Source of the DNA: Bacteroidota bacterium
GTDB taxonomy: Bacteria; Bacteroidota; Bacteroidia; AKYH767-A; JAHEYN01
Direction of reading: 5' to 3'
NCBI GenBank assembly: GCA_023251555.1
Contig: JAHEYN010000020.1
Span: forward strand, 1-55,241
DNA: 55,241 bases
Below the pieces are notes generated by a model. That model worked only from the letters and a program-made list of their open reading frames with translations, had not been told where the DNA came from and did not search any database. A program made the translations under genes and the position numbers. Positions 1 to 55,241 of the stretch are shown one piece after another; position 1 is the stretch's first letter; every line of letters begins with the position of its first letter.

Positions 1-1008
1 TAACACACTATTATTCGCCAGCCCCTGAGCGGTGGTGTAATTCGTAAAAGATCTCCTATCGTAGCGCGATACCCCTCCTCCAAATGTACCGAACCAGAGA
101 TTTCCGCTTTTATCTTCGGCTATGCTTATTATATTATTACTCGCCAGCCCCTGCGCGGTAGTGTAATTCGTAAAAGATTTCCCATCGTAGCGCGATACCC
201 CTCCTCCATCTGTACCGAACCAGAGATTTCCGCTCTTATCTTCGGTGATGCTTCTGACATCATTATTCGCCAGCCCCTGCGTGGTGGTGTAATTCGTAAA
301 AGATTTCCCATCGTAGCGCGATACCCCTCCTCCATCTGTACCGAACCAGAGATTTCCGCTCTTATCTTTGGTCATGCTCCTTATAACATTATTCGCCAGC
401 CCCTGTACGGTGGTGTAATTCACAAAAGACTTCCCATCGTAGCGCGATACGCCTCCTCCATTTGTACCGAACCATAGATTTCCGCTTTTATCTCCGGCGA
501 TGCTTTTAACAACATTATTCGCCAGCCCCTGCGCGGTAGTGTAATTCGTAAAAGACTTCCCATCATAGCGTGATACGCCTCCTCCATTTGTACCGAACCA
601 TAGATTTCCGCGTTTATCTTCGGCGATGCTCCATACAACATTATTCGCCAGCCCCTGCGTGGTGGTGTAATTCGTAAAAGATTTCCCATCATAACGCGAT
701 ACCCCTCCTCCATATGTACCGAACCAGAGATTTCCGCTTTTATCTTCGGTGATGCTCCATACAACATTATTCGCCAGCCCCTGCGCGGTGGTGTAATTTG
801 TAAAAGATTTCCCATCATAACGCGATACGCCTTCTCCATGTGTACCGAACCAGAGATTTCCGCTTTTATCTTCGGTGATGCTTAACACACTATTATTCGC
901 CAGCCCCTGCGCGGTGGTGTAATTTGTAAAAGATTTCCCATCATAGCGCGATACCCCTCCTCCATATGTACCGAACCAGAGATTTCCGCTTTTATCTTTT
1001 AAACCGCA
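1..1008. repeat. Eight tandem 126-bp coding repeats
   Basis: The word TCGCCA recurs at 15, 141, 267, 393, 519, 645, 771 and 897, exactly 126 bases apart, inside otherwise nearly identical units. Each unit encodes one 42-residue propeller blade module. Most differences between units fall in a few codons near GGGVSRYD and in the stretch after GLANN. The array continues past the left edge. Confidence 0.9.
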
Positions 1009-1368
1009 AGCAATAGCGTCAAGAGCGAGTCCGTTGTCGGTAGAGAACGTTTGCATAAGGCTGTATGCACCGCCATCGCCAAGGATAAAAGGATTGCCGT
1101 CTTTGTCTTTAATGATTTCGCCTTTTTTATTTTTTAAAACAGGCAGAGGAATTGTTTCAGGTTGCCGGAGAGGAATTTCTTTTATCTGCTCAATAGTATC
1201 TCTGCCCCAGTGCTTAGTGCAGGTTTTTCCTGCAGCCTGGTCTGCGGTGAGGGGGATGATTACTGTTTGCGGAGCTGGTACATCTTTTAAGAAAACGGTT
1301 TTCTGGGCAAGGCAAATTGTAAATGAAAAAAGAAAGGAAAGGAAAAATATTTCTTTTAGACAGTTCAT
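1..1368 (-). CDS. Two-component regulator propeller (Reg_prop) protein, secreted, 3' part outside window
   Basis: The frame opens at ATG 1368 and stays open to the left edge, so 456 N-terminal residues are visible. Residues 1 to about 22 form a signal peptide (MNCLKEIFFLSF ... CLAQ). About 100 residues without recognised domain follow, including KDKDGNPFILGDGG. From about residue 120 come eight 42-residue repeats of the form SGNLWFGT-GGGVSRYD, GKSFTNYTTAQGLANN, S-I-TEDK. This is the Reg_prop beta-propeller motif, usually found in sensor kinases of Bacteroidota that bind ligand in the periplasm, or in free secreted proteins. Whether a kinase or a sorting domain follows cannot be seen. Frames on the other strand over this stretch are shadows produced by the repeat. 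Confidence 0.85.
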   Translation of the reverse strand, partial: MNCLKEIFFLSFLFSFTICLAQKTVFLKDVPAPQTVIIPLTADQAAGKTCTKHWGRDTIEQIKEIPLRQPETIPLPVLKNKKGEIIKDKDGNPFILGDGGAYSLMQTFSTDNGLALDAIACGLKDKSGNLWFGTYGGGVSRYDGKSFTNYTTAQGLANNSVLSITEDKSGNLWFGTHGEGVSRYDGKSFTNYTTAQGLANNVVWSITEDKSGNLWFGTYGGGVSRYDGKSFTNYTTTQGLANNVVWSIAEDKRGNLWFGTNGGGVSRYDGKSFTNYTTAQGLANNVVKSIAGDKSGNLWFGTNGGGVSRYDGKSFVNYTTVQGLANNVIRSMTKDKSGNLWFGTDGGGVSRYDGKSFTNYTTTQGLANNDVRSITEDKSGNLWFGTDGGGVSRYDGKSFTNYTTAQGLASNNIISIAEDKSGNLWFGTFGGGVSRYDRRSFTNYTTAQGLANNSVL

Positions 1369-1608
1369 TAATTTACTTGAAATCAAAAGTATGAAAAGAG
1401 TTCGAAGAAATTGTTTATCAGAAAAAACTGCCGAAAAAAAAGTGGGAGTCTTTTTTGTTGTGCGCACTACTGTTATTCATTCGGATCAATATCGTCCGAA
1501 TTAAGCAATCACTCTTTCCCTTGCAGTCGTTGACCTGATTTTTCTCTTTGAGTTCATTCTTCAACTTTCTGAAGTCACTAAGTTCTTCTTCTGTCCAGGG
1601 TTTTGAAT
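1369..1608. other. Intergenic stretch with no clear gene
   Basis: No start codon with a convincing frame was found. On the minus strand a frame without a methionine, ending at a stop at 1418-1420, reads PWTEEELSDFRKLKNELKEK and then becomes low quality. It looks coding-like for about 25 residues and ends against the dispersed repeat at 1609, so it may be a gene remnant. The plus-strand frame that crosses this stretch overlaps the propeller gene and is treated as a shadow. Confidence 0.3.
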
Positions 1609-1677
1609 AAATTGGTATTAACCCCGGGGCAAGCCCCGGACCCTCTTGTCCGCCGTAGCAGAATGCGAAGGCGGATT
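1609..1677 (-). repeat. Dispersed double-hairpin repeat, copy A
   Basis: This 69-bp sequence recurs in opposite orientation at 38546-38614 and 42634-42701. It holds two inverted repeats: CCGGGGCAAGCCCCGG at about 1623-1639, and TCCGCC ... GGCGGA at about 1649-1675 around an AT-poor loop. It ends in AATTGGTATTAA. It encodes no protein, lies between genes, and resembles REP-type elements. Confidence 0.8.
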
Positions 1678-1820
1678 GAACGGTGAATTCAGCATTTTTC
1701 GTTCTCTGATTAGCCCCGTTTATTTATGATTTAAAGTACTGTGAAATCAGCCGCATTGCTGCATTACTTTCAACAAACATTCTTACCGGGATTGCAACCA
1801 GGCTGTTATACAGGGAACAA

Positions 1821-2156
1821 TCAGTAAGTACCGAACTTCGCACGGATAATGACCTTTACAGGCTCGTGGGAGGCCGTATCCACAAGGTCAAGGGTGTCGC
1901 CTGCGTTAAGCCACTCGGAAGGAGGTGCGCCAACAGAGGCAAGAAAAACTTTCTGGGGTTCGGAGAATTCTTTGGATTTCAACAGCACTACCTCTCCCCT
2001 TTCCCTGTTACGGATAATATCCGAATCATCGCCCGGCAGACTTTTTTCGGTTGCAAGAGAATCTTTACCCGTTTCCCCTTCTCCCGTTGTTTGTTTGCAG
2101 GCAAAGAAGAATGGTATAGCCCACAGGCAGAGAAACGTTAAACAAGATTTTTTCAT
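1821..2156 (-). CDS. Small lipoprotein of unknown function
   Basis: This 111-residue protein is read from ATG 2156 (MKKSCLTFLCLWAIPFFFAC). The open frame extends upstream to 2210, but the signal peptide begins at MKK, so the inner start is preferred. Residues 1-19 are a lipoprotein signal with Cys after FFA. An acidic, Ser/Gly-rich spacer follows (TTGEGETGKDS), then a small domain with GEVVLLKSKEF and PPSEWLNAGDTLDLVD. I do not recognise the family. It is probably anchored in the outer or inner membrane and is transcribed away from mltF. Confidence 0.6.
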   Translation of the reverse strand: MKKSCLTFLCLWAIPFFFACKQTTGEGETGKDSLATEKSLPGDDSDIIRNRERGEVVLLKSKEFSEPQKVFLASVGAPPSEWLNAGDTLDLVDTASHEPVKVIIRAKFGTY

Positions 2157-2292
2157 AGTGCTGTTTTTCGCGGAAAAGCCAAATGTATAAAAAGAGGTTG
2201 AGTTTCCCAATATCTTTTAAGTAGAAGCCCGAACCTTCCCGCCCTGTAAACGTAAACCATTATAAAAGCGCGTTCATTCAATTGTTGCGGGA

Positions 2293-2299
2293 AAGGAGG
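2293..2299 (+). promoter_or_regulatory. Strong Shine-Dalgarno site of mltF
   Basis: AAGGAGG ends five bases before ATG 2305. Most genes in this window lack a recognisable site, as is usual in Bacteroidota, so this one fixes the start. Confidence 0.7.
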
Positions 2300-2304
2300 A
2301 GGGT

Positions 2305-3816
2305 ATGATGTTCAGGTATTTCATTGTAAGGATGTCCGCACTAATCATTGTTCTTTTCGGAGTAGTGCTGGCCAGGTATGCGGTGTATGACTCAAAAAAC
2401 GGGAAGTCTTTTTCTTTCAGCCTGGGCGGTGTTCCGCCAAGGGATTTCCCCGAGATAAAAACAAGAGGTAAGATTGTTGCGCTTACCGACAACAGTTCTA
2501 CAAGCTACTTTGTTTACAAGGGCGAACCCATGGGGTTTGAATATGAGCTGCTCCATGCATTCGCATCGGCCGAAAACCTTGACCTTGTCATTACTGTGGC
2601 AAAGGATATGAACAGGGTTTTTGAACAGCTGAACCGCGGAGAGGCGGATATCATTGCAGCCAATCTCACGGTAACAAAAGAAAGAAAGGAAAAGGTTTCA
2701 TTTACCAGCCCCCTCCTCGTCACGAGGCAGGTGCTCATCCAGCGAAAACCGGCGGGATGGGAAAAAATGCCTTACGAAAGTGTTGAGAAAAAGCTCATTC
2801 GCAACCCCGTTGACCTTGCAGGGAAAAATGTATGTGTCCGCAGGGAATCATCATTCTATACAAGATTAAAAAGCCTTTCGGAAGAGATCGGGGGGCGGAT
2901 TAACATTGTTGAAGTCCCCGGGAAGTATGAAACAGAAGAACTGATCAGCATGGTGGCCGATGGGAAGATTGATTACACTGTCGCTGATGAAAATGTGGCG
3001 CTTATCAACCAGACCTATTATCCCGGCATTGATATAAAAACCGCCATCAGCCTGCCACAGCAGATTGCATGGGCAGCGAGGAAAGATGCTCCTGCCCTGA
3101 TGAAAAAAATAAACGCCTGGATAAAAGACAGCAGGAACAAACCCCTCTTTGCCGCCATCTACAGCAAGTACTTCAGGAGCCCCCAGGAGGCTGCCGCAAG
3201 GAGGGAGAGCGGGTTTTTCTCGCCTGCAGGCGGGAAAATATCGGTCTATGATGACCTTATCAGGATGTATAGTGCAAAAATCGGGTGGGACTGGAGACTG
3301 CTGGCTTCACTGATATACCAGGAATCTCATTTCTGCCACGACACCCGTTCATGGACAGGAGCATACGGGCTCATGCAGATCATCCCCGCCACCTCGGCAA
3401 GACTGGGTATTGACAGCCTGTGTGCCACCCCGCTTGAAAGCATCCGGGCAGGAACAGTTTACCTTGCCTGTATTGATGCATACTGGAAAAGCTATATACC
3501 CGACAGTTCAGAAAGAATAAAATTTACCCTTGCCTCATATAACGTAGGCACAGGACATATCATTGATGCAAGGAACCTGGCATTGAAATACGGCCGTAAT
3601 TCCGGAGTGTGGGACGGTAACGTGGCCTATTTCATACTTCAGAAATCAAAACCGGAATTTTACAACGATCCGGTGGTCAGATTCGGCTATTGCCGCGGAA
3701 GCGAACCCTTTAATTACGTGAAAGAAATACTGCTCCGCTTTGAGCATTATAAAAATGCAACGGAAATGAAACAAATAAGCTCAGAAAAAGTACAATATAT
3801 TAAGAGTTGTATATAA
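2305..3816 (+). CDS. mltF: Membrane-bound lytic murein transglycosylase F
   Basis: This 503-residue protein cleaves the glycan strands of peptidoglycan with formation of 1,6-anhydro-muramic ends. Residues 1-25 are a hydrophobic export/anchor segment. Residues about 50-300 are a periplasmic-binding-type domain (SBP_bac_3; GKIVALTDNSSTSYF, GEPMGFEYELLHAFA), which is regulatory in this family. Residues about 315-470 are an SLT domain with the catalytic Glu in YQESHF, then GAYGLMQIIPATSARLGI and the ASYNVGTGHI motif. Domain order and length fit MltF. The start has a clear Shine-Dalgarno site. Confidence 0.93.
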   Translation: MMFRYFIVRMSALIIVLFGVVLARYAVYDSKNGKSFSFSLGGVPPRDFPEIKTRGKIVALTDNSSTSYFVYKGEPMGFEYELLHAFASAENLDLVITVAKDMNRVFEQLNRGEADIIAANLTVTKERKEKVSFTSPLLVTRQVLIQRKPAGWEKMPYESVEKKLIRNPVDLAGKNVCVRRESSFYTRLKSLSEEIGGRINIVEVPGKYETEELISMVADGKIDYTVADENVALINQTYYPGIDIKTAISLPQQIAWAARKDAPALMKKINAWIKDSRNKPLFAAIYSKYFRSPQEAAARRESGFFSPAGGKISVYDDLIRMYSAKIGWDWRLLASLIYQESHFCHDTRSWTGAYGLMQIIPATSARLGIDSLCATPLESIRAGTVYLACIDAYWKSYIPDSSERIKFTLASYNVGTGHIIDARNLALKYGRNSGVWDGNVAYFILQKSKPEFYNDPVVRFGYCRGSEPFNYVKEILLRFEHYKNATEMKQISSEKVQYIKSCI

Positions 3817-3835
3817 CCCCTTAATTCGCAAAGCC

Positions 3836-4009
3836 ATGGAAAAGCAAAACTCACTGGATTTTATCACCTGGCTGAACAAGCAGATAGACAATGCCAACCA
3901 TGTGATAAGGGAATCGCAGGAAAACAGTAATTTCGGAAGAGAAGCCAAGTATGAAGGAGTGCGGGAAGCATTCCTTGAATGCCTTAACAAACTGACATTC
4001 GTGCACTGA
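3836..4009 (+). CDS. Small 57-residue protein of unknown function
   Basis: ATG 3836 opens a 57-residue frame (MEKQNSLDFITWLNKQID ... LNKLTFVH) that starts 20 bases after mltF stops and ends 15 bases before the convergent gene at 4024. The sequence is helical and charged and has no signal peptide, so it should be cytoplasmic. Codon use looks like the neighbours. The piece DFITWLNKQI resembles the conserved DFISWLESKI near the C-terminus of the three unnamed proteins at 27143, 31248 and 47157; with ten residues this may be chance. Probably co-transcribed with mltF. Confidence 0.65.
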   Translation: MEKQNSLDFITWLNKQIDNANHVIRESQENSNFGREAKYEGVREAFLECLNKLTFVH

Positions 4010-4023
4010 AAAAATGCATGCGT

Positions 4024-4731
4024 TTACTTCTTATTCTCTTTCTTCCGCAAAGAGTCTGTATAAAAAAAATACCTGAAGTCGAGTGTCAGGTAGCTCCCCG
4101 GTAGTATCGCCAGGAGTTCTTCTTTTATTTTTCCATCGTACTCCACCGAGGAAGCGTATATGCTCCTGAAAGGCTTGTGGTAGGAGGCTCCTACATAGAA
4201 ATAACCTGATTTTTCCGTCCTGTATTCATAGCCGAGGTTGGCTGTAAGAGCAGTCTGCAACATACTCCTCCTCCGCGCATAATGCCTGAAATAATAATCC
4301 GAGGTGGCTACGTCAGAAGGAAAAATATCAAGTGTTGTTCCGAGGGAAGAATTCATATATAATTTTTCACCCAGCCTGATAAAAACAAGCCCCGTAAACG
4401 GGACATCATAAGAATTGATACTAAACACAGACCTTCCGGCAAAGGACGTGTCCGTAATGGTCATTCTGTATTTCCTGGCTGTAATATTGATACCGGTTTC
4501 AAAGGAAAACCGCTGGCTGATCCCCCGGCGGACAATCATCCCGAAAGAATAAGCAGGCCTGGGTTCAAACAGCACCGATACCGCTTTCCCCTTTAAGCTG
4601 ATGCTGCCGGAATCAAAAAACCTGTTCCCGAAAAGAGGCTTATACTGGAACCCGGCAGTAAGGATGTTCTGCTGCCCGTGCAAAATGCCCCAGCAGAGCA
4701 TGAAAAACAGCATAAGGTATTTTCTTTTCAT
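4024..4731 (-). CDS. Putative outer-membrane beta-barrel protein
   Basis: The protein has 235 residues from ATG 4731 (MKRKYLMLFFMLCWGILHGQ), chosen because the signal peptide begins there; an upstream frame to 4773 adds no signal features. The mature part alternates polar and hydrophobic residues and is rich in aromatic ends (YSFGMIVRRG, FSFETGINITARKY, YFYVGASYHKPF, LTLDFRYFFYTD), as in small 8-12-stranded barrels of Bacteroidota. No specific family is recognised. It is convergent with the small gene at 3836 and divergent from the VOC gene at 4806. Confidence 0.7.
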   Translation of the reverse strand: MKRKYLMLFFMLCWGILHGQQNILTAGFQYKPLFGNRFFDSGSISLKGKAVSVLFEPRPAYSFGMIVRRGISQRFSFETGINITARKYRMTITDTSFAGRSVFSINSYDVPFTGLVFIRLGEKLYMNSSLGTTLDIFPSDVATSDYYFRHYARRRSMLQTALTANLGYEYRTEKSGYFYVGASYHKPFRSIYASSVEYDGKIKEELLAILPGSYLTLDFRYFFYTDSLRKKENKK

Positions 4732-4805
4732 GCAGCAAATATAGGCATCGGCCTGCACTAAAGATACACTCATGGTATTCTTTACCTTTACGCAAAAAGA
4801 AGAAT

Positions 4806-5297
4806 ATGTCTTATAAAATACCGCCCGGCACTAAAATCGGGCATGTGCATCTTAAAGTTTCAGACCTTGATCGCTCCCTCCATTTTTACTGCGGGCTGCT
4901 TGGGTTTGAAATTACCGGCCGGATGGGCGATTCCGCCGTCTTTATTTCGGCAGGAGGCTACCACCACCACATAGGCCTTAACACCTGGTACAGTAAAAAC
5001 GCGGGAGCACCGCCCATGCATTCCACCGGGCTTTTCCATACTGCCATCCTCTATCCTTCCCGCAGGGAACTTGCTGAAGCAGTACAAAGGCTTATCAATG
5101 CAGGGTATCCTTTGACAGGAAGTGCCGACCACGGAGTTTCAGAAGCTGTTTATCTCAACGACCCCGACCACAACGGAGTTGAGCTTTACCGGGATAAACC
5201 GGAAGAACAATGGCCCCGTAAGCAGGACGGCACACCTGACATGTATACCAAACCGCTCGATATGGAAAACCTGCTGGGAGAATTACAGAACCTCTGA
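4806..5297 (+). CDS. VOC family (glyoxalase/dioxygenase-like) metalloenzyme
   Basis: This 163-residue protein has two beta-alpha-beta-beta-beta modules. The first begins IGHVHLKVSDLDRSLHFY and holds the first His ligand. The second begins GLFHTAILYPSRRELAEAV with the second His, and ends DPDHNGVELYRDKP with the Glu ligand. This order fits single-chain extradiol-dioxygenase-like or glyoxalase-like proteins such as CatE relatives. The YHHHIGLNTW stretch is typical of that branch. The substrate cannot be told from sequence. The protein is cytoplasmic. The start ATG 4806 follows TACCTTTA, a near match to the -7 box, at a short distance. Confidence 0.85.
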   Translation: MSYKIPPGTKIGHVHLKVSDLDRSLHFYCGLLGFEITGRMGDSAVFISAGGYHHHIGLNTWYSKNAGAPPMHSTGLFHTAILYPSRRELAEAVQRLINAGYPLTGSADHGVSEAVYLNDPDHNGVELYRDKPEEQWPRKQDGTPDMYTKPLDMENLLGELQNL

Positions 5298-5374
5298 TAC
5301 TCCCATAACAATAAAAATTATACAGGGGTAGAATAAAATAAAGCGTCAATGCCTCGTGGTGTCTGCGCTTTTTA

Positions 5375-5382
5375 TAATTTTG
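5375..5382 (+). promoter_or_regulatory. Probable -7 promoter box of the glycan cluster
   Basis: TAATTTTG matches the Bacteroidota -7 consensus TAnnTTTG and sits in the same context (TTTTATAATTTTGC) as the one upstream of 27143. No clear TTG lies 19 bases upstream. Transcription would begin near 5389, downstream of ATG 5349 and upstream of GTG 5418. Confidence 0.5.
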
Positions 5383-5417
5383 CCCGCGCCGGGAATACTC
5401 CCGTAAATCTCATCGCC

Positions 5418-6119
5418 GTGAATACCACCCCGGGCATAAAATCCACCGCCAGGAGGCTCCTCAAACAACTTGCAGGACGTGATGTCTGGCAGGGCGTGCA
5501 GGTGAAAAAGAATACCCTGTTCACCGGATCCTCCTATGGAGGCTGGCATATCTGCCCCGACGGGATTGACAGCGGAAGCATCATTTACTCTTTCGGAGCG
5601 GGTGAAGACATCTCTTTTGACCTCGGCATGATCGGGAAATTCGGCACGAAGGTTTTTGTTTTCGACCCGACCCCAAAATCCATTGCATGGATAAAAGCAC
5701 AGGAACTCCCTGCCCTCCTGAAGTTCTACGAATATGGCATTGCCGGGTATGATGGCACGGCAAAATTTTTTCCGCCCGGAAACCCTGCACATGTTTCTCA
5801 TTCGGTAGTCGAAAAAAAGGACAGCAGCCGGGAAGCAATCGAGGTACCGGTAAGGCGGCTGCAGACCATCATGCAGGAATTGGGGCACAGCAAAATTGAT
5901 ATTCTGAAAATGGATATTGAAGGTGCCGAGTACGAAGCTGTTGAAGATATTCTCCTGTCCGGAATCCCCGTTTCCCAGGTTCTTGTCGAATTTCATCACC
6001 GCTTTAAAAGCATACCGGTTTCAGCCACAAGAAAGGCAATAGATGCTTTAAACCGCAACGGGTACAGGATATTTGCCGTCTCAGGCTCAGGAGAGGAATA
6101 CTCATTCATTAAAATATAA
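5418..6119 (+). CDS. FkbM family methyltransferase
   Basis: This is a SAM-dependent O-methyltransferase, about 233 residues from GTG 5418. The frame is open from ATG 5349, but a consensus -7 box at 5375-5382 lies inside that extension, and the protein reads naturally from NTTPGIKSTARRLLKQL, so the GTG is preferred. The FkbM domain shows the SAM-binding loop (YSFGAGEDISFDLGMI), the acidic turn FVFDPTPKSI, and the signature ILKMDIEGAEYEAVEDIL with VEFHH. Members methylate sugars or lipids in glycan pathways, which fits its place as first of four tightly spaced carbohydrate genes. Confidence 0.85.
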   Translation: MNTTPGIKSTARRLLKQLAGRDVWQGVQVKKNTLFTGSSYGGWHICPDGIDSGSIIYSFGAGEDISFDLGMIGKFGTKVFVFDPTPKSIAWIKAQELPALLKFYEYGIAGYDGTAKFFPPGNPAHVSHSVVEKKDSSREAIEVPVRRLQTIMQELGHSKIDILKMDIEGAEYEAVEDILLSGIPVSQVLVEFHHRFKSIPVSATRKAIDALNRNGYRIFAVSGSGEEYSFIKI

Positions 6120-6126
6120 GTCAGAA

Positions 6127-6873
6127 ATGTACTTCACCACCTCCTGGGACGACGGATCGGTACACGACACAAGGCTTGCGGATCTGCTGTCGGAGCATGG
6201 TATCCGCGGCACTTTTTATATTCCCGTAAAGAACAGGGAAATCAGCAGCCTTCTCAGCCCGGCATCCATACGCAGCCTGTCTGCAAACTTCGAGACAGGC
6301 GGCCACACCTATTCCCATTGCATCCTTACGGAAGTTCCTGAAAAAACGGCAGAAGAGGAAATAAAAAAAGGAAAAGAAGCCCTTGAAAATATTACCGGCA
6401 AATCCCTTTCCGCCTTCTGCTTTCCCCGCGGAAAATACAGGACAATCCATGTCCGTATGATGCGGGACGCCGGATTCCTTTTCGGAAGGACCGTAAGCAA
6501 TTTCCATACGGGGAAGCTTATGAGGAATGAAAATAAACTCATGGATGTTTCCATCCAGTTCTATCCGCATAAAAACACGGTATATCTCCGGAACACCCTC
6601 CTGGAAGGGAACTTCGAAGGCTGGAGAAATTTCATGTCGGCATCAGTGAAAGCCCGCGGAGCCTTCTCCCTCCACAGGGAACTGCTCAGCCTGGCACTCG
6701 GGAGGAAGGGATGTTTTCACCTTTGGGGACATTCATGGGAGATCGAGAAATACGGACTGTGGGACGAACTCAGTTCCTTTTTAAAACATGTTTCCTCTCT
6801 CCCGGAAGTGGTTCACTGCACCAATACGGAACTTGCGGAAATATCCGGCAGCACCTATAAAAGGACATCGTGA
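6127..6873 (+). CDS. Polysaccharide deacetylase (NodB homology domain)
   Basis: The protein has 248 residues from ATG 6127, seven bases after the FkbM stop. The frame extends to 6073 inside the previous gene, but MYFTTSWDDG is the natural N-terminus. The catalytic Asp pair is in SWDDGSVHD and the metal-binding His pair in GGHTYSH; CFPRGKYR takes the place of the RPPY motif. A late HLWGHSWEIEKYG supplies the last conserved His. There is no signal peptide, so it probably acts on a cytoplasmic sugar-nucleotide or lipid-linked glycan. Its stop overlaps the start of the next gene. Confidence 0.85.
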   Translation: MYFTTSWDDGSVHDTRLADLLSEHGIRGTFYIPVKNREISSLLSPASIRSLSANFETGGHTYSHCILTEVPEKTAEEEIKKGKEALENITGKSLSAFCFPRGKYRTIHVRMMRDAGFLFGRTVSNFHTGKLMRNENKLMDVSIQFYPHKNTVYLRNTLLEGNFEGWRNFMSASVKARGAFSLHRELLSLALGRKGCFHLWGHSWEIEKYGLWDELSSFLKHVSSLPEVVHCTNTELAEISGSTYKRTS

Positions 6874-8033
6874 AGATCCTTCTTGTCCATAATACTTACC
6901 AGCAAAGAGGAGGCGAAGACTCGGTTTTTGAAGCCGAATACCGCATGCTTTCAAAAGAAGGGAATGAAGTTGAGAAGCTTCTCTTCGACAATAAAACCAT
7001 CAGTACCGCGGGCGACAAAATACGAACCGGCCTGGGAACCGTTTTCAACTTTAAATCCTCCCGGGCGGTGAGCGATGCCATAGCACGCTTCAAACCGGAC
7101 ATCATTCATGTGCATAATTTTTTTCCGCTCCTCTCCCCTGCTGTGTTTTACGCAGCACGGAAACAGAACGTACCCATTGTCATGACACTTCACAACTTCC
7201 GGCTGATATGCTCCAATGCCCTGCTGTTCAGAGATGGGCATATTTGCGAAAGCTGCGTTCGGAAAATTCTCCCCCTTAACGGCATCCTCCACCGCTGCTA
7301 CCACAACTCTTTCACGGAAACCGCCGCAGTAACCTTGGCTACCTCCTTCCACAGGCTTGCGGGCACATGGAAAAACAAGGTTAACAGGTACATTGCCCTT
7401 ACCGAGTTCGGAAAAAATAAAATCCTCAGCTCATCACTCGGGCTCAGCCCGTCGCAGGTTACAGTGAAACCGAACTTCGTGGAAGACATGGGCTCCGGCA
7501 CCGGGAAAAGAGAAGATTTTTTTGTATGGATAGGAAGACTGTCGGACGAGAAAAGAATTGAAGCACTGATATGGTCGCAAAAATTTCATCCCTATAAGCT
7601 GAAAATCATCGGCGACGGTCCCCTGAAAAACCTGGTGGAAGGCGCTGCCGGAAGAAATAAAAATATTGAATACCTCGGCTTCCGTGACAAAAACTTTATC
7701 ATGGAAACGCTGAAAAGAGCTAAGGCTCTTCTTTTCACGTCCTCATGGTACGAGGGTATGCCCATGACCATCATCGAGGCGCTCTCAGCCGGGACTCCCG
7801 TAATAACCCCCCGAATCGGCGGACTGCCAAGCATCATCACCGACCTCCACAACGGACTGCTGTACCGCTCGGGGAACATCATAGACTTTGTCGAAAAAAT
7901 AAAATTCATTGATGAACACTGTCCTGAAAGTTTCTACATCAACGCGAGAAAAACCTATGAAGAGAGATTTTCTCCCGCCAGGAATTACGAGATGCTGATG
8001 AGTATTTACCGGGATGTTATTGCAAAGGGTTAG
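6870..8033 (+). CDS. Glycosyltransferase family 4
   Basis: The protein has 387 residues. The start is GTG 6870, whose last two bases share the TGA of the deacetylase, so the two genes are translationally coupled. The N-terminal half is a Glyco_transf_4 domain (YQQRGGEDSVFEAEYRML, IIHVHNFFPLLSPAVFYA). The C-terminal half is a GT-B nucleotide-sugar domain with FVWIGRLSDEKRIEALI, KIIGDGPLKNLV and the donor-site signature SSWYEGMPMTIIEALSAGTP. It transfers a sugar with retention of configuration; donor and acceptor are unknown. Context points to a surface polysaccharide or glycolipid. Confidence 0.92.
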   Translation: MKILLVHNTYQQRGGEDSVFEAEYRMLSKEGNEVEKLLFDNKTISTAGDKIRTGLGTVFNFKSSRAVSDAIARFKPDIIHVHNFFPLLSPAVFYAARKQNVPIVMTLHNFRLICSNALLFRDGHICESCVRKILPLNGILHRCYHNSFTETAAVTLATSFHRLAGTWKNKVNRYIALTEFGKNKILSSSLGLSPSQVTVKPNFVEDMGSGTGKREDFFVWIGRLSDEKRIEALIWSQKFHPYKLKIIGDGPLKNLVEGAAGRNKNIEYLGFRDKNFIMETLKRAKALLFTSSWYEGMPMTIIEALSAGTPVITPRIGGLPSIITDLHNGLLYRSGNIIDFVEKIKFIDEHCPESFYINARKTYEERFSPARNYEMLMSIYRDVIAKG

Positions 8034-8040
8034 ACTGCTC

Positions 8041-8652
8041 ATGAAACCTATATACGCCCTGCTCAAAACTGTTTTCCCTTCCGCCACATGGAATCTTTCC
8101 ACGGGCAAGAAAAACATTTACCTGACTTTCGACGACGGACCTCTCCCCGGAATAACGCCCTTTGTCCTTGAAACCCTGAAGCAGTACAATGCGAAAGCAA
8201 CTTTTTTCTGCGTGGGAGAAAATGTTCAGCGTAATGAAGACCTCTTCCGGAGGGTGATTGAAGAAGGTCACGCCGCAGGAAACCATACATTCAGTCACCT
8301 TAACGGATGGAAGACCTCGACCCCGGCCTATCTTGCGGACGTTGAAGCATGCAGGAAGCTTGTGCCCTCTGCACTTTTCCGGCCACCCTACGGAAAACTA
8401 AGACCCGCACAGTATAAAGCTCTCATGAAAAAATACAGGATCGTTATGTGGAATGTTCTCAGCAGGGATTACGACAGCAATGTTTCCGCTGAAAGATGCC
8501 TGGAGAATGTAATTGAAAATGCAGGGAACGGCTCCATCATCGTGTTTCATGACAACTACAAATCCGAGAAATCCCTGCGGTATGTTCTTCCAAGGGTGCT
8601 GGAACATTTTTCGGGAAAAGGATTCGGGTTCGGGAAGATAAAAGGCGAGTGA
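8041..8652 (+). CDS. Polysaccharide deacetylase, peptidoglycan/chitooligosaccharide type
   Basis: The protein has 203 residues from ATG 8041, eight bases after the glycosyltransferase stop; an in-frame ATG at 8014 would overlap that gene. All five NodB motifs are present: TFDDGP, NHTFSH, RPPYGKLR, the Asp/Trp region MWNVLSRDYDSN and IIVFHDN. This is closer to classical PgdA/NodB enzymes than the deacetylase at 6127. There is no clear signal peptide, although MKPIYALLKTVFPS could act as a weak membrane-binding start. Last gene of the cluster, followed by a terminator-like hairpin. Confidence 0.88.
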   Translation: MKPIYALLKTVFPSATWNLSTGKKNIYLTFDDGPLPGITPFVLETLKQYNAKATFFCVGENVQRNEDLFRRVIEEGHAAGNHTFSHLNGWKTSTPAYLADVEACRKLVPSALFRPPYGKLRPAQYKALMKKYRIVMWNVLSRDYDSNVSAERCLENVIENAGNGSIIVFHDNYKSEKSLRYVLPRVLEHFSGKGFGFGKIKGE

Positions 8653-8679
8653 GGGCGGAAAATCATGCCCTTGCCTTTT
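8641..8679. terminator. Bidirectional terminator between convergent genes
   Basis: AAAGGC ... GGGC ... GCCC ... GCCTTTT forms a two-part stem with a T run on the plus strand and an equivalent one on the minus strand. It lies between the 3' ends of the deacetylase and mnmH. Confidence 0.5.
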
Positions 8680-8689
8680 AAAAATTACG

Positions 8690-9748
8690 CTATTGCCTCT
8701 TTCCGGGAAGGGCGGCAGTTTGTTGCCAGTGCATGATGGTATCCCGTACACACGCAGCATTTATTCTGTAATCTTCCGACTCAAGGCTGACGGGGATAAG
8801 GCTTTCTTTTTTCCGGAGTGATAGCCCGTACCCGTATGTTTTATCATAGTAAGCGAGCACTATTTTAATCCATCCCTCAAAGTTTCTTTCTTTCAGGCAG
8901 GCAATGGCTTCCGCAAGCCGCTGGTGCCCAAGGCGTTTTCTCAGCTTAGCCGTGTTTTCTGCCAGCTGTTCAACCGGGTGAACAGCATACTCGGCTTTTA
9001 TCCTTTTAATTCTTTCTGACTCGGGCAGGCGGATATCCGCCACAGGTGCTTCAAGAATCTGTGCAAAAACAGTATCCGGAATTTTCACGCTTCCAATGAG
9101 GCGGCTCTCATTTTCAATCCATACAGGAAGGTCGGGGTTTGTACGATGCCAGGCCATTGCGAGCATATTTTCAAAATGTTCGGTTTTCGGCTGGGGAGGA
9201 AGCCCGAGCGCCCCGAAAGCCGAGCCTTTGTGTGACGCAAGATTTTCAAGGTCTATCACCTGTTCCCCGATTTCCGCAAGGCACCGCAGAAGTTCTGTCT
9301 TGCCGCAACCCGTTTTTCCGCCTACCACCACAAGGCTCCTGCGTGCGGAAAGTGTTTCCAGAGCCCACTTCCTGAAAGTCTTATACCCTCCCTTCAGCAG
9401 CAACACACGGAACCCGGCCATGCCGAGCAACCATGCCATGATGCCGCTGCGCATCCCTCCCCTCCAGCAGTAAAGTATGATTTCCTTCCGGGGAGCGGCT
9501 TCCAGGGCATTGAGAATATACCCGGAGAACTTATGGCCTGCGAGCTCAAAGCCCCGGATAACGGCTTTTTCCCTCCCCTCCCTTTTATAAGCCGTCCCAA
9601 CCGAAGCCCTCTCTTCATCATTTAAAAGAGGGATGTTATGTGAACCCGGGAAATGCCCGCGGGAAAACTCACCCGGGCTGCGGACGTCCACCACGGGAAT
9701 CTTTCCTGCTTCTGTAATAAAATCTCCGGCTGACAATAGCACAGGCAT
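8690..9748 (-). CDS. mnmH: tRNA 2-selenouridine synthase (MnmH/SelU)
   Basis: The protein has 352 residues. It converts 2-thiouridine at the wobble position of some tRNAs to 2-selenouridine through a geranylated intermediate, using selenophosphate. The N-terminal rhodanese domain spans residues 1-130 with the catalytic Cys 94 in YCWRGGMRS. A P-loop (GGKTGCGKT, residues 143-151) opens the nucleotide-binding domain. Length and domain order match the family. No selenophosphate synthase (selD) lies in the window. Divergent from nothing; it is convergent with the glycan cluster and downstream of bshC. Confidence 0.92.
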   Translation of the reverse strand: MPVLLSAGDFITEAGKIPVVDVRSPGEFSRGHFPGSHNIPLLNDEERASVGTAYKREGREKAVIRGFELAGHKFSGYILNALEAAPRKEIILYCWRGGMRSGIMAWLLGMAGFRVLLLKGGYKTFRKWALETLSARRSLVVVGGKTGCGKTELLRCLAEIGEQVIDLENLASHKGSAFGALGLPPQPKTEHFENMLAMAWHRTNPDLPVWIENESRLIGSVKIPDTVFAQILEAPVADIRLPESERIKRIKAEYAVHPVEQLAENTAKLRKRLGHQRLAEAIACLKERNFEGWIKIVLAYYDKTYGYGLSLRKKESLIPVSLESEDYRINAACVRDTIMHWQQTAALPGKRQ

Positions 9749-9792
9749 GGTGTGAATTTATAAAATAGTTTTGGGCAAATTAAACGGGTTAC

Positions 9793-11373
9793 CTATTTGC
9801 CGGTGTCTTCCAGCACAACAAATCGGCCTTCAAAAGGGTCGAAATTTTCAAAAAGAATATTGAGGAATGCTTTCCCGTATTCAAGGTAAAGCGGGATAAA
9901 GTTGTCATGCCTTTCCTGGAGCCCGTTACCCGGGAAAAGTTTTTCCATCAGCTTTTTCACCTGCCTCACTTCAGCTTCGCGCTGCTGTTTTGCACTCCTT
10001 GTCATCCGCTCCTCAATATGCTTCAGAGATTTCAAAACCTTCTCAAGCTCTGCCTCCGAGGAGGCTCTGAGCGTCGGGTCAACCGCACCTGCTTTCAGGG
10101 ACACCACGGAAAAAAGACGGCGGGCGTCTTCAATTTCTTCCGGCAACCCAAGCCGGAAACCGTTCTCCGCAAGAAGCTTTTTCAGGATCATATCCGTTCC
10201 GGTAAATAAATTCGCTGAATTTATTCTCAGCTTCCGCATAAGCGCAGAAGCACTGCTGTCAATCCACAGTGCTGAAACCCTCGGCACCAGCACAGGATAA
10301 AAAATGCCGTGGTGTTCAAACATGGATCTGTATTCCATCCAGTATGCAATCTCCGCCGGGCCTCCAACGTAAGCAATGTTGGGAAGTACCGCCTGCTGGT
10401 ACAGGGGTCTCATAACCACGTTGGGACTGAATCTTCCCGGGTGGTTACTAATTTCAGCATCCATCTCTTTTTCTGAGAAAGAGACATCTGTGCCGGTAAT
10501 TTTATACCTGTCCTCTTCAAAAACAATCCGATTCCTGCTGTTGCCGGTGATGTAAAAACAGTTTATTTCCCGTGGATTGACCTGTGTTTCATATCCGCAC
10601 CGGGAAAGGCGGGCTGCGGTTTCATCTACGAGCCGGTGGTTTACATGATCAAAAATATCCTCCCGGAGAAAAGGAATAATTTTCTTCTTTAATCTCTCAT
10701 CAGCAGGATCAAGAATCAAAATATATTTCTCTTCAAAAAGCTTTCCCAGAAGGAAACGGGTTGCTGAAGCAAGGTTTTTCCCGGAGAGGTATGCCTCTGT
10801 GAACAAAGTAAGCAGCTCCTCTGAATTCTTTCCGCTGCCTGCAACCGCGCTTAACTCTTCCATGCACTTTTTCATGGAAGAAGTGTCCAGTCCTCCGGCC
10901 ATGCCTTTAAGACCGTGCTTCCATTCTATATTCTTTCCATACATGTTTACAGAGGATATTTCTTCCAGATCATGGTCTTCGCTGACCATCCAGAAAACAG
11001 GGAGAAAATTATATGCGGGGTATTTTCTTTTCAGTTCTTCAGCAAGACGGATAACTGTAACAATTTTAAAGACGAAAAAAAGCGGGCCTGCAAATATGGA
11101 GAGCTGGTGGCCCGTACAAACAGTGAATGTATTGGATTCCCGAAGAGTTTCTATGAGCGGATAAAGAGAGGGTTTATTCTGATCCCTGAGAACTTCCACA
11201 AGCACTTTCCGGTCAAAAGGCTGTTTCTTCAGGTCTTCCGCTGCGGACTCAAAAGAATCAGGGGAGAAAGGATACCTGTAAAAATCTTTTAACTTTTCAT
11301 CTTCAGAAAGATAAGCTCTAAACAAAGCGGGGAAAGCGTGCGTGTCTTCATAAGACAAAACAGTCTTTTTCAT
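9793..11373 (-). CDS. bshC: Bacillithiol biosynthesis cysteine-adding enzyme BshC
   Basis: The protein has 526 residues. It is assigned as the enzyme that joins cysteine to glucosamine-malate in the last step of bacillithiol synthesis, a thiol used in Bacillota and many Bacteroidota. Family signatures are TVCTGHQLSIFAGPLFFVFK, FWMVSEDHDLEEI, and NVVMRPLYQQAVLPNIAYVGGPAEI. A coiled-coil insert (residues about 435-475, EKVLKSLKHIEERMTRS) is typical of the family. Its start overlaps the rimO stop by four bases (ATGA), so it is the last gene of the ftsY-rimO-bshC operon. Confidence 0.95.
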   Translation of the reverse strand: MKKTVLSYEDTHAFPALFRAYLSEDEKLKDFYRYPFSPDSFESAAEDLKKQPFDRKVLVEVLRDQNKPSLYPLIETLRESNTFTVCTGHQLSIFAGPLFFVFKIVTVIRLAEELKRKYPAYNFLPVFWMVSEDHDLEEISSVNMYGKNIEWKHGLKGMAGGLDTSSMKKCMEELSAVAGSGKNSEELLTLFTEAYLSGKNLASATRFLLGKLFEEKYILILDPADERLKKKIIPFLREDIFDHVNHRLVDETAARLSRCGYETQVNPREINCFYITGNSRNRIVFEEDRYKITGTDVSFSEKEMDAEISNHPGRFSPNVVMRPLYQQAVLPNIAYVGGPAEIAYWMEYRSMFEHHGIFYPVLVPRVSALWIDSSASALMRKLRINSANLFTGTDMILKKLLAENGFRLGLPEEIEDARRLFSVVSLKAGAVDPTLRASSEAELEKVLKSLKHIEERMTRSAKQQREAEVRQVKKLMEKLFPGNGLQERHDNFIPLYLEYGKAFLNILFENFDPFEGRFVVLEDTGK

Positions 11374-12695
11374 GGAAGGGATGGATTTGCTGTTTCTCCA
11401 TGCAGATCAAAAGCTTCGGCCGAGGTAATTCTGATATCCGCGAAATCGCCTATGCGGACAAAATTACTTTTTGCGTCCACCAGCACTTCATTATCCACTT
11501 CGGGAGAATCCGACTCTGTACGCCCCGTGAAAAAGCCGTTCTCCTTGCGGTCAAACAGCACCTTGAATATTTTTCCCACCCTGCCTTCATTTTTTTCAAG
11601 GGAAATTGCTTCCTGTATCCGCATAATTTCGGAAGCCCTTTCCTGCTTGATTTCAGAAGGAACATTGTCTTTATAACGGTAAGCATGTGTGTTCTCCTCG
11701 TGGGAATAAGTAAAAACCCCGAGGCGGTCAAATCCGGTTTCACGAACCCACTGGCCCATTTCGTTAAAATCTTTCTCTGTCTCACCGGGGTAGCCTGTGA
11801 TAAGCGTTGTACGCAGTGTAATTCCCGGCACTTTCTTCCTGACTGTATTAATAAGCTGCATGGTTTTCTTCCTGTTTGTGCCTCTCCTCATGCTTTTAAG
11901 AAGCTTATCGGAAATATGCTGGAGGGGGATGTCAAGGTATTTGCAGATATTCTCCCTTTCGTTCATCACGTCAAGAATCTCTTCCGGGAAGCCGCTGGGG
12001 AAAGCGTAATGCAGCCTGATCCACTCTATTCCTTCAACAGATGAGAGCGCCCGCAGCAGGTCCGCGATTTTTCTCTGCCCGTAGAGATCTATTCCATAAT
12101 AAGTGAGATCCTGTGCAATGAGAATGAGCTCCTTCACGCCTTTTGCCGCAAGGGACTTTGCCTCGGCAATAAGCCTTTCAACCGGTACCGTGAGATGTTT
12201 ACCCCTCATGAGAGGTATGGCGCAGAATGAGCAGGTGCGGTCGCAGCCTTCTGAAATTTTAAGATACGCATAATGAGCGGGTGTTGTGAGAAGCCGCTCT
12301 CCTATGAGCTCCTGCCTGTAGTCGGCCTTCAGGGTTTTAAGCAGGCGTGGCAGGTCGCGTGTGCCAAAGAAAGCGTCCACTTCAGGCATTTCTTTTTCAA
12401 GGTCGCCGCGGTAGCGTTCACTCAGGCATCCGGTAACATAGACCTTTTCCACGAAACCCTTATTTTTCGCATCGGTGTAGCGGAGAATGGTGTCTATGCT
12501 TTCCTGTTTGGCATTGTCAATGAAACCGCAGGTGTTGATTATCACTATCCCGGCACCGGGCGATGGATTTTCATGCTCAACGGGAAAGCCGGAAGCATTA
12601 AGCTGGCCCATCAGGATTTCCGAATCATAAATATTTTTCGAACACCCGAGGGTAACCACGTTCACCCTTTTTCTCTTTGTATTCCTGGCTTTCAT
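11370..12695 (-). CDS. rimO: Ribosomal protein S12 methylthiotransferase RimO
   Basis: The protein has 441 residues. It is a radical-SAM enzyme that adds a methylthio group to an aspartate of ribosomal protein S12. The N-terminal UPF0004 domain carries Cys 18 (LGCSKN), Cys 56 (INTCGFID) and Cys 90 (VTGC), which bind one iron-sulfur cluster. The radical-SAM motif CDRTCSFC (Cys 151, 155, 158) binds the other. A C-terminal TRAM domain follows about residue 370. NIYDSE after the first Cys marks RimO rather than MiaB. It overlaps both neighbours by four bases. Confidence 0.95.
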   Translation of the reverse strand: MKARNTKRKRVNVVTLGCSKNIYDSEILMGQLNASGFPVEHENPSPGAGIVIINTCGFIDNAKQESIDTILRYTDAKNKGFVEKVYVTGCLSERYRGDLEKEMPEVDAFFGTRDLPRLLKTLKADYRQELIGERLLTTPAHYAYLKISEGCDRTCSFCAIPLMRGKHLTVPVERLIAEAKSLAAKGVKELILIAQDLTYYGIDLYGQRKIADLLRALSSVEGIEWIRLHYAFPSGFPEEILDVMNERENICKYLDIPLQHISDKLLKSMRRGTNRKKTMQLINTVRKKVPGITLRTTLITGYPGETEKDFNEMGQWVRETGFDRLGVFTYSHEENTHAYRYKDNVPSEIKQERASEIMRIQEAISLEKNEGRVGKIFKVLFDRKENGFFTGRTESDSPEVDNEVLVDAKSNFVRIGDFADIRITSAEAFDLHGETANPSLP

Positions 12696-13651
12696 GAGGA
12701 TGCCCCTCCGGGTTCAAACAAAGAATCAATAAATTCATTTTTGTCAAAGATGCGGAGGTCTTCAATGCCCTCTCCCACCCCCACATACCTGACAGGTATT
12801 TTAAACTGTCCGCATATGCCGATAACCACCCCTCCTCTTGCAGTACCGTCAAGTTTTGTGAGTGCGAGTGCATTCACGGCAGTGGCGGCGGTGAATTGCC
12901 TGCATTGCTCAATGGCATTCTGGCCCGTGGAGGCATCCAGCACCAGCAGGACTTCGTGGGGTGCGGCAGGAACGACCTTCTGCATCACTTTCTTTATTTT
13001 GATGAGTTCGTTCATCAGGTTCACCTTGTTATGAAGCCTGCCTGCTGTGTCAATAATCACAACGTCAGCACCCTTCGCGGCGGCAGATTTAAGCGTATCA
13101 AAGGCAACGGCGGCGGGGTCGGCATTCATACCATGTGAAACCACCGGCACACCGGTGCGCTCCCCCCATATCTTAAGCTGGTCAACGGCGGCAGCACGGA
13201 AAGTGTCGGCGGCACCAACCACCACGTTCAGCCCGGATTTCTTAAGACGCCAGGCCAGCTTTCCTATGGTAGTGGTCTTTCCCACACCGTTTACCCCGAC
13301 GACCATAATCACGTAAGGCTTCTGCCCTTCCGGAAGGGAGAAACCATTTGCAGGAGCATCCTGCAGCAGGGCTGCAATTTCCTCTTTAAGTATTTCCCGC
13401 AGGTTTTCAATCACGGGATTCTTCAGCTTTTCCGCCCTCTTCTCCACCATCCCGATAATTTTCATGGAAGTATCCACTCCCACGTCAGCAGCCAGAAGCA
13501 CTTCCTCAAGGTCTGCAAGAACAGAGGCATCTATAATGGTTTTTCCTGTAATAATCTTCGAAAGCCTTGAGAAGAAACTCTGCCTGGTAAGAAAAAGACC
13601 CTGGTTAAGTTTTTCTCCTTTATCCTTATTAAAAAAATCAAACAGTCCCAT
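12692..13651 (-). CDS. ftsY: Signal recognition particle receptor FtsY
   Basis: The protein has 319 residues. It is the GTPase that docks ribosome-SRP complexes at the inner membrane. It has a short N-terminal region ([15 protein letters not shown]) instead of the long acidic A domain of E. coli, as is usual in this phylum. The N domain covers residues about 20-100. The G domain has [15 protein letters not shown] (G1, residues 119-133), DTFRAAA, DTAGR, and [10 protein letters not shown]. First gene of the operon with rimO and bshC; a hairpin with T run separates it from the ribosomal genes upstream. Confidence 0.96.
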
Positions 13652-13689
13652 AGTTTATATGTAATGCTGCCGCTCAATAAACAACAAAA

Positions 13690-13712
13690 GCTCCCTTCAT
13701 CCTGAAGGGAGC
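13690..13712 (-). terminator. Intrinsic terminator between DUF4295 gene and ftsY
   Basis: On the minus strand GCTCCCTTCA, a three-base loop and TGAAGGGAGC form a perfect ten-base-pair stem followed by TTTTGTTGTTT. It should end or attenuate transcription of the ribosomal protein genes before ftsY. The plus strand has no T run. Confidence 0.85.
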
Positions 13713-13738
13713 CTCCGTTACTATAGCCATGGACAGGG

Positions 13739-13894
13739 TTACTTTTCCTTCAGGAAATCTTTAATATGATCATTGTGCACAACTTCTTCCTTAAAGCTGT
13801 ACGCCCCTGTTTTGGGGGATTTTATCATCTTTATCACCCTGGAAAATTCTTTTCCTTTGCCTGTTTTGAGTGTTGCAACAACTTTCTTTGCCAT
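13739..13894 (-). CDS. DUF4295 family protein
   Basis: This 51-residue basic protein (MAKKVVATLKTGKGKEFSRV ... IKDFLKEK) belongs to the small DUF4295 family, which in Bacteroidota sits next to ribosomal protein L33. Ten lysines in the first 36 residues and the constant location suggest a ribosome-associated role, but that is inferred from context. It lies 11 bases after rpmG and before the terminator. Confidence 0.88.
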   Translation of the reverse strand: MAKKVVATLKTGKGKEFSRVIKMIKSPKTGAYSFKEEVVHNDHIKDFLKEK

Positions 13895-13905
13895 GACTTT
13901 TTAAT

Positions 13906-14088
13906 TTATTTTATTTCCCTGTGAAGGGTAACTTTTTTAAGAACCGGGTTGTATTTCCGCGCTTCGATTCTGTCCGGGGTATTTTTCTTGTTTTTGGTAG
14001 TGATGTACCTTGAAGTTCCCGGTTTCCCGCTGTCTTTATGCTCGGTACATTCGAGTATAACCTGTATCCTGTTGCCTTTCTTTGCCAT
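13906..14088 (-). CDS. rpmG: 50S ribosomal protein L33
   Basis: The protein has 60 residues ([18 protein letters not shown]) with the conserved [19 protein letters not shown] and YNPVLKK stretches. Only one Cys is present, so this is the zinc-free form of bL33. In many Bacteroidota it directly follows rpmB; here a peptidase gene lies between them, with a 111-bp gap upstream of rpmG that may hold its own promoter. Confidence 0.96.
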
Positions 14089-14199
14089 TTTTCGTCCTCC
14101 TGTTTTTTTTAAAAGGAACGCAAATTTAACTAAAAACCGGGAACTTGCAAATGAAATCCCGGACTAATATAATGTCCCTCTGGATTAATCCCGCCTGTT

Positions 14200-15579
14200 T
14201 CACCGCCCCCTTATACGTGAAGGTTTGCGCATCAGGGCTTCTACCGAGGGGATGTCTTTGGGCGCTGCTGCGGACAAAACCTCAAAGCCTGCACCGGTAA
14301 TTAATATATCGTCCTCAATGCGGACACCGGTATTCCACCATTTCCGGTCACAGGGGGAGCCTGCGGGTATGTATATGCCCGGTTCAACCGTAATCACATT
14401 ACCCGGGCGAAGGGTATCGGCGGGTCCTGCATCATGTACATCAAGGCCGACATAATGAGAAATACCATGGGGGATGTATTTCCTGAGTTCATCATTTTCC
14501 CTGATAATCCCCAGGCGCTTCAAACCGGCGGCAAGAGAATCCATGGCAACCTTTCCCGGGAAACCAAAAGGCACACCAGGCCTGCATGCGTTTATTCCCG
14601 CCTCCTGGGCATGGAGAACGATGTTATAAACAGCAGCCTGTTCAGCTGAAAACTTACCGTTTACGGGCATCGTACGGGTAACATCCGCTGCATACCCTCT
14701 GTAGCCTGCGCCTATATCCGCAACAAGAAGTTCTCCTCCCTGCATTTTCTTCCGGTTCGACTCATAATGAAGGATGCAGCTGTTTTCGCCGGAGCCGAGT
14801 ATTGAAGGGAAAGCAGGCTCTTCAGCCCCTTCGCTCTTAAAAACATATTCCACCACAGCCTGCGCCTGGTACTCATACATTGATGTGTCAAGGGTCCTCA
14901 TCAGTTCCTTCTGTGCATCACAGGTGATTGCCGCAGCCCTTTTCATCCATGCTGTTTCTTCTTCTGACTTGACAGCTCTCAATACGGGGATTAATGACGG
15001 AAGCAGGGACTCATCTGGTTTTATCCCCGAAGCCTGAAATTTACGCATTACACTTTTCGATAAATCTCCCGCCACACGGCTACCGGAATTATATTCATTT
15101 AAAGGTTTAATATAAACATGTTTAATGTATTGATTATCAATATTATATGATTCTATTTTTTCAAGAGAAAAAACGGTATCCATGCCCAGTATTTTCTTTG
15201 CTCCTTCAACACCCATCCTCCTGCCTGTCCAGATTTCGGATGCGGTGTCCCGGGGCGGGACAAAAAGGACCGCACTTGTGTAATCCAATTTGAGCAGGAT
15301 TAATACAGCAGACGGCTCACGGTAGCCTGTCAGATAATAAAAGTCGGCATCCTGATGGTAAGGATAGTCAACATCAGCGGACATATTTTTCGGAGCCGCA
15401 GAAAAAAAGACAGCGACAGAACTGTCCGGCAGCATATTTAAAAGCTTTTCCCTGCATGAACTGTGGAAACCGGCCAAAACAGCGCTGCTCCCGTCCTGAG
15501 CCCGGGCAAAGACCACAAGATAAATTACGAAGAAGGTGGTGAGAGAAAGTCTCCTGTAAAGACAATTCTTTAACAGCAA
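14200..15579 (-). CDS. pepP: Secreted Xaa-Pro aminopeptidase (M24B)
   Basis: The protein has 459 residues. It removes N-terminal residues before proline. Residues 1-27 form a signal peptide (LSLTTFFVIYLVVFARAQ), so unlike E. coli PepP it is exported. The AMP_N domain (residues about 35-165) is followed by the pita-bread fold with the metal ligands in DIGAGYRGYAADVTRTM (two Asp), HGISHYVGLDVHD (His), VEPGIYIP (Glu) and GVRIEDD (Glu). The start is TTG 15579; no ATG or GTG is available between the in-frame stop just upstream and the signal peptide. It starts four bases after the rpmB stop, which suggests translational coupling. Confidence 0.9.
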   Translation of the reverse strand: MLLKNCLYRRLSLTTFFVIYLVVFARAQDGSSAVLAGFHSSCREKLLNMLPDSSVAVFFSAAPKNMSADVDYPYHQDADFYYLTGYREPSAVLILLKLDYTSAVLFVPPRDTASEIWTGRRMGVEGAKKILGMDTVFSLEKIESYNIDNQYIKHVYIKPLNEYNSGSRVAGDLSKSVMRKFQASGIKPDESLLPSLIPVLRAVKSEEETAWMKRAAAITCDAQKELMRTLDTSMYEYQAQAVVEYVFKSEGAEEPAFPSILGSGENSCILHYESNRKKMQGGELLVADIGAGYRGYAADVTRTMPVNGKFSAEQAAVYNIVLHAQEAGINACRPGVPFGFPGKVAMDSLAAGLKRLGIIRENDELRKYIPHGISHYVGLDVHDAGPADTLRPGNVITVEPGIYIPAGSPCDRKWWNTGVRIEDDILITGAGFEVLSAAAPKDIPSVEALMRKPSRIRGR

Positions 15580-15583
15580 ACTG

Positions 15584-15817
15584 CTACTTTTTTACTTTCT
15601 TTTTTATCTGTTCAAGGTAAACACCTATGCCTTTTTTATTGATGGTCCTGATTGCAGAGGTGGAAACTTTCAGGGTAACCCATTCACCAAACTCAGGGAC
15701 AAAAAACTTTTTCACCTTCAGGTTGGGATTGAATTTTCTTTTAGTTTTCCTGTTGGAGTGCGAAACTTTATGGCCCACCATGGCTTTCTTACCGGTAAGA
15801 TCACAGACTTTTGACAT
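15584..15817 (-). CDS. rpmB: 50S ribosomal protein L28
   Basis: The protein has 77 residues (MSKVCDLTGKKAMVGHKVSH) with the conserved SNRKTKRKFNPNL and AIRTINKKGI stretches of bL28. It is followed after four bases by the aminopeptidase gene, not by rpmG as in most relatives. An AT-rich inverted repeat lies upstream between it and cinA. Confidence 0.97.
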   Translation of the reverse strand: MSKVCDLTGKKAMVGHKVSHSNRKTKRKFNPNLKVKKFFVPEFGEWVTLKVSTSAIRTINKKGIGVYLEQIKKKVKK

Positions 15818-15867
15818 GACTTGCTTTTATTTTAATATACCCTGTAAAACGTAAAAACGGGATTGCG

Positions 15868-15890
15868 AATTACGATAATTTTATCGAATT
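15868..15890. promoter_or_regulatory. AT-rich inverted repeat between cinA and rpmB
   Basis: AATT-A-CGATAA-TT-TTATCG-AATT forms a stem of six base pairs extended by four more past a one-base bulge. It lies just downstream of the cinA stop and about 50 bases upstream of rpmB. It could be a weak terminator or an operator; nothing decides between them. Confidence 0.35.
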
Positions 15891-15899
15891 ATCAAAAAC

Positions 15900-17141
15900 T
15901 TATCTCTGCCCGAGTTCCTTCCTGAGCATATCAAGGGCCGTGACAGCGGTCATACGGATGTTATATTCTCTTTTTTCTCCGAAAATAAACCGGCGGGCTA
16001 TTGTTCTGCCCGCGCATGCAAGGGCAATCCATACTGTCCCGACGGGCTTTTCAGCAGTGCCGCCTGCCGGGCCTGCAACACCCGAACAGGCAACAGCAAA
16101 ATCGGTTTCGAAAAGATTTTTACTTCCTTCGGCCATCGCCCTCACAACATCTTCGCTCACAGCTCCGCAAGCTTCGAGCATTTCCTCCGGCACTCCAAGT
16201 ATTTTCTGCTTGCTTGCATTTGAGTATGAAACCACACCGCCCCTGAAATATGCGGAACTGCCTGCAACGGAAGTTATCATCCGGGCAATTGCCCCCCCCG
16301 TGCAGCTTTCGGCAGTTGAGATTGTTTTATTTTTTTCCAGCAGCATTCTTCCGGTAACACCTTCAAGCGTATCATCATCATAGCCGAAAATATAGTCTCC
16401 CGCCATGGACAGGAGATGCTGCACCTGCTTATCCATCTCCTTTTTCATAAGGGACTCATCGGTTCCGTATGCTGAAATGCGGAGCTTAACAAAACCGGGA
16501 GATGGAAGATATGCAAGGCTGAAGCCTCCCGGAAGCACATTTTCCCATGCCGATATTTTCTCTGACAGAAAAGATTCCCCTATACCCGTAGTAAGGATGG
16601 TTTTGTGCATAATATTACCGGAGCGGTTTTTATTTTTCAGTTCGGGAAGCACATACTCTTTCATAATGGCCTTCATCTCATAAGGCACACCCGGCATGGA
16701 AAAGAATAATTTCCCATCCTTTTCAAAACGCATGCCCGGAGCGGTTCCCAGGCTGTTATTCAAAACCGTGCATCCCGACGGAACCTCTGCCTGTTTCCTG
16801 TTGGCATCAATGACGGGAAGACCTCTTTTATCAAATATTTTTTTTACGTTCTCAAACGTTTCTTCATCAAAACGGAGGTCCGTCCCGAAAAAACCGCACA
16901 AGGCCTGTTTGGTCCTGTCATCCCTGGTAGGTCCGAGCCCGCCGGTAACAAGAATGACCTCTGCTCTCTTCCCGGCTTCGTCCAGTGCAGAAACAATCTG
17001 GTCAATATCATCGGGAACCGAAACCTTCCTTATGACTTTCACCCCGGCAAGATTAAGCTCAGCCGCCATCCATGCGGCATTGGTATCCACCACCTGCCCT
17101 ATCAGCAGTTCATCGCCTATCGTCATTATTTCCGCTTTCAC
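15900..17141 (-). CDS. cinA: CinA family nicotinamide-nucleotide amidohydrolase
   Basis: The protein has 413 residues. The N-terminal half is a molybdopterin-binding-like domain (MTIGDELLIGQVVDTNAAW, VTGGLGPTRDDRTKQALC) that in CinA acts as ADP-ribose pyrophosphatase. The C-terminal half (residues about 255-410) is the CinA deamidase domain (STAESCTGGAIARMITSVAGSS, VACSGVAGPAGGTAEKPVGTVW), which deamidates nicotinamide mononucleotide. Both halves are complete. The start GTG 17141 begins KAEIMTIGDE; ATG 17126 is the alternative. A perfect -7 box lies only six bases upstream of the GTG. Confidence 0.95.
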   Translation of the reverse strand: MKAEIMTIGDELLIGQVVDTNAAWMAAELNLAGVKVIRKVSVPDDIDQIVSALDEAGKRAEVILVTGGLGPTRDDRTKQALCGFFGTDLRFDEETFENVKKIFDKRGLPVIDANRKQAEVPSGCTVLNNSLGTAPGMRFEKDGKLFFSMPGVPYEMKAIMKEYVLPELKNKNRSGNIMHKTILTTGIGESFLSEKISAWENVLPGGFSLAYLPSPGFVKLRISAYGTDESLMKKEMDKQVQHLLSMAGDYIFGYDDDTLEGVTGRMLLEKNKTISTAESCTGGAIARMITSVAGSSAYFRGGVVSYSNASKQKILGVPEEMLEACGAVSEDVVRAMAEGSKNLFETDFAVACSGVAGPAGGTAEKPVGTVWIALACAGRTIARRFIFGEKREYNIRMTAVTALDMLRKELGQR

Positions 17142-17146
17142 GAAAA

Positions 17147-17154
17147 CAAAGCTA
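17147..17154 (-). promoter_or_regulatory. -7 promoter box of cinA
   Basis: On the minus strand TAGCTTTG matches TAnnTTTG exactly. Transcription should begin at or next to GTG 17141, so the message is probably leaderless, or translation begins at ATG 17126. No upstream TTG was seen at the expected spacing. Confidence 0.5.
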
Positions 17155-17204
17155 ATAATAATAAAGCCTGCTGCGTGATTTGAATCCGGGGCCGGAGCGG
17201 GAAA

Positions 17205-18446
17205 TCAGAATTTTCCGCGGCAGCTAAGCAAAGCGATGTCATCCACAAAAGGCTTCTTTCCCCTGAACTCATTCAGTTTTCTCACCAGGGCATCGTTGAA
17301 CACCTTCATCCCGCGGAGATGCGCATGTTCCGAAAGAAAATCCATGAGCCTGTCTGTACCAAAACGGTTTCCCTGGTCATTCTCAAGGTCAATCACACCG
17401 TCAGTATAGGAAAGGAGAATGACCTCCGCACCAGGCTCGAGGGTTACCTTTCCGATATTCAGAAAAGGCAGTTCATCAAACATTCCCAGTCCCACAGTGC
17501 CTTCTTCGAGAGATAAAATCTTCCCGTTGAAATAAAGAAGAGGAGGATTGTGCCCTGCATTCACATATTCAAGTTGCCTGGTTTTGTTATTAAAACGGGC
17601 GATAAACAGCGTGATGTACTTTTCCCCTTTGGCGCTGCCCATCACTTTAGAATTGAGGCGGGTCATCAGATCGCTGAAAGACGGGTAAAAATTTGCCAGT
17701 ACGCGGAGGTTCGCCTGGAAATTAGCCATGAGAAGGGCTGCAGCAAGGCCTTTGCCCGAGACATCCGCCATGCAGATGAGCGCTTCATCGTCGTTCAGGG
17801 GGATAAAATCGTAGTAATCTCCGCCCACCTCCTGGAAAGGAAGGTAAGTCGCATGCATTTCTATATTTTCGAGCTCAGGGAGGGAGGCGGGAAAGAGAGT
17901 AGCCTGCATCTCCGCAGCCAGCTGCAGTTCCCGTTTCATGCCTTCCTGCTTCACCAGTTCCCTCGCAAGGCGTTTGTTTTCCATGGCCACCACGATCAGG
18001 TTGGTGATGGTCTGCACAAATGCAGAAATATTATACTTGGGATCAGGATACTTATCCTTATAATCACCTATCAGCGCATAAGCGAGGGCTTTATCCTTAT
18101 GAAATACGGGGATAACAGTTTCAAACTCCCCGAAAACCTGGTTATGATTCTCATCCACTGAAACGATATCATTGATGGGAGAAAGGTTTTCAGGAACACT
18201 CACGGATTTAAATCCTGAGCCTATGCCGTAGTTAAGCACACCTCTCCACTTTTTACCCACCACGATATAAAGCACCAGCTTTCCGATCTTAAGCTGGTTA
18301 CGGATTACAAACTGATATATGCTGAGCAGCTGGTCAGAAGAAAAATTCTGGTTGATGGCCTGGGTAATCTCGAGAATGGAATTCAGCTGGAGCTGTTTAA
18401 AATCCAGCTCTTCCTGCATCTTTTTATGTGTGGCGTCAGTTTTCAT
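17205..18446 (-). CDS. PP2C-type (SpoIIE) protein phosphatase with GAF-like sensor domain
   Basis: The protein has 413 residues. A coiled stretch (residues about 1-30, HKKMQEELDFKQLQLNSILEI) leads into a GAF-like domain to about residue 165. A helical linker (ELVKQEGMKRELQLAAEMQATLF) leads to the SpoIIE phosphatase domain with the metal ligands in VGGDYYDFIPL and CMADVSGKGLAAALLMANF, then VNAGHNPPLLY and LLSYTDGVIDLEND. Such proteins dephosphorylate anti-sigma-factor antagonists. No partner gene is adjacent. ATG 18446 overlaps the lpxD stop by four bases. Confidence 0.9.
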   Translation of the reverse strand: MKTDATHKKMQEELDFKQLQLNSILEITQAINQNFSSDQLLSIYQFVIRNQLKIGKLVLYIVVGKKWRGVLNYGIGSGFKSVSVPENLSPINDIVSVDENHNQVFGEFETVIPVFHKDKALAYALIGDYKDKYPDPKYNISAFVQTITNLIVVAMENKRLARELVKQEGMKRELQLAAEMQATLFPASLPELENIEMHATYLPFQEVGGDYYDFIPLNDDEALICMADVSGKGLAAALLMANFQANLRVLANFYPSFSDLMTRLNSKVMGSAKGEKYITLFIARFNNKTRQLEYVNAGHNPPLLYFNGKILSLEEGTVGLGMFDELPFLNIGKVTLEPGAEVILLSYTDGVIDLENDQGNRFGTDRLMDFLSEHAHLRGMKVFNDALVRKLNEFRGKKPFVDDIALLSCRGKF

Positions 18447-19381
18447 ACTTCTGTTTCAAGCTTCTGCATGAGCTGAGGCAACTGTTTGATGAGGGCAAGT
18501 TCTTTCATTTTTTCCCTTGCTTCGCGCACAGGACTGCCAAAATAAGTGGTGTCGCCCTTAAGCGACTTCGCTATTCCCGACTGACCGAGCACAACAGCCC
18601 CCTTCCCGATGGTGAGATCTTTCTGAACTCCCACCTGCCCCCAGAGGATCACATCATCTTCGATGGTAACCACTCCTGCAATTCCCACCTGGGCTGCAAA
18701 AAGACAGTTTTTACCGATAACGGTATCATGCCCTATATGCACCTGGTTATCCAGCTTCGTGCCTGAGCCCACGATGGTATCGGAGGAAACACCCCTGTCA
18801 ATGGTGCAGCAGGAGCCTATTTCAACATTATCTCCAATAATCACACGCCCGCAGGAATGCATCTTCTCATATCCTCTTTCCCTTCGCTTAAAATAGAAAG
18901 CATCGGATCCTATCACGGTATTTGCATGAATCGTTACATTGTCGCCAATCTCAGTATAATCATACAAAACTGCGTGTGAGTGAATCACACATCCGCTGCC
19001 TATCTTCACGTGGTTCCCGATAAACACTCCCGGCTGGAGCATGGTGCCCTCCCCTATGGAAGCGCTGGCGCTGATATGTTTATCTGCCGGCATAAAAGGC
19101 CTGAAGTACCTTGCAAGGCGGTTGTATTCCCTGAAAGGGTCTTTAACGAGAAGGAGTGCTTTTCCTTCGGGGCATTCCGCCTCATTATTTATGAGAATAA
19201 CGCTGGCAGCGGATTTCAATGCCCTTTCATAATATTTGGGGTGGTCCACAAAAGTGATATCCCCTTTTTCAACCTTATGAATTTCGTTGATTCCTGTGAC
19301 CGAAATGGTTTTATCCCCTGACAACTTTGCCCCGGCGAGGCGGGCAACCCTGGACACGGGCAAGGGTGGATTCAACTTCAT
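18443..19381 (-). CDS. lpxD: UDP-3-O-acylglucosamine N-acyltransferase LpxD
   Basis: The protein has 312 residues. It adds the N-linked acyl chain in lipid A synthesis. The N-terminal uridine-binding domain covers residues about 1-100. A left-handed beta-helix of hexapeptide repeats follows (VFIGNHVKIGSGCVIHSHAVL, VTIHANTVIGSDAF), with the catalytic His in NQVHIGHDTVIG. The C-terminus is helical (VREAREKMKELALIKQL). It is shorter than the 340-residue E. coli enzyme but in the range of Bacteroidota homologues; other lpx genes are not in the window. Coupled by overlap to the phosphatase gene. Confidence 0.92.
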   Translation of the reverse strand: MKLNPPLPVSRVARLAGAKLSGDKTISVTGINEIHKVEKGDITFVDHPKYYERALKSAASVILINNEAECPEGKALLLVKDPFREYNRLARYFRPFMPADKHISASASIGEGTMLQPGVFIGNHVKIGSGCVIHSHAVLYDYTEIGDNVTIHANTVIGSDAFYFKRRERGYEKMHSCGRVIIGDNVEIGSCCTIDRGVSSDTIVGSGTKLDNQVHIGHDTVIGKNCLFAAQVGIAGVVTIEDDVILWGQVGVQKDLTIGKGAVVLGQSGIAKSLKGDTTYFGSPVREAREKMKELALIKQLPQLMQKLETEV

Positions 19382-19388
19382 GGCAGTA

Positions 19389-19396
19389 CAAAAGTA
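19389..19396 (-). promoter_or_regulatory. -7 promoter box of lpxD
   Basis: TACTTTTG on the minus strand matches TAnnTTTG exactly and ends seven bases before ATG 19381, so the lpxD message would have almost no leader. Confidence 0.5.
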
Positions 19397-19439
19397 TAAA
19401 TAAAGAGCGAATTCAGGAATAACAATAATCCGTGTTGTT

Positions 19440-19470
19440 TTTGGTTAATAAAAAATTGGAACTAACTTTA
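19440..19470 (+). promoter_or_regulatory. porX promoter
   Basis: TTTG at 19440-19443 is followed after 19 bases by TAACTTTA at 19463-19470. This is the -33/-7 layout of the primary sigma factor of Bacteroidota with one mismatch. Transcription should begin near 19477, twelve bases before ATG 19489. Confidence 0.7.
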
Positions 19471-19488
19471 AAACCCCGTTTAGTTAAA

Positions 19489-21042
19489 ATGGAAAAAATA
19501 AATATTCTGTGGGCTGATGATGAGATTGACCTTCTCAAGCCGCATATTCTTTTCCTGAAAGAAAAAGGATATGAAGTGGTTACCGTGAACAACGGAGATG
19601 ACGCACTCAGCCTCATAAAGAAGCAGCCGTTCGACATTGTATTCCTCGATGAGCACATGCCGGGGAAATCCGGGCTTGAAACACTGTCCGGAATAAAGAA
19701 CCTCAACAGCGATATCCCCGTGGTTATGATCACCAAGAACGAGGCGGAGTCCATCATGGAAGATGCCATAGGTTCGAAGATATCGGACTATCTCATCAAA
19801 CCTGTAAATCCTAACCAGATACTCCTTTCCATCAAGAAAAATCTCCAGAACAAAAGACTTATAATGGAAAAATCCAACTCCGGCTACCAGCAGGAGTTCA
19901 GGAACATCGGGATGACGCTGGGCGAGAAGCTGGGATGGAAAGAGTGGCAGGATGTTTACAGGAAGCTGGTGTACTGGGAGCTGGAACTGGAAAAGAGCAC
20001 CGATGCGGGAATGTATGAAGTTCTTACGATGCAGAAGAACGAAGCCAACCATCTCTTCTGCCGTTTTATTGAAAATAATTATTCCGGCTTCCTGCAGCAT
20101 CCTGATGCAAACACGCCCCTGCTGTCGCACCAGCTCATCAAAAAAAAATTGTTTCCCCTTCTTGAGAGCGGTGATGAACCTGTGTTCTTTGTACTTATTG
20201 ACAACCTCCGCTGCGACCAGTGGAAGGTGATACAGCCCGTAATCAGCGAGTACTTTAAAATACAGGAGGACGACTGTTACCTCAGCATTCTTCCCACCGC
20301 CACACAATATGCGAGGAATGCAATATTTGCAGGACTCATGCCCCTTGACATTGAAAAGCGCTTCCCGGGCATGTGGGTGGGTGATGAAGACGAAGGATCG
20401 AAAAACCAGCACGAAGAAAAATTTCTTGCCGACCAGCTGCAGCGGTACAATAAAAACACAAAGTTTTCTTATACAAAAATCACCAACTTTGCTGCGGGGA
20501 AAGCCCTGTCGGATAATGTACCGGCCCTCTTCGCCAACCGCCTTAACGTAATTGTTTACAATTTCGTTGATATCCTTTCCCATGCCCGCACGGAGATGGA
20601 GGTGATCCGGGAGCTGGCAGCAGATGAGTCGGCGTACAGATCCATTACCAGGTCATGGTTTGAACACTCTCCCCTGCTTGAAGCCCTCAGGAAGATATCG
20701 GAGAAAAAAGTAAAGCTCATCATAACCACCGATCATGGCACCATCAGGGTAAAGGAGCCTTCAAAAATTATCGGCGACAGGAACACCAACACCAACCTGA
20801 GGTACAAGCAGGGCAAGAGCCTGACGTATGAAAAGAAAGATGTGTACGAGGTGAAAAACCCGGCCGGGATATTTCTTCCCCGCACACACCTGAGCACTGC
20901 TTATGTATTTGCAAAAGAAGACAGGTTTTTCGCTTACCCGAATAACTATAATTACTATGCCGGATATTACCGCAACACTTTCCAGCATGGCGGTATTTCA
21001 CTTGAAGAAATGATTATACCTGTGGTTACACTTACAAGCTGA
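19489..21042 (+). CDS. porX: T9SS response regulator PorX (receiver plus PglZ domain)
   Basis: The protein has 517 residues from ATG 19489; the frame is open from 19432 but the receiver begins at MEKINILWADDE and the promoter lies in the extension. Residues 1-125 are a receiver domain with the acidic pair at 10-11, the phosphorylated Asp 54 in FLDEHMPG and the Lys in LIKPVNPN. Residues about 205-517 are a PglZ/alkaline-phosphatase-like domain with FVLIDNLRCDQW, LPTATQYARNAIF, LIITTDHGTIRV and FQHGGISLEEMIIP. PorX works with the PorY kinase to control T9SS genes and has zinc-dependent phosphodiesterase activity in studied species. porY is not in the window. Confidence 0.93.
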   Translation: MEKINILWADDEIDLLKPHILFLKEKGYEVVTVNNGDDALSLIKKQPFDIVFLDEHMPGKSGLETLSGIKNLNSDIPVVMITKNEAESIMEDAIGSKISDYLIKPVNPNQILLSIKKNLQNKRLIMEKSNSGYQQEFRNIGMTLGEKLGWKEWQDVYRKLVYWELELEKSTDAGMYEVLTMQKNEANHLFCRFIENNYSGFLQHPDANTPLLSHQLIKKKLFPLLESGDEPVFFVLIDNLRCDQWKVIQPVISEYFKIQEDDCYLSILPTATQYARNAIFAGLMPLDIEKRFPGMWVGDEDEGSKNQHEEKFLADQLQRYNKNTKFSYTKITNFAAGKALSDNVPALFANRLNVIVYNFVDILSHARTEMEVIRELAADESAYRSITRSWFEHSPLLEALRKISEKKVKLIITTDHGTIRVKEPSKIIGDRNTNTNLRYKQGKSLTYEKKDVYEVKNPAGIFLPRTHLSTAYVFAKEDRFFAYPNNYNYYAGYYRNTFQHGGISLEEMIIPVVTLTS

Positions 21043-21050
21043 AAACAGGC

Positions 21051-21482
21051 ATGGAGAACGGCAGCATAATTGAGTGCAACGGCATTGACAACCTGGATGC
21101 CGCAGCGAAAAAGATAAACGGTTTATTCGGGAAACAAAAGGTAATCGCTTTATACGGGGAGATGGGTGCAGGAAAAACCACTCTGGTGAAGGCTTTGTGC
21201 ATGAATGTGGGCGTGGCGGAAGCTGTTAACAGCCCTACATTTACGATTGTAAATATATACCATACCGCGCGCAGGGAGCCTGTTTACCATTTTGATTTCT
21301 ACAGGACAAAAAGTGAAAAGGAAGTTTATGACACCGGCTTTGAAGAGTATGCAGGCAGCGGGTATTACTGCTTCATTGAATGGCCTGAAAAAGCAGGCAG
21401 CCTGCTTCCTGATGATGCCGTTAAAATTTTTATCGAAACCCGGGATGAGAAAAGGATTTTTAAAATAAGTGTGATAAAATAA
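21051..21482 (+). CDS. tsaE: tRNA threonylcarbamoyladenosine synthesis ATPase TsaE
   Basis: The protein has 143 residues. It is the ATPase of the TsaBDE complex that makes t6A at position 37 of ANN-decoding tRNAs. The Walker A motif GEMGAGKTTL is at residues 36-45, followed by NSPTFTIVNIY, HFDFYRTKS and the Walker-B-like CFIEWPEKA, all signatures of the family. It begins eight bases after the porX stop, so the two are probably one transcript, an arrangement common in Bacteroidota. Confidence 0.95.
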   Translation: MENGSIIECNGIDNLDAAAKKINGLFGKQKVIALYGEMGAGKTTLVKALCMNVGVAEAVNSPTFTIVNIYHTARREPVYHFDFYRTKSEKEVYDTGFEEYAGSGYYCFIEWPEKAGSLLPDDAVKIFIETRDEKRIFKISVIK

Positions 21483-21488
21483 GTGAAC

Positions 21489-24209
21489 ATGAAAAAAATA
21501 TTTTTAGTAATCAGTATTTCACTTCTTATTAAAAATATCAATGCTCAGGTCTGGAATATTCCAAGTGCGCAGCCTAATGATGCAGTCCAGGTTCTATTCA
21601 CGGACACTGTAAATAATTTATTTTATGCAGGTGGTCAGTTTACCAAGGTAGATACTATAACTGTTAATCATATAGCCAAATGGAACGGAAGCAATTGGGA
21701 TTCGTTGGGTTCAGGTTTTGATAACTCTGTGTTTTGCATTGCTATGTACAATGGTGAACTTTATGCAGGTGGGTGGCTTACTGCAAGTGGTAGTGACTCT
21801 GTATCATATATTGCAAAATGGAATGGAACAAATTGGGAACAGGTAGGTGGAGGACTCAATTACTTAGCAAATTCTTTTGCTGTTTATAACGGAGAACTTT
21901 ATGTCGGAGGTGGTTTCACCCAGGCAGGAGGAAATTCAATTAATTATATTGCTAAATGGAATGGGACAACTTGGTCTTCTGTAGGCAGCGGAACCAATTT
22001 TTGGGTTAAATGCTTGTCTGTTTACAATAATGAATTATATGCAGGAGGATGGTTCGATAGTGTAGGTGTAATTCCGGCAAGCGGGATTGCCAAATGGAAC
22101 GGAACAAGTTGGTCTTCTTTAGGAAGTGGAACAGACAACGTTGTTCGCACTATGTCTGAATACAAAGGTAAACTTTATGTAGGTGGTGATTTTTTAAATG
22201 TAGATAATATAAATGTAAATTGTATTGCAAGCTGGGATGGAAGCCAATGGTCATCAGCAGGTGCAGGTTTCAATACTGGTGTCAACTCACTATGCTTTTA
22301 CAATACAGAACTTTATGCAGCAGGAAATTTTTCTAATTCAGGGAGTATCTCATTAAATCAAATTGCAAGATGGAATGGCTTTGGTTGGAATACGGTAGGA
22401 AACGGTTTAAATTCAGGTGGCGTGGACGCTCTTGGAGCTTACGGAGGAGACCTATATGTAGGAGGAGTTATTTTATATTCTATATCGGATAATTTGATTA
22501 CATGGAATAATCCTGTTCCCACTCAACCAACAGCAGCATTCACAGTCAGTGATAGTATGACAGTAGCCGGAAGTTGTGTAAAGTTTGTTAATCAAAGTAC
22601 AGGTAGCTCATTAACTTATCTCTGGAGTTTTCCGGGAGGAACTCCTTCATCTTCTGTTTCTGATAATCCAATTGTTTGCTATTCTATGCCGGGTAACTAC
22701 GACGTAACACTGATAGCTGCTACCAGTGCAGGTGTTGATACATTAATAAAAACATTATACATTGTAGTGGACAGTGTTCAGAAACCAATACCGCCTGGAA
22801 TATCATCTGACTATTTAAAAGTATTAATTTCTCCTGATAACACCGGATGGCTTCCTGATAGTTTTCCGGATTTTCATACTATGTATGAAGTATATTATTA
22901 CAAACCATATAATTATGATTCTATCAACGGTCCGATTCTATGGAGTATTCACGGGATAGGAGGAAACGCAAGCACAGAGGTGGCAGGTACAGGGTTACAA
23001 GCGGTTGCAGACAGAAGAAAGGCATTATATATAGCTGTGACTATGCATAATGGTTGGGGATATGGCTACAGCACAGATTATGACAGTACCAATAACTTTA
23101 GTTCCGTGTGGCTGACTAACGTGTTTAAACAGATTTATCGTCATGTGCTGATAAGAGAGAATAGGAGTTCTGTCCCAGTTCATCTTATAGGTTTTTCAGC
23201 AGGGGGACAATGTGTTACACGATATATGCTGATAAGACAATCTGTTCCCGACTCTATACCTATCCAAATGGCAGTTTCTACAAATCCTTATGCTTATACT
23301 TTTTGCACGGATTCATTGAGTGGTGTTAAAATGTTCTATCCTTGCGGAACTGCAAATATAAATTTTCTTTGTAATGAACATGTCAAGCAATACTATAATG
23401 AAAATTATGCCGTTCTCATTGGAACTGCTGATACCGACCCTGGTTCCTTTTGGTGTTTTACTCCTCAAGGTAACAGCCGTTATGAACGGGCACAAAACTT
23501 TTATCATTTCTCTGATTCTGATGCAGTGGTGAGAGGCACTACATTAAAATGGCAATATGATACAATCTCCGGCATAGGGCATGATGTGTACGCTATGTAT
23601 AACACTATTCTTGCAGGTGATTCCATGCCGCTTGCAGAGCGGTTATTATTTGAAACACCTTATCATACTGTGCCATTACTTGCACCCACAGCAGGGTTTA
23701 CATCAGATACCTCTATTGCGTATCTTCCAAATGCCACAGTGCATTTTTATAACAGCAGCATTAATGTAACCGGGTTTCTCTGGGATTTCGGAGACAGCAC
23801 CAACTCCACCCTCACTCACCCAACACATACTTATTCATATCCTGATACCTTCACTGTTACGCTTACTGTCTCCAACGGAATGGGATGTGAAAATAAGGTT
23901 GTAAAGAAAAATTATATTGTTGTAATTAATCCGAATGAGGTAAGTGAGCTTGGGGGTTCGGGTTTAAAGTTTAATGTTTATCCCAATCCTACAAGCGGAA
24001 AAATAATTGTAACAACGAAAACAGCTATGGAAGAAAACATAAAAATAATAGTAAGTAATATACTCAGTGAACAAGTTGCAGAAACTTCCCTGCCGAAAGG
24101 CAAAGAAAAAATTGAAGTTGATTTATCCGGCAATGCAAAAGGTGTTTACTTTATACAGATGATAACGAACAGGCAGGTTGCGACTCGGAAAATTATTTTG
24201 ATGAAATAA
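21489..24209 (+). CDS. T9SS cargo: Kelch-like propeller, two PKD domains and an esterase-like domain
   Basis: The protein has 906 residues from ATG 21489 (GTG 21483 is in frame). A signal peptide (MKKIFLVISISLLIKNINAQ) leads into about seven repeats of YNGELYAGG-FT, IAKWNGT-WSSVGSG up to residue about 325. A PKD domain (about 340-430) follows, then a 300-residue domain that reads like an alpha/beta hydrolase: YYYKPYNYDSINGPILWSIHG and the nucleophile elbow GFSAGGQ near residue 567, with a possible late His in GIGHDVYAMY. A second PKD (WDFGDSTNSTLTHPTHTYSYP) and a sorting domain (NVYPNPTSGKI) end it. Visibly richer in A+T than tsaE before it. Confidence 0.88.
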   Translation: MKKIFLVISISLLIKNINAQVWNIPSAQPNDAVQVLFTDTVNNLFYAGGQFTKVDTITVNHIAKWNGSNWDSLGSGFDNSVFCIAMYNGELYAGGWLTASGSDSVSYIAKWNGTNWEQVGGGLNYLANSFAVYNGELYVGGGFTQAGGNSINYIAKWNGTTWSSVGSGTNFWVKCLSVYNNELYAGGWFDSVGVIPASGIAKWNGTSWSSLGSGTDNVVRTMSEYKGKLYVGGDFLNVDNINVNCIASWDGSQWSSAGAGFNTGVNSLCFYNTELYAAGNFSNSGSISLNQIARWNGFGWNTVGNGLNSGGVDALGAYGGDLYVGGVILYSISDNLITWNNPVPTQPTAAFTVSDSMTVAGSCVKFVNQSTGSSLTYLWSFPGGTPSSSVSDNPIVCYSMPGNYDVTLIAATSAGVDTLIKTLYIVVDSVQKPIPPGISSDYLKVLISPDNTGWLPDSFPDFHTMYEVYYYKPYNYDSINGPILWSIHGIGGNASTEVAGTGLQAVADRRKALYIAVTMHNGWGYGYSTDYDSTNNFSSVWLTNVFKQIYRHVLIRENRSSVPVHLIGFSAGGQCVTRYMLIRQSVPDSIPIQMAVSTNPYAYTFCTDSLSGVKMFYPCGTANINFLCNEHVKQYYNENYAVLIGTADTDPGSFWCFTPQGNSRYERAQNFYHFSDSDAVVRGTTLKWQYDTISGIGHDVYAMYNTILAGDSMPLAERLLFETPYHTVPLLAPTAGFTSDTSIAYLPNATVHFYNSSINVTGFLWDFGDSTNSTLTHPTHTYSYPDTFTVTLTVSNGMGCENKVVKKNYIVVINPNEVSELGGSGLKFNVYPNPTSGKIIVTTKTAMEENIKIIVSNILSEQVAETSLPKGKEKIEVDLSGNAKGVYFIQMITNRQVATRKIILMK

Positions 24210-24228
24210 ATCATCATGCGAATAATTT

Positions 24229-27006
24229 CTATTCTTTCATGAACTTCAGATATCTGGAAAAGTCTCCATCTCCCTTTCTGCCCAGCTTCAGGAAATAAGT
24301 CCCGGCCGGAAGCATATTAATGCTGAGCAGTGTGGGTGCAGTTCCCTGTGTATCTGTTTTAAGCACAGCCCGGCCAAAAATGTCATAAATAAAAACCTCA
24401 TTGTATCCGCCTGCGTCAACAGTAAGAGTATTGCCGGCAGGACTGGGATAGACGGATGCTGCCCGCAGGGAAAGATTTATTGCAATTGCGGACGAATAAG
24501 TGTAAGTTCCTTGATGCTCCACCATCCTGAGGCGGTATATTATAAATCCGGAATCATGCGGAAAGCGGCTGTCGGTATAATGGTATCTGCCCGGTGTGCC
24601 GGTATTTTCCAACGCTTTCACGCTCCCTGCCGTCTCCCAGTTTCCATGGTCACCGATTTTTCTCTCCACATCAAAGTAATCATTCCCTGCTCCGGGGGCA
24701 GTGGTCCATTCAAGCAGATTTTCATCTCCGGTGTTTTTTCCTGTGAACGAAATCAGTTCCAGGGGCAATGCGGCACAGCTCCCGTTGCAGGTGGAGCAAA
24801 ACTGGGCCACAAAAGCATCCTCAACGCCGCTCAGCGTAACCTGGTACGCGCCGGCAGTAGCAATATTACTGCTGCTTTGTGTTTTGCCTCCTATAATAAA
24901 TTTTCCTGTTGCATCCACTGCGATATCGTAACCCACGTCGGAAGAAGATCCTCCATAATAAGACCCGCAGTTTCTTACGCCGGAAGAAGCATTAAAGCTT
25001 GCAGCAAAAGCATCACTTACGCCTGCAGACCCGAGAGCGGTCTGGTATGCACCCGCAGTGGCAATCACATTTGTTCCGTTCGGACTCTGGGTCTCGCCCA
25101 CCACCATCACATCCGTTGCATTTAAAGTAAGTCCCCATATATAATCAAGCCCGGTGCCCCCGTAGTAGGTTGCCCATGAGCGGCTGGCTCCCGAAGAGCT
25201 GAGTTTCGCGATGAAACCATCCGTGCAGCATCCGTAGGCGGTCTGGTGTGCCCCTGCGGTATAGTAAGCGCTGTTGGTTGCGCCCCCGGAAGTGGTGTAT
25301 CCTGCTATAAGAACGGCTCCTGCAGCGTCAATGGCAACCCCATTCCCGACATCATTATAACAGGCCCCGTAATAGGTTCCCCAGAGGCGGGCTCCGGAAG
25401 AGTTGAACTTGCCGGCAAAAGCCATGCTTGTATATCCGGGGGGTGTAAGGAAGGCCGGCTGGTAAGAGCCTCCCGACGCAATAGCCGATGTGCTCGTGGT
25501 ACGGCCTGTTACTGCTATATTGCCTGAAGGGTCAGGATAAGAAGCTATGGCAAAGCCGGCATCATTTCCCGTACCCCCGTAGAATGTTCCCCATGAACGC
25601 ACCCCTGCAGAAGTGAACTTTGCAATAAACGCATCATTGGCGCCTCCGGCTGCAGTCTGGTAAACACCGGAAGTGGCAATAACACTGGTACCGGAGTTAC
25701 CGGAGTTGGTCGTGGCGGTACCCGTAACAATAACATTGCTGTTCACATCGAGGGCCACGCCATAAATTTCTTCATCTCCCCATCCTCCGTAATAAGTTGA
25801 CCATATACGCGCTCCCGAATTGTCGAAGCGGGCGATGAACCCGTCGTATGTCCATCCGCCGAAAGCAGGCTGATGAGCGCCTGCAGTTGTGATTGTTACC
25901 GGAGAAGGTGACGGGTCGGTGGTGTTGCCGGCGACAACCACGTCTCCGCCCGGGGAAACGGCAAGACATTTGGCATAGGTATATGCACCGGCCTGTCCGA
26001 GATAAGTGCTCCAGAGTCTGGTACCGGAAGCATCAAACTTTGTTACAAAAGCATCCATCCACCCTTCGAGGGTGGTCTGGTAAACTCCTGATGTGGCAAT
26101 GTTTATTGTGCTGGAAGTGTAACCGCCGGTGTAAATATTATTGGATGCATCAACACCCATCCCGTCGCCATTCCCTCCGTTATCTCCCCCGAAATATGTG
26201 CTCCATGAAATAGCCGGATCAATAACCAGGGTCTGCGAACTTTGGTATTGCCCTGTTTCAAACCTGAGAACTCCGTCACTGAATGAAAAATTTACAGGAA
26301 TTTTTTTCATATTCCCTTTTTCATAAGCCATGGGAGCGGATTCCACAACACCGCCAAGAGAAGTTGAAAGACGGAGATTACCTTCCCCGGTAATCCCTGC
26401 ATCCGAAAAACCGGCATACTTCATCCTGATATCAGCAGCATTGCCGCCGGGATATACCATGAAAGAATATTCAACAGACCTGCTGTCGTCCGCGGTGAAA
26501 ACAAAATCTATGTTCTTATAAACATTTTTATAAACAACCCTCCGGTATGCATATACATTCCTTGTTCCCTGCGGATTCTGTGCAGTATAATAATTAACGT
26601 AGTCACGCGATTTATCTTCTGGAAAAAGCTGTACGGAAGGATTTTCATCCATAAACTCAACATCAATCCTGTGAATCTGCAGATGTATATTTTTATGACC
26701 TCCATGAAAGTATTTTCCTTCCGGCTGCTCAGGGGACAGGGAAACAGGAGAAACTGACATGCTTGTTTCATAACTGAAGCCTCCCTTCGTCAGGATAAGC
26801 TTCATCCCCGGAAATGCTGCTGTGTATAAAATGCCTGTTCCCGGGAGGCCGTTTTGATCTCTCACCTGGCCTTTGTTTTCCCTGAATCCCATGGGATTCT
26901 CCCGCTTCTGTATTGCCACTTGAGCCACGGAGGCAATGCTGATAAAAACAAATGCAGCAGCAAGCAGTGCGCGGCCGGACAATAAATTGTTTCTTAAGGA
27001 GATCAT
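24229..27006 (-). CDS. T9SS cargo: DUF7948-like domain plus SBBP beta-propeller
   Basis: The protein has 925 residues. A signal peptide (residues 1-29, ending SVAQ) precedes a domain at about 38-270 (FRENKGQVRDQNG, VYAYRRVVYKNVYKNIDF, LVIDPAISWSTYFGG) that regularly precedes SBBP repeats. About eight SBBP repeats follow (DAFVTKFDASGTRLWSTYLG; VALDVNSNVIVTG). Residues about 750-850 are an FnIII-like linker (LPLELISFTGKNTG, NLLEWTT, YRLRMVEHQG), and the end is a type A sorting domain (SVYPSPAGNTL ... LPAGTYFLKL). It should be exported and attached to the surface. Convergent with the previous cargo gene; divergent from the helical protein gene at 27143. Confidence 0.9.
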   Translation of the reverse strand: MISLRNNLLSGRALLAAAFVFISIASVAQVAIQKRENPMGFRENKGQVRDQNGLPGTGILYTAAFPGMKLILTKGGFSYETSMSVSPVSLSPEQPEGKYFHGGHKNIHLQIHRIDVEFMDENPSVQLFPEDKSRDYVNYYTAQNPQGTRNVYAYRRVVYKNVYKNIDFVFTADDSRSVEYSFMVYPGGNAADIRMKYAGFSDAGITGEGNLRLSTSLGGVVESAPMAYEKGNMKKIPVNFSFSDGVLRFETGQYQSSQTLVIDPAISWSTYFGGDNGGNGDGMGVDASNNIYTGGYTSSTINIATSGVYQTTLEGWMDAFVTKFDASGTRLWSTYLGQAGAYTYAKCLAVSPGGDVVVAGNTTDPSPSPVTITTAGAHQPAFGGWTYDGFIARFDNSGARIWSTYYGGWGDEEIYGVALDVNSNVIVTGTATTNSGNSGTSVIATSGVYQTAAGGANDAFIAKFTSAGVRSWGTFYGGTGNDAGFAIASYPDPSGNIAVTGRTTSTSAIASGGSYQPAFLTPPGYTSMAFAGKFNSSGARLWGTYYGACYNDVGNGVAIDAAGAVLIAGYTTSGGATNSAYYTAGAHQTAYGCCTDGFIAKLSSSGASRSWATYYGGTGLDYIWGLTLNATDVMVVGETQSPNGTNVIATAGAYQTALGSAGVSDAFAASFNASSGVRNCGSYYGGSSSDVGYDIAVDATGKFIIGGKTQSSSNIATAGAYQVTLSGVEDAFVAQFCSTCNGSCAALPLELISFTGKNTGDENLLEWTTAPGAGNDYFDVERKIGDHGNWETAGSVKALENTGTPGRYHYTDSRFPHDSGFIIYRLRMVEHQGTYTYSSAIAINLSLRAASVYPSPAGNTLTVDAGGYNEVFIYDIFGRAVLKTDTQGTAPTLLSINMLPAGTYFLKLGRKGDGDFSRYLKFMKE

Positions 27007-27031
27007 GGTTTTTCGGTTTTATAAGACCTTA

Positions 27032-27061
27032 CAAATCTAACTCCTTAATGGCAGGAGGCAA
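27032..27061 (-). promoter_or_regulatory. Promoter of the SBBP cargo gene at 24229-27006
   Basis: On the minus strand TTG (27059-27061) is followed after 19 bases by TAGATTTG (27032-27039), a full match to the Bacteroidota layout. The start codon is at 27006, leaving a leader of about 20 bases. Confidence 0.65.
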
Positions 27062-27072
27062 GATTATTTTTA

Positions 27073-27080
27073 TAATTTTG
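27073..27080 (+). promoter_or_regulatory. -7 box upstream of the helical protein gene at 27143
   Basis: TAATTTTG within TTTTATAATTTTGC, the same 14-base context as at 5371. It lies 62 bases before ATG 27143 and within 12 bases of the divergent cargo promoter, so the two transcripts could interfere with or co-regulate one another. Confidence 0.45.
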
Positions 27081-27142
27081 CATATCTTGATTTATTATAA
27101 ATATAACTTTTTATATTAAAAATAATATATTTTTAACTTAAT

Positions 27143-28690
27143 ATGCAAAAGTCGAATAAACTTTCCAGTTCACTTTTCCGACTGGTAAAGTCTCTTTCAA
27201 AACCGGAGAAGGGGTATTTTAAAAAGTATATTTCCTTTCATGTGCAGGGGGAGAGAAACAACTATGCCGTGCTCTTTGACATCATTGACGGGCTTGACAG
27301 ATATGATAATGACCTGATCCGCAGGAAAGCCGCGGAGGCGGGAATTAAAAAGAGGGCTGACATGACAGAGCGTTACCTGTTTGATACCATTCTGCGCAGC
27401 CTTGGTGATTATTACATAGAAAGCTCGGAAGGTGCGGGGATACAGAGGATGCTGCACCACGCAGAAATCCTCTATGAGAAATCTCTTTATCATGAATGCG
27501 GGAAGATACTTGAGAAAGCAAAACAGGCGGCAGGCATGCGTGGAAGGTACCTGAGCCTCCTGGAAATACTTTCGCAGGAAGAAGAGCTGTTGCGATCCCG
27601 CCAGAATCTTTCCGGGATGCAAAGGTTCACCGGTGAAGGATTCAGGGAGGAACACATGTACATAAATCTATACAGGAACGTGAGGGAATACAAAGAACTC
27701 ATGGCAAGGGTGTATGCTGAAATGATCAGGAAAGGCCCTGCGAGAAGTCCCGGTGATTTGCAGAAATTAAGCATCCTGATGAAACATCCTTTGCTTTCTT
27801 CGGCAAACAAGGCATTGTCTTTCGAAGCCAAATCATTATTTTACGACATACACAGTGCGTTTTATTTTGCCAAAGGCGATTCCCCGGGAACGTACCGGTA
27901 CAGCAGAGAACTTGTGCGGCACCTTGAAAGCAGCAGGGAGCAGATGTCTGCAGAAAGCGGCAAAGCGAAATACATCTACGCACTCAGCAACCTCCTGGCG
28001 GGCTGCCTGAAATTAAAAAGGGACACTGATTTTTTTGAATACCTGCGTAAGCTCCGGGGCATCCCGGCAAAATCCGTCACAAACCAGGCGCGTATTTTTA
28101 CACGCTCATACAGCCTTGAGCTGAGCCTGTATAATGAACGGGGGCAGTTCAGTGAGGGGCTCGGCATCATCAGCGATATCACGAGGGGGCTTGATCGTTT
28201 TAAAACAGAAATAAGCAGTCCTCAGCGCCTGCTTTTTTATTACAACATCGCCTATCTCTGTTTCGGCAATAAAATGTACAGGGATGCTTTGAGATGGCTG
28301 AACAACATCAGAAATGATAAAACAGCGGAGGTGAACAGCATCCTCTTTTGCTTCGCCGAAATATTCAGCCTGATTATTCATTTTGAACTTGGCAACGAAG
28401 ATCTGTTAGAGCACAAGGTGCTGTCTGCGTACAGGGCGCTGTACAAGAAAAACAGCCTGTATAAAGTCGAGAACTGCCTGCTTTCATTTATCCGGAAGAA
28501 GCTACCTAAGATCAGCAGCGGGGCACAGCTTACAGGGGAATTCGCATTACTGAAAAAAGAGCTGGAAAAAATCATGAGGAATCCTTTTGAGGAAAAAGCC
28601 CTGGAATATTTTGACTTTATTTCCTGGCTCGAAAGCAAAATCGAGGGAAGGCCTTTTGCAGAGATTGTGAGAGAAAAGGCAAAAAAATAA
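27143..28690 (+). CDS. Unnamed all-helical repeat protein, paralogue 1
   Basis: The protein has 515 residues without signal peptide or membrane segment, so it should be cytoplasmic. Residues 11-30 carry the family motif LF-LVKSLS-PEKGYFKKY. Predicted helix pairs follow through most of the length, such as ILYEKSLYHECGKILEKAKQ near residue 110, as in TPR-like solenoids. The end is EYFDFISWLESKIEGRPFAE. Paralogues lie at 31248 and 47157. I know similar proteins only as hypothetical proteins of Bacteroidota. It is divergent from one T9SS cargo gene and convergent with another. Its codons are richer in G+C than those of the other two paralogues. Confidence 0.8.
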   Translation: MQKSNKLSSSLFRLVKSLSKPEKGYFKKYISFHVQGERNNYAVLFDIIDGLDRYDNDLIRRKAAEAGIKKRADMTERYLFDTILRSLGDYYIESSEGAGIQRMLHHAEILYEKSLYHECGKILEKAKQAAGMRGRYLSLLEILSQEEELLRSRQNLSGMQRFTGEGFREEHMYINLYRNVREYKELMARVYAEMIRKGPARSPGDLQKLSILMKHPLLSSANKALSFEAKSLFYDIHSAFYFAKGDSPGTYRYSRELVRHLESSREQMSAESGKAKYIYALSNLLAGCLKLKRDTDFFEYLRKLRGIPAKSVTNQARIFTRSYSLELSLYNERGQFSEGLGIISDITRGLDRFKTEISSPQRLLFYYNIAYLCFGNKMYRDALRWLNNIRNDKTAEVNSILFCFAEIFSLIIHFELGNEDLLEHKVLSAYRALYKKNSLYKVENCLLSFIRKKLPKISSGAQLTGEFALLKKELEKIMRNPFEEKALEYFDFISWLESKIEGRPFAEIVREKAKK

Positions 28691-28708
28691 ATTTCTTCCA
28701 ACTAAAAA

Positions 28709-31054
28709 TTATTCTTTTATAAATTTTGATTGTATAGTCCCCGCCTTTATAAAATACATTCCCTGAGGTAAGGATTGAATATTTATAATTCCATTACCAT
28801 AAACAGATGGTTGTTTTATCAGCATCCTTCCCAATACATCTGTTATCATAATATCTCCTGTTGCGTAATTCTGATAGCTTAAAATATCTTTAGCAGGATT
28901 CGGATAAATGTTAATTGAGGATTTATCAATTTGTTGATTGACGATTATAACAATTTCAGAATAAGTAAACCTCCCATCGTAATCTGTTTGCTTTAATCTG
29001 TAATAAGATATTCCTGAAATTGGTTCATGGTCAACAAAGCTATAGTTTAACGTAGCTGACGAATGCCCTGCTCCTTTTACTTTTCCGATTTCTTCCCACT
29101 CACGGATGCTGAGGCTACCCGAAGCATCGATTCCTCTTTCAATGATGAAGCAATCATTATTATTTTCACTTGCTGTTGTCCATTCCAATTTATTTACATT
29201 TCCTTCATTTGTTCCTGTGAATGACAAAAATTCTACCGGCAAAACAACTGTAACACAAGAAAAGCTGGCAATATAACTGCAACATCCGAAAGCCCCGCCT
29301 ATTCCCAAACTGCCGTACCAATTATTTCCTGCTCCGCAAATCGTGCCATCTGTTTTGCGGATTATAACACTATTCAATCCCGCACCGACTTCAGCAACTC
29401 CCGTATATGCCAACACGGGATATTGCTGATTAACAGCGCCCGTCCCATCTCCCAATTGCTCATTACCATCTGATCCCCATGAATATAAATTTCCACTTCC
29501 GTCAACCGCATAGCCATTCTCTCCGGATGCAGCTATCTGAACTATATTGGAAAGGAAACCTGAACCACCAACTCCTAACACCTTTTTCGGCTGGTAAACA
29601 TCTGTACCGGCATTGCCTGTTCCTGTTTGTCCATAATTATTCAATCCCCATCCGTAAACATTGCCGCTTGCATCCAGCGCAAGAATAAATCTTCTTCCGG
29701 CAGCAATAGAAATTATATTCGACAATGCAGTGCAAGCTCCGGGAGCGTATGCACAAACAGGTATGGAAGAATTATATCCCACACCACCCTGTCCGTTACC
29801 TAATTGTCCGTATGCACCATTTCCCATTGTCCAAACAGTATTATCCCATCTGATCATGGTAATGAATGATTCTCCGCAATCTGCATCAATAGCCCAGTTG
29901 ATCGGGTTTGTTCCGTCATAAGTCAGTAATTCTGCTGAAGGATGATAGGTATTTGCAGTATAGGATGGTCCGAAAGACACACTGCTATTAAGCCCCCACG
30001 CATACACATTATGACTAGAAGTAAGAGCAACCGTGCAATTATCACCGCTCATTACTTTTACCACGTTAGTCAATGCTCCTCCTCCGGCAGCAACTGATTT
30101 AATAGTCTGCTTTGGTGTAGGTTGTGGAGAAGTTCCTCCTCCTAATCCATAAGTGCCGTCTCCTATTTTTCCAACCCAGTTATCTCCCCAGGCCCAGACA
30201 GTACCATCACTTTTTAATGCAACATCAGTAGAAATACCATTATCTATTTGCTGAACAGATGTCAGATTGGAATTTGTATTTTGTATCCACGCATTATTTG
30301 AGTTGTTGGGGGAACCAACTACTCCATCTCCCAATTCTCCCTGTTGATCATCACCTGCCACCCAAACAGTGCCATCAGGCTGGCGCAAAACACTTGTTCC
30401 CTGACTCATCATCCATGTTCCTATGGTAGGTTTCGTAAACATACTCAAAGCCGGTAATACAGGCGTAGCAGGAGGACTGATTGGCGTTGCACACACGATC
30501 TGCCTGCTGCTCGAAGGATTAGTGGACGGTGTCCAGGTAAGAGGCGTAACATTTATATAATCTGTATTTACAATGCTTACAAGAGATGCGCCAAGAACAT
30601 TCCCTGTGGTTGCACTTGCCGATACATCATAAGTAAGCCAAAAGTAATATGGGCCTATGGCAGCGGGCATAACCTTATTGATTGTAAAAGTCATATTGCC
30701 TGAAGGACTTGTAATTGCAGAGCCCTGCTGAGTTGCCGTACCGAGGGTGTTTGTAGTATTATACCATAGTTTAGCATTTGAAATATCTGCAACATTTGTT
30801 GAACCGGCAGTTGTAAATGTTAAAGACACTAAAGTATACGTAGCGCTTCCGGAAACAGTTGATACAAGCTGAAGCTGCAACTGTGACATAGATTCTTTAG
30901 GGCTGCCTATTCCTACAGATGCTGTTTGAGCATTTGTCCATGTCCATGTATAATCATTTGTATATTTTGCAGCAAAAACATTTTCTCCCATTATAAAAGT
31001 GATTATGGAAACAAATAATAATGTAATTACTCCCGTCATGTTTTTAGCTTTCAT
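28709..31054 (-). CDS. T9SS cargo: BNR-associated N-terminal domain plus RCC1-like propeller
   Basis: The protein has 781 residues. A signal peptide ends near residue 29 (NVFAA). Residues about 45-185 match the domain found at the N-terminus of BNR/sialidase-like proteins (FTTAGSTNVADISNAKLWYN, GPYYFWLTYDVSASATTGN). Residues about 215-590 are RCC1-like repeats (VWAWGDNWVGKIGDGT, YGWGLNNYGQTGTGN, LYSWGSDGNEQLGDGTG) that form a seven-bladed propeller. An FnIII-like linker (LPVEFLSFTGTNEGN) and a sorting domain (NIYPNPAKDIL) end it. AGGAGG at 31064-31069 sits nine bases before the ATG. Divergent from the helical protein gene at 31248. Confidence 0.88.
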   Translation of the reverse strand: MKAKNMTGVITLLFVSIITFIMGENVFAAKYTNDYTWTWTNAQTASVGIGSPKESMSQLQLQLVSTVSGSATYTLVSLTFTTAGSTNVADISNAKLWYNTTNTLGTATQQGSAITSPSGNMTFTINKVMPAAIGPYYFWLTYDVSASATTGNVLGASLVSIVNTDYINVTPLTWTPSTNPSSSRQIVCATPISPPATPVLPALSMFTKPTIGTWMMSQGTSVLRQPDGTVWVAGDDQQGELGDGVVGSPNNSNNAWIQNTNSNLTSVQQIDNGISTDVALKSDGTVWAWGDNWVGKIGDGTYGLGGGTSPQPTPKQTIKSVAAGGGALTNVVKVMSGDNCTVALTSSHNVYAWGLNSSVSFGPSYTANTYHPSAELLTYDGTNPINWAIDADCGESFITMIRWDNTVWTMGNGAYGQLGNGQGGVGYNSSIPVCAYAPGACTALSNIISIAAGRRFILALDASGNVYGWGLNNYGQTGTGNAGTDVYQPKKVLGVGGSGFLSNIVQIAASGENGYAVDGSGNLYSWGSDGNEQLGDGTGAVNQQYPVLAYTGVAEVGAGLNSVIIRKTDGTICGAGNNWYGSLGIGGAFGCCSYIASFSCVTVVLPVEFLSFTGTNEGNVNKLEWTTASENNNDCFIIERGIDASGSLSIREWEEIGKVKGAGHSSATLNYSFVDHEPISGISYYRLKQTDYDGRFTYSEIVIIVNQQIDKSSINIYPNPAKDILSYQNYATGDIMITDVLGRMLIKQPSVYGNGIINIQSLPQGMYFIKAGTIQSKFIKE

Positions 31055-31247
31055 AATCTGGTTCCTCCTGGTTGTTGTAAGTTTAAAATATAATTCAACA
31101 TTTATAATTTAAGGAACAAGAATAACCCGGTGAAGCGGTCTTTACAAATTAAAAATTTGTTATTATCGGACGTCTAACGTACATTATAAACTATTATTTA
31201 GTAATTTTACAACACATTAAGGCATTATAATTTATATTCAATATAGC

Positions 31248-32807
31248 ATGGCTAAAGAAATTTCCAAAGATCTATTCCATCTGATTAAGTCGCTGAGCAA
31301 ATCTGAAAAAAGGTTTTTTAAATTAACTGCGTCAAGGCGAACAGGCGGAGATGGTACTAATTATATAAAACTTTTTGATGCGGTTGACAGACAGAAAAAA
31401 GAATACGATGAACGTAAAATAGTGCAGCAGGAAAAAAGTATCAGGCCGGAACGGCTCGCTGATATGAAAAATCACCTGTATGAAGTTATCTTAAAGAACC
31501 TGAGTGTTTATCATACTAACAAAACACTTGAAGCGAAATTGAAAAACATGTTGCATTATATTGAGATACTCTATGAAAAAGGATTGTATGACCAATGCCG
31601 GAAATTAATAATAAAGGCAAAACAAACAGCCGGCAAACACGAAAGTCATTTATACCTGCTTCATTTGCTGGTATGGGAGATTAACTTAATGCGATCGCAA
31701 TCTTATTTCGGAACTTCCGAAAAAAACATGATAGAGATTTTTGCAGAACTGTTTGAGACAACCGAAAAATTTAAAAATGTTTATGATTATGAACATCTTG
31801 CTTCCAAACTGTTTATTAAATGGAAAAAGAAAGGGTATTCACGCACATCTTCAGACACAACGGAATATGCAAAAATTATTAACGACCCGCTTTTAAAAAA
31901 TGAAAGCAATGCTCTTTCTTATCCAGCCAGGCTGTCATTATACTTTACTTACAGTGCTTATTTCTCCCTTCAAAACGATTTTATAAAATCTTATCGCTAC
32001 GCTCAAAAAACGGTTCAGTTATTGGAAGATCACCCCCACCAGGCAGAAGAAAAAACAAAGCAATACATTGCCGCTTTGAATAATCTTATCATCGAACAAT
32101 TTAATTTAAAAAGATATGCTGAAATTCCGGTTTCAATAAAAAAATTAAGAGCTGTCTCTATAAAATCAAAAGGCATGAGAGATACGGTTTTTCTCAGCAC
32201 CAACAATTTTGAACTGGGAATGTATATAAGCACCGGGGAATTTGAAAAAGGATTAAATCTTGTAACCGACATTGAAAAGGAACTGGACAACAAAGAGGGC
32301 ATTCAAATTATGAGCAAAGAACATGAAACGATCTTATATCATAATATATTCCAGATTTATTTCGGAGCAGGTCAGTATTCAAAAGCAATCGGATATCTCA
32401 ATAAAATATTAAATGATACCACCATTGATTTAAGAAATGACATTCTTTGTTTTGCGAGAATTCTGAATCTTATCACCCATTTCGAATTAAGACACATGAA
32501 TTTGCTTGAATATGTTGTAAAGTCAACCTATTACTTTCTTAATAAAAGAAAACGGCTCTATAAATTTGAAACTTCTGTTCTTGATTTTATCAGGAAAAAA
32601 CTTCCCAAAGTTATTACTGAGAAAGAATTGATCAAAGCATTTAAAGAATTAAAAACAGAATTCGAAGAAATAACCAAAGATGCTTTTGAGAAAAAAGCGC
32701 TGGAATATTTTGACTTTATTTCCTGGCTCGAAAGTAAAATCGAGGGAAGGCCTTTTGCAGAGATTGTGAAGAAGAAAGGTGCTAAAGCTATTCCTTCACA
32801 AATTTAA
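31248..32807 (+). CDS. Unnamed all-helical repeat protein, paralogue 2
   Basis: The protein has 519 residues and is cytoplasmic by sequence. The N-terminal motif is DLFHLIKSLSKSEKRFFKL (residues 8-26), then NYIKLFDAVDRQ and LYEVILKNLSVYH. Middle helices include ILYEKGLYDQCRKLIIKAKQ. The C-terminal YFDFISWLESKIEGRPFAEI is encoded by a 70-base stretch almost identical to that of paralogue 1, although the rest is much more divergent. It is A+T-rich. Its last 20 bases overlap the 3' end of the convergent cargo gene. Function unknown. Confidence 0.8.
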   Translation: MAKEISKDLFHLIKSLSKSEKRFFKLTASRRTGGDGTNYIKLFDAVDRQKKEYDERKIVQQEKSIRPERLADMKNHLYEVILKNLSVYHTNKTLEAKLKNMLHYIEILYEKGLYDQCRKLIIKAKQTAGKHESHLYLLHLLVWEINLMRSQSYFGTSEKNMIEIFAELFETTEKFKNVYDYEHLASKLFIKWKKKGYSRTSSDTTEYAKIINDPLLKNESNALSYPARLSLYFTYSAYFSLQNDFIKSYRYAQKTVQLLEDHPHQAEEKTKQYIAALNNLIIEQFNLKRYAEIPVSIKKLRAVSIKSKGMRDTVFLSTNNFELGMYISTGEFEKGLNLVTDIEKELDNKEGIQIMSKEHETILYHNIFQIYFGAGQYSKAIGYLNKILNDTTIDLRNDILCFARILNLITHFELRHMNLLEYVVKSTYYFLNKRKRLYKFETSVLDFIRKKLPKVITEKELIKAFKELKTEFEEITKDAFEKKALEYFDFISWLESKIEGRPFAEIVKKKGAKAIPSQI

Positions 32808-35800
32808 GCTGCCTGCCTCCTGCCGTTATGAAATACATGCCGGAGGCAAGGCAGGCTGTGCTTATATGAACACACCCGTCCGCACCGGAATTTTTCACGA
32901 TAAGCCTCTTGCCCGCCAGGTCGCTGATCATAACTTCTTCCCCCGGAAGGCTTCTGACTTTCATATCATCATTAACCGGATTGGGAGAAACAGAAACAGC
33001 CGGCCTTTTTTCCCAACCGGCAACCGGAATAGTTTCTGAATAAGCAAAGCGGCCGTCGGACAACACCTGTTTCAGGCGGTAGTAGCTTATCCCTGGAAAT
33101 GGATCTTCATCAAGAAAAGAATATTCCTCCGGGACTCGGGGAACGGATTTGCCTTCAATCCTTCCTATGCCGGTAAAAACTTTTCCATCTTTGCTTTTCT
33201 CTGCAATGTAACACGAAACTGATTTCTCAAGAACAGGATGAGCCTTCCATATGAGCAATACGCCATTATAAACAACTTCTCCCTCAAACATGAGAAAGTC
33301 AACCTGCAAAGGGATCTCAGTAAAGGCAGTGATGGATCCGGGGGTGGTCAAACCTGTTCCTGAAAGTGTGTTTGTGAAAGCGTTTGAGATCCCCGACTGC
33401 AGCCATCCCCCTGAAAAATATTTCTGGAGTGCAAACGCTGACTCGTTCCCCGAAACGTCAGTATCAGCATATATACAGCTTACATCATACACAGGATTTG
33501 TGATTCCGGAAAAATCAATATTCCAGTAACGCGAGATGTAATCCCCTGTCCCGGCCGGCATAAACTGATGTATGCTATCCCTGAGATTCAGTGTAAAAAA
33601 AGCCGAGGAAAGGAATCCTGACTGAAGCATAAACGTGAAAGGGGAATATTCATCCCTGTCGCCCACGGGAAAAAAGTAAGTATTCCCCGCTGAGGGTATA
33701 TATTTCTTCACAAGTCCTGTACCTTCGCAGGCGATATAGGAAGAAGGCGTGCCTCCCGATATAACGGCATCCGAAGGAGCAGCGCTGAAAATGATATCCG
33801 ATGACCCGGCGGCAAGAACACCCTTGGAGAGAACAAGAATACTGTCAATGCCAATATTCCTTTCAAGATCAACGATGCCGCTGCCTTTGTTTATCTCGAG
33901 GAAAAAGAAAGATAATGAAGCCGATGTACCTTTGATTTTCTGATCTGACATCCCTGAGAGCCTGAAGATACGGCCGTGATCGCTGTCGTAAATTACAGAT
34001 CCGTCGGCGATTAAGTCGCCCAGGACTTCAGTTCCCGTTCCGTAATTTCTGTAGGTTGACCCGGCAGCTATGTGCAGATTTCCGCCGACAACTACCGGGG
34101 TTGAATTCCTGCAGTCATTCATAAAGTTAACAGGGTTGATGCCGCTTCCTCCTATTTCAAAGCTGCCTTTGATTCTGGGGTAATCGCCCGATCCGCTGAA
34201 AGATGAGAAGCCTGCAGTAACCCATGCTGCAGATGTAAGGTTTTCAATGGCGAGATTCGGGTAATACATTCCGCCCACAGTGCTGAGCACGGGATCTGTG
34301 GAATCTACTTTCCTGCTGATCCACCATGCAGAAGACGGAATATTGCTTATACCTCCTCCGTAATTGTCTCTCCATGCATTGCATGACGTTCCTCCCTTTG
34401 TTCTTACAAGAGAGGCATTATTCCCCATAACCCATGATGCCCCTGCATTCCATTGCAGGCTGTTAGGGCCGGAGTCGTAAAATGTTCCGTTTATGAGCAC
34501 ATCTGTGCCGGGCCCGTTATTCACAGTGATGAGGCTTCCGGGAACATCGGCATAAACAAGCGTTCCTCCGGTAGAAACAAAAAGCTGGTCGATCGTTACG
34601 GAGGTATTAATGGAAACACTGTCCCCATACCTGATAATTATTCCTGAGGAAAGATAAGAGGGAACCGTGTCGGCCGTGGTCCATGAGGAAATCCCGTCAG
34701 GTGAAACGTCCCACGTTGAAGCTGTTTCCCATTGCCCTGATGACCGGGAGCGGAAAAACCATGACACATGAGAAATCAATGCATAAGCTTTTACTGAAAG
34801 GTCGTCAATGGAAAGTCCGTGATCAAAACCCGCATCATTCTTGTCTTCCCATCGCAGCCAGAAAGAATCTCCGGAACTGACAGCTGTATTTATTGTAAAC
34901 GGGGAGACGGGGGTCATGTTAACAGGGAGATTTCCGTCAAGAGCACCTGCAGCACCTGTTTGCGGGGAAATAAAATCCAGTTGGGGAACAGATATCCATG
35001 TGCCGCCCTGTATGCCTGTGCTTCCCACACGGTACTGGAAAGAGATCTGTTGGGTCAACACATTATCGCACCTCCACTGCTCACCCGTATAGGATATTTC
35101 AAAAGAGGTAAGCGGGTAAGGAGTATTGTTGTATAAAGAAAGTCCATAATAAATATCTCCCGTCGAGGATGAAGATACGGAACCCATTGCCCTGTCTGGC
35201 GCTGAGAGGGATCCGAATCCATAACATGCTCCGGCTGTTGAAGTACCCGCCCCTGCAGTGATCAGTGATCGGGAGGAATACCATCCCGGGAGAAGGCTGT
35301 CGTCTCTCCAGGTATAAACCCCTGCTGCCGAAGGAAGGGTATTGAAATTCTGAGCATACGTGAAGGTTGCGGTATCTATAAGAATATTTCTTGATGTGTA
35401 CCATACCTGCGCCCCTGAAGACGCATTCTCTCCTCCGGAGAATAAGTAGTTTCCCAAAGGGGCAACAGACGGCGTACCTCCTGAATTAGCAGGTATTCCA
35501 AACCCATCAGTATTGGATTGAACAAAATTGATCCCGTCTGAAGAACTCCATAAAGGTGTTCCGGAAGCAGGGGAAACTCCCGCTGCCCATAGTTTCCTGA
35601 AAGCACGAACAGGAGCGGTTATCCCGCTCACCGCGGGTCCTTTTCCGAAAGCATCGGCGGAAACCACCTGCCAGCCGGACATGTCGGGCGACCTGAGCAT
35701 CTGTCCCCCCTTGACATTATTTTCTACAGTAATGTAATTACACCCGGCAAAGGAGCAAAAAGAGATGATGCCAGTGTTTGTACTGTCTCCTGTTATTAAA

Positions 35801-36495
35801 CTAACTGTTCGTCCGCACCAGCTTCCTGAATCTCCGGTAAAAGAAAAATATATCATTCCCTTGCCGGATGTTCCCGCATACAGTGTATCATTCCACACAT
35901 GCATGCATGATATTTTTTTCACGGAGGAATCTACGGCAGAAAAATCCAGTACATCCTCCCATACCGCCCCGCTCCCGTTGTACGGGGTTCTCCAGAGCCT
36001 GGCACCGTTCATATTTTCGGTACCGGCATAAAGATATGAGCCGTATATTCCCATGCAGGATGTGATGCGCACACTGGCAGCATCCCCGAAACCGTTGCTG
36101 TTGAATTGAGAAAAATTAAGTCCGTCGGATGAACGATAACATCTGGCACCGTCAGCGGTGTTATAAAAAGAAGCGAAAATGTAACCGCTCCCCGATGCAA
36201 TGGAAGAAACAGCCGCATCACCTGGAGCGAGTGCAGGAGAATAATTAATGACCTTCTTCCAGGACGTGTCTGTTATGCCGGACGGAGATCTCCATATCTC
36301 AGCCGTACCGCTGCTGCGGCTCGTCCCTGCATAAATATATCCATTGAACACATGCAGGGCGGAAACGCCTTTATTGGCGGCATCTCCGAAGCCGGAAGTT
36401 ATCACCGGGTTCCATCTGTCTGTTTGTGCGGGAATTTCTGTAACGGTGAGAAACAAAACACCCGAAAGGAAAAGCTGTTGTAAGAAGCCCTTCAT
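32788..36495 (-). CDS. T9SS cargo: large multi-domain surface protein
   Basis: The protein has 1235 residues from ATG 36495. GTG 36501 is in frame, but AGGAGG ends six bases before the ATG and directly abuts the GTG, so the ATG is the start. After the signal peptide, residues about 28-370 form a propeller (FNGYIYAGTSRSSGTAEIWRS, GSYLYAGTENMNGARLWR). Residues about 375-575 resemble a jelly-roll adhesin domain, and 575-1000 a parallel beta-helix-like stretch (SVSINTSVTIDQLFVSTGGTL). A linker and sorting domain (SVSPNPVNDDMKV ... LASGMYFITAG) end it. The longest cargo here. Confidence 0.85.
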   Translation of the reverse strand: MKGFLQQLFLSGVLFLTVTEIPAQTDRWNPVITSGFGDAANKGVSALHVFNGYIYAGTSRSSGTAEIWRSPSGITDTSWKKVINYSPALAPGDAAVSSIASGSGYIFASFYNTADGARCYRSSDGLNFSQFNSNGFGDAASVRITSCMGIYGSYLYAGTENMNGARLWRTPYNGSGAVWEDVLDFSAVDSSVKKISCMHVWNDTLYAGTSGKGMIYFSFTGDSGSWCGRTVSLITGDSTNTGIISFCSFAGCNYITVENNVKGGQMLRSPDMSGWQVVSADAFGKGPAVSGITAPVRAFRKLWAAGVSPASGTPLWSSSDGINFVQSNTDGFGIPANSGGTPSVAPLGNYLFSGGENASSGAQVWYTSRNILIDTATFTYAQNFNTLPSAAGVYTWRDDSLLPGWYSSRSLITAGAGTSTAGACYGFGSLSAPDRAMGSVSSSSTGDIYYGLSLYNNTPYPLTSFEISYTGEQWRCDNVLTQQISFQYRVGSTGIQGGTWISVPQLDFISPQTGAAGALDGNLPVNMTPVSPFTINTAVSSGDSFWLRWEDKNDAGFDHGLSIDDLSVKAYALISHVSWFFRSRSSGQWETASTWDVSPDGISSWTTADTVPSYLSSGIIIRYGDSVSINTSVTIDQLFVSTGGTLVYADVPGSLITVNNGPGTDVLINGTFYDSGPNSLQWNAGASWVMGNNASLVRTKGGTSCNAWRDNYGGGISNIPSSAWWISRKVDSTDPVLSTVGGMYYPNLAIENLTSAAWVTAGFSSFSGSGDYPRIKGSFEIGGSGINPVNFMNDCRNSTPVVVGGNLHIAAGSTYRNYGTGTEVLGDLIADGSVIYDSDHGRIFRLSGMSDQKIKGTSASLSFFFLEINKGSGIVDLERNIGIDSILVLSKGVLAAGSSDIIFSAAPSDAVISGGTPSSYIACEGTGLVKKYIPSAGNTYFFPVGDRDEYSPFTFMLQSGFLSSAFFTLNLRDSIHQFMPAGTGDYISRYWNIDFSGITNPVYDVSCIYADTDVSGNESAFALQKYFSGGWLQSGISNAFTNTLSGTGLTTPGSITAFTEIPLQVDFLMFEGEVVYNGVLLIWKAHPVLEKSVSCYIAEKSKDGKVFTGIGRIEGKSVPRVPEEYSFLDEDPFPGISYYRLKQVLSDGRFAYSETIPVAGWEKRPAVSVSPNPVNDDMKVRSLPGEEVMISDLAGKRLIVKNSGADGCVHISTACLASGMYFITAGGRQLKFVKE

Positions 36496-36501
36496 AATCA
36501 C

Positions 36502-36507
36502 CCTCCT
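36502..36507 (-). promoter_or_regulatory. Shine-Dalgarno site that fixes the start at 36495
   Basis: AGGAGG on the minus strand with a six-base spacer to ATG 36495. Confidence 0.7.
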
Positions 36508-36529
36508 CTTTAAAAAAGTACAACGGGGA

Positions 36530-36560
36530 CAAAGGTAAATTAAAATATCATTATGTCAAA
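36530..36560 (-). promoter_or_regulatory. Promoter of the large cargo gene
   Basis: On the minus strand TTTG (36557-36560), 19 bases, then TACCTTTG (36530-36537): an exact match to both boxes of the Bacteroidota consensus and the best promoter in the window. Confidence 0.78.
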
Positions 36561-36648
36561 AACTTTTGCCTCTGAATAAAATTCCAATCCCATCTCAGCC
36601 CTCCGCCATTATAAGTACCACCTCGCTTTTATTCAGATTGCATGCGCA

Positions 36649-38535
36649 TTAATTATGACAAAACATTTTTGCGATGGATCCTAATCCATTATCCACTTTT
36701 AAAAAATACATTCCTTCTGACAATTTCTCAATGTTGAGTTTTAATTTGTTTATTCCCGGCTTTGCTGTTGTCTGCTCTTGCATTACAACATTTCCAAGAA
36801 CATCTATTACAGAAATGTTTACCAGGGCACTTTCATTCGAATAAAATTCATAACTCAATTCTTTATCGGATGGAATAGGATAAATATTGACTGACGATTT
36901 ATTGATTTGCTTATTGTTGATTGAAATAGTTTTTGAATATGAGAAGTTACCATCATAGTCAATTTGTTTGAGACGATAATAATTTATTCCTGCCAATGGC
37001 TGTTCATCTACGAAAGAATAATTTTTTTGAGCCGTTGAGTTTCCCATACCTGCTACTTTTCCTGTTTCTTCCCATTCACTTTCACGCTCACCTTTTCTTT
37101 CTATTATGAAATAATCATTACTTATTTCGCTTGATGTAGTCCACTTCAATATTATATTTTCTTCCTTATCCCTTTCACCCGTAAAGGAAAGCAGTTTTAT
37201 GGGAAGTACCTGACAAAGAAGGGTAGCAGATCCTCCGGATCCAGACGATCCTCCTGAACTTGATGTTGGTGCTGGTGTAAATGCCAATACCCCTGAGTTT
37301 TCGGTACCTCCTGAACTAATTACCGGTGATGGGGGAGTAATTTGATTGCACCCTGCATTGCCATTAGCGTCAGTTTTAATTAAATAAAGATCAAAAGATC
37401 CGCCAAAACTATTCTTTGTATATCCGGCAATAATGTACCCGCCATCCGGAGTTTGTTGTACAGACCTTCCATAATCATCCCCTGTTCCGCCATAAGTCTG
37501 TGACCATTGAAATGTACCATCAGAAGCAGTTTTAATTAAATACACATCCCATAATCCTCCTCCCGGGCTAGTCGATATTTCACCGGCAATAATATATCCT
37601 CCATCATTGGTTTGTCGAATAGAACGCGCATACTCCCATCCTGTTCCCCCAAAGGTTTTTGTCCATTGCAAAGAGCCATTTGAAGATGCCTTGACTAAAT
37701 AAATATCATCGTATCCGCCTGCTCCTAAATTAGATGTAAAACCAGTAATAATATACCCCCCGTCATTGGTTTGCTGGGCGGAATATCCTACTTCATTATC
37801 TGGTCCTCCATAAGTTTTTGTCCATTGTACACTACCAGCGGAAGATGTCTTGACTAAATAAATATCAGCGCTATTACCGGTACCTGCTCCATATCCGTAA
37901 GCATCTGTTTCCCCAATAATAATATATCCTCCATCACTGGTTTGCTGACTATAAAACCCCTCATTCTGATATGATCCGCCAAAAGTTTTAGCCCAGCCCA
38001 GCCCTGCTCCAATGTTTCCGTCTGAAGAAGTTTTAATTAAATACATATCAGCAAATGTTCCGAAACTATATGTCATGCCGGCAATAACATATCCTCCATC
38101 GTTAGTTTTGCGAACAGATGCTACCCTTTCGGTACTGCTTCCGGAAAAAGATTTTGTCCACTGCGGAGATCCATCAGAAGCGGTCTTTACTAAATAAACA
38201 TTTGGATTAAATCCTGATAATTCCACTATGCCTGCAACAATATATCCGCCATCAGAGGTTTGCCTGGCAAAAGCAGTCCCTTCCCATTGTGTTCCCCCAT
38301 ACGTTTTTGTCCATTCAAGAGAACCAGTTGATGATATTTTGACAAGATAAAGATCTCTTAATCCCGCTCCGAAACTTTCTGTAGAACCCGAAATAATATA
38401 GCCCCCATCTGCGGTTTGGTCAACATCATAGCCTTGTTCGATACCTGCTCCGCCATAGGTTTGCTGAAAGGTTATTTGTGAATAAGATTGATTATAAATC
38501 ACAATTAAAAAAATTAAAAACAAAATGTTTTTCAT
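36649..38535 (-). CDS. T9SS cargo: QQT-DGGYII repeat propeller
   Basis: The protein has 628 residues from ATG 38535 (MKNILFLIFLIVIYNQSYSQ). The frame extends to 38577 through a dispersed repeat, which is why the inner ATG is chosen. Seven to eight repeats of about 53 residues follow, with GSLQWTKTFGG, SIRQTNDGGYIIAG and DVYLIKT as constant parts. After a Gly/Ser-rich spacer (SSGGSSGSGG) come the FnIII-like linker and a sorting domain (NIYPIPSDKELSYEFYS ... LSEGMYFLKV) that ends AKMFCHN instead of the usual KFIKQ. No Shine-Dalgarno site; the repeat hairpin lies ten bases upstream of the start. Confidence 0.87.
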   Translation of the reverse strand: MKNILFLIFLIVIYNQSYSQITFQQTYGGAGIEQGYDVDQTADGGYIISGSTESFGAGLRDLYLVKISSTGSLEWTKTYGGTQWEGTAFARQTSDGGYIVAGIVELSGFNPNVYLVKTASDGSPQWTKSFSGSSTERVASVRKTNDGGYVIAGMTYSFGTFADMYLIKTSSDGNIGAGLGWAKTFGGSYQNEGFYSQQTSDGGYIIIGETDAYGYGAGTGNSADIYLVKTSSAGSVQWTKTYGGPDNEVGYSAQQTNDGGYIITGFTSNLGAGGYDDIYLVKASSNGSLQWTKTFGGTGWEYARSIRQTNDGGYIIAGEISTSPGGGLWDVYLIKTASDGTFQWSQTYGGTGDDYGRSVQQTPDGGYIIAGYTKNSFGGSFDLYLIKTDANGNAGCNQITPPSPVISSGGTENSGVLAFTPAPTSSSGGSSGSGGSATLLCQVLPIKLLSFTGERDKEENIILKWTTSSEISNDYFIIERKGERESEWEETGKVAGMGNSTAQKNYSFVDEQPLAGINYYRLKQIDYDGNFSYSKTISINNKQINKSSVNIYPIPSDKELSYEFYSNESALVNISVIDVLGNVVMQEQTTAKPGINKLKLNIEKLSEGMYFLKVDNGLGSIAKMFCHN

Positions 38536-38545
38536 GTTTTTTTTT

Positions 38546-38614
38546 AATCCGCCTTCGCGTTCCGCTACGGCGGACAAGAGTGTCCGGGGGTTGCGCCGGG
38601 GTTAATACCAATTT
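38546..38614 (+). repeat. Dispersed double-hairpin repeat, copy B
   Basis: It carries the TCCGCC ... GGCGGA hairpin with a perfect inner match TTCGCGTTCCGCTACGGC, and a degenerate second hairpin (CCGGGGGTTGCGCCGGGG). It fills most of the gap between two cargo genes and would lie in the leader of the one at 36649-38535. Confidence 0.8.
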
Positions 38615-38641
38615 ATTAAAACTTTTGAGTTATAAGTTGTT

Positions 38642-40213
38642 TTATTGCTTTATAAATTTGTTTTGCGATTGTTGTATGCCATTATCCATTTTCAGAAAAT
38701 ACACTCCTTGTGATAAATTTTGAATATTAAGTTTTGATTTATTCATTCCTCTCTTTGCTTTTGTTTCTTCCTGCATCACAATATTCCCAAGAACATCAAT
38801 TACAGTAATATTTATTTCGGAATCCCCCTCCGTAAAAAATTCACAAATCAGTTCTCTATCAGAGGGAACAGGATAAATATTGACTGACGATTTATTGATT
38901 TGCTGATTGTTGATTGAAATGATTTTCGAATAACTAAAGTTGCCATCATAATCAACTTGTTTCAAACGATAATAATTTATTCCCCTGAGAGGATATTTAT
39001 CTGTGAAAGAATAATTTGAATTTATGTTTGTTGTTCCCGCACCTTTGACTTTGCCATATTCTTCAAATGTTTTTCCGTCTGAACCCCGCTCAAGAATATA
39101 ATAATCGTTATTGCTTTCAGTAGCTGTTTCCCATTTAAGAATTATATTATTTTTATCTCCAGGTTGGCCCGTAAAGGATAAGAATTCTACAGGTAAAACA
39201 GCCGAACACCATTCCCGGAAATCTGAATAATAAGCTGATATATTAAAATTCACCCCTGTGCCGATATATCCGCAAGTGCCGATGGAAAAACCAACAGCAG
39301 TTTCTCTTCCCGCCCCGCTGAAGTTGGTTTTTGCTGTCCACGCTCCGCTGGGGGGACTAACGGATGGGTCCCATTCCCAGAAATCGTTCTTTAACGCATT
39401 CGTATTGTCAAAGCCAGTTCCGATGTATCCTTTTGTGCCGATAGAAAAACCTATTGCGTCAACTCTTGGTGTTCCGCCAAAGCTGGCTCTTGATGCCCAA
39501 TTGCCTGTGGCCTGATCCCATTCCCAGAAATCCTGATGGAATGATCCGTCTGTTCCTAATCCGATGTATCCTTTTGTACCAATAGAAAAGCCCGTTGCGC
39601 CGTATCTTAGGCCTCCCGGATAATCTGTTTTTTGAGACCATTGGTTATAAGTAGCAGAGGCAATATCTCCATCCCACTCCCAAAAATCCTTCAGCGTTGT
39701 TCCCATACTGAGATTATTGTAACCTGTACCGATATAACCTTTTGTGCCGATGGAAAAACCAACAGCATAAGCTCTTATTGGTCCCGGCAGATTGGTTTTC
39801 TGTATCCACTGGTTATAAGTAGGGGAGGCAATATCTCCATCCCATTCCCACAAATCCTGATTGTAAAAAGGGGAATTACTCTGAAAGCCGGTTCCGATAT
39901 AACCTTTTGTACCGATGGAAAAACCAACGGCAAACCGTCTTGCTGTACCCGGGAAATTAGCTTTTTGAGCCCATGTATTAGTACCCTGATTCCATTCCCA
40001 GAAATCCTGATAATAATTCCCCAAATTATCGCACCCTGTACCAATATAACCTTTAGTGCTAATAGAAAAACCTGTTGCACCATATCTTAAACCTCCCCCA
40101 AAAGCAGTTTTTGTTGTCCATGTTTGTGCATAGCAATTTAAAGTCCCACTCTGAAACAAGTTCAAAACAAGATTTCCTGTTAACAATAAAGTTGTTATAA
40201 TAATTTTTTTCAT
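38642..40213 (-). CDS. T9SS cargo: Kelch-type propeller
   Basis: The protein has 523 residues. The signal peptide ends at about residue 29 (NCYAQ). Six to seven Kelch-like repeats of about 50 residues follow, with GFSIGTKGYIGTG, DFWEWD and W-QKTNLPG as constant parts; the DNA of the repeats is also similar, with no long identical runs. Residues about 345-445 are an FnIII-like linker (LPVEFLSFTGQPGDKNNI, YYRLKQVDYDGNFSYSK), and the end is a sorting domain (NIYPVPSDRELI ... LSQGVYFLKM, KFIKQ). Same strand as the neighbouring cargo genes. Confidence 0.88.
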   Translation of the reverse strand: MKKIIITTLLLTGNLVLNLFQSGTLNCYAQTWTTKTAFGGGLRYGATGFSISTKGYIGTGCDNLGNYYQDFWEWNQGTNTWAQKANFPGTARRFAVGFSIGTKGYIGTGFQSNSPFYNQDLWEWDGDIASPTYNQWIQKTNLPGPIRAYAVGFSIGTKGYIGTGYNNLSMGTTLKDFWEWDGDIASATYNQWSQKTDYPGGLRYGATGFSIGTKGYIGLGTDGSFHQDFWEWDQATGNWASRASFGGTPRVDAIGFSIGTKGYIGTGFDNTNALKNDFWEWDPSVSPPSGAWTAKTNFSGAGRETAVGFSIGTCGYIGTGVNFNISAYYSDFREWCSAVLPVEFLSFTGQPGDKNNIILKWETATESNNDYYILERGSDGKTFEEYGKVKGAGTTNINSNYSFTDKYPLRGINYYRLKQVDYDGNFSYSKIISINNQQINKSSVNIYPVPSDRELICEFFTEGDSEINITVIDVLGNIVMQEETKAKRGMNKSKLNIQNLSQGVYFLKMDNGIQQSQNKFIKQ

Positions 40214-40233
40214 ACTTTACTTACTCCTTTTTT

Positions 40234-42243
40234 TTACTGCTTCACAAATTTAATTTGTGATAATTCTGTTCCGTTTCCTATTCTTAAAAAGTACACCCCT
40301 TCTGATAATTTCTCAATGTTAAGTTTTAATTTGTTCACTCCTCGCTTGGCCTGCGTTTGTTCTTGCATTATAATGTTTCCAAGAACATCCATTACTGAAA
40401 CATTTATTAAAGAATTTTCATCTGAATAAAATTCGTAATTCAGTTCTTTATCGGATGGAACAGGATAGATAGTTAATGACTGATGGTTAATAGTTGATTT
40501 AATGGAAATAGTTTTTGAATATGAGAAGTTCCCGTCAAAGTCAATTTGTTTTAAACGGTAATAATTCATTCCTGCAACCGGATGCTGGTCAGAAAAAGAA
40601 TAGTTTTGTTTAGCAGTTGAATTACCTGCTCCTTTTACTTTTCCTGTTTCTTCCCATGCACTTTCCCGGATGCTGCGGTTACTCGATGCATCACCTTTTC
40701 TTTCTACTATGAAATAATCATTACTTATTTCGCTTGATGTTGTCCATTCCAATAGATTTTCATTTCCTTTCATGTATCCGCTAAAGTTGAGAATACCTAC
40801 AGGTAAAACTCCGCAGGCACTCATGTCATACTTCCCATAAAAAATATCATGCCCCCCTGCCGATACAAGATTATTTACCACACCAGGATCAGGGTTAAAA
40901 TCGGCTGTCAGGGAAAAATATCCTGTCGTATACACATTACTGCCTGTTGCATCCACGGCTATAGCATAACCTATGTCATTACCTGAAGCAGTGCTGCTTC
41001 CCATCCGTCCTGCACAAACATAATTGCCTGAAGCATCATATTTGGCTATGAAAACATCTGCCACTCCTGCAGAAACCAGATTAGGAGTACCTACCGCCAT
41101 ATCAAAATCAACTGTTCCTGTGAAATATCCTGTGATATATGTATTTCCGGAAGCATCAACAGCAATACCCTGTCCTACAGCAGTACCTCCTGTTGCTATT
41201 GATCCGGGGAAGGCGATTGCCCATATTAAGTTTCCATCAGTATCGTACCTGGCATCAAAGCAAATGTGGGCAGTACCATTAGTACCCAGCAAAGTTGTAC
41301 CGCCTGCGGAAGGGTCAAAGTCGGGCGAAATCATATCGTAATATCCTGTAATATATATAGTTCCGGAGGCAGGGTCAACTGTAAGAGCGTTAACTTGTTC
41401 AGGGCTTCCTCCTCCTATGCCTTTTGCCCACAGGTAATTTCCATTCGGATCGTATTTTGCAAAGTAAATATTATTTTGCAAAGCGGGAGAAGATGTAAGA
41501 GTGCTAACTGACCCGCTGCTCGGATCAAAGTCGGCTGAGTTATAAAAATTACCGGAAATATAAATATTCCCGGAAGCATCAAGTGCTATGCTGCAAGAGT
41601 TATCATTCCCTGCCCCCCCGACATTTTTTGCCCAGAGATAACCTCCATCGGAGTCATATTTTGCAAAGAATATATCACTGGTTGCTCCTCCGGTAGAAGA
41701 AAGATTGTTTGTAACCAAGATATCGGGGTTAAAGTCCACGGTATTCTGAAAAGTTCCTGTAACATATATATTCCCTGATACATCAAAGACGGTACTATAA
41801 CCATTATTCACCCCGCCGCTCCCGAAAGAGTTTGCCCAAAGAAACCCACCGTTAGAATTATATTTAGCCAAGAGAATCTCAGACCCTCCACCTGTTACAC
41901 AAGCATTGCCAGAACCGTCAACAGCGACACCGTAACCATAATAAGAGCCGGTAGTTCCAACCGTTTTAGCCCAAAGGTAACCTCCGGTGGGATCGTACTT
42001 GGCAAGAAACATATCATAGGTTCCACTTCCGCCAGCGGGTGTAATATTTACTGTATTACCACTCGGATCAAAATCGGCTGTGGAACGAAAGTATCCTGTA
42101 ATGTATACATTTCCGGAAGCATCATACGCGATGCTGTTGCCCTGGTCACTGCTTGTGCCTCCTATTTTATTTGCCCACTGGTAGACGGGCTGAGCGAATA
42201 ATTGCAAATTGCAAATTAAGATAAATGGAAGTAGTTTTTTCAT
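40234..42243 (-). CDS. T9SS cargo: SBBP-like propeller
   Basis: The protein has 669 residues. Signal peptide MKKLLPFILICNLQLFAQ. Repeats of the form GYLWAKNVGG, IALDASGNIYISGNF, DFDPSSG, IYFAKYD run to residue about 500, an SBBP-related propeller. The linker begins LPVGILNFSGYMKGNENLL. The sorting domain is TIYPVPSDKELNYEFYSDE to LSEGVYFLRIGNG and KFVKQ. Its first 69 bases are almost identical to those of the gene at 44950, and the C-terminal coding part resembles the cargo genes on both sides, signs of recent duplication or exchange. Confidence 0.88.
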   Translation of the reverse strand: MKKLLPFILICNLQLFAQPVYQWANKIGGTSSDQGNSIAYDASGNVYITGYFRSTADFDPSGNTVNITPAGGSGTYDMFLAKYDPTGGYLWAKTVGTTGSYYGYGVAVDGSGNACVTGGGSEILLAKYNSNGGFLWANSFGSGGVNNGYSTVFDVSGNIYVTGTFQNTVDFNPDILVTNNLSSTGGATSDIFFAKYDSDGGYLWAKNVGGAGNDNSCSIALDASGNIYISGNFYNSADFDPSSGSVSTLTSSPALQNNIYFAKYDPNGNYLWAKGIGGGSPEQVNALTVDPASGTIYITGYYDMISPDFDPSAGGTTLLGTNGTAHICFDARYDTDGNLIWAIAFPGSIATGGTAVGQGIAVDASGNTYITGYFTGTVDFDMAVGTPNLVSAGVADVFIAKYDASGNYVCAGRMGSSTASGNDIGYAIAVDATGSNVYTTGYFSLTADFNPDPGVVNNLVSAGGHDIFYGKYDMSACGVLPVGILNFSGYMKGNENLLEWTTSSEISNDYFIVERKGDASSNRSIRESAWEETGKVKGAGNSTAKQNYSFSDQHPVAGMNYYRLKQIDFDGNFSYSKTISIKSTINHQSLTIYPVPSDKELNYEFYSDENSLINVSVMDVLGNIIMQEQTQAKRGVNKLKLNIEKLSEGVYFLRIGNGTELSQIKFVKQ

Positions 42244-42258
42244 GGTTTATTTTAATCT

Positions 42259-42423
42259 TTACTGTTTAATAAATTTTGTTTGAGTATTATTCACTTTTAG
42301 AAAACATATTCCTTCTGATAAATTTTGAATATTTAGTTTTGATTTGTTTATTCCCTGCTTTGATTGTATTTGCTGCTCCATAACAATAAGCCCAAGCACA
42401 TCCATTACTGAAATATTTACTTC
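42259..42423 (-). pseudogene. Orphan T9SS sorting-domain fragment
   Basis: On the minus strand the frame reads EVNISVMDVLGLIVMEQQ, then KQGINKSKLNIQNLSEGICFLKV and TQTKFIKQ before a stop at 42259-42261. This is the last two-thirds of a type A sorting domain, closest to those at 38642 and 44950. Upstream the frame soon meets a stop (42439-42441) and has no signal peptide or body, so the rest of the gene is lost. The canonical GN after DVLG is changed to GL and YFL to CFL, as expected under relaxed selection. Confidence 0.8.
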
Positions 42424-42430
42424 ATGGGGG

Positions 42431-42598
42431 TTATTTAATCAAAGAGGTTACCAATACATTTTCATTGCCTTTAGCTTTCCGGCGGATTCTCTTTTTATTT
42501 TTTGCAGTGCGGTTGTGGGATTGTATTTTTTTTTCTGCTTCCCAATAATTGTCTCCGAATCTGTCGGAAAGCAATGGATGTACTTCAAATAAGAACAT
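42431..42598 (-). CDS. Possible small basic protein
   Basis: ATG 42598 opens a 55-residue frame (MFLFEVHPLLSDRFGDNYW ... NKKRIRRKAKGNENVL) that stops just before the orphan sorting-domain fragment. The C-terminal half is very basic. I do not recognise it. It lies between the fragment and dispersed repeat C, and could be a real small gene, a piece of the element that removed the front of the cargo gene, or chance. Confidence 0.3.
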   Translation of the reverse strand: MFLFEVHPLLSDRFGDNYWEAEKKIQSHNRTAKNKKRIRRKAKGNENVLVTSLIK

Positions 42599-42633
42599 GG
42601 TTGCCGGGTTTTAGTTATTTATAAATGCTGCTT

Positions 42634-42701
42634 AATCCGCCTTCGCGTTCCGCTACGGCGGACAAGAGGGTCCGGGAGTTGCCCCGGGTTAATACCAATT
42701 T
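42634..42701 (+). repeat. Dispersed double-hairpin repeat, copy C
   Basis: Same orientation as copy B and about 90 percent identical to it by eye, including AATCCGCCTTCGCGTTCCGC and the GTTAATACCAATTTAT end. It sits just downstream of the cargo gene at 42731. Confidence 0.8.
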
Positions 42702-42730
42702 ATTTATTTTCTCAATTATTAATAATAGAA

Positions 42731-44929
42731 TTACTTTATAATCAACTTTTGGTTATGAATTTCCTCCTGAGAACTTGCTTTGACCATATATACCCCGGGA
42801 GTTAATTTTTTGGAAAAGTCGGTGGCTATTAAAAATGTCCCGTCTATGAATGCAGGAACAATTTGTGAGTATGCTTGTCTTCCGGTCATATCAAGCACAA
42901 CGACAAGAATTTCTTCTCCATAAATTCCTGTTAAACTTATAGAAATACTGCTCCCGTCGGAAGGATTGGGAAACACTGAAAACTCTATACCGAAATCTGT
43001 TTTTACCTCCATAACATGAGAGAAAGAAAACTTCCCGTCATAATCAGTTTGTCTTAAACGATAATAAGAGTTTCCGCTCAAAGGATTTTCATCAATCGCA
43101 TCATAATTCAACACAGAGCTGCTATTGCCTGCTCCTTTAACAGTTATAACAGGTTCAAATTGCTGACCATCCCGGGATCTTTCTAATGTGAAGAACTCAT
43201 TATTCTTTTCGGAGGCAGTAGCCCAGCTTACAATAACATCATTATCAGTGAACTTTGCTTCACAATGCAAAAGATCCACAGAGAGAATTATATTTACTGA
43301 ACCTAAATAAAAATTATTAGCTAAATCTGTCAGCGTTAAATCCTTTCTATTTACCTGAGGGGTGGCAGGAGTACCACTGTTAGTGCCCGCATTGCCAACT
43401 ACACTGCCTGCTAAAGTCAACCTTAAATCATCCACATCAGAAATAGTCCCGAATCCTGTGCCTTCCATACGAAGATTATAAGTTCCTCCGGCCAAGCCAT
43501 CGGCTGTGGACAGCGTCCAGAAAGCATCATGTCTTGTAACTACAGTAGCAGCCCCGTCAGGAAAAGACACATTGCTTATCGCGGAAGCATCTGTATGCGA
43601 AATACTTGCCGTGCCACCTGCATATGGTGCTGATACAGGTGCACTGATATAAAACAGGCGGGAATTATTACTGGATGTTCCCATAGGGAATAATCCGGCT
43701 GCATTTCCATCAGCGATAGTATTTGTGTCAAACCATCTTTTGAAAGTTCCATTATACAAAAGTCCGTTTGTATAAGTCAGACTTCCTATGTTAGATACGG
43801 AGGTTCCCAAAGTAAGAGTACGGGCATTAAGATTAATATTCCCCGCACTCATTGTGATATTATTCCTGACAAGGATATCCGTTGTACTAAATGTAAGTTG
43901 CGGAGAAGCTGAAGCAGAATTCATAATAAAATTATAAAATGTAAAACTGCCGGCACCGGATAGTGTTGTTTTACCCTGAAATTCCGTACTTCCTCCTGTG
44001 GCATTCACTACGCCTGCATTTGTCCATGTTGCAGTATTTTGTACAATAATTCTTCCTCCGTTCTGGTCTATTCTGTCTCCCGCATAATTCATAGTTACAG
44101 GTCCGCTTACTGTAAAAGTACCGCCACTTATATCTATGTCGATATTACAGGTGTATGAGTGTGCTATACCCACGCATGTTACAATTCCACCTGTTACGAG
44201 CAGGTGAGGATAATCGTTAAGTCCATTGGTTGTGATTTCAAACAAAAGTTTCCCGGTTACAGTACAGGTTCCTCCTGAAATGTCGAAGGTAGCAGTGGCT
44301 GTGGTATTTGCTCCGTCTAATTGTAAGTCGCTACCGACCACCAAAGTACCCCCATCCATATCGAGTAAACTGTAGGAAGTGCCCTTATCTTTTATTAGTA
44401 AATTATCTGTAGTTATTATGCTTCCTGCTGTAAAATTCAATCTGGCACCTGTATTTATATTCAGATCATCTCCTGTTGTGATTGTGCCTCCTGTAACATT
44501 CATCACCGCATTGGCACTCAGTACCAAATCATATAATGTTCCGCCAATGGAAAAGACACCTCCACTCATATCAATCCTTGATCCCGCATCTTGTAATTGC
44601 ACGTCTCCGCTAGTTGTAATGTCTGCCTGAATAGTAAGAATACTTGTACCTCTTACTGTTATTCTGCTTGGAGAGAAAGATGAATTAACACTGATGGCAG
44701 GGTCAGCGGCAGCACCTGTGTAATTTATTCTTCTAATCACAATTGTATCTCCTGATGCCGGTAATCCTGATGACCAGTTAGCACCATTGTTCCAGTCGCT
44801 ACTTACATTCCCTGTCCAATTGTTTGTAGTTGAATAACCAATATTACAAAGCAATGTGCTGACAATTAATAATGACAAAAACAAGTTTTGTTTACTTCTT
44901 TTTATAGATGTGTACAGAAATTGGTTCAT
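42731..44929 (-). CDS. T9SS cargo: parallel beta-helix-like adhesin
   Basis: The protein has 732 residues. The signal segment is long (residues 1-33, NLFLSLLIVSTLLCNIGYS). NNWTGNVSSDWNNGANWSSG opens a region typical of autotransporter-like or G8-like beta-helix proteins, followed by short repeats (MDGGTLVVGSDLQLDGANT, ISGGTCTVTGKLLF) to residue about 400. A second beta domain, an FnIII-like linker (VDLLHCEAKFTDNDVIVSWATA) and a sorting domain (SVFPNPSDGSSISISL ... LTPGVYMVKA) follow. AGGAGG at 44939-44944 lies nine bases before the start. Probably a surface adhesin. Confidence 0.86.
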   Translation of the reverse strand: MNQFLYTSIKRSKQNLFLSLLIVSTLLCNIGYSTTNNWTGNVSSDWNNGANWSSGLPASGDTIVIRRINYTGAAADPAISVNSSFSPSRITVRGTSILTIQADITTSGDVQLQDAGSRIDMSGGVFSIGGTLYDLVLSANAVMNVTGGTITTGDDLNINTGARLNFTAGSIITTDNLLIKDKGTSYSLLDMDGGTLVVGSDLQLDGANTTATATFDISGGTCTVTGKLLFEITTNGLNDYPHLLVTGGIVTCVGIAHSYTCNIDIDISGGTFTVSGPVTMNYAGDRIDQNGGRIIVQNTATWTNAGVVNATGGSTEFQGKTTLSGAGSFTFYNFIMNSASASPQLTFSTTDILVRNNITMSAGNINLNARTLTLGTSVSNIGSLTYTNGLLYNGTFKRWFDTNTIADGNAAGLFPMGTSSNNSRLFYISAPVSAPYAGGTASISHTDASAISNVSFPDGAATVVTRHDAFWTLSTADGLAGGTYNLRMEGTGFGTISDVDDLRLTLAGSVVGNAGTNSGTPATPQVNRKDLTLTDLANNFYLGSVNIILSVDLLHCEAKFTDNDVIVSWATASEKNNEFFTLERSRDGQQFEPVITVKGAGNSSSVLNYDAIDENPLSGNSYYRLRQTDYDGKFSFSHVMEVKTDFGIEFSVFPNPSDGSSISISLTGIYGEEILVVVLDMTGRQAYSQIVPAFIDGTFLIATDFSKKLTPGVYMVKASSQEEIHNQKLIIK

Positions 44930-44949
44930 GCCTGGGGTCCTCCTGATTT

Positions 44950-46977
44950 TTACTGTTTAATGAATTTTGTTTGAGTATTATTCACATTTAAAAAATACAT
45001 TCCGTCCGGTAATCTTTCAATATCGATTTCTGATTTATTTATGCCCCGCTTTGCTTTTGTTTGTTCCTGAACTACAATATTTCCAAGCAAATCCATAACA
45101 GAAATGTTTATCATAGAATTTTCTTCCGAGTAAAATTCATAATTCAACTCCTTATCTGAGGGGATGGGATAAATACTTACTGTTGATTTATTAATTTGAT
45201 GGTTGTTGATTGAAATAGCCTTTGAATAAGTGAAGTTGCCATCGTAATCAACTTGTTTTAGGCGATAATAATTTATTCCCCTAAGAGGATTTTTATCTAT
45301 GAAAGAATATTTTGAATTTGTATTGCCTGCTCCTTTTACTTTTCCTATTGCTTCAAAATTATTTCCATCTCCACCTTGTTCAATAATGAAGTAATCATTA
45401 TTCACTTCACTTGTTGTTGTCCATTGTAAAAGATTGTTTACTCCATCATCTCTGCCAGCAAAGGAAAGTAACCCTATAGGCAATACAGCACATCCGTTAT
45501 AGCTGGCAAGAAAAGCATCAATACTTGAAGATGGAGCAGTAAAAGAAGCAGTACCGGCTCCCGGATCAAGATCGGCTGTTGCCGTAAAATATCCGGCCAC
45601 ATAATAATTACCTGAACTTCCTGCAGCTATGGCATTTCCGGCATCATTAGCTGTGCCACCTATAGTACCGGCACATTGAAATCCTCCGGTTGCGGCATCA
45701 TACTGGGCAACGAAAGCATCACCTAATCCTGCATCAGCAAGGGGATAAACTCCGGGACCCGGGTCAAAATCCATAGGAAAAAATGAACTTGACACAGAAA
45801 ATGCCCCCGTTACATAACAAGAAGTTCCGGCCGCATCTATAGCTATTCCGTTTCCCTTGTCAACCATACTCTCTCCTATTCCGAACGCCCACTGATAAGC
45901 TCCGTCGGAACTGTATTTTGCCACGAAAATGTCTTCGGTTGATATAGAAGAAATAGTAGGAGATGCACCCTGATGAAAATCAGCATTCGTCCCTTGAAAC
46001 GACCCTGTAACATAGGCACTTCCTAAAGCATCAACTGCTATTGCATATCCATAATCGTATTCAAGACTTCCTTGTCCGCCTACGTTAATAGCCCACTGGT
46101 ATGTGCCGGCAGTAGTGTATTTTCCGATAAAAATATCATCGTACAGAGCTCCTGTAGTTAGGTTAGCAGTTCCGGGACCCGGATCGGCATCAACGGATCC
46201 GATTATGTCTCCCGTGATATAAATATAATTTGCCGAAGGGTCCAGTGCTATTGCATATCCCTTATCCATACTTGACCCGCCAATATTAAATGCCCACTGG
46301 TAACTGCCAGCTGAATTATATTTAGCAACAAAAATGTCCCAGCTGGATGGAGTAAGATTGGCTGTTCCGGAACCTGGATCAAAATCGGCTGTACATGAAA
46401 ACTGTCCTGTTACATAACAATTGCCGTAAGTATCTGCACTTACTCCTTGCCCATGATTTGCGTTGGTGGCACAACCTAATTTAAAAGCCCACTGATATGC
46501 ACCGGCAGCATCGTATTTGGCTAAAAAAGCACCGGCAGTAGATGCGCTTGGTGAATTAAGAAGAGCCGTTCCGGATCCTGGATCAAAATCTACCGAATTG
46601 GCTCCTGTTCCGAAAAAATCTCCTGTAACATATACATTTCCGGAACCATCTACTGCTATGGCATTTCCTACATCATGATATGAGCTACTCGTGTTTCCTA
46701 TACGAAAAGCCCATTGATAGGCACCCACAGCATCGTACTTAGCCACATAAATATCCCTGCCCCCTGCACTGGTAAGATTAGCAGTTCCCGGACCCGGATC
46801 AAAATCGCAAACTCCCGATGTGGCCCCTGTCAGGTAGAAATTTCCTGACCCGTCTAATGCGATTCCATTAGCTTTTTGTGTGCCGGCTCCCGGAGCAAAG
46901 TCCCATCCCCACTGGTAGACGGGCTGAGCAAATGATTGCAAATTGCAAATTAAGATAAATGGAAGTAGTTTTTTCAT
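44950..46977 (-). CDS. T9SS cargo: SBBP-like propeller, paralogue of the gene at 40234
   Basis: The protein has 675 residues from ATG 46977 (MKKLLPFILICNLQSFAQ); ATG 46992 is in frame but adds nothing. GGAGA stands about ten bases upstream. Repeats alternate YQWAFKLGC, GNCYVTGQFSCTADFDPGSG and DIFVAKYNSAG, about nine times. The linker is LPIGLLSFAGRDDGVNNLL and the sorting domain SIYPIPSDKELNYEFYSEE to LPDGMYFLNV and KFIKQ. The N-terminal 23 residues differ from those of the 40234 protein at one place only. It is divergent from the helical protein gene at 47157. Confidence 0.88.
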   Translation of the reverse strand: MKKLLPFILICNLQSFAQPVYQWGWDFAPGAGTQKANGIALDGSGNFYLTGATSGVCDFDPGPGTANLTSAGGRDIYVAKYDAVGAYQWAFRIGNTSSSYHDVGNAIAVDGSGNVYVTGDFFGTGANSVDFDPGSGTALLNSPSASTAGAFLAKYDAAGAYQWAFKLGCATNANHGQGVSADTYGNCYVTGQFSCTADFDPGSGTANLTPSSWDIFVAKYNSAGSYQWAFNIGGSSMDKGYAIALDPSANYIYITGDIIGSVDADPGPGTANLTTGALYDDIFIGKYTTAGTYQWAINVGGQGSLEYDYGYAIAVDALGSAYVTGSFQGTNADFHQGASPTISSISTEDIFVAKYSSDGAYQWAFGIGESMVDKGNGIAIDAAGTSCYVTGAFSVSSSFFPMDFDPGPGVYPLADAGLGDAFVAQYDAATGGFQCAGTIGGTANDAGNAIAAGSSGNYYVAGYFTATADLDPGAGTASFTAPSSSIDAFLASYNGCAVLPIGLLSFAGRDDGVNNLLQWTTTSEVNNDYFIIEQGGDGNNFEAIGKVKGAGNTNSKYSFIDKNPLRGINYYRLKQVDYDGNFTYSKAISINNHQINKSTVSIYPIPSDKELNYEFYSEENSMINISVMDLLGNIVVQEQTKAKRGINKSEIDIERLPDGMYFLNVNNTQTKFIKQ

Positions 46978-47156
46978 AGTTTGGTTCTCCATATTTTTTA
47001 AAGCAATGGTTGTTATTTTTTGTACAAATTAAAGATAGTGATGGGGCAGATGCGATAGCAATCCAAAATTTATTAATTATCCTAATGCCGTTTTATAAAT
47101 AATTGTATATTTATGTAAATTTTGATATAAACAGACAATATTACGTTTGAAAGCCG

Positions 47157-48680
47157 ATGAAGAATTTGCCTGATTTGTTTCAACTTATCAAATCGCTGTC
47201 CATGCAGGAAAAGCGATATTTTAAATTATCATGCTCTGTTCAAAAAGGGAATAAAAATTATTTGAAGTTATTTGATGCTATTGAAAAACAGTCGCGTCAA
47301 TCAGGAGAATATGATGAGCGTATAATTCAACAAAAGGAAAGTTTCAAAAAATTGCCTAATCTGAAAAACTACCTCTATACCCTTATTTTAAAAAGCCTGG
47401 AATCTTATCATGCCAATATGAATATAGATTCAGGACTAAAAAGTTATATGCACCATGCGGCAATTCTTTTTGAAAAAGGACTGTATGAACAATGTAAAAA
47501 GGTAATAACTAAAGCAAAAGCATTGGCTGAAAAATATGAAAAACATTTACTGTTGCTGGAATTATCGGACTTTGAATTTGAACTGATTCGTGCACAGTCC
47601 TTTAAAGGAAAAACAGAAAATGACATGGAGAACTGGTATGCGCAAAGAGTGAGAGTGAATAATAAATACAGTACTGAAAAAGAATACGAACGGCTTTCTG
47701 CAAGGATGTCTATGCGAATATATAAAAAAGGCAGAACCACAAGAAGTGACACTGATTTATCGGCATATCATGATATTATTAATCATCGCTTACTTCGAAC
47801 AGAAAATAATGCGATGTCTTATCAATCATTATATCATTATTACAGGATTCAGCTGGCTTATTTTTTTGCGCTTAATGATTTTACCGCTGTATATTCTTAC
47901 AGCCAAAAATTAATAAAACTAATGGAAGCCCATCCTCATCAGATAGAAGAAGGACTGCAATTATACGTATCTGCATTAGGTAATTTGATTACTTGCCAGG
48001 CTAATCTTAAAAAGTACAAAGAAGTAGAGTTAAGTTTAAAAAAACTGAAGGAAATAAACACAAAATCAAGTTATGTAAAAAGTCAACTGTTCTATATTAC
48101 AAATAACATGAATTTAATCATGTGTATTAATACCGGTGAATTTGATAAAGGATTAAACCTGATTGCACCTATTCAAGAAGAACTAAATAAGAATACACTA
48201 TCCAAACATGCCGAAATGCCTTTGCTATATAATATTTTCTATATTTATTTTGGAGCCGGTAATTATCGTGAGGCTCGCAATTATTTAAACAAAATAATAA
48301 ATGATACAACTACTGATGTAAGAAGCGATCTTTATTGTTTTGTAAAGATTATTAACCTCATTGTTCATTTCGAATTAGGAAATGAAAATTTACTCGAATA
48401 TATTGTAAAATCAACTTACCGTTTTCTCTATAAAAGAAACCGTCTCTATAAATTTGAAACTTCTATTTTGAATTTTATCAGAAAAAAACTTCCGCACATT
48501 AAATCTGATAAAGAACTTATAATGTCATTGAAAGAATTAAAAAAAGAAATAGAGGAGGTCACGAAAGTTTCTTTTGAAGCTAAAGCCCTGGATTACTTCG
48601 ATTTTATCTCCTGGTTAGAAAGCAAAATTTCCAATAAATTATTTGCAGAAATAGTGAAAGGGAAAGCACACGCGGCATAA
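47157..48680 (+). CDS. Unnamed all-helical repeat protein, paralogue 3
   Basis: The protein has 507 residues, cytoplasmic by sequence. Motif DLFQLIKSLSMQEKRYFKL is at residues 6-24, then NYLKLFDAIEKQ and LYTLILKSLESYH. ILFEKGLYEQCKKVITKAKA matches the TPR-like helix pair of the other two. The C-terminal ALDYFDFISWLESKISNKLF keeps the family signature, but the last few codons lie in the 191-bp duplication: the TAA stop at 48678-48680 is supplied by that repeat. It may therefore have lost a few native residues. Strongly A+T-rich. Closer to paralogue 2 than to paralogue 1. Confidence 0.8.
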   Translation: MKNLPDLFQLIKSLSMQEKRYFKLSCSVQKGNKNYLKLFDAIEKQSRQSGEYDERIIQQKESFKKLPNLKNYLYTLILKSLESYHANMNIDSGLKSYMHHAAILFEKGLYEQCKKVITKAKALAEKYEKHLLLLELSDFEFELIRAQSFKGKTENDMENWYAQRVRVNNKYSTEKEYERLSARMSMRIYKKGRTTRSDTDLSAYHDIINHRLLRTENNAMSYQSLYHYYRIQLAYFFALNDFTAVYSYSQKLIKLMEAHPHQIEEGLQLYVSALGNLITCQANLKKYKEVELSLKKLKEINTKSSYVKSQLFYITNNMNLIMCINTGEFDKGLNLIAPIQEELNKNTLSKHAEMPLLYNIFYIYFGAGNYREARNYLNKIINDTTTDVRSDLYCFVKIINLIVHFELGNENLLEYIVKSTYRFLYKRNRLYKFETSILNFIRKKLPHIKSDKELIMSLKELKKEIEEVTKVSFEAKALDYFDFISWLESKISNKLFAEIVKGKAHAA

Positions 48681-48863
48681 GCATGCCGAGAGTATTATAT
48701 CCCCTCAGAATGAAATTCAACCAGTCCTTCCATAGGACTCTTCATAATTTTTCCGGCCCGGATGCCGGAAGCGGATGCCGCTTTAAGGAAAATTTCCCGG
48801 TAATGAAAACCAACAGAACCAACAACATGAAGGGATTCAGCACCGTAGTTATCATATTTGAAA
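48673..48863. repeat. 191-bp direct repeat, left copy
   Basis: It matches 49514-49704 at all but two positions (offset 841). Its left end begins with the hairpin CGGCAT-AAGC-ATGCCG. It carries a copy of the 3' end of the kinase gene at 49536. Confidence 0.95.
48695..48863 (-). pseudogene. Truncated second copy of the kinase C-terminus
   Basis: On the minus strand this encodes the last 55 or so residues of the N-acetylglucosamine-kinase-like protein at 49536 (KYDNYGAESLHVVGSVGF ... LVEFHSEGI) with no start or body. It is a by-product of the 191-bp duplication and is not expected to be expressed. Confidence 0.85.
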
Positions 48864-48872
48864 GAGAGTACT

Positions 48873-48941
48873 ATGAAAGCTACTAAGCTTTATCGTGGTG
48901 GAAATGATTGCGATGGGGATTGTGATGGTAAGTTCTCCTGA
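48873..48941 (+). other. Possible 22-residue Cys/Asp peptide
   Basis: ATG 48873 opens MKATKLYRGGNDCDGDCDGK and ends FS. AGAGAG lies about five bases upstream. The spaced acidic and Cys residues are unusual, but the frame is so short that chance is likely. It lies between the left repeat and the antitoxin gene. Confidence 0.12.
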
Positions 48942-48968
48942 ACTATTAATTTTTGCTGTAAATTTTCG

Positions 48969-48976
48969 TATTTTTG
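48969..48976 (+). promoter_or_regulatory. -7 promoter box of the toxin-antitoxin pair
   Basis: TATTTTTG matches TAnnTTTG exactly, 16 bases before ATG 48992. It overlaps the alternative TTG start at 48974, which argues for the ATG. Confidence 0.5.
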
Positions 48977-48991
48977 CAAAAAACATATTGC

Positions 48992-49192
48992 ATGACACCC
49001 TCTGTAAAATATCTTAAAGAAGCAAAATTTAAAGAGCCGATGGTGGTAATTCCTCTCCGCCAGTACGAAGCATTGATAGAACACATGGAAGATTTGGAAG
49101 ACAGTTTTGCTGTCAGAGAAAGAGCTGACGAGAAGAATATTCCGTGGGCACAGGTTAAAAAGGACATCAAAAAAAAGCTCTCTAAAAAATAA
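48992..49192 (+). CDS. Antitoxin of a RelE-type toxin-antitoxin pair
   Basis: The protein has 66 residues (MTPSVKYLKEAKFKEPMVVI ...). PLRQYEALIEHMEDLEDSFAVRERAD is the helical part seen in Phd/RelB-like antitoxins of Bacteroidota, and the Lys-rich tail (QVKKDIKKKLSKK) should wrap the toxin. Its product would neutralise the toxin and repress the promoter. The toxin gene follows after 14 bases. Since the toxin is broken, this antitoxin may now be solitary and could still protect against related toxins. Confidence 0.8.
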   Translation: MTPSVKYLKEAKFKEPMVVIPLRQYEALIEHMEDLEDSFAVRERADEKNIPWAQVKKDIKKKLSKK

Positions 49193-49206
49193 CAGACCGA
49201 AAGGAA

Positions 49207-49461
49207 ATGTACACTGTTATTTTTAAGAATAGTGCCCGTAAAGAACTTCTCTCTCTTCCTGACAACACGATTGTCGCTATTGAAGAAAAAGTTGATACAC
49301 TTGTGCATAATCCCCGACCGCACGGTTGCAAAAAACTTTCGGGGAGTACCAATGAATACCGTATCCGTATTAGAAATTACAGAGTGATTTAAACGATTAC
49401 CGATAAGGTATGCACGGTATTTATTATTAAAATAGCTCATCGTAAAGAATCGTATCGTTGA
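49207..49461 (+). pseudogene. RelE/ParE-type toxin interrupted by one in-frame stop
   Basis: ATG 49207 opens MYTVIFKNSARKELLSLPDN, then HGCKKLSGSTNEYRIRIRNYRVI, and meets TAA at 49390-49392 after 61 residues. The same frame goes on TITDKVCTVFIIKIAHRKES, YR and stops at TGA 49459. In this family RVI is followed by Tyr, so a TAT or TAC has become TAA. The missing end holds the HRKE-YR residues next to the mRNA cleavage site, so the short product should be inactive. The full length would be 84 residues, normal for the family. Confidence 0.85.
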
Positions 49462-49513
49462 ATACAATAATCATTGAACAGCCGTAAATACTCCTTACTG
49501 CTTTGATGCCTGC

Positions 49514-49704
49514 CGGCATAAGCATGCCGAGAGTATTATATCCCCTCAGAATGAAATTCAACCAGTCCTTCCATAGGACTCTTCATAATTTTTCCGGCCC
49601 GGATCCCGGAAGCGGATGCCGCTTTAAGGAGAATTTCCCGGTAATGAAAACCAACAGAACCAACAACATGAAGGGATTCAGCACCGTAGTTATCATATTT
49701 GAAA
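49514..49704. repeat. 191-bp direct repeat, right copy
   Basis: It covers the 3' end of the kinase gene and the hairpin CGGCAT-AAGC-ATGCCG (49514-49529) just downstream of its stop. Two mismatches to the left copy: C for G in CCCGGATCCCGG and G for A in AAGGAGAAT. Confidence 0.95.
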
Positions 49705-50381
49705 ATATGTCTCCTGAAAAACTCCGTGAACGAATCAGCAACCATTTTTTCCATGAATGGATCGCTGATGTGTTCTCTTATAAACGGACTGAATGAGGCG
49801 AGATATTTATTGGGATTCTTTTTCCTGTATATCATTTCAAGAACCTTTTCATTAGTCAAACCGGAAGCAGCAGTAAAATCCCGGTGAATGGGAGGAGGCA
49901 ATTCCCTGTATAGAAAATGACAAAGAAGCTTTTTTCCCAGGTACGCTCCGCTGCCCTCATCACCGAGTATAAACCCGAGGGATGGGACATTATCAATTAT
50001 TTTCTCTCCATCGAACAGACAGGAATTTGAACCTGTACCAAGAATTGCCGCTATGCCTCTCTCCCGCCCGCAAAGAGCCCGGGCAGCAGCAAGAAGATCA
50101 TGGGATATGGTTATGCCCGCATGGGGAAAACAATCCGCAAGGCCTTTCTTTACTATGCTGCGCATGGCTTCGGAGGAACATCCGGCCCCGTAAAAATAAA
50201 TATCCCGGATTTGCTTTTCTCCGGCAACAGGCAGCAACTCTTCACGGACTACCCGTGCAATCTCAGGGGCATCATGAAAGTAGGGGTTTATCCCTGAAGT
50301 AATCACAGCAGGAAATTTTTCGTCCCCTCCGGCAAATCTCCATTCGGTTTTAGTGGAGCCGCTGTCGGCAATCAGCTTCAT
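49536..50381 (-). CDS. N-acetylglucosamine-kinase-like ATPase (BadF/BadG family)
   Basis: The protein has 281 residues. It has the ASKHA-type ATPase fold: phosphate-binding DSGSTKTEW near residue 6, the second loop ILGTGSNSCLFDG, and GDEGSGAYLGKKLL. Similar Bacteroidota proteins are annotated as N-acetylglucosamine kinases that phosphorylate GlcNAc from cell-wall recycling; substrate is inferred. Its 3' end is duplicated at 48695. ATG 50381 overlaps the stop of the membrane protein gene by four bases. Confidence 0.87.
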   Translation of the reverse strand: MKLIADSGSTKTEWRFAGGDEKFPAVITSGINPYFHDAPEIARVVREELLPVAGEKQIRDIYFYGAGCSSEAMRSIVKKGLADCFPHAGITISHDLLAAARALCGRERGIAAILGTGSNSCLFDGEKIIDNVPSLGFILGDEGSGAYLGKKLLCHFLYRELPPPIHRDFTAASGLTNEKVLEMIYRKKNPNKYLASFSPFIREHISDPFMEKMVADSFTEFFRRHIFKYDNYGAESLHVVGSVGFHYREILLKAASASGIRAGKIMKSPMEGLVEFHSEGI

Positions 50382-50884
50382 TTCCCGCTCCCTGAAGGCC
50401 GGTAAAAGAAAAGCTGCCAGGCAATGATAAGTACGGTTGTCATGTATGAAATACTCAGGAAGATCCCCGAAACCATCACAACGTATTTAAACCAGATGAC
50501 CTCTTTCCACATGAGCCATATCCCCCCAAAGGTTACAACAATGGAAACAAAAGGCTCTATCAGCAGGAAATATTTCAGGGTTTCATTCATGGTGGTCATG
50601 AGGAGAATGATTCCCAGCAGAAAGAAAATCATGGACATAGACAGCGCATGCGCATGAATGACAGTGAGTATCTCATCCTGTGATTTCTTGAAAATAACCT
50701 CGTCGGGGTCCTGCTCTTTCTCATTCCCGTTATAATTTTTCTCAATACCGGCAGGAGTAAGATTTGTAGCGCCTTTCAGGTACCTGAACCCGGAAAAAAA
50801 ACCGAAACTAAGCGCCAGGAGAAAAAAGATTATCAGCATTTTTGCAGGAAATGGCAACTGGTGTATGGTTCCGCTTATTTTCAT
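50378..50884 (-). CDS. Small integral membrane protein with four transmembrane segments
   Basis: The protein has 168 residues. Hydrophobic segments lie at about 15-34, 78-98, 102-124 and 132-156. A long polar loop after the first contains NLTPAGIEKNYNGNEKEQDP. The motif VIHAHALSM precedes the second segment and could bind heme or metal. I do not recognise a named family. It lies between an FMN-binding protein gene and the kinase, all on one strand, so a redox role beside the FMN protein is possible but inferred. Confidence 0.65.
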   Translation of the reverse strand: MKISGTIHQLPFPAKMLIIFFLLALSFGFFSGFRYLKGATNLTPAGIEKNYNGNEKEQDPDEVIFKKSQDEILTVIHAHALSMSMIFFLLGIILLMTTMNETLKYFLLIEPFVSIVVTFGGIWLMWKEVIWFKYVVMVSGIFLSISYMTTVLIIAWQLFFYRPSGSGK

Positions 50885-50941
50885 AATCTGCAGCCGGCCG
50901 GAATAATTACGGGAGGCAGCCCAAAAGTAGTATTATAAGTT

Positions 50942-51472
50942 TTATTTTAAAACACCCTGCCTCTTAAGCTCAGCCATCCGGGCGGTCAGCCTTTTCACCC
51001 CGGCTGTAATGGCTTTTGCTGAAATAGTTGCACCGGAAATATTTTTTATATCCTTCCCGAATTCAATGCCCTCCCCGTCCTTTTTATTTTCAAACTGCCT
51101 CAGCCATCGAGGGCTTCCGATCTCACTCCCGTATGATTCCCGGTAATCAAGAAGCTGAACGGATTTCACGGAAAGATCCGGTTTAAAAAAAACGACATAG
51201 GAAAACTCCTCTGACCTGCCACGGGTTTCGCCGAAAAATGCATAGCCCAGAATGTCGCTGCCTGTTTTCAGGATATATAAATCGGCCGCGTCACTCCCTG
51301 CAGGGACTTGCCCGGTAATTATTTTCTCTTTGAAAACGCTGGTCCCCTGCCAGAGGAGGGAAACAGCTTTGTCGTATTTTTTCACAGCAGAAGGGGATAG
51401 CTTAACCTGTGAGAGGAGAACACCTGCAGATCCCAAAAAAAGGATAGCGGAGAATATGATTTTTTTATCCAT
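50942..51472 (-). CDS. Exported FMN-binding domain protein
   Basis: The protein has 176 residues from ATG 51472 (MDKKIIFSAILFLGSAGVLL, a signal peptide). Residues about 75-165 form an FMN_bind domain as in NqrC and RnfG. SGAT at residues 146-149 is the site where the ApbE transferase attaches FMN to threonine in that family. GYAFFGETRGRSEEFSYVV and YRESYGSEIGSPRWLRQF fit the fold. It is a likely periplasmic electron carrier. It lies 57 bases upstream of the four-segment membrane protein gene. ApbE is not in the window. Confidence 0.85.
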   Translation of the reverse strand: MDKKIIFSAILFLGSAGVLLSQVKLSPSAVKKYDKAVSLLWQGTSVFKEKIITGQVPAGSDAADLYILKTGSDILGYAFFGETRGRSEEFSYVVFFKPDLSVKSVQLLDYRESYGSEIGSPRWLRQFENKKDGEGIEFGKDIKNISGATISAKAITAGVKRLTARMAELKRQGVLK

Positions 51473-51504
51473 TATAATCATCTGCTGCAAAATAAATACC
51501 AGCT

Positions 51505-52746
51505 TTACGCCGCCGGAAGCGGACCCGGTTTTTCAATTACTTTATTCTGAGTTTCTGGCAGCTTTATTCTCCAGGCCGCCCATATCGCAAGGAGGGTAAG
51601 CGCTATTGCAAAGAATCCCACATACTCAAAATTCAGCAACTCTCCTTTTTTCCCTTTTACAATTACCGCACCTGCAAGCAGAGATGCTATTCCGGCCGAC
51701 AATTGCTGCACGCATGTATTGATGCTCATAAAACTTCCGCGGTACTTTGCATCAACGGTAGATGTAATCAACGCCATGGCGGGGATCATTCTGCCGCTAA
51801 CAACGATAAAAAACACAGTGGTAACCGCCAGTGCCAGGGCGAGTTTCGCATGTCCCATATTTGTGAGCACAAAAAGCGGTATTACGGAAAGAAGGGCGAA
51901 AGTGCGGAAAACCCTGTATTTTCCTTTCCTGTCAGCATATATGCCAATCAGCCGTGCTGTAAAGATGGTAGCGCCCCCGCCAAGAAGATAGATGTAGGCC
52001 AGCTGACTCTCCTTAAACTTCACATTAAAAACCATGTACGGACTTATGAAAGGTATTACGGCAAACTGCCCCATGATAAGCGTGAACATCAGCAGCAAGG
52101 CACTCACCTGGCTCTTGTTTTTAAATATTCCTGCCAGCAAGGAAAAGGAACTCTTCCTTATCCCTTCTCCCGCTTGCTCCATATGTATTCTTATTGACGG
52201 AATCTTTATATATACGAGGATCAGTAACACCAGCCCAAGCCCTGTGAGAAGATAAAAAGGAGCTGTCCACATGGTAAATTTAGTTGCGAGATACAGGCCA
52301 AAAGGCACGCCCAGGACTGAAGCAAGGGAAAATGCAGTTGTGATGCTTCCTATGGCAGAAGCTCTTCTCTCAAAAGGAATAATATCGCCCACTATGGCAA
52401 GCACCAGCGCACCCAGCACTCCTCCAAAAGCACCTGTAAGCACCCTGCATAACAGCAATGTCTTGTACCCGGAAGCCAGCGCACAGGAAAGAGTCCCTGC
52501 AATAAATCCCGTATAAATCAGGAGCAGCATAAGCTTCCTGTCATACCTGTCAATAAAAAAAGAAGCCACCAGCCCGAATATCCCTGCACTGATGGTGTAT
52601 GCCGATACAAGGTTGCTGAACTGCCTGGGGGTGATGTGGAAGGATCTCATCAGCGAAGGACCCAGCGGCATGATGATCATGAAGTCCATGATATTGGTAA
52701 AGTGGATCGCAGCCAAGAGTACAATGATGAGTCTTTCCTGTTTCAT
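51505..52746 (-). CDS. Major facilitator superfamily transporter
   Basis: The protein has 413 residues from ATG 52746 (MKQERLIIVLLAAIHFTNIM). The open frame extends to 52893, but that part has no membrane character and overlaps the gene at 52799. Twelve transmembrane segments can be counted. The loop between segments 2 and 3 has FIDRYDRKLMLLL, a form of the GxxxDRxGRR motif; segment 5 has the GALVLAIVGDIIPFERRASAIG stretch of drug/sugar exporters of the DHA1 type. A central loop (HMEQAGEGIRKSSF) divides the halves. The substrate is not known. Confidence 0.9.
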   Translation of the reverse strand: MKQERLIIVLLAAIHFTNIMDFMIIMPLGPSLMRSFHITPRQFSNLVSAYTISAGIFGLVASFFIDRYDRKLMLLLIYTGFIAGTLSCALASGYKTLLLCRVLTGAFGGVLGALVLAIVGDIIPFERRASAIGSITTAFSLASVLGVPFGLYLATKFTMWTAPFYLLTGLGLVLLILVYIKIPSIRIHMEQAGEGIRKSSFSLLAGIFKNKSQVSALLLMFTLIMGQFAVIPFISPYMVFNVKFKESQLAYIYLLGGGATIFTARLIGIYADRKGKYRVFRTFALLSVIPLFVLTNMGHAKLALALAVTTVFFIVVSGRMIPAMALITSTVDAKYRGSFMSINTCVQQLSAGIASLLAGAVIVKGKKGELLNFEYVGFFAIALTLLAIWAAWRIKLPETQNKVIEKPGPLPAA

Positions 52747-52798
52747 AAAAATGAAGAAGTTGCAAAAGTAAGCAAAACTTACGGGGCAGGATGCAGGT

Positions 52799-53593
52799 TT
52801 ATTTCTGAGGGGGACATGCAGGCTCGCTGCTGTTGGCCAGGGGAAAAGCAATGCCGCTCTGCAGGTTAAAACTCTTCTGCTTCCCGAAATCAAATCCGAG
52901 GAAAGGATTCAGGAAAAGATTTCTGATCTTAAAATCATAGCTGACCATGAATGAAGGGGAAAAAACAGCAGAAAGCTCAATGCTCTTTACCGTTTTCTCC
53001 GTGATATTTGCACAGTCATAAACAGGAAGCGGTGAGTATGATACAATCCCGGAAACATAGGTGTATGTTGATTTTTTGAAAGTTACAGGACTATAATTTA
53101 CCCCGCCGTAAAAGTTAAATTTCGCCTTCTTGAAGTGAACCTTCAGCGGCATTAATATGCCGTCATAAACATAATTGTATTTCACCACATTATGGATATT
53201 CCCGGGCAACAGGATATTATAAAATGAAGTGGGGTACCCAATGGAATTATACCTGATCACCGTATCGCAGTCAGCTTCATAAATATTCCGCTCATGGTAA
53301 TACAGAATGCCTGATACAAGATACCAGTTATGGTATATGCTATATGAAAACATCAGCCCTTCCCGGAATCCCCAGCACGGAATACGGGTGAATCTCTCAT
53401 ACTGGTGCAATGAAAAGTCCTGAGCAGAGCCGGCCACGGTGGGCTCAATGTACTTTTTCCCGAAGAAATTTTTATAGGGAAGCCCTGCTCCCACGTATAT
53501 CCTGTATTTCTTTTCCCCTTTTTCCCGGCGGGCATCCTGGCCAAAAGATACGGCAGAACCCAGTAAAAGTATGAAGGTGATGAAGTATCTCAT
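52799..53593 (-). CDS. Putative outer-membrane beta-barrel protein
   Basis: The protein has 264 residues. Signal peptide MRYFITFILLLGSAVSFGQ. The mature part shows alternating strands ending in aromatic residues (YRIYVGAGLPYKNFFG, GLMFSYSIYHNWYLVSGILYY, FNFYGGVNYSPVTF, FLNPFLGFDFGK), typical of a small outer-membrane barrel. The last residues (NSSEPACPPQK) do not fit the usual aromatic end of inserted barrels. It overlaps the lipoprotein gene upstream by four bases and is probably made with it. Confidence 0.7.
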   Translation of the reverse strand: MRYFITFILLLGSAVSFGQDARREKGEKKYRIYVGAGLPYKNFFGKKYIEPTVAGSAQDFSLHQYERFTRIPCWGFREGLMFSYSIYHNWYLVSGILYYHERNIYEADCDTVIRYNSIGYPTSFYNILLPGNIHNVVKYNYVYDGILMPLKVHFKKAKFNFYGGVNYSPVTFKKSTYTYVSGIVSYSPLPVYDCANITEKTVKSIELSAVFSPSFMVSYDFKIRNLFLNPFLGFDFGKQKSFNLQSGIAFPLANSSEPACPPQK

Positions 53594-54021
53594 TCCGTCT
53601 TTTCTCCCAGGATATAATATGAGAATATTGCCGTACTGTCAGTATATTCATAAAGCATTTTCACTTTCTTCCCGGAATAAAAATCTCCTGTCAGATTCTT
53701 ATCATAACTGATATAGCCATATACGTTATAGGGGCAGTCGCATTTCTCAAATGAACCGTCTTCGTGAAGCTCTGTTTCTATGGAGGTGTTTTCAAGAAAG
53801 TTCAGAAGAATACTTTTCGTACCCTGACCTGTTTCTATGCTCCCGCTGTAATAAAAAGCTGTGTCAGTATAACTTACCCCCGGTATGCTTATTTTTTCAG
53901 AAACCAGGAACTGATACGTTCCGGTGTACTGGCTGCGGTAATCAAAAGGAGATTTCCGGCAGCCGGGCATAAACACAGAGAAAGCGGCAATCAGGCAGCA
54001 GATTTTAAAATTTATTTTCAC
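53590..54021 (-). CDS. Lipoprotein of unknown function
   Basis: The protein has 143 residues from GTG 54021. A lipoprotein signal follows (KINFKICCLIAAFSVFMPGC, Cys 21). ATG 54054 is in frame but lies in the loop of a strong hairpin, so the GTG is preferred. The mature part is beta-rich (YTGTYQFLVSEKISI, TAFYYSGSIETGQG, GSFEKCDCPYNVYGYISYD) and may be a small beta-sandwich or half-barrel. Its stop overlaps the start of the barrel gene, so the two probably act together at the outer membrane. No family recognised. Confidence 0.62.
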   Translation of the reverse strand: MKINFKICCLIAAFSVFMPGCRKSPFDYRSQYTGTYQFLVSEKISIPGVSYTDTAFYYSGSIETGQGTKSILLNFLENTSIETELHEDGSFEKCDCPYNVYGYISYDKNLTGDFYSGKKVKMLYEYTDSTAIFSYYILGEKTE

Positions 54022-54044
54022 CCCCGTATAATGCTTAAAATATT

Positions 54045-54067
54045 CCGGTCCCATGATCCGGGACCGG
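54045..54067 (-). terminator. Hairpin downstream of the T9SS cargo gene at 54146
   Basis: CCGGTCCC and GGGACCGG form a perfect eight-base-pair stem with a seven-base loop. On the minus strand it is followed by AATATTTTAAG, a modest T run. It probably ends the cargo transcript before the lipoprotein operon. Confidence 0.55.
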
Positions 54068-54145
54068 ATAAAGTTAAGAGATTTTTACAATCCGGGGAGG
54101 AGGAATGCCCATGTAAAGATTTGAGCAACTGATGTTACCGGAATC

Positions 54146-55241
54146 TCAGCGTGTAAATTTCACATCCTGCTCTCCGCAGGAGGTTACTACTCTTAAAAAG
54201 TACATCCCGTGGGCAAGGCCTGAAACATCAAGGGATCCGGAAGCAACTTCCTTAGACATTGCTGCCCCCATTCGGAGGAGAATTTTTCCCGCAGGATCGG
54301 AAACTTCCATAGAATATATTTTACCATGGGCTGCCGCAAGTTCAACATACAACTGATCTTCTGCGGGAACAGGATATACTCTGATCCCGGGGCCATGGCT
54401 CACCACGCGCACTACCTGCGAATAAGCGACCGTTCCGTCATAATTTTTCTGACCGAGTCGGTAATAAAATCCCGATCCGAAAGCTATGGAAGGATCTGTA
54501 TCGGTATAAACATAATTTTTCAACGAGTTGCTGTTCCCTGCTCCTTTTTCCTTTCCAATAGCCTCAAAACGCTCCCCGTCCACTCCCCTTTCAATTATAA
54601 AACATTCATTGGCTGTTTCACTGGCCGTTGACCATTGAAGGATATTTTCCGTCCCGGAGTTACGGCCTGTAAAAGTTAACCATTCAACGGGAAGTGTAGT
54701 ACAGCTCCCCTGTGGCAGCTGGGCAATGTAAGAGTCCACGCCCCCCCCTATCACGGTCTGGAAGGAACCGGCTGTTACACAGTAAGTTCCGGGAGGTGTC
54801 CAGCTGAAGCCTGCAATATAAGCGTAGGTGCTGTGAAGCCCGATGCCGGCCACTTCGTTTTGTCCTGCCCCTCCCACATATGTGGCACAGAGGCGGTTAC
54901 CGGAAGGGTCAAAGGAAACAAGATAATTATCATCCGAACCTGCATTGGTGGTCTGTGGAGCGGAAGCGGACACAATGGGGAAATCAGTGCTGTTGGTATT
55001 TCCAGTAATAAAGATATTTCCGCTCGCCTGGTCAACCGCCACTCCATAGCCGTATTCAGAAGTTGTACCACCGTAATAAGTTGCCCACTGGCGGGCTCCT
55101 CCGGCAGAAAATTTCACAAGAAATGCGTCGTAAGGCCAGGGGGCATTGGCGTTGTTAGGCTGGAAAGCTCCTGGAGATACGGGAAAATCAGTGGAAGAAG
55201 TGGAACCTGTAATAACCACGTTACCGCTTGCATCAGTTGCC
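54146..55241 (-). CDS. T9SS cargo: SBBP propeller protein, N-terminal part outside window
   Basis: The frame is open from the right edge to the stop at 54146, so 364 C-terminal residues are visible and no start. Three SBBP repeats are seen (TDASGNVVITG, DAFLVKFSAGGARQWATYYGG, YGVAVDQASGNIFITGN). The linker is LPVEWLTFTGRNSGTENILQWSTA with YYRLGQKNYDGTVAYSQVV. The sorting domain is RVYPVPAEDQLYVEL to LAHGMYFLRVVT and ends DVKFTR. G+C content is visibly higher than in the 36649-46977 cargo genes, more like the gene at 24229. Confidence 0.88.
   Translation of the reverse strand, partial: ATDASGNVVITGSTSSTDFPVSPGAFQPNNANAPWPYDAFLVKFSAGGARQWATYYGGTTSEYGYGVAVDQASGNIFITGNTNSTDFPIVSASAPQTTNAGSDDNYLVSFDPSGNRLCATYVGGAGQNEVAGIGLHSTYAYIAGFSWTPPGTYCVTAGSFQTVIGGGVDSYIAQLPQGSCTTLPVEWLTFTGRNSGTENILQWSTASETANECFIIERGVDGERFEAIGKEKGAGNSNSLKNYVYTDTDPSIAFGSGFYYRLGQKNYDGTVAYSQVVRVVSHGPGIRVYPVPAEDQLYVELAAAHGKIYSMEVSDPAGKILLRMGAAMSKEVASGSLDVSGLAHGMYFLRVVTSCGEQDVKFTR

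Follow-up and report, generated by a model that had tools for sequence, protein, structure and literature searches.

The window analysed here, a stretch of 55,241 nucleotides from a Bacteroidota genome, raises a simple question: why are three related proteins each encoded back to back with a secreted repeat protein, and do they control that partner or help it? The open reading frames at 27143..28690 (515 aa), 31248..32807 (519 aa) and 47157..48680 (507 aa), all on the plus strand, form one protein family, as a sequence-only reading of this DNA had proposed, and the family is larger than that reading noted: the 2.84 Mb genome contains 35 full-length copies. The reading knew such proteins only as hypothetical, but they are not wholly unnamed. 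Each aligns with NF058569, the model of BT2802/RusR from B. thetaiotaomicron, over the whole of its ~500 residues (model positions 4-501, 4-501 and 1-501; E=2e-53, 2.5e-60 and 1e-70), at scores of 182, 205 and 239 bits that lie below the curated 550-bit cut-off. Matches to this model span 182-245 bits (E 1e-53 to 1e-71), far under the cut-off, and a profile search of the genome copies found none that passes it. The TPR-like character suspected earlier is borne out by profile matches (E 4e-07) to TPR proteins that include kinesin light chain, by Pfam TPR_12 in 10 of the 35 paralogues and by a confident AlphaFold model of the 507-aa protein (pLDDT 90.3), an all-helical superhelix. By these sequence comparisons the three window proteins are TPR solenoids and distant full-length homologues of BT2802/RusR, and we annotate them as putative regulators.

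The partners, all on the minus strand, are T9SS cargo proteins. Domain profile searches identify DUF7948, an SBBP beta-propeller and a type A sorting domain in the first (24229..27006), and an RCC1 propeller with a type A sorting domain in the second (28709..31054). The third (44950..46992) is an SBBP propeller protein, also with a type A sorting domain, and heads a run of same-strand cargo genes: behind it lie five more type A cargo genes (at 42731, 40234, 38642, 36649 and 32788, covering 32788..44929, minus strand), possibly co-transcribed with it. The sorting domains of the three partners score 27.2, 42.6 and 39.8 bits against TIGR04183, over its cut-off of 23, and SprA is encoded in the genome. 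The three back-to-back pairs seen in the sequence-only reading are confirmed in both their neighbours and their T9SS tails. Of its spacer lengths (136, 193 and 179), the first two stand; with the longest open reading frames the third measures 164 bp, and becomes 179 bp if the 44950 cargo begins at the internal Met at 46977.

The proposed repeated two-gene unit extends through the genome far above background. A recognised T9SS tail is carried by the divergent neighbour of 33 of the 35 copies, against 11 of 93 other divergent neighbours drawn from 752 kb of stretches picked partly around the family (Fisher p 8e-19). The two exceptions are a 389-aa partner whose C-terminus is tail-like by eye but below detection, and an 892-aa secreted partner cut by the contig start. 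What did not survive is the specific association with propellers: any T9SS cargo serves as partner. The paralogues have diverged widely (median identity 36%, maximum 64%) and regulator relatedness follows cargo relatedness only weakly (rho 0.23); that the pairing is nevertheless intact argues for selection on it. The same divergence, intact pairing and weak tracking of cargo relatedness also speak against a simpler account, in which two-gene cassettes were merely duplicated and any repeats in their spacers arose incidentally from AT richness or from copied promoters, with no dedicated regulation, although units do stand in tandem (C22, C10, C9 and C55) and the spacers are AT-rich (25% GC), as that account would have it.

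Relatives of the family provide a further comparison. Big expansions recur in distant Bacteroidota, with at least 80 copies in one genome, and in four genomes of the same order conserved single-copy members are not divergent from a cargo gene, a point against cargo control as the role of the family. BT2802/RusR has been reported as the regulator of the rus ribose operon in Bacteroides (PMC12596196). The closest BT2802-type genes that we found lie beside ribokinase, divergently in 5 of 7 cases, so that the ribokinase/ribose neighbourhood of RusR is present at RusR-type loci, while T9SS cargo takes its place here; in three genomes unrelated to one another, other family members stand opposite leuA. 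Peptide binding is common among TPR solenoids, and the one-to-one pairing with cargo genes would suit a chaperone or pilot in the cytoplasm that attaches to the cargo before export, with co-location ensuring co-expression. We regard such a helper as very improbable: homologues face ribokinase/SusC loci or leuA instead of T9SS cargo, the weak correlation between regulator and cargo relatedness is not what it would lead one to expect, and neither are the pair-specific phased direct repeats found at the regulator start codon.

The sequence-only reading had singled out a core, TT(T/A)(A/G)ATTTGTA, in front of the three cargo genes. This core is indeed present in all three spacers: the window has exactly three occurrences of TTWRATTTGTA, one per pair spacer and always on the minus strand, with 0.29 expected by chance. 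It is, however, an instance of a general promoter element, namely the cargo-sense -7 box (TAnnTTTG) TTAGATTTGTA at 27030..27040 and the -7-like boxes TTTAATTTGTA at 31143..31153 and 47023..47033, all minus strand. Of the genome's 33 family spacers, 23 have a T[A/T]nnTTTG -7 box and only 4 the longer word, which we rejected as the regulator's operator.

Many family spacers contain a direct repeat of ~14 bp that is specific to the pair. Copy A abuts the regulator start codon and copy B lies ~65, ~76 or ~87 bp from it, immediately before the cargo -7 box, whose TTTG mostly begins 21-30 nt from the start of copy B. At spacings of 60-92 bp we observed 13 repeats vs 1.1 expected in the genome itself and 15 vs 1.9 in G045/G127, the repeats over threshold coming from 13 of 32 and 15 of 53 pairs, respectively, under half in both sets. 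Direct repeats distinguish cognate from mismatched spacers (p=5e-5 in the own genome, 2e-4 in G045/G127 and, for a held-out set, 1e-4). A search for inverted repeats at the start-codon anchor gave no significant result in the own genome (p=0.22). Where G045 and G127 have orthologous spacers, copies A and B are kept and the intervening sequence drifts, most clearly in L197/L173 and L229/L216. As far as the words are long enough to tell, a strong site is found again mainly within its own spacer, and one operator common to the whole family is unsupported. If the spacers merely descended from duplicated cassettes, failure to detect repeats in over half of the pairs would be understandable, but mismatched spacers of equal composition yield far fewer repeats, and the control anchors yield none or few (0 of 32 on the cargo side; 2 of 54 other divergent spacers at threshold 12.5, none at 14); we find the duplication account without dedicated regulation highly unlikely.

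Distances between A and B cluster at 65-67, 75-79 and 85-89, a ~10.6-bp phasing (Rayleigh p about 1e-4 in the own genome and in G045/G127) that appears only with the best anchored match per pair; a Fourier test on all 134 pooled pairs gave no peak at 10-11 bp. With criteria fixed beforehand, the held-out spacing test was weak (p=0.043, with 4 matches where 1.3 were expected); each of these matches was in phase (p=0.03), and the held-out set additionally contains strong repeats at 46, 50, 57, 97 and 122 bp. Alpha-solenoids can bind RNA, and copy A stands directly before the ATG, as a translational operator would. The solenoid might act at the RNA level by binding the repeats in mRNA 5' leaders, one of them at its own start codon for autogenous control and the other elsewhere, but we consider this very unlikely: the ~10.6-bp steps suit double-stranded DNA, and copy B borders the cargo -7 box on its upstream side and so would probably not be part of the cargo transcript. 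For the three window pairs a clear repeat was not detected. A tentative copy A, CGGCTTTCAAACGT, abuts the start codon of the 507-aa protein (47143..47156, minus strand; weak, score 12.3, rank 10 of 34); a tentative copy B, CGGCATTAGGATAA, lies 66 bp from it and in phase (47077..47090, minus strand), weak alone but in a position that fits the genome-wide pattern.

Taken from sequence, the evidence favours proteins that bind DNA and regulate the divergent gene over T9SS chaperones. The earlier formula that the solenoid "controls, or helps" its neighbour can thus be narrowed: control is the likely role because of the pair-specific repeated sites and the homology to RusR, whereas help is unsupported because of the cargo-free loci of the homologues. 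We propose that each unit quite probably consists of one cargo gene, or several in a row, and its own divergently read transcription regulator using pair-specific phased candidate sites. The regulator belongs to the BT2802/RusR superfamily, is a TPR solenoid of the cytoplasm and would bind two copies of its ~14-bp site in the same orientation. Copy A, just upstream of the regulator's own start codon, would provide autoregulation, and copy B would border the cargo core promoter on its upstream side. The two copies are separated by ~6, 7 or 8 helical turns, which would place bound molecules on a fixed DNA face, where they could bind cooperatively or bridge the two copies. The solenoid would sense a signal and switch cargo transcription; DNA binding, the signal and the sign of regulation are what we infer.

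The N-terminal segment may be the DNA reader. In the own genome N-terminal similarity follows site similarity beyond overall identity (p=0.003), a correlation that weakens in G045 (p=0.086) and disappears in the subset of confident sites; mapping of specificity residues gave an N-terminal hint confined to the own genome, and a second region, at 367-380, in G045. Foldseek returned nothing for the N-terminal 105 residues of the model, leaving known DNA-binding folds unmatched. A bolder reading, which we entertain but do not favour, is that Bacteroidota possess a novel class of one-component regulators, equipped with an undescribed N-terminal domain for reading DNA. It would have expanded repeatedly to tens of paralogues in a genome, which would use private operator words and bridged, helically phased pairs to switch surface proteins individually.

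Several known systems resemble parts of this arrangement. BT2802/RusR shares full-length homology, a similar size and divergence from its presumed target gene(s), but there is one per locus for a sugar operon, whereas here tens of copies each accompany T9SS cargo; a clear repeat pair was not found in the spacers of RusR-type loci, unlike many family spacers here. In Bacteroidetes, a genome likewise has many paralogous HTCS or ECF sigma/anti-sigma regulators with SusC/D loci, each placed next to an outer-surface target of its own; here the protein is a soluble TPR protein, its target is T9SS cargo, and sensor kinase, sigma and anti-sigma domains are absent. No transmembrane or enzymatic domain was recognised in the regulators or in BT2802/RusR. 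MalT domain III and RRNPP proteins (NprR) show that a TPR superhelix can serve as sensor in bacterial regulators, and both are among the Foldseek matches to the full AlphaFold model, which are weak and TPR-generic. Pfam found no HTH family in the regulators, setting them apart from the N-terminal HTH plus TPRs of RRNPP proteins (Rap/NprR/PlcR/PrgX), and Pfam and NCBIfam found neither the STAND ATPase nor the LuxR-type HTH of MalT/LAL proteins. PorX/PorY-SigP of Porphyromonas gingivalis, a two-component system plus sigma factor, also controls T9SS-related genes, but reportedly through global control of the secretion machinery and not with one regulator per cargo (PMC4800418, PMC8265659).

Our literature searches returned nothing on such cargo-regulator pairs, and no description of the mode of action of the RusR family, the original RusR paper lying outside the search. 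Many Bacteroidota have large numbers of T9SS cargo genes. The known forms of T9SS control address the whole machinery, from which a one-to-one regulator family would differ; if true, it would explain how a small genome selects among >150 surface proteins, and would suggest paired, phased, pair-specific operators as a mechanism for the RusR family. The natural protein-site pairs, numbering 35 to 80 or more in each genome, would also offer a ready data set for a specificity code.

The pairing of a helical protein gene with a divergent T9SS cargo gene extends well beyond the window. The three genes (27143-28690, 31248-32807 and 47157-48680, plus strand), their sizes, their divergent partners (24229-27006, 28709-31054 and 44950-46992, minus strand) and the minus-strand motif TTWRATTTGTA are all as the sequence-only reading described them, the third spacer of 179 bp holding when counted from an internal methionine (the longest ORF gives 164 bp). 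The partners, taken in that reading for T9SS cargo, all carry type A sorting domains above the NCBIfam cut-off, and the SprA translocon is present in the genome. We also counted cargo neighbours against background: in 752 kb of stretches fetched from the same genome, a divergent gene with a T9SS tail lies opposite 33/35 full-length family copies vs 11/93 other non-cargo genes with a divergent neighbour (Fisher p=8e-19; the choice of stretches, made in part around the family, raises the background if anything). The two exceptions face a 389-aa protein, whose end is tail-like by eye and unrecognised by Pfam, and an 892-aa protein truncated where the contig begins. Conversely, a family member lies opposite 34 of the 46 sampled cargo genes that have a divergent upstream neighbour, one of these members being a relic.

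The cargo load itself is very high for such a genome size, with at least 150 type A sorting domains in 2.84 Mb. Within the window, a run of six minus-strand cargo genes (32788-46992) lies between two putative regulator genes, the last overlapping the one at 31248-32807, and 19 bp separate the ends of the minus-strand cargo gene at 24229 and of a plus-strand gene (21483-24206) for a 908-aa T9SS protein with two PKD domains.

All three window proteins match NF058569 (BT_2802_fam, 'ribose utilization protein') over the full length of the model at 182-239 bits, far below the NCBIfam cut-off of 550 bits; they are thus distant homologues and not members by the NCBI definition. BT2802 is RusR, described as a regulator of ribose scavenging in B. 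thetaiotaomicron whose own gene shows no expression response to ribose (PMC12596196). The family profile matches in 256/395 sampled Bacteroidia genomes, where ribokinase genes adjoin the closest BT2802-type genes (divergent in 5/7); two of these genes exceed the NF058569 cut-off, and SusC is also present at one locus. The TPR-like middle suspected from sequence is supported by structure prediction: the AlphaFold model of the protein at 47157 is a superhelix built of helices throughout, predicted with confidence (pLDDT 90.3), and PDB profile and fold matches are TPR proteins, the weak fold matches including MalT domain III and NprR.

In many spacers, taken in cargo sense with the start codon of the regulator as origin, the opening ~14 bp form a word that is repeated once at a distance, e.g. 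GCTTTGTACAAAATTA, GGGAAYTTAYGAATAATTAA and GAATACTAAAAAT on three contigs (C49, C14 and C21), with copies 89, 85 and 66 bp apart. Identity between the two copies is high across the first 14 positions and drops on either side. When the first 30 nt of each pair were compared with its own and with other pairs' spacers, direct matches were in excess (p=5e-5) and inverted matches were not (p=0.22). At a fixed threshold, an anchored repeat lies 60-92 bp away in 13/32 pairs vs 1.1 expected (65, 65, 66, 66, 75, 75, 76, 76, 77, 85, 86, 88 and 89 bp). Two other expanded Bacteroidia genomes, G045 and G127, yield 15/53 vs 1.9 expected, a count slightly inflated by orthologous pairs, at 65-67, 76-79 and 86-87 bp; phasing at 10.6 bp is alike in both sets (Rayleigh p ~1e-4). 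Moving the anchor to the cargo side gave 0 matches, and other divergent spacers gave 2/54 at the lowest threshold and 0 above. Among the window pairs no clear repeat was seen: at 47157 there is a weak match 66 bp away, at 27143 and 31248 none.

The spacing prediction was written before 40 further stretches were fetched, three of them from genomes beyond those named beforehand (G083 and G383). This held-out set gave 4 matches at 60-92 bp vs 1.3 expected (p=0.043), 4/4 in the predicted distance classes (p=0.03), and strong repeats also at 46, 50, 57, 97 and 122 bp. Taken over all distances, cognate repeats were again in excess (p=1e-4, n=30, with a slightly modified rule for locating start codons). 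The repeats are thus general; their precise spacing is a firm rule in two lineages and a weak one outside these.

The first copy abuts the regulator's ATG, and putative binding there would therefore probably influence expression of the regulator itself. The motif common to the three window spacers, proposed earlier as a shared promoter element, is indeed present in each and is a cargo-sense -7 box; across the spacers with repeats, the TTTG of such a box mostly begins 21-30 nt from the start of the second copy, which would thus sit around the -33 region. The N-terminal ~90 residues of the regulators are helical, conserved and basic, with no structural match found; by eye, their helix order is HTH-like, which offers a lead. 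N-terminal similarity follows site similarity beyond overall identity in the window's own genome (p=0.003); in G045 the support is weaker (p=0.086), and in the confident-site subset there is none.

Does the family control its neighbours or help them, as the sequence-only reading had left it? Members do not face cargo alone. RusR-type members face ribokinase, and leuA (2-isopropylmalate synthase) is the divergent partner in three unrelated Bacteroidota genomes (L146, L176 and L160), possibly marking a subgroup of leucine-pathway regulators. What members have in common is that they are placed divergently from a target, an arrangement more in keeping with a regulator than with an aid to secretion; 'controls' is supported as the likely role and 'helps' is not. 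Four single-copy members from the same order have a non-cargo neighbour on the same strand. Elsewhere, 56/71 named-genome loci having a neighbour (n=80) are divergent, with 28 type A and 4 type B tails, and in G045 and G127 a divergent gene, mostly for a large protein that has a hydrophobic segment at its N terminus, faces 53/54 members (8 type A tails, 24 SprB-like ends, 13 cut off by the stretch, 8 other). The SprB-like end, approximately RYKNQLCPGTYxINIKDKNGCSVNVNLTAP (loci L171-L190, L197-L203 and L211-L230), is not recognised by the type A model and is possibly an unusual C-terminal module.

Same-order relatives hold 0-2 copies each, vs 35 full-length copies plus relics here; big expansions occur in other parts of the class, where G045 has at least 80 copies, G127 43, G208 39, G058 and G250 25 each, and G086 23. 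The C-terminal relics lie at C48:25491-25781, C9:80975-81082, C4:36679-36780 and C21:233-352 (L049, L046, L058 and L059). A T9SS cargo gene still stands opposite the C48 relic, which suggests that the regulator was lost and the cargo kept. Paralogue identity has a median of 36% and a maximum of 64%, and relatedness of regulators correlates weakly with that of their cargos (rho 0.23, p=0.02), from which it follows that the two genes stayed paired as both diverged and as the types of cargo changed. The pairing is firm and the spacer repeats are well supported statistically; binding by the regulator, the sign of regulation and the signal are inferred. Our best reading is that each cargo unit is served by a RusR-like TPR regulator of its own, which would act via pair-specific, often phased, direct-repeat putative operators.

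Follow-up and report, generated by a model that had tools for sequence, protein, structure and literature searches.

Do the proteins that this bacterium exports through its T9SS exchange their export signals as modules around bodies of different kinds? The question is raised by six co-oriented genes in a 55,241-nucleotide stretch of a Bacteroidota genome (the whole of which we call the window), where the first-pass annotation had noted alike gene ends joined to different bodies and read them as domain shuffling in progress. The cargo genes of this run and their relevant parts are given below, with loci outside the window named by our own handles.

44950-46992, reverse strand: gene E, SBBP beta-propeller cargo with a type A sorting domain, first in the six-gene co-oriented run
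46909-46977, reverse strand: 5' end of gene E, a predicted signal peptide plus QPVYQW, 97% identical to gene C
44953-45483, reverse strand: sorting module (linker plus CTD) of gene E; nearest module C31_83286 (76%), next gene B (73%)
42731-44929, reverse strand: gene D, cargo whose CTD has diverged (32% to that of C), outside the shared set
42262-42432, reverse strand: orphan CTD tail, 59 codons without a gene body, matching E at 79% across 161 nt
40234-42243, reverse strand: gene C, SBBP cargo; nearest body C20_27341 (44%), nearest CTD A
42175-42243, reverse strand: 5' end of gene C, common to gene E
40237-40806, reverse strand: sorting module of gene C
38642-40213, reverse strand: gene B, Kelch-like cargo; nearest body C39_39786 (43%), nearest CTD E
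38645-39196, reverse strand: sorting module of gene B
36649-38577, reverse strand: gene A, DUF5122-type cargo; nearest body C39_38268 (52%), nearest CTD C
36652-37206, reverse strand: sorting module of gene A, with a 56-column patch near its start that has 2 differences to C
32788-36501, reverse strand: sixth gene of the run, CTD under the TIGR04183 cut-off (21.4 against 23 bits)

The window proteins are assigned to T9SS type A cargo by their C-terminal TIGR04183/PF18962 domain, and their secretion is predicted. Genes A to E exceed the NCBIfam TIGR04183 cut-off, with gene D scoring precisely the 27 bits set as the Pfam cut-off; all ten modules tested elsewhere in the genome also score above TIGR04183, the rest of the 108 modules being called by profile A1 alone. 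The genome encodes T9SS translocon and shuttle genes, including SprA (2714 bits) and a PorV family protein (384 bits) with three further members over the cut-off. The body types named in the annotation were confirmed: DUF5122 'QQT-DGGYII' at 36649, Kelch-like at 38642 (where no Kelch model rose above its cut-off) and SBBP at 40234 and 44950. The motifs quoted from these four genes are present, without being identical across all four. Gene A probably starts at MKN (38535), the upstream part of its open reading frame falling within a dispersed repeat, while gene E has an upstream ATG at 46992, 46977 being its second.

The strongest likeness lies at the 5' ends of genes C and E. As reported, 42175-42243 and 46909-46977 (reverse strand) mismatch at only 2 of 69 positions, and the match is bounded by the ATG and approximately codon 24, with no similarity in the upstream flanks and a sharp drop past about base 70. 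Used as a genome-wide query, the 69-mer matches these two loci only. In the patch, 19 of 20 degenerate codons for the same amino acid are identical; the bodies reach 87 of 179 (binomial P 1.2e-5). The first 23 codons hold one synonymous difference in 13 sites (pS 0.08), which argues against functional constraint alone as the cause of the alike ends. Among the 5,778 pairs formed by the 108 predicted T9SS cargo genes, C/E is the top 5' match (97%); the runner-up (C52_81487/C52_85692, 84%) has related bodies and shared upstream sequence, the third reaches 62% and the median is 35%. No second pair comparable to C/E was found among these 5,778, with start codons picked by a hydropathy heuristic rather than a dedicated Sec signal-peptide predictor, so that the signal peptides are predicted ones and pairs with a wrong start may escape detection. 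The C/E patch is the sole clearly recent exchange within the window and, since it was found once among 5,778 pairs, exchange of N-terminal export signals is no general habit. At ~70 bp, the tract is short by the standards of classical gene conversion.

For the C-terminal modules of A, B, C and E, the description as close or near-identical copies was not borne out. Their six pairs share 58-67% protein and 66-73% DNA identity, with pS 0.50-0.73 and low non-synonymous divergence (dN 0.21-0.31). No significant mosaic tract was detected among the window CTD pairs by a synonymous-run test: A-C (p=0.027), A-B (0.08) and B-E (0.53) all lose significance after correction or lack it, the other three are absent from the best 40 listed of 5,778 pairs, and none of the six shows a near-identity tract with abrupt ends. 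C-terminal module sharing inside the window is old. The annotation had proposed comparing the synonymous divergence of ends and bodies, and between 40234 and 44950 body and module are about equally diverged (pS 0.73 and 0.68), which speaks against exchange; only the first 23 codons stand out.

This equal saturation of body and CTD, together with the homology of the C and E bodies (38%), is what might be left by whole-gene tandem duplication in which bodies subsequently diverged fast and ends slowly. Plain duplicates do occur elsewhere (e.g. L269, body identity 59%), and C49_47048/C16_60883 have diverged evenly along their length. Nonetheless, we regard duplication as an improbable general explanation: the bodies of A, B, C and E find their best partners on different contigs, in genes whose CTD similarity is at or close to background, and modules on C9 and C32 are partly or wholly near-identical where the bodies belong to different protein families.

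Beyond the window, exchange of the C-terminal sorting module around unrelated bodies is well supported genome-wide. For 24 of the 108 genes the nearest sorting module is no more than 25 kb away, compared with a mean of 4.0 and a maximum of 15 in 2000 shuffles, whereas the nearest body is that close for 3 of the 106 genes used in body comparisons (3.9 by shuffle). This neighbourhood effect of the nearest CTD persists at 5, 10, 25 and 50 kb, and the best CTD partner is also the best body partner in only 5 of 106 cases. In 19 of 108 genes the best CTD partner lies inside the same co-oriented run (gaps under 700 bp) against a shuffle mean of 1.9, 12 of these 19 lacking body similarity; with contigs C6, C32, C16 and C9 set aside, the figure is 12 of 76 against 0.9. 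The genome appears to keep mixing export tags and bodies, with tags copied mostly between neighbours whose bodies are often unrelated. Significant individual tracts are few, since 11 of the 5,778 pairs reach p<=0.001 in the synonymous-run test versus 5.8 expected. Some of these 11 pairs are distant and give no further indication of exchange.

The clearest tracts lie outside the window, and in them the tract has a genealogy unlike the remainder of its gene, as gene conversion predicts. C9_81116 and C9_85662 are exactly identical over 499 bp, from inside the module to 99 bp beyond the stop codon, with three differences in the 100 bp just before; pS is 0.07 in the module versus 0.77 in the bodies, which are of SBBP/DUF7948 and Lipoprotein_15-type repeat families. 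C32_2328 and C32_4765, with FG-GAP and NHL bodies between them, are exactly identical over 385 bp, from inside the module to the opening codons of the next genes, and C32_227 has its last 242 bp in common with them at 97%. In C16_44530/46281, whose bodies are related, a conserved patch is flanked on either side by diverged module. Near-identity in these C9, C32 and C16 cases ends abruptly in diverged homologous sequence, and of the four C32/C9 pairs three survive Bonferroni correction over 5,778 pairs in the synonymous-run test, the fourth standing at 1.4e-5. A BT2802-like gene survives next to C9_81116 as a relic of its final 39 codons; because this relic matches at 95% the intact gene that adjoins C9_85662, the sequences suggest C9_85662 as the donor. 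What is exchanged is a stretch of DNA that may begin mid-module and finish past the stop codon, and is therefore not a neat protein module. Overall, the proposal that export signals are swapped as modules survives for the C-terminal module, genome-wide and recently at several loci outside the window, and falls as a general statement about N-termini.

These tracts also bear on functional constraint and on assembly. The CTD is a conserved secretion signal, which together with the low dN of the window modules would favour constraint, but synonymous codons in the recent pairs match far over background and identity extends beyond stops. Constraint alone is contradicted for the recent pairs and possible for weaker ones, such as the C-E modules; as the whole explanation it is very improbable. 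Even less probable is an artefact of this metagenome bin. The assembly consists of 55 contigs, C32 begins within a cargo gene, and the exact 385-bp repeat sits in a single 28-kb contig; against this, the two C9 copies carry differences close to where the tract starts, several module pairs show intermediate identities (80-91%), and similar pairs exist in the relatives G005 and G002. The 385-bp repeat might itself be mis-assembled.

A more serious competitor is illegitimate fusion, by which a duplicated CTD cassette would be joined to new bodies without conversion between existing modules. The pair C48_30531/C52_81487, on separate contigs, fits such an event: 90% identity over 510 bp begins near the module start and stops at the stop codon, with no similarity between the bodies. 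This pair is not significant in the synonymous-run test (p=0.087), perhaps since similarity spans the whole module. Furthermore, the orphan tail at 42262-42432, a gene remnant upstream of the gene C start, indicates that modules are able to detach. We nevertheless consider fusion unlikely, because in the C9, C32 and C16 modules 50-200 nt of homologous yet diverged sequence precede the identical tract, so that the recipient already had a module.

We therefore favour, as the likely reading, a recombining linker and type A sorting domain, that is, a dispersed repeat family homogenised by gene conversion among T9SS cargo genes. The module (~550 bp, 108 gene-length copies) would act as a dispersed repeat in largely unrelated cargo genes, and homologous recombination, presumably RecA-type gene conversion, would copy tracts a few hundred bases in length between modules, with donor and recipient mostly in the same co-oriented run. 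Sorting modules would become homogenised by neighbourhood and genome while bodies retain their own genealogy; in the window, such C-terminal exchange would mostly have happened long ago, the recent event covering the predicted signal peptides of C and E. The observations behind this reading are discordant module and body genealogies, the neighbourhood effect, abrupt tract ends in homologous sequence and stop-crossing tracts. Its selective value may be that modules are kept compatible with one PorV/PorU apparatus. A dispersed ~66-bp hairpin repeat that flanks genes B and C (38552-38617 and 42640-42720) was considered as a mediator and rejected: only 10 of 47 listed copies have a cargo gene within 500 bp, against 11.3% of the genome (116 candidates at first look, 40 of them scored, preceded the list of 47). 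The copies are probably intergenic, so their closeness to cargo genes is no evidence of a role. The window has no Rfam match at the gathering threshold.

Comparison with other genomes places this behaviour in context. For 11 genes of this genome (G000) with body orthologs, the ortholog's module was in no case closer than those of all unrelated-body paralogs, against 36 of 100 directed comparisons in other genera, a contrast that is biased because G000 has more paralogs; after normalisation, the fraction of paralogs closer than the ortholog is 0.65 versus 0.25. In the reverse comparison, of the relatives against G000, the count is 1 of 10 (normalised, 0.56), and by tree distance one of the 11 genes, C48_54509, does sit nearest its ortholog. 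With these biases, the cross-genome result agrees with discordant genealogies of tract and gene. At body identities of at least 45%, within-genome CTD identity is not significantly under that of homologs between other genomes (p=0.19), although bodies and CTDs correlate more weakly (rho 0.10 against 0.42). The idea of an uncoupling of body from CTD in this genome only was weakened by this matched comparison and dropped. CTDs are fast-diverging. Import of modules from relatives is not favoured, with 101 of 108 own modules nearest to another of the same genome in a comparison where own modules make up 108 of 206; elsewhere the own-genome counts are 19/25 (G002), 6/15 (G005), 0/16 (G008), 4/18 (G011), 4/21 (G012) and 3/3 (G001). 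In a genome collection, segments best matching gene C's module reach at most 41% identity among the matches listed, from which own-genome records may be absent. Module pairs without body similarity occur in relatives at 81% (G005_C59) and 76% (G002_C3). A phylum sample of 79 loci held a second CTD nearby in 18 and, in nine, DNA matching at 72% or more across a minimum of 100 nt; bodies were comparable at seven, related at four and dissimilar at three, two of these over very short stretches (69 and 99 aa). The sample is too thin for a claim of phylum-wide prevalence, which was dropped.

A second feature of these loci is a ~510-aa protein resembling BT2802 (RusR). Full-length copies number 34 in the genome, of which 33 are divergent to cargo genes, and such a gene heads 33 of 66 cargo units. 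Three lie in the window:

47157-48680, forward strand: BT2802-like protein, divergent to gene E, with which the cargo run begins
31248-32807, forward strand: BT2802-like protein, divergent to the cargo gene at 28709-31054
27143-28690, forward strand: BT2802-like protein, divergent to the cargo gene at 24229-27006

These align over the full length of NF058569 (positions 1-501, 4-501 and 4-501 of 502), scoring 239, 205 and 182 bits against its curated cut-off of 550. Full-length alignment is accordingly their likeness to the BT2802 family and RusR (PMC12596196), the sub-cut-off scores and multiplication beside T9SS cargo being the differences. In Mantel tests, BT2802-like genealogy correlates with sorting-module genealogy (rho 0.30, p 0.013; after double-centring, rho 0.13, p 0.004), and no correlation with the cargo body was found (rho 0.05, p 0.32). 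A fold search with a predicted model (pLDDT 69.7) returned mainly TPR and other helical-repeat proteins at low TM, and no solved relative was found by sequence. A claim about such genes inside or outside cargo runs was dropped, since a 1.5-kb gene cannot fall inside runs defined by gaps under 700 bp. One tentative and rather doubtful interpretation is a modular surface display, in which half of the cargo units would have a dedicated divergent solenoid regulator, and bodies would be interchangeable passengers swapped between this stable regulator and a homogenised export tag.

How does module exchange compare with known systems? The gingipain/HagA genes of Porphyromonas gingivalis undergo domain rearrangements, in a species described as gene-conversion capable (PMC5266723). 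Both cases concern T9SS surface proteins with recombined modules; there, adhesin and catalytic domain variants differ by strain, whereas here the sorting module itself is exchanged between cargo genes of one genome with unrelated bodies. The type A sorting domain (TIGR04183/PF18962) is contained in the shared C-terminal module, but the exchanged unit adds up to ~100 upstream residues and may pass the stop codon. Neisseria pilin and opa genes are the familiar case of gene conversion and concerted evolution of repeated segments. Short tracts are likewise copied between paralogous segments here, yet paralogy is often confined to the tag.

T9SS sorting domains are usually regarded as tags travelling with their cargo. 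If they instead form a recombining repeat family, CTD trees would be unusable for cargo history. Lineages could, if this is true, equip new bodies with a tag that already suits their translocon, since a CTD was not interchangeable between two tested species (PMC11285876) and the CTD dictated the final location of chimeric cargo (PMC12618676). The BT2802-like proteins may prove the more important result: a layout with one regulator per cargo unit, if true, would raise the question of how Bacteroidota select the surface proteins that they display.

The source genome (2.84 Mb in 55 contigs, 97% complete; the window is positions 1-55241 on contig C6) carries SprA and PorV genes, and a module profile built from it, A1, returned 122 matches at E<=1e-5. 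Here, module denotes the linker plus the type A C-terminal sorting domain (CTD) of T9SS cargo, and body the remainder of the protein. Leaving out the 13 weakest matches gave a cargo set of 108 gene-length genes and an orphan tail; together these predicted type A cargo genes and the orphan amount to ~252 kb, or ~9% of the genome. Six co-oriented genes occupy the minus strand of the window:

44950-46992, minus strand, gene E, T9SS type A CTD that exceeds the NCBIfam cut-off
42731-44929, minus strand, gene D, T9SS type A CTD that exceeds the NCBIfam cut-off
40234-42243, minus strand, gene C, T9SS type A CTD that exceeds the NCBIfam cut-off
38642-40213, minus strand, gene B, T9SS type A CTD that exceeds the NCBIfam cut-off
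36649-38577, minus strand, gene A, T9SS type A CTD that exceeds the NCBIfam cut-off
32788-36501, minus strand, sixth gene of the run, sorting domain slightly below the NCBIfam cut-off

The orphan CTD tail (42262-42432), without start or body, lies directly upstream of gene C. The genome also contains at least 47 copies of a dispersed repeat of ~66 bp that is predicted to form two hairpins; its window copies matched no Rfam family:

42640-42720, dispersed ~66-bp repeat
38552-38617, dispersed ~66-bp repeat
1606-1671, dispersed ~66-bp repeat

The TTG start of the listed gene A ORF falls inside this repeat, and the true start is likely the ATG at 38535; the start region of C31_11551 (handles give contig number and gene position) likewise reads through a repeat copy.

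The first-pass annotation described the C-terminal ends of A, B, C and E as close copies and suggested that export signals are exchanged as modules around variable bodies. Within the window the claim of close copies was overstated: the modules, ~180 residues long, share 58-67% protein and 66-73% DNA identity across the six pairs, with synonymous divergence (pS) of 0.50 for A-C, 0.54 for A-B, 0.57 for A-E, 0.59 for B-E, 0.68 for C-E and 0.73 for B-C. The A and C modules contain a 56-column patch with two differences near the module start, and a synonymous-run test for tracts of exchange gave p=0.027 for this pair, uncorrected for the six pairs. The sharing of modules within the window is thus old. 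Even so, gene descent does not account for it. The closest bodies all lie on other contigs (C39_38268 for A, 52%; C39_39786 for B, 43%; C20_27341 for C, 44%; C49_45015 for E, 45%), and the modules of these four partners show DNA identities of 0.41-0.56, equal or close to background (the mean of far pairs is 0.48). The closest modules of A, B, C and E belong to window neighbours or to C31_83286.

At the 5’ ends, the claimed near-identity of C and E is exact, with two differences within the first 69 bases. The match begins at the ATG, with unrelated sequence upstream, and ends at approximately base 70; a search of the genome with the 69-mer found two places. The expected contrast in pS between ends and body held for the 23 5’ codons (0.08 versus 0.73 in the body) but not for the module (0.68), and degenerate codons for the same residue are identical in 19 of 20 cases in the patch versus 87 of 179 in the body. 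C20_27341 and C49_45015, the nearest relatives of C and E by body, have signal peptides unlike theirs. The simplest reading is that one gene recently copied a ~70-bp patch from the other. This was the sole 5’ match of its kind seen among 5,778 cargo pairs, in a scan whose heuristic start codons may have let pairs escape; the runner-up, C52_81487/C52_85692, is 84% identical, but its bodies are related and upstream sequence is shared.

Genome-wide, module identity is greater for neighbours overall, including pairs without body similarity (mean 0.524 near, n=138, versus 0.476 far, n=3,753). For 24 of 108 genes the closest module is no more than 25 kb away, where 2,000 shuffles gave an expectation of 4.0 and a maximum of 15; the closest body is that near for 3 of 106. 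Best module and best body partner coincide in 5 of 106 cases, and for the 93 genes whose body partner scores at least 150 bits, the module of that partner ranks at a median of 47 of 107. The neighbourhood effect persists at 5 to 50 kb, with the same strand in 23 of 24 near pairs, and mainly reflects shared co-oriented runs: the best module partner sits in the same run for 19 of 108 genes (1.9 expected), an effect that remains after removal of the strongest contigs. Applied to all pairs, the run test placed only 11 at p<=0.001, where 5.8 are expected; few tracts can therefore be detected.

Recent tracts are found outside the window. C9_81116 and C9_85662, whose bodies match different Pfam families, are identical over 499 bases and differ at three of the 100 bases before these; the match starts ~50 nt into the module and stops 99 bp past the stop codon. 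The C9 tail beyond the stop holds 39 codons from the 3’ end of a BT2802-like gene (see below) whose intact copy adjoins C9_85662, which suggests copying from the C9_85662 side. C32_2328 and C32_4765 have exactly 385 bases in common, across the stop, the intergenic space and 16 bases from the next ATG, while the first 199 module bases have diverged; the last 242 bases of the tract recur at 97% in C32_227. C16_44530 and C16_46281, with related bodies, share an internal patch with diverged sequence at either side, and C48_30531 and C52_81487, on separate contigs, match at 90% up to the stop. When the run test was rerun on 15 chosen pairs with 500,000 shuffles, three of the four C32 and C9 pairs passed Bonferroni correction for 5,778 pairs, the fourth reaching 1.4e-5; the C16 pair gave 7e-5. 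In the control pair C49_47048/C16_60883, body and module divergence were equal.

Intragenomic gene conversion among modules fits this evidence and is, in our judgement, the probable explanation. Modules are the DNA that cargo genes from different body families have in common, they recur head to tail within cargo runs, and the tracts terminate at arbitrary points. That the tracts were instead created in assembly is very improbable; the scarcity of significant pairs in the genome-wide run test makes such an artefact very slightly more probable and gene conversion slightly less so.

At 1e-45, modules were matched in 17 of 42 genomes of the order, this one included, with 67 matches here and at most eight in every other genome, using a profile derived from this genome. 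In a comparison that took in 98 of the 102 module matches listed for six relatives, 101 of 108 modules had their nearest counterpart within their own genome. In none of 11 reciprocal-best body pairs was the ortholog’s module nearer than those of all unrelated-body paralogs; the same test among other genera, in genomes with fewer paralogs, gave 36 of 100 directed comparisons. The normalised share of unrelated-body paralogs nearer than the ortholog was 65% here versus 25% in other genera, and 56% with the relatives as queries against this genome. By tree distance, one module of the eleven (C48_54509) was closest to its ortholog’s. A matched comparison was less clear, as CTDs saturate fast, and at body identities of at least 45% the CTD difference, own-genome versus between-genome, was not significant. 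In two relatives, adjacent cargo genes carry modules that are 76-81% identical, and their bodies show no detectable similarity.

Many cargo genes are accompanied by a second family, with 34 full-length copies in the genome encoding proteins of ~510 aa. In the window, three copies align with almost the full length of NF058569, the BT2802 family, at scores below its cut-off:

47157-48680, BT2802-like gene
31248-32807, BT2802-like gene
27143-28690, BT2802-like gene

Thirty-three copies are transcribed divergently from a T9SS cargo gene 126-497 bp away, the fraction of the genome within 1 kb of cargo being 13.4%; the remaining copy, on contig C2, diverges from a secreted-looking ORF that is truncated by the contig end. 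By our definition of a cargo unit, 33 of 66 units have such a copy. At E<=1e-15 the six relatives gave 0, 0, 0, 0, 1 and 2 matches, one of the last two being partial. Within the family, similarity correlates weakly with that of the divergent cargo modules and not with that of the cargo bodies, and a structure model of modest confidence is an all-helical solenoid. These proteins are likely locus-specific regulators. BT2802 itself is presumably RusR. RusR is reported to regulate ribose scavenging in B. thetaiotaomicron (PMC12596196). Truncated BT2802-like 3’ ends, each within ~350 bp of a cargo gene, occur at C4:36682-36783, C48:25518-25772 and C9:80990-81106, and we read them as relics of rearrangement.

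In the full-text literature, largely without subscription journals, we recognised no report of CTD exchange between cargo genes, and in the literature no pairing of BT2802-like genes with cargo; the nearest published case is domain rearrangement in P. gingivalis (PMC5266723). Homogenisation of the modules may be a mere by-product of gene conversion. It may also be selected, since recognition of the CTD can be species-specific (PMC11285876) and PorV is a single shuttle common to type A CTDs (PMC12618676).
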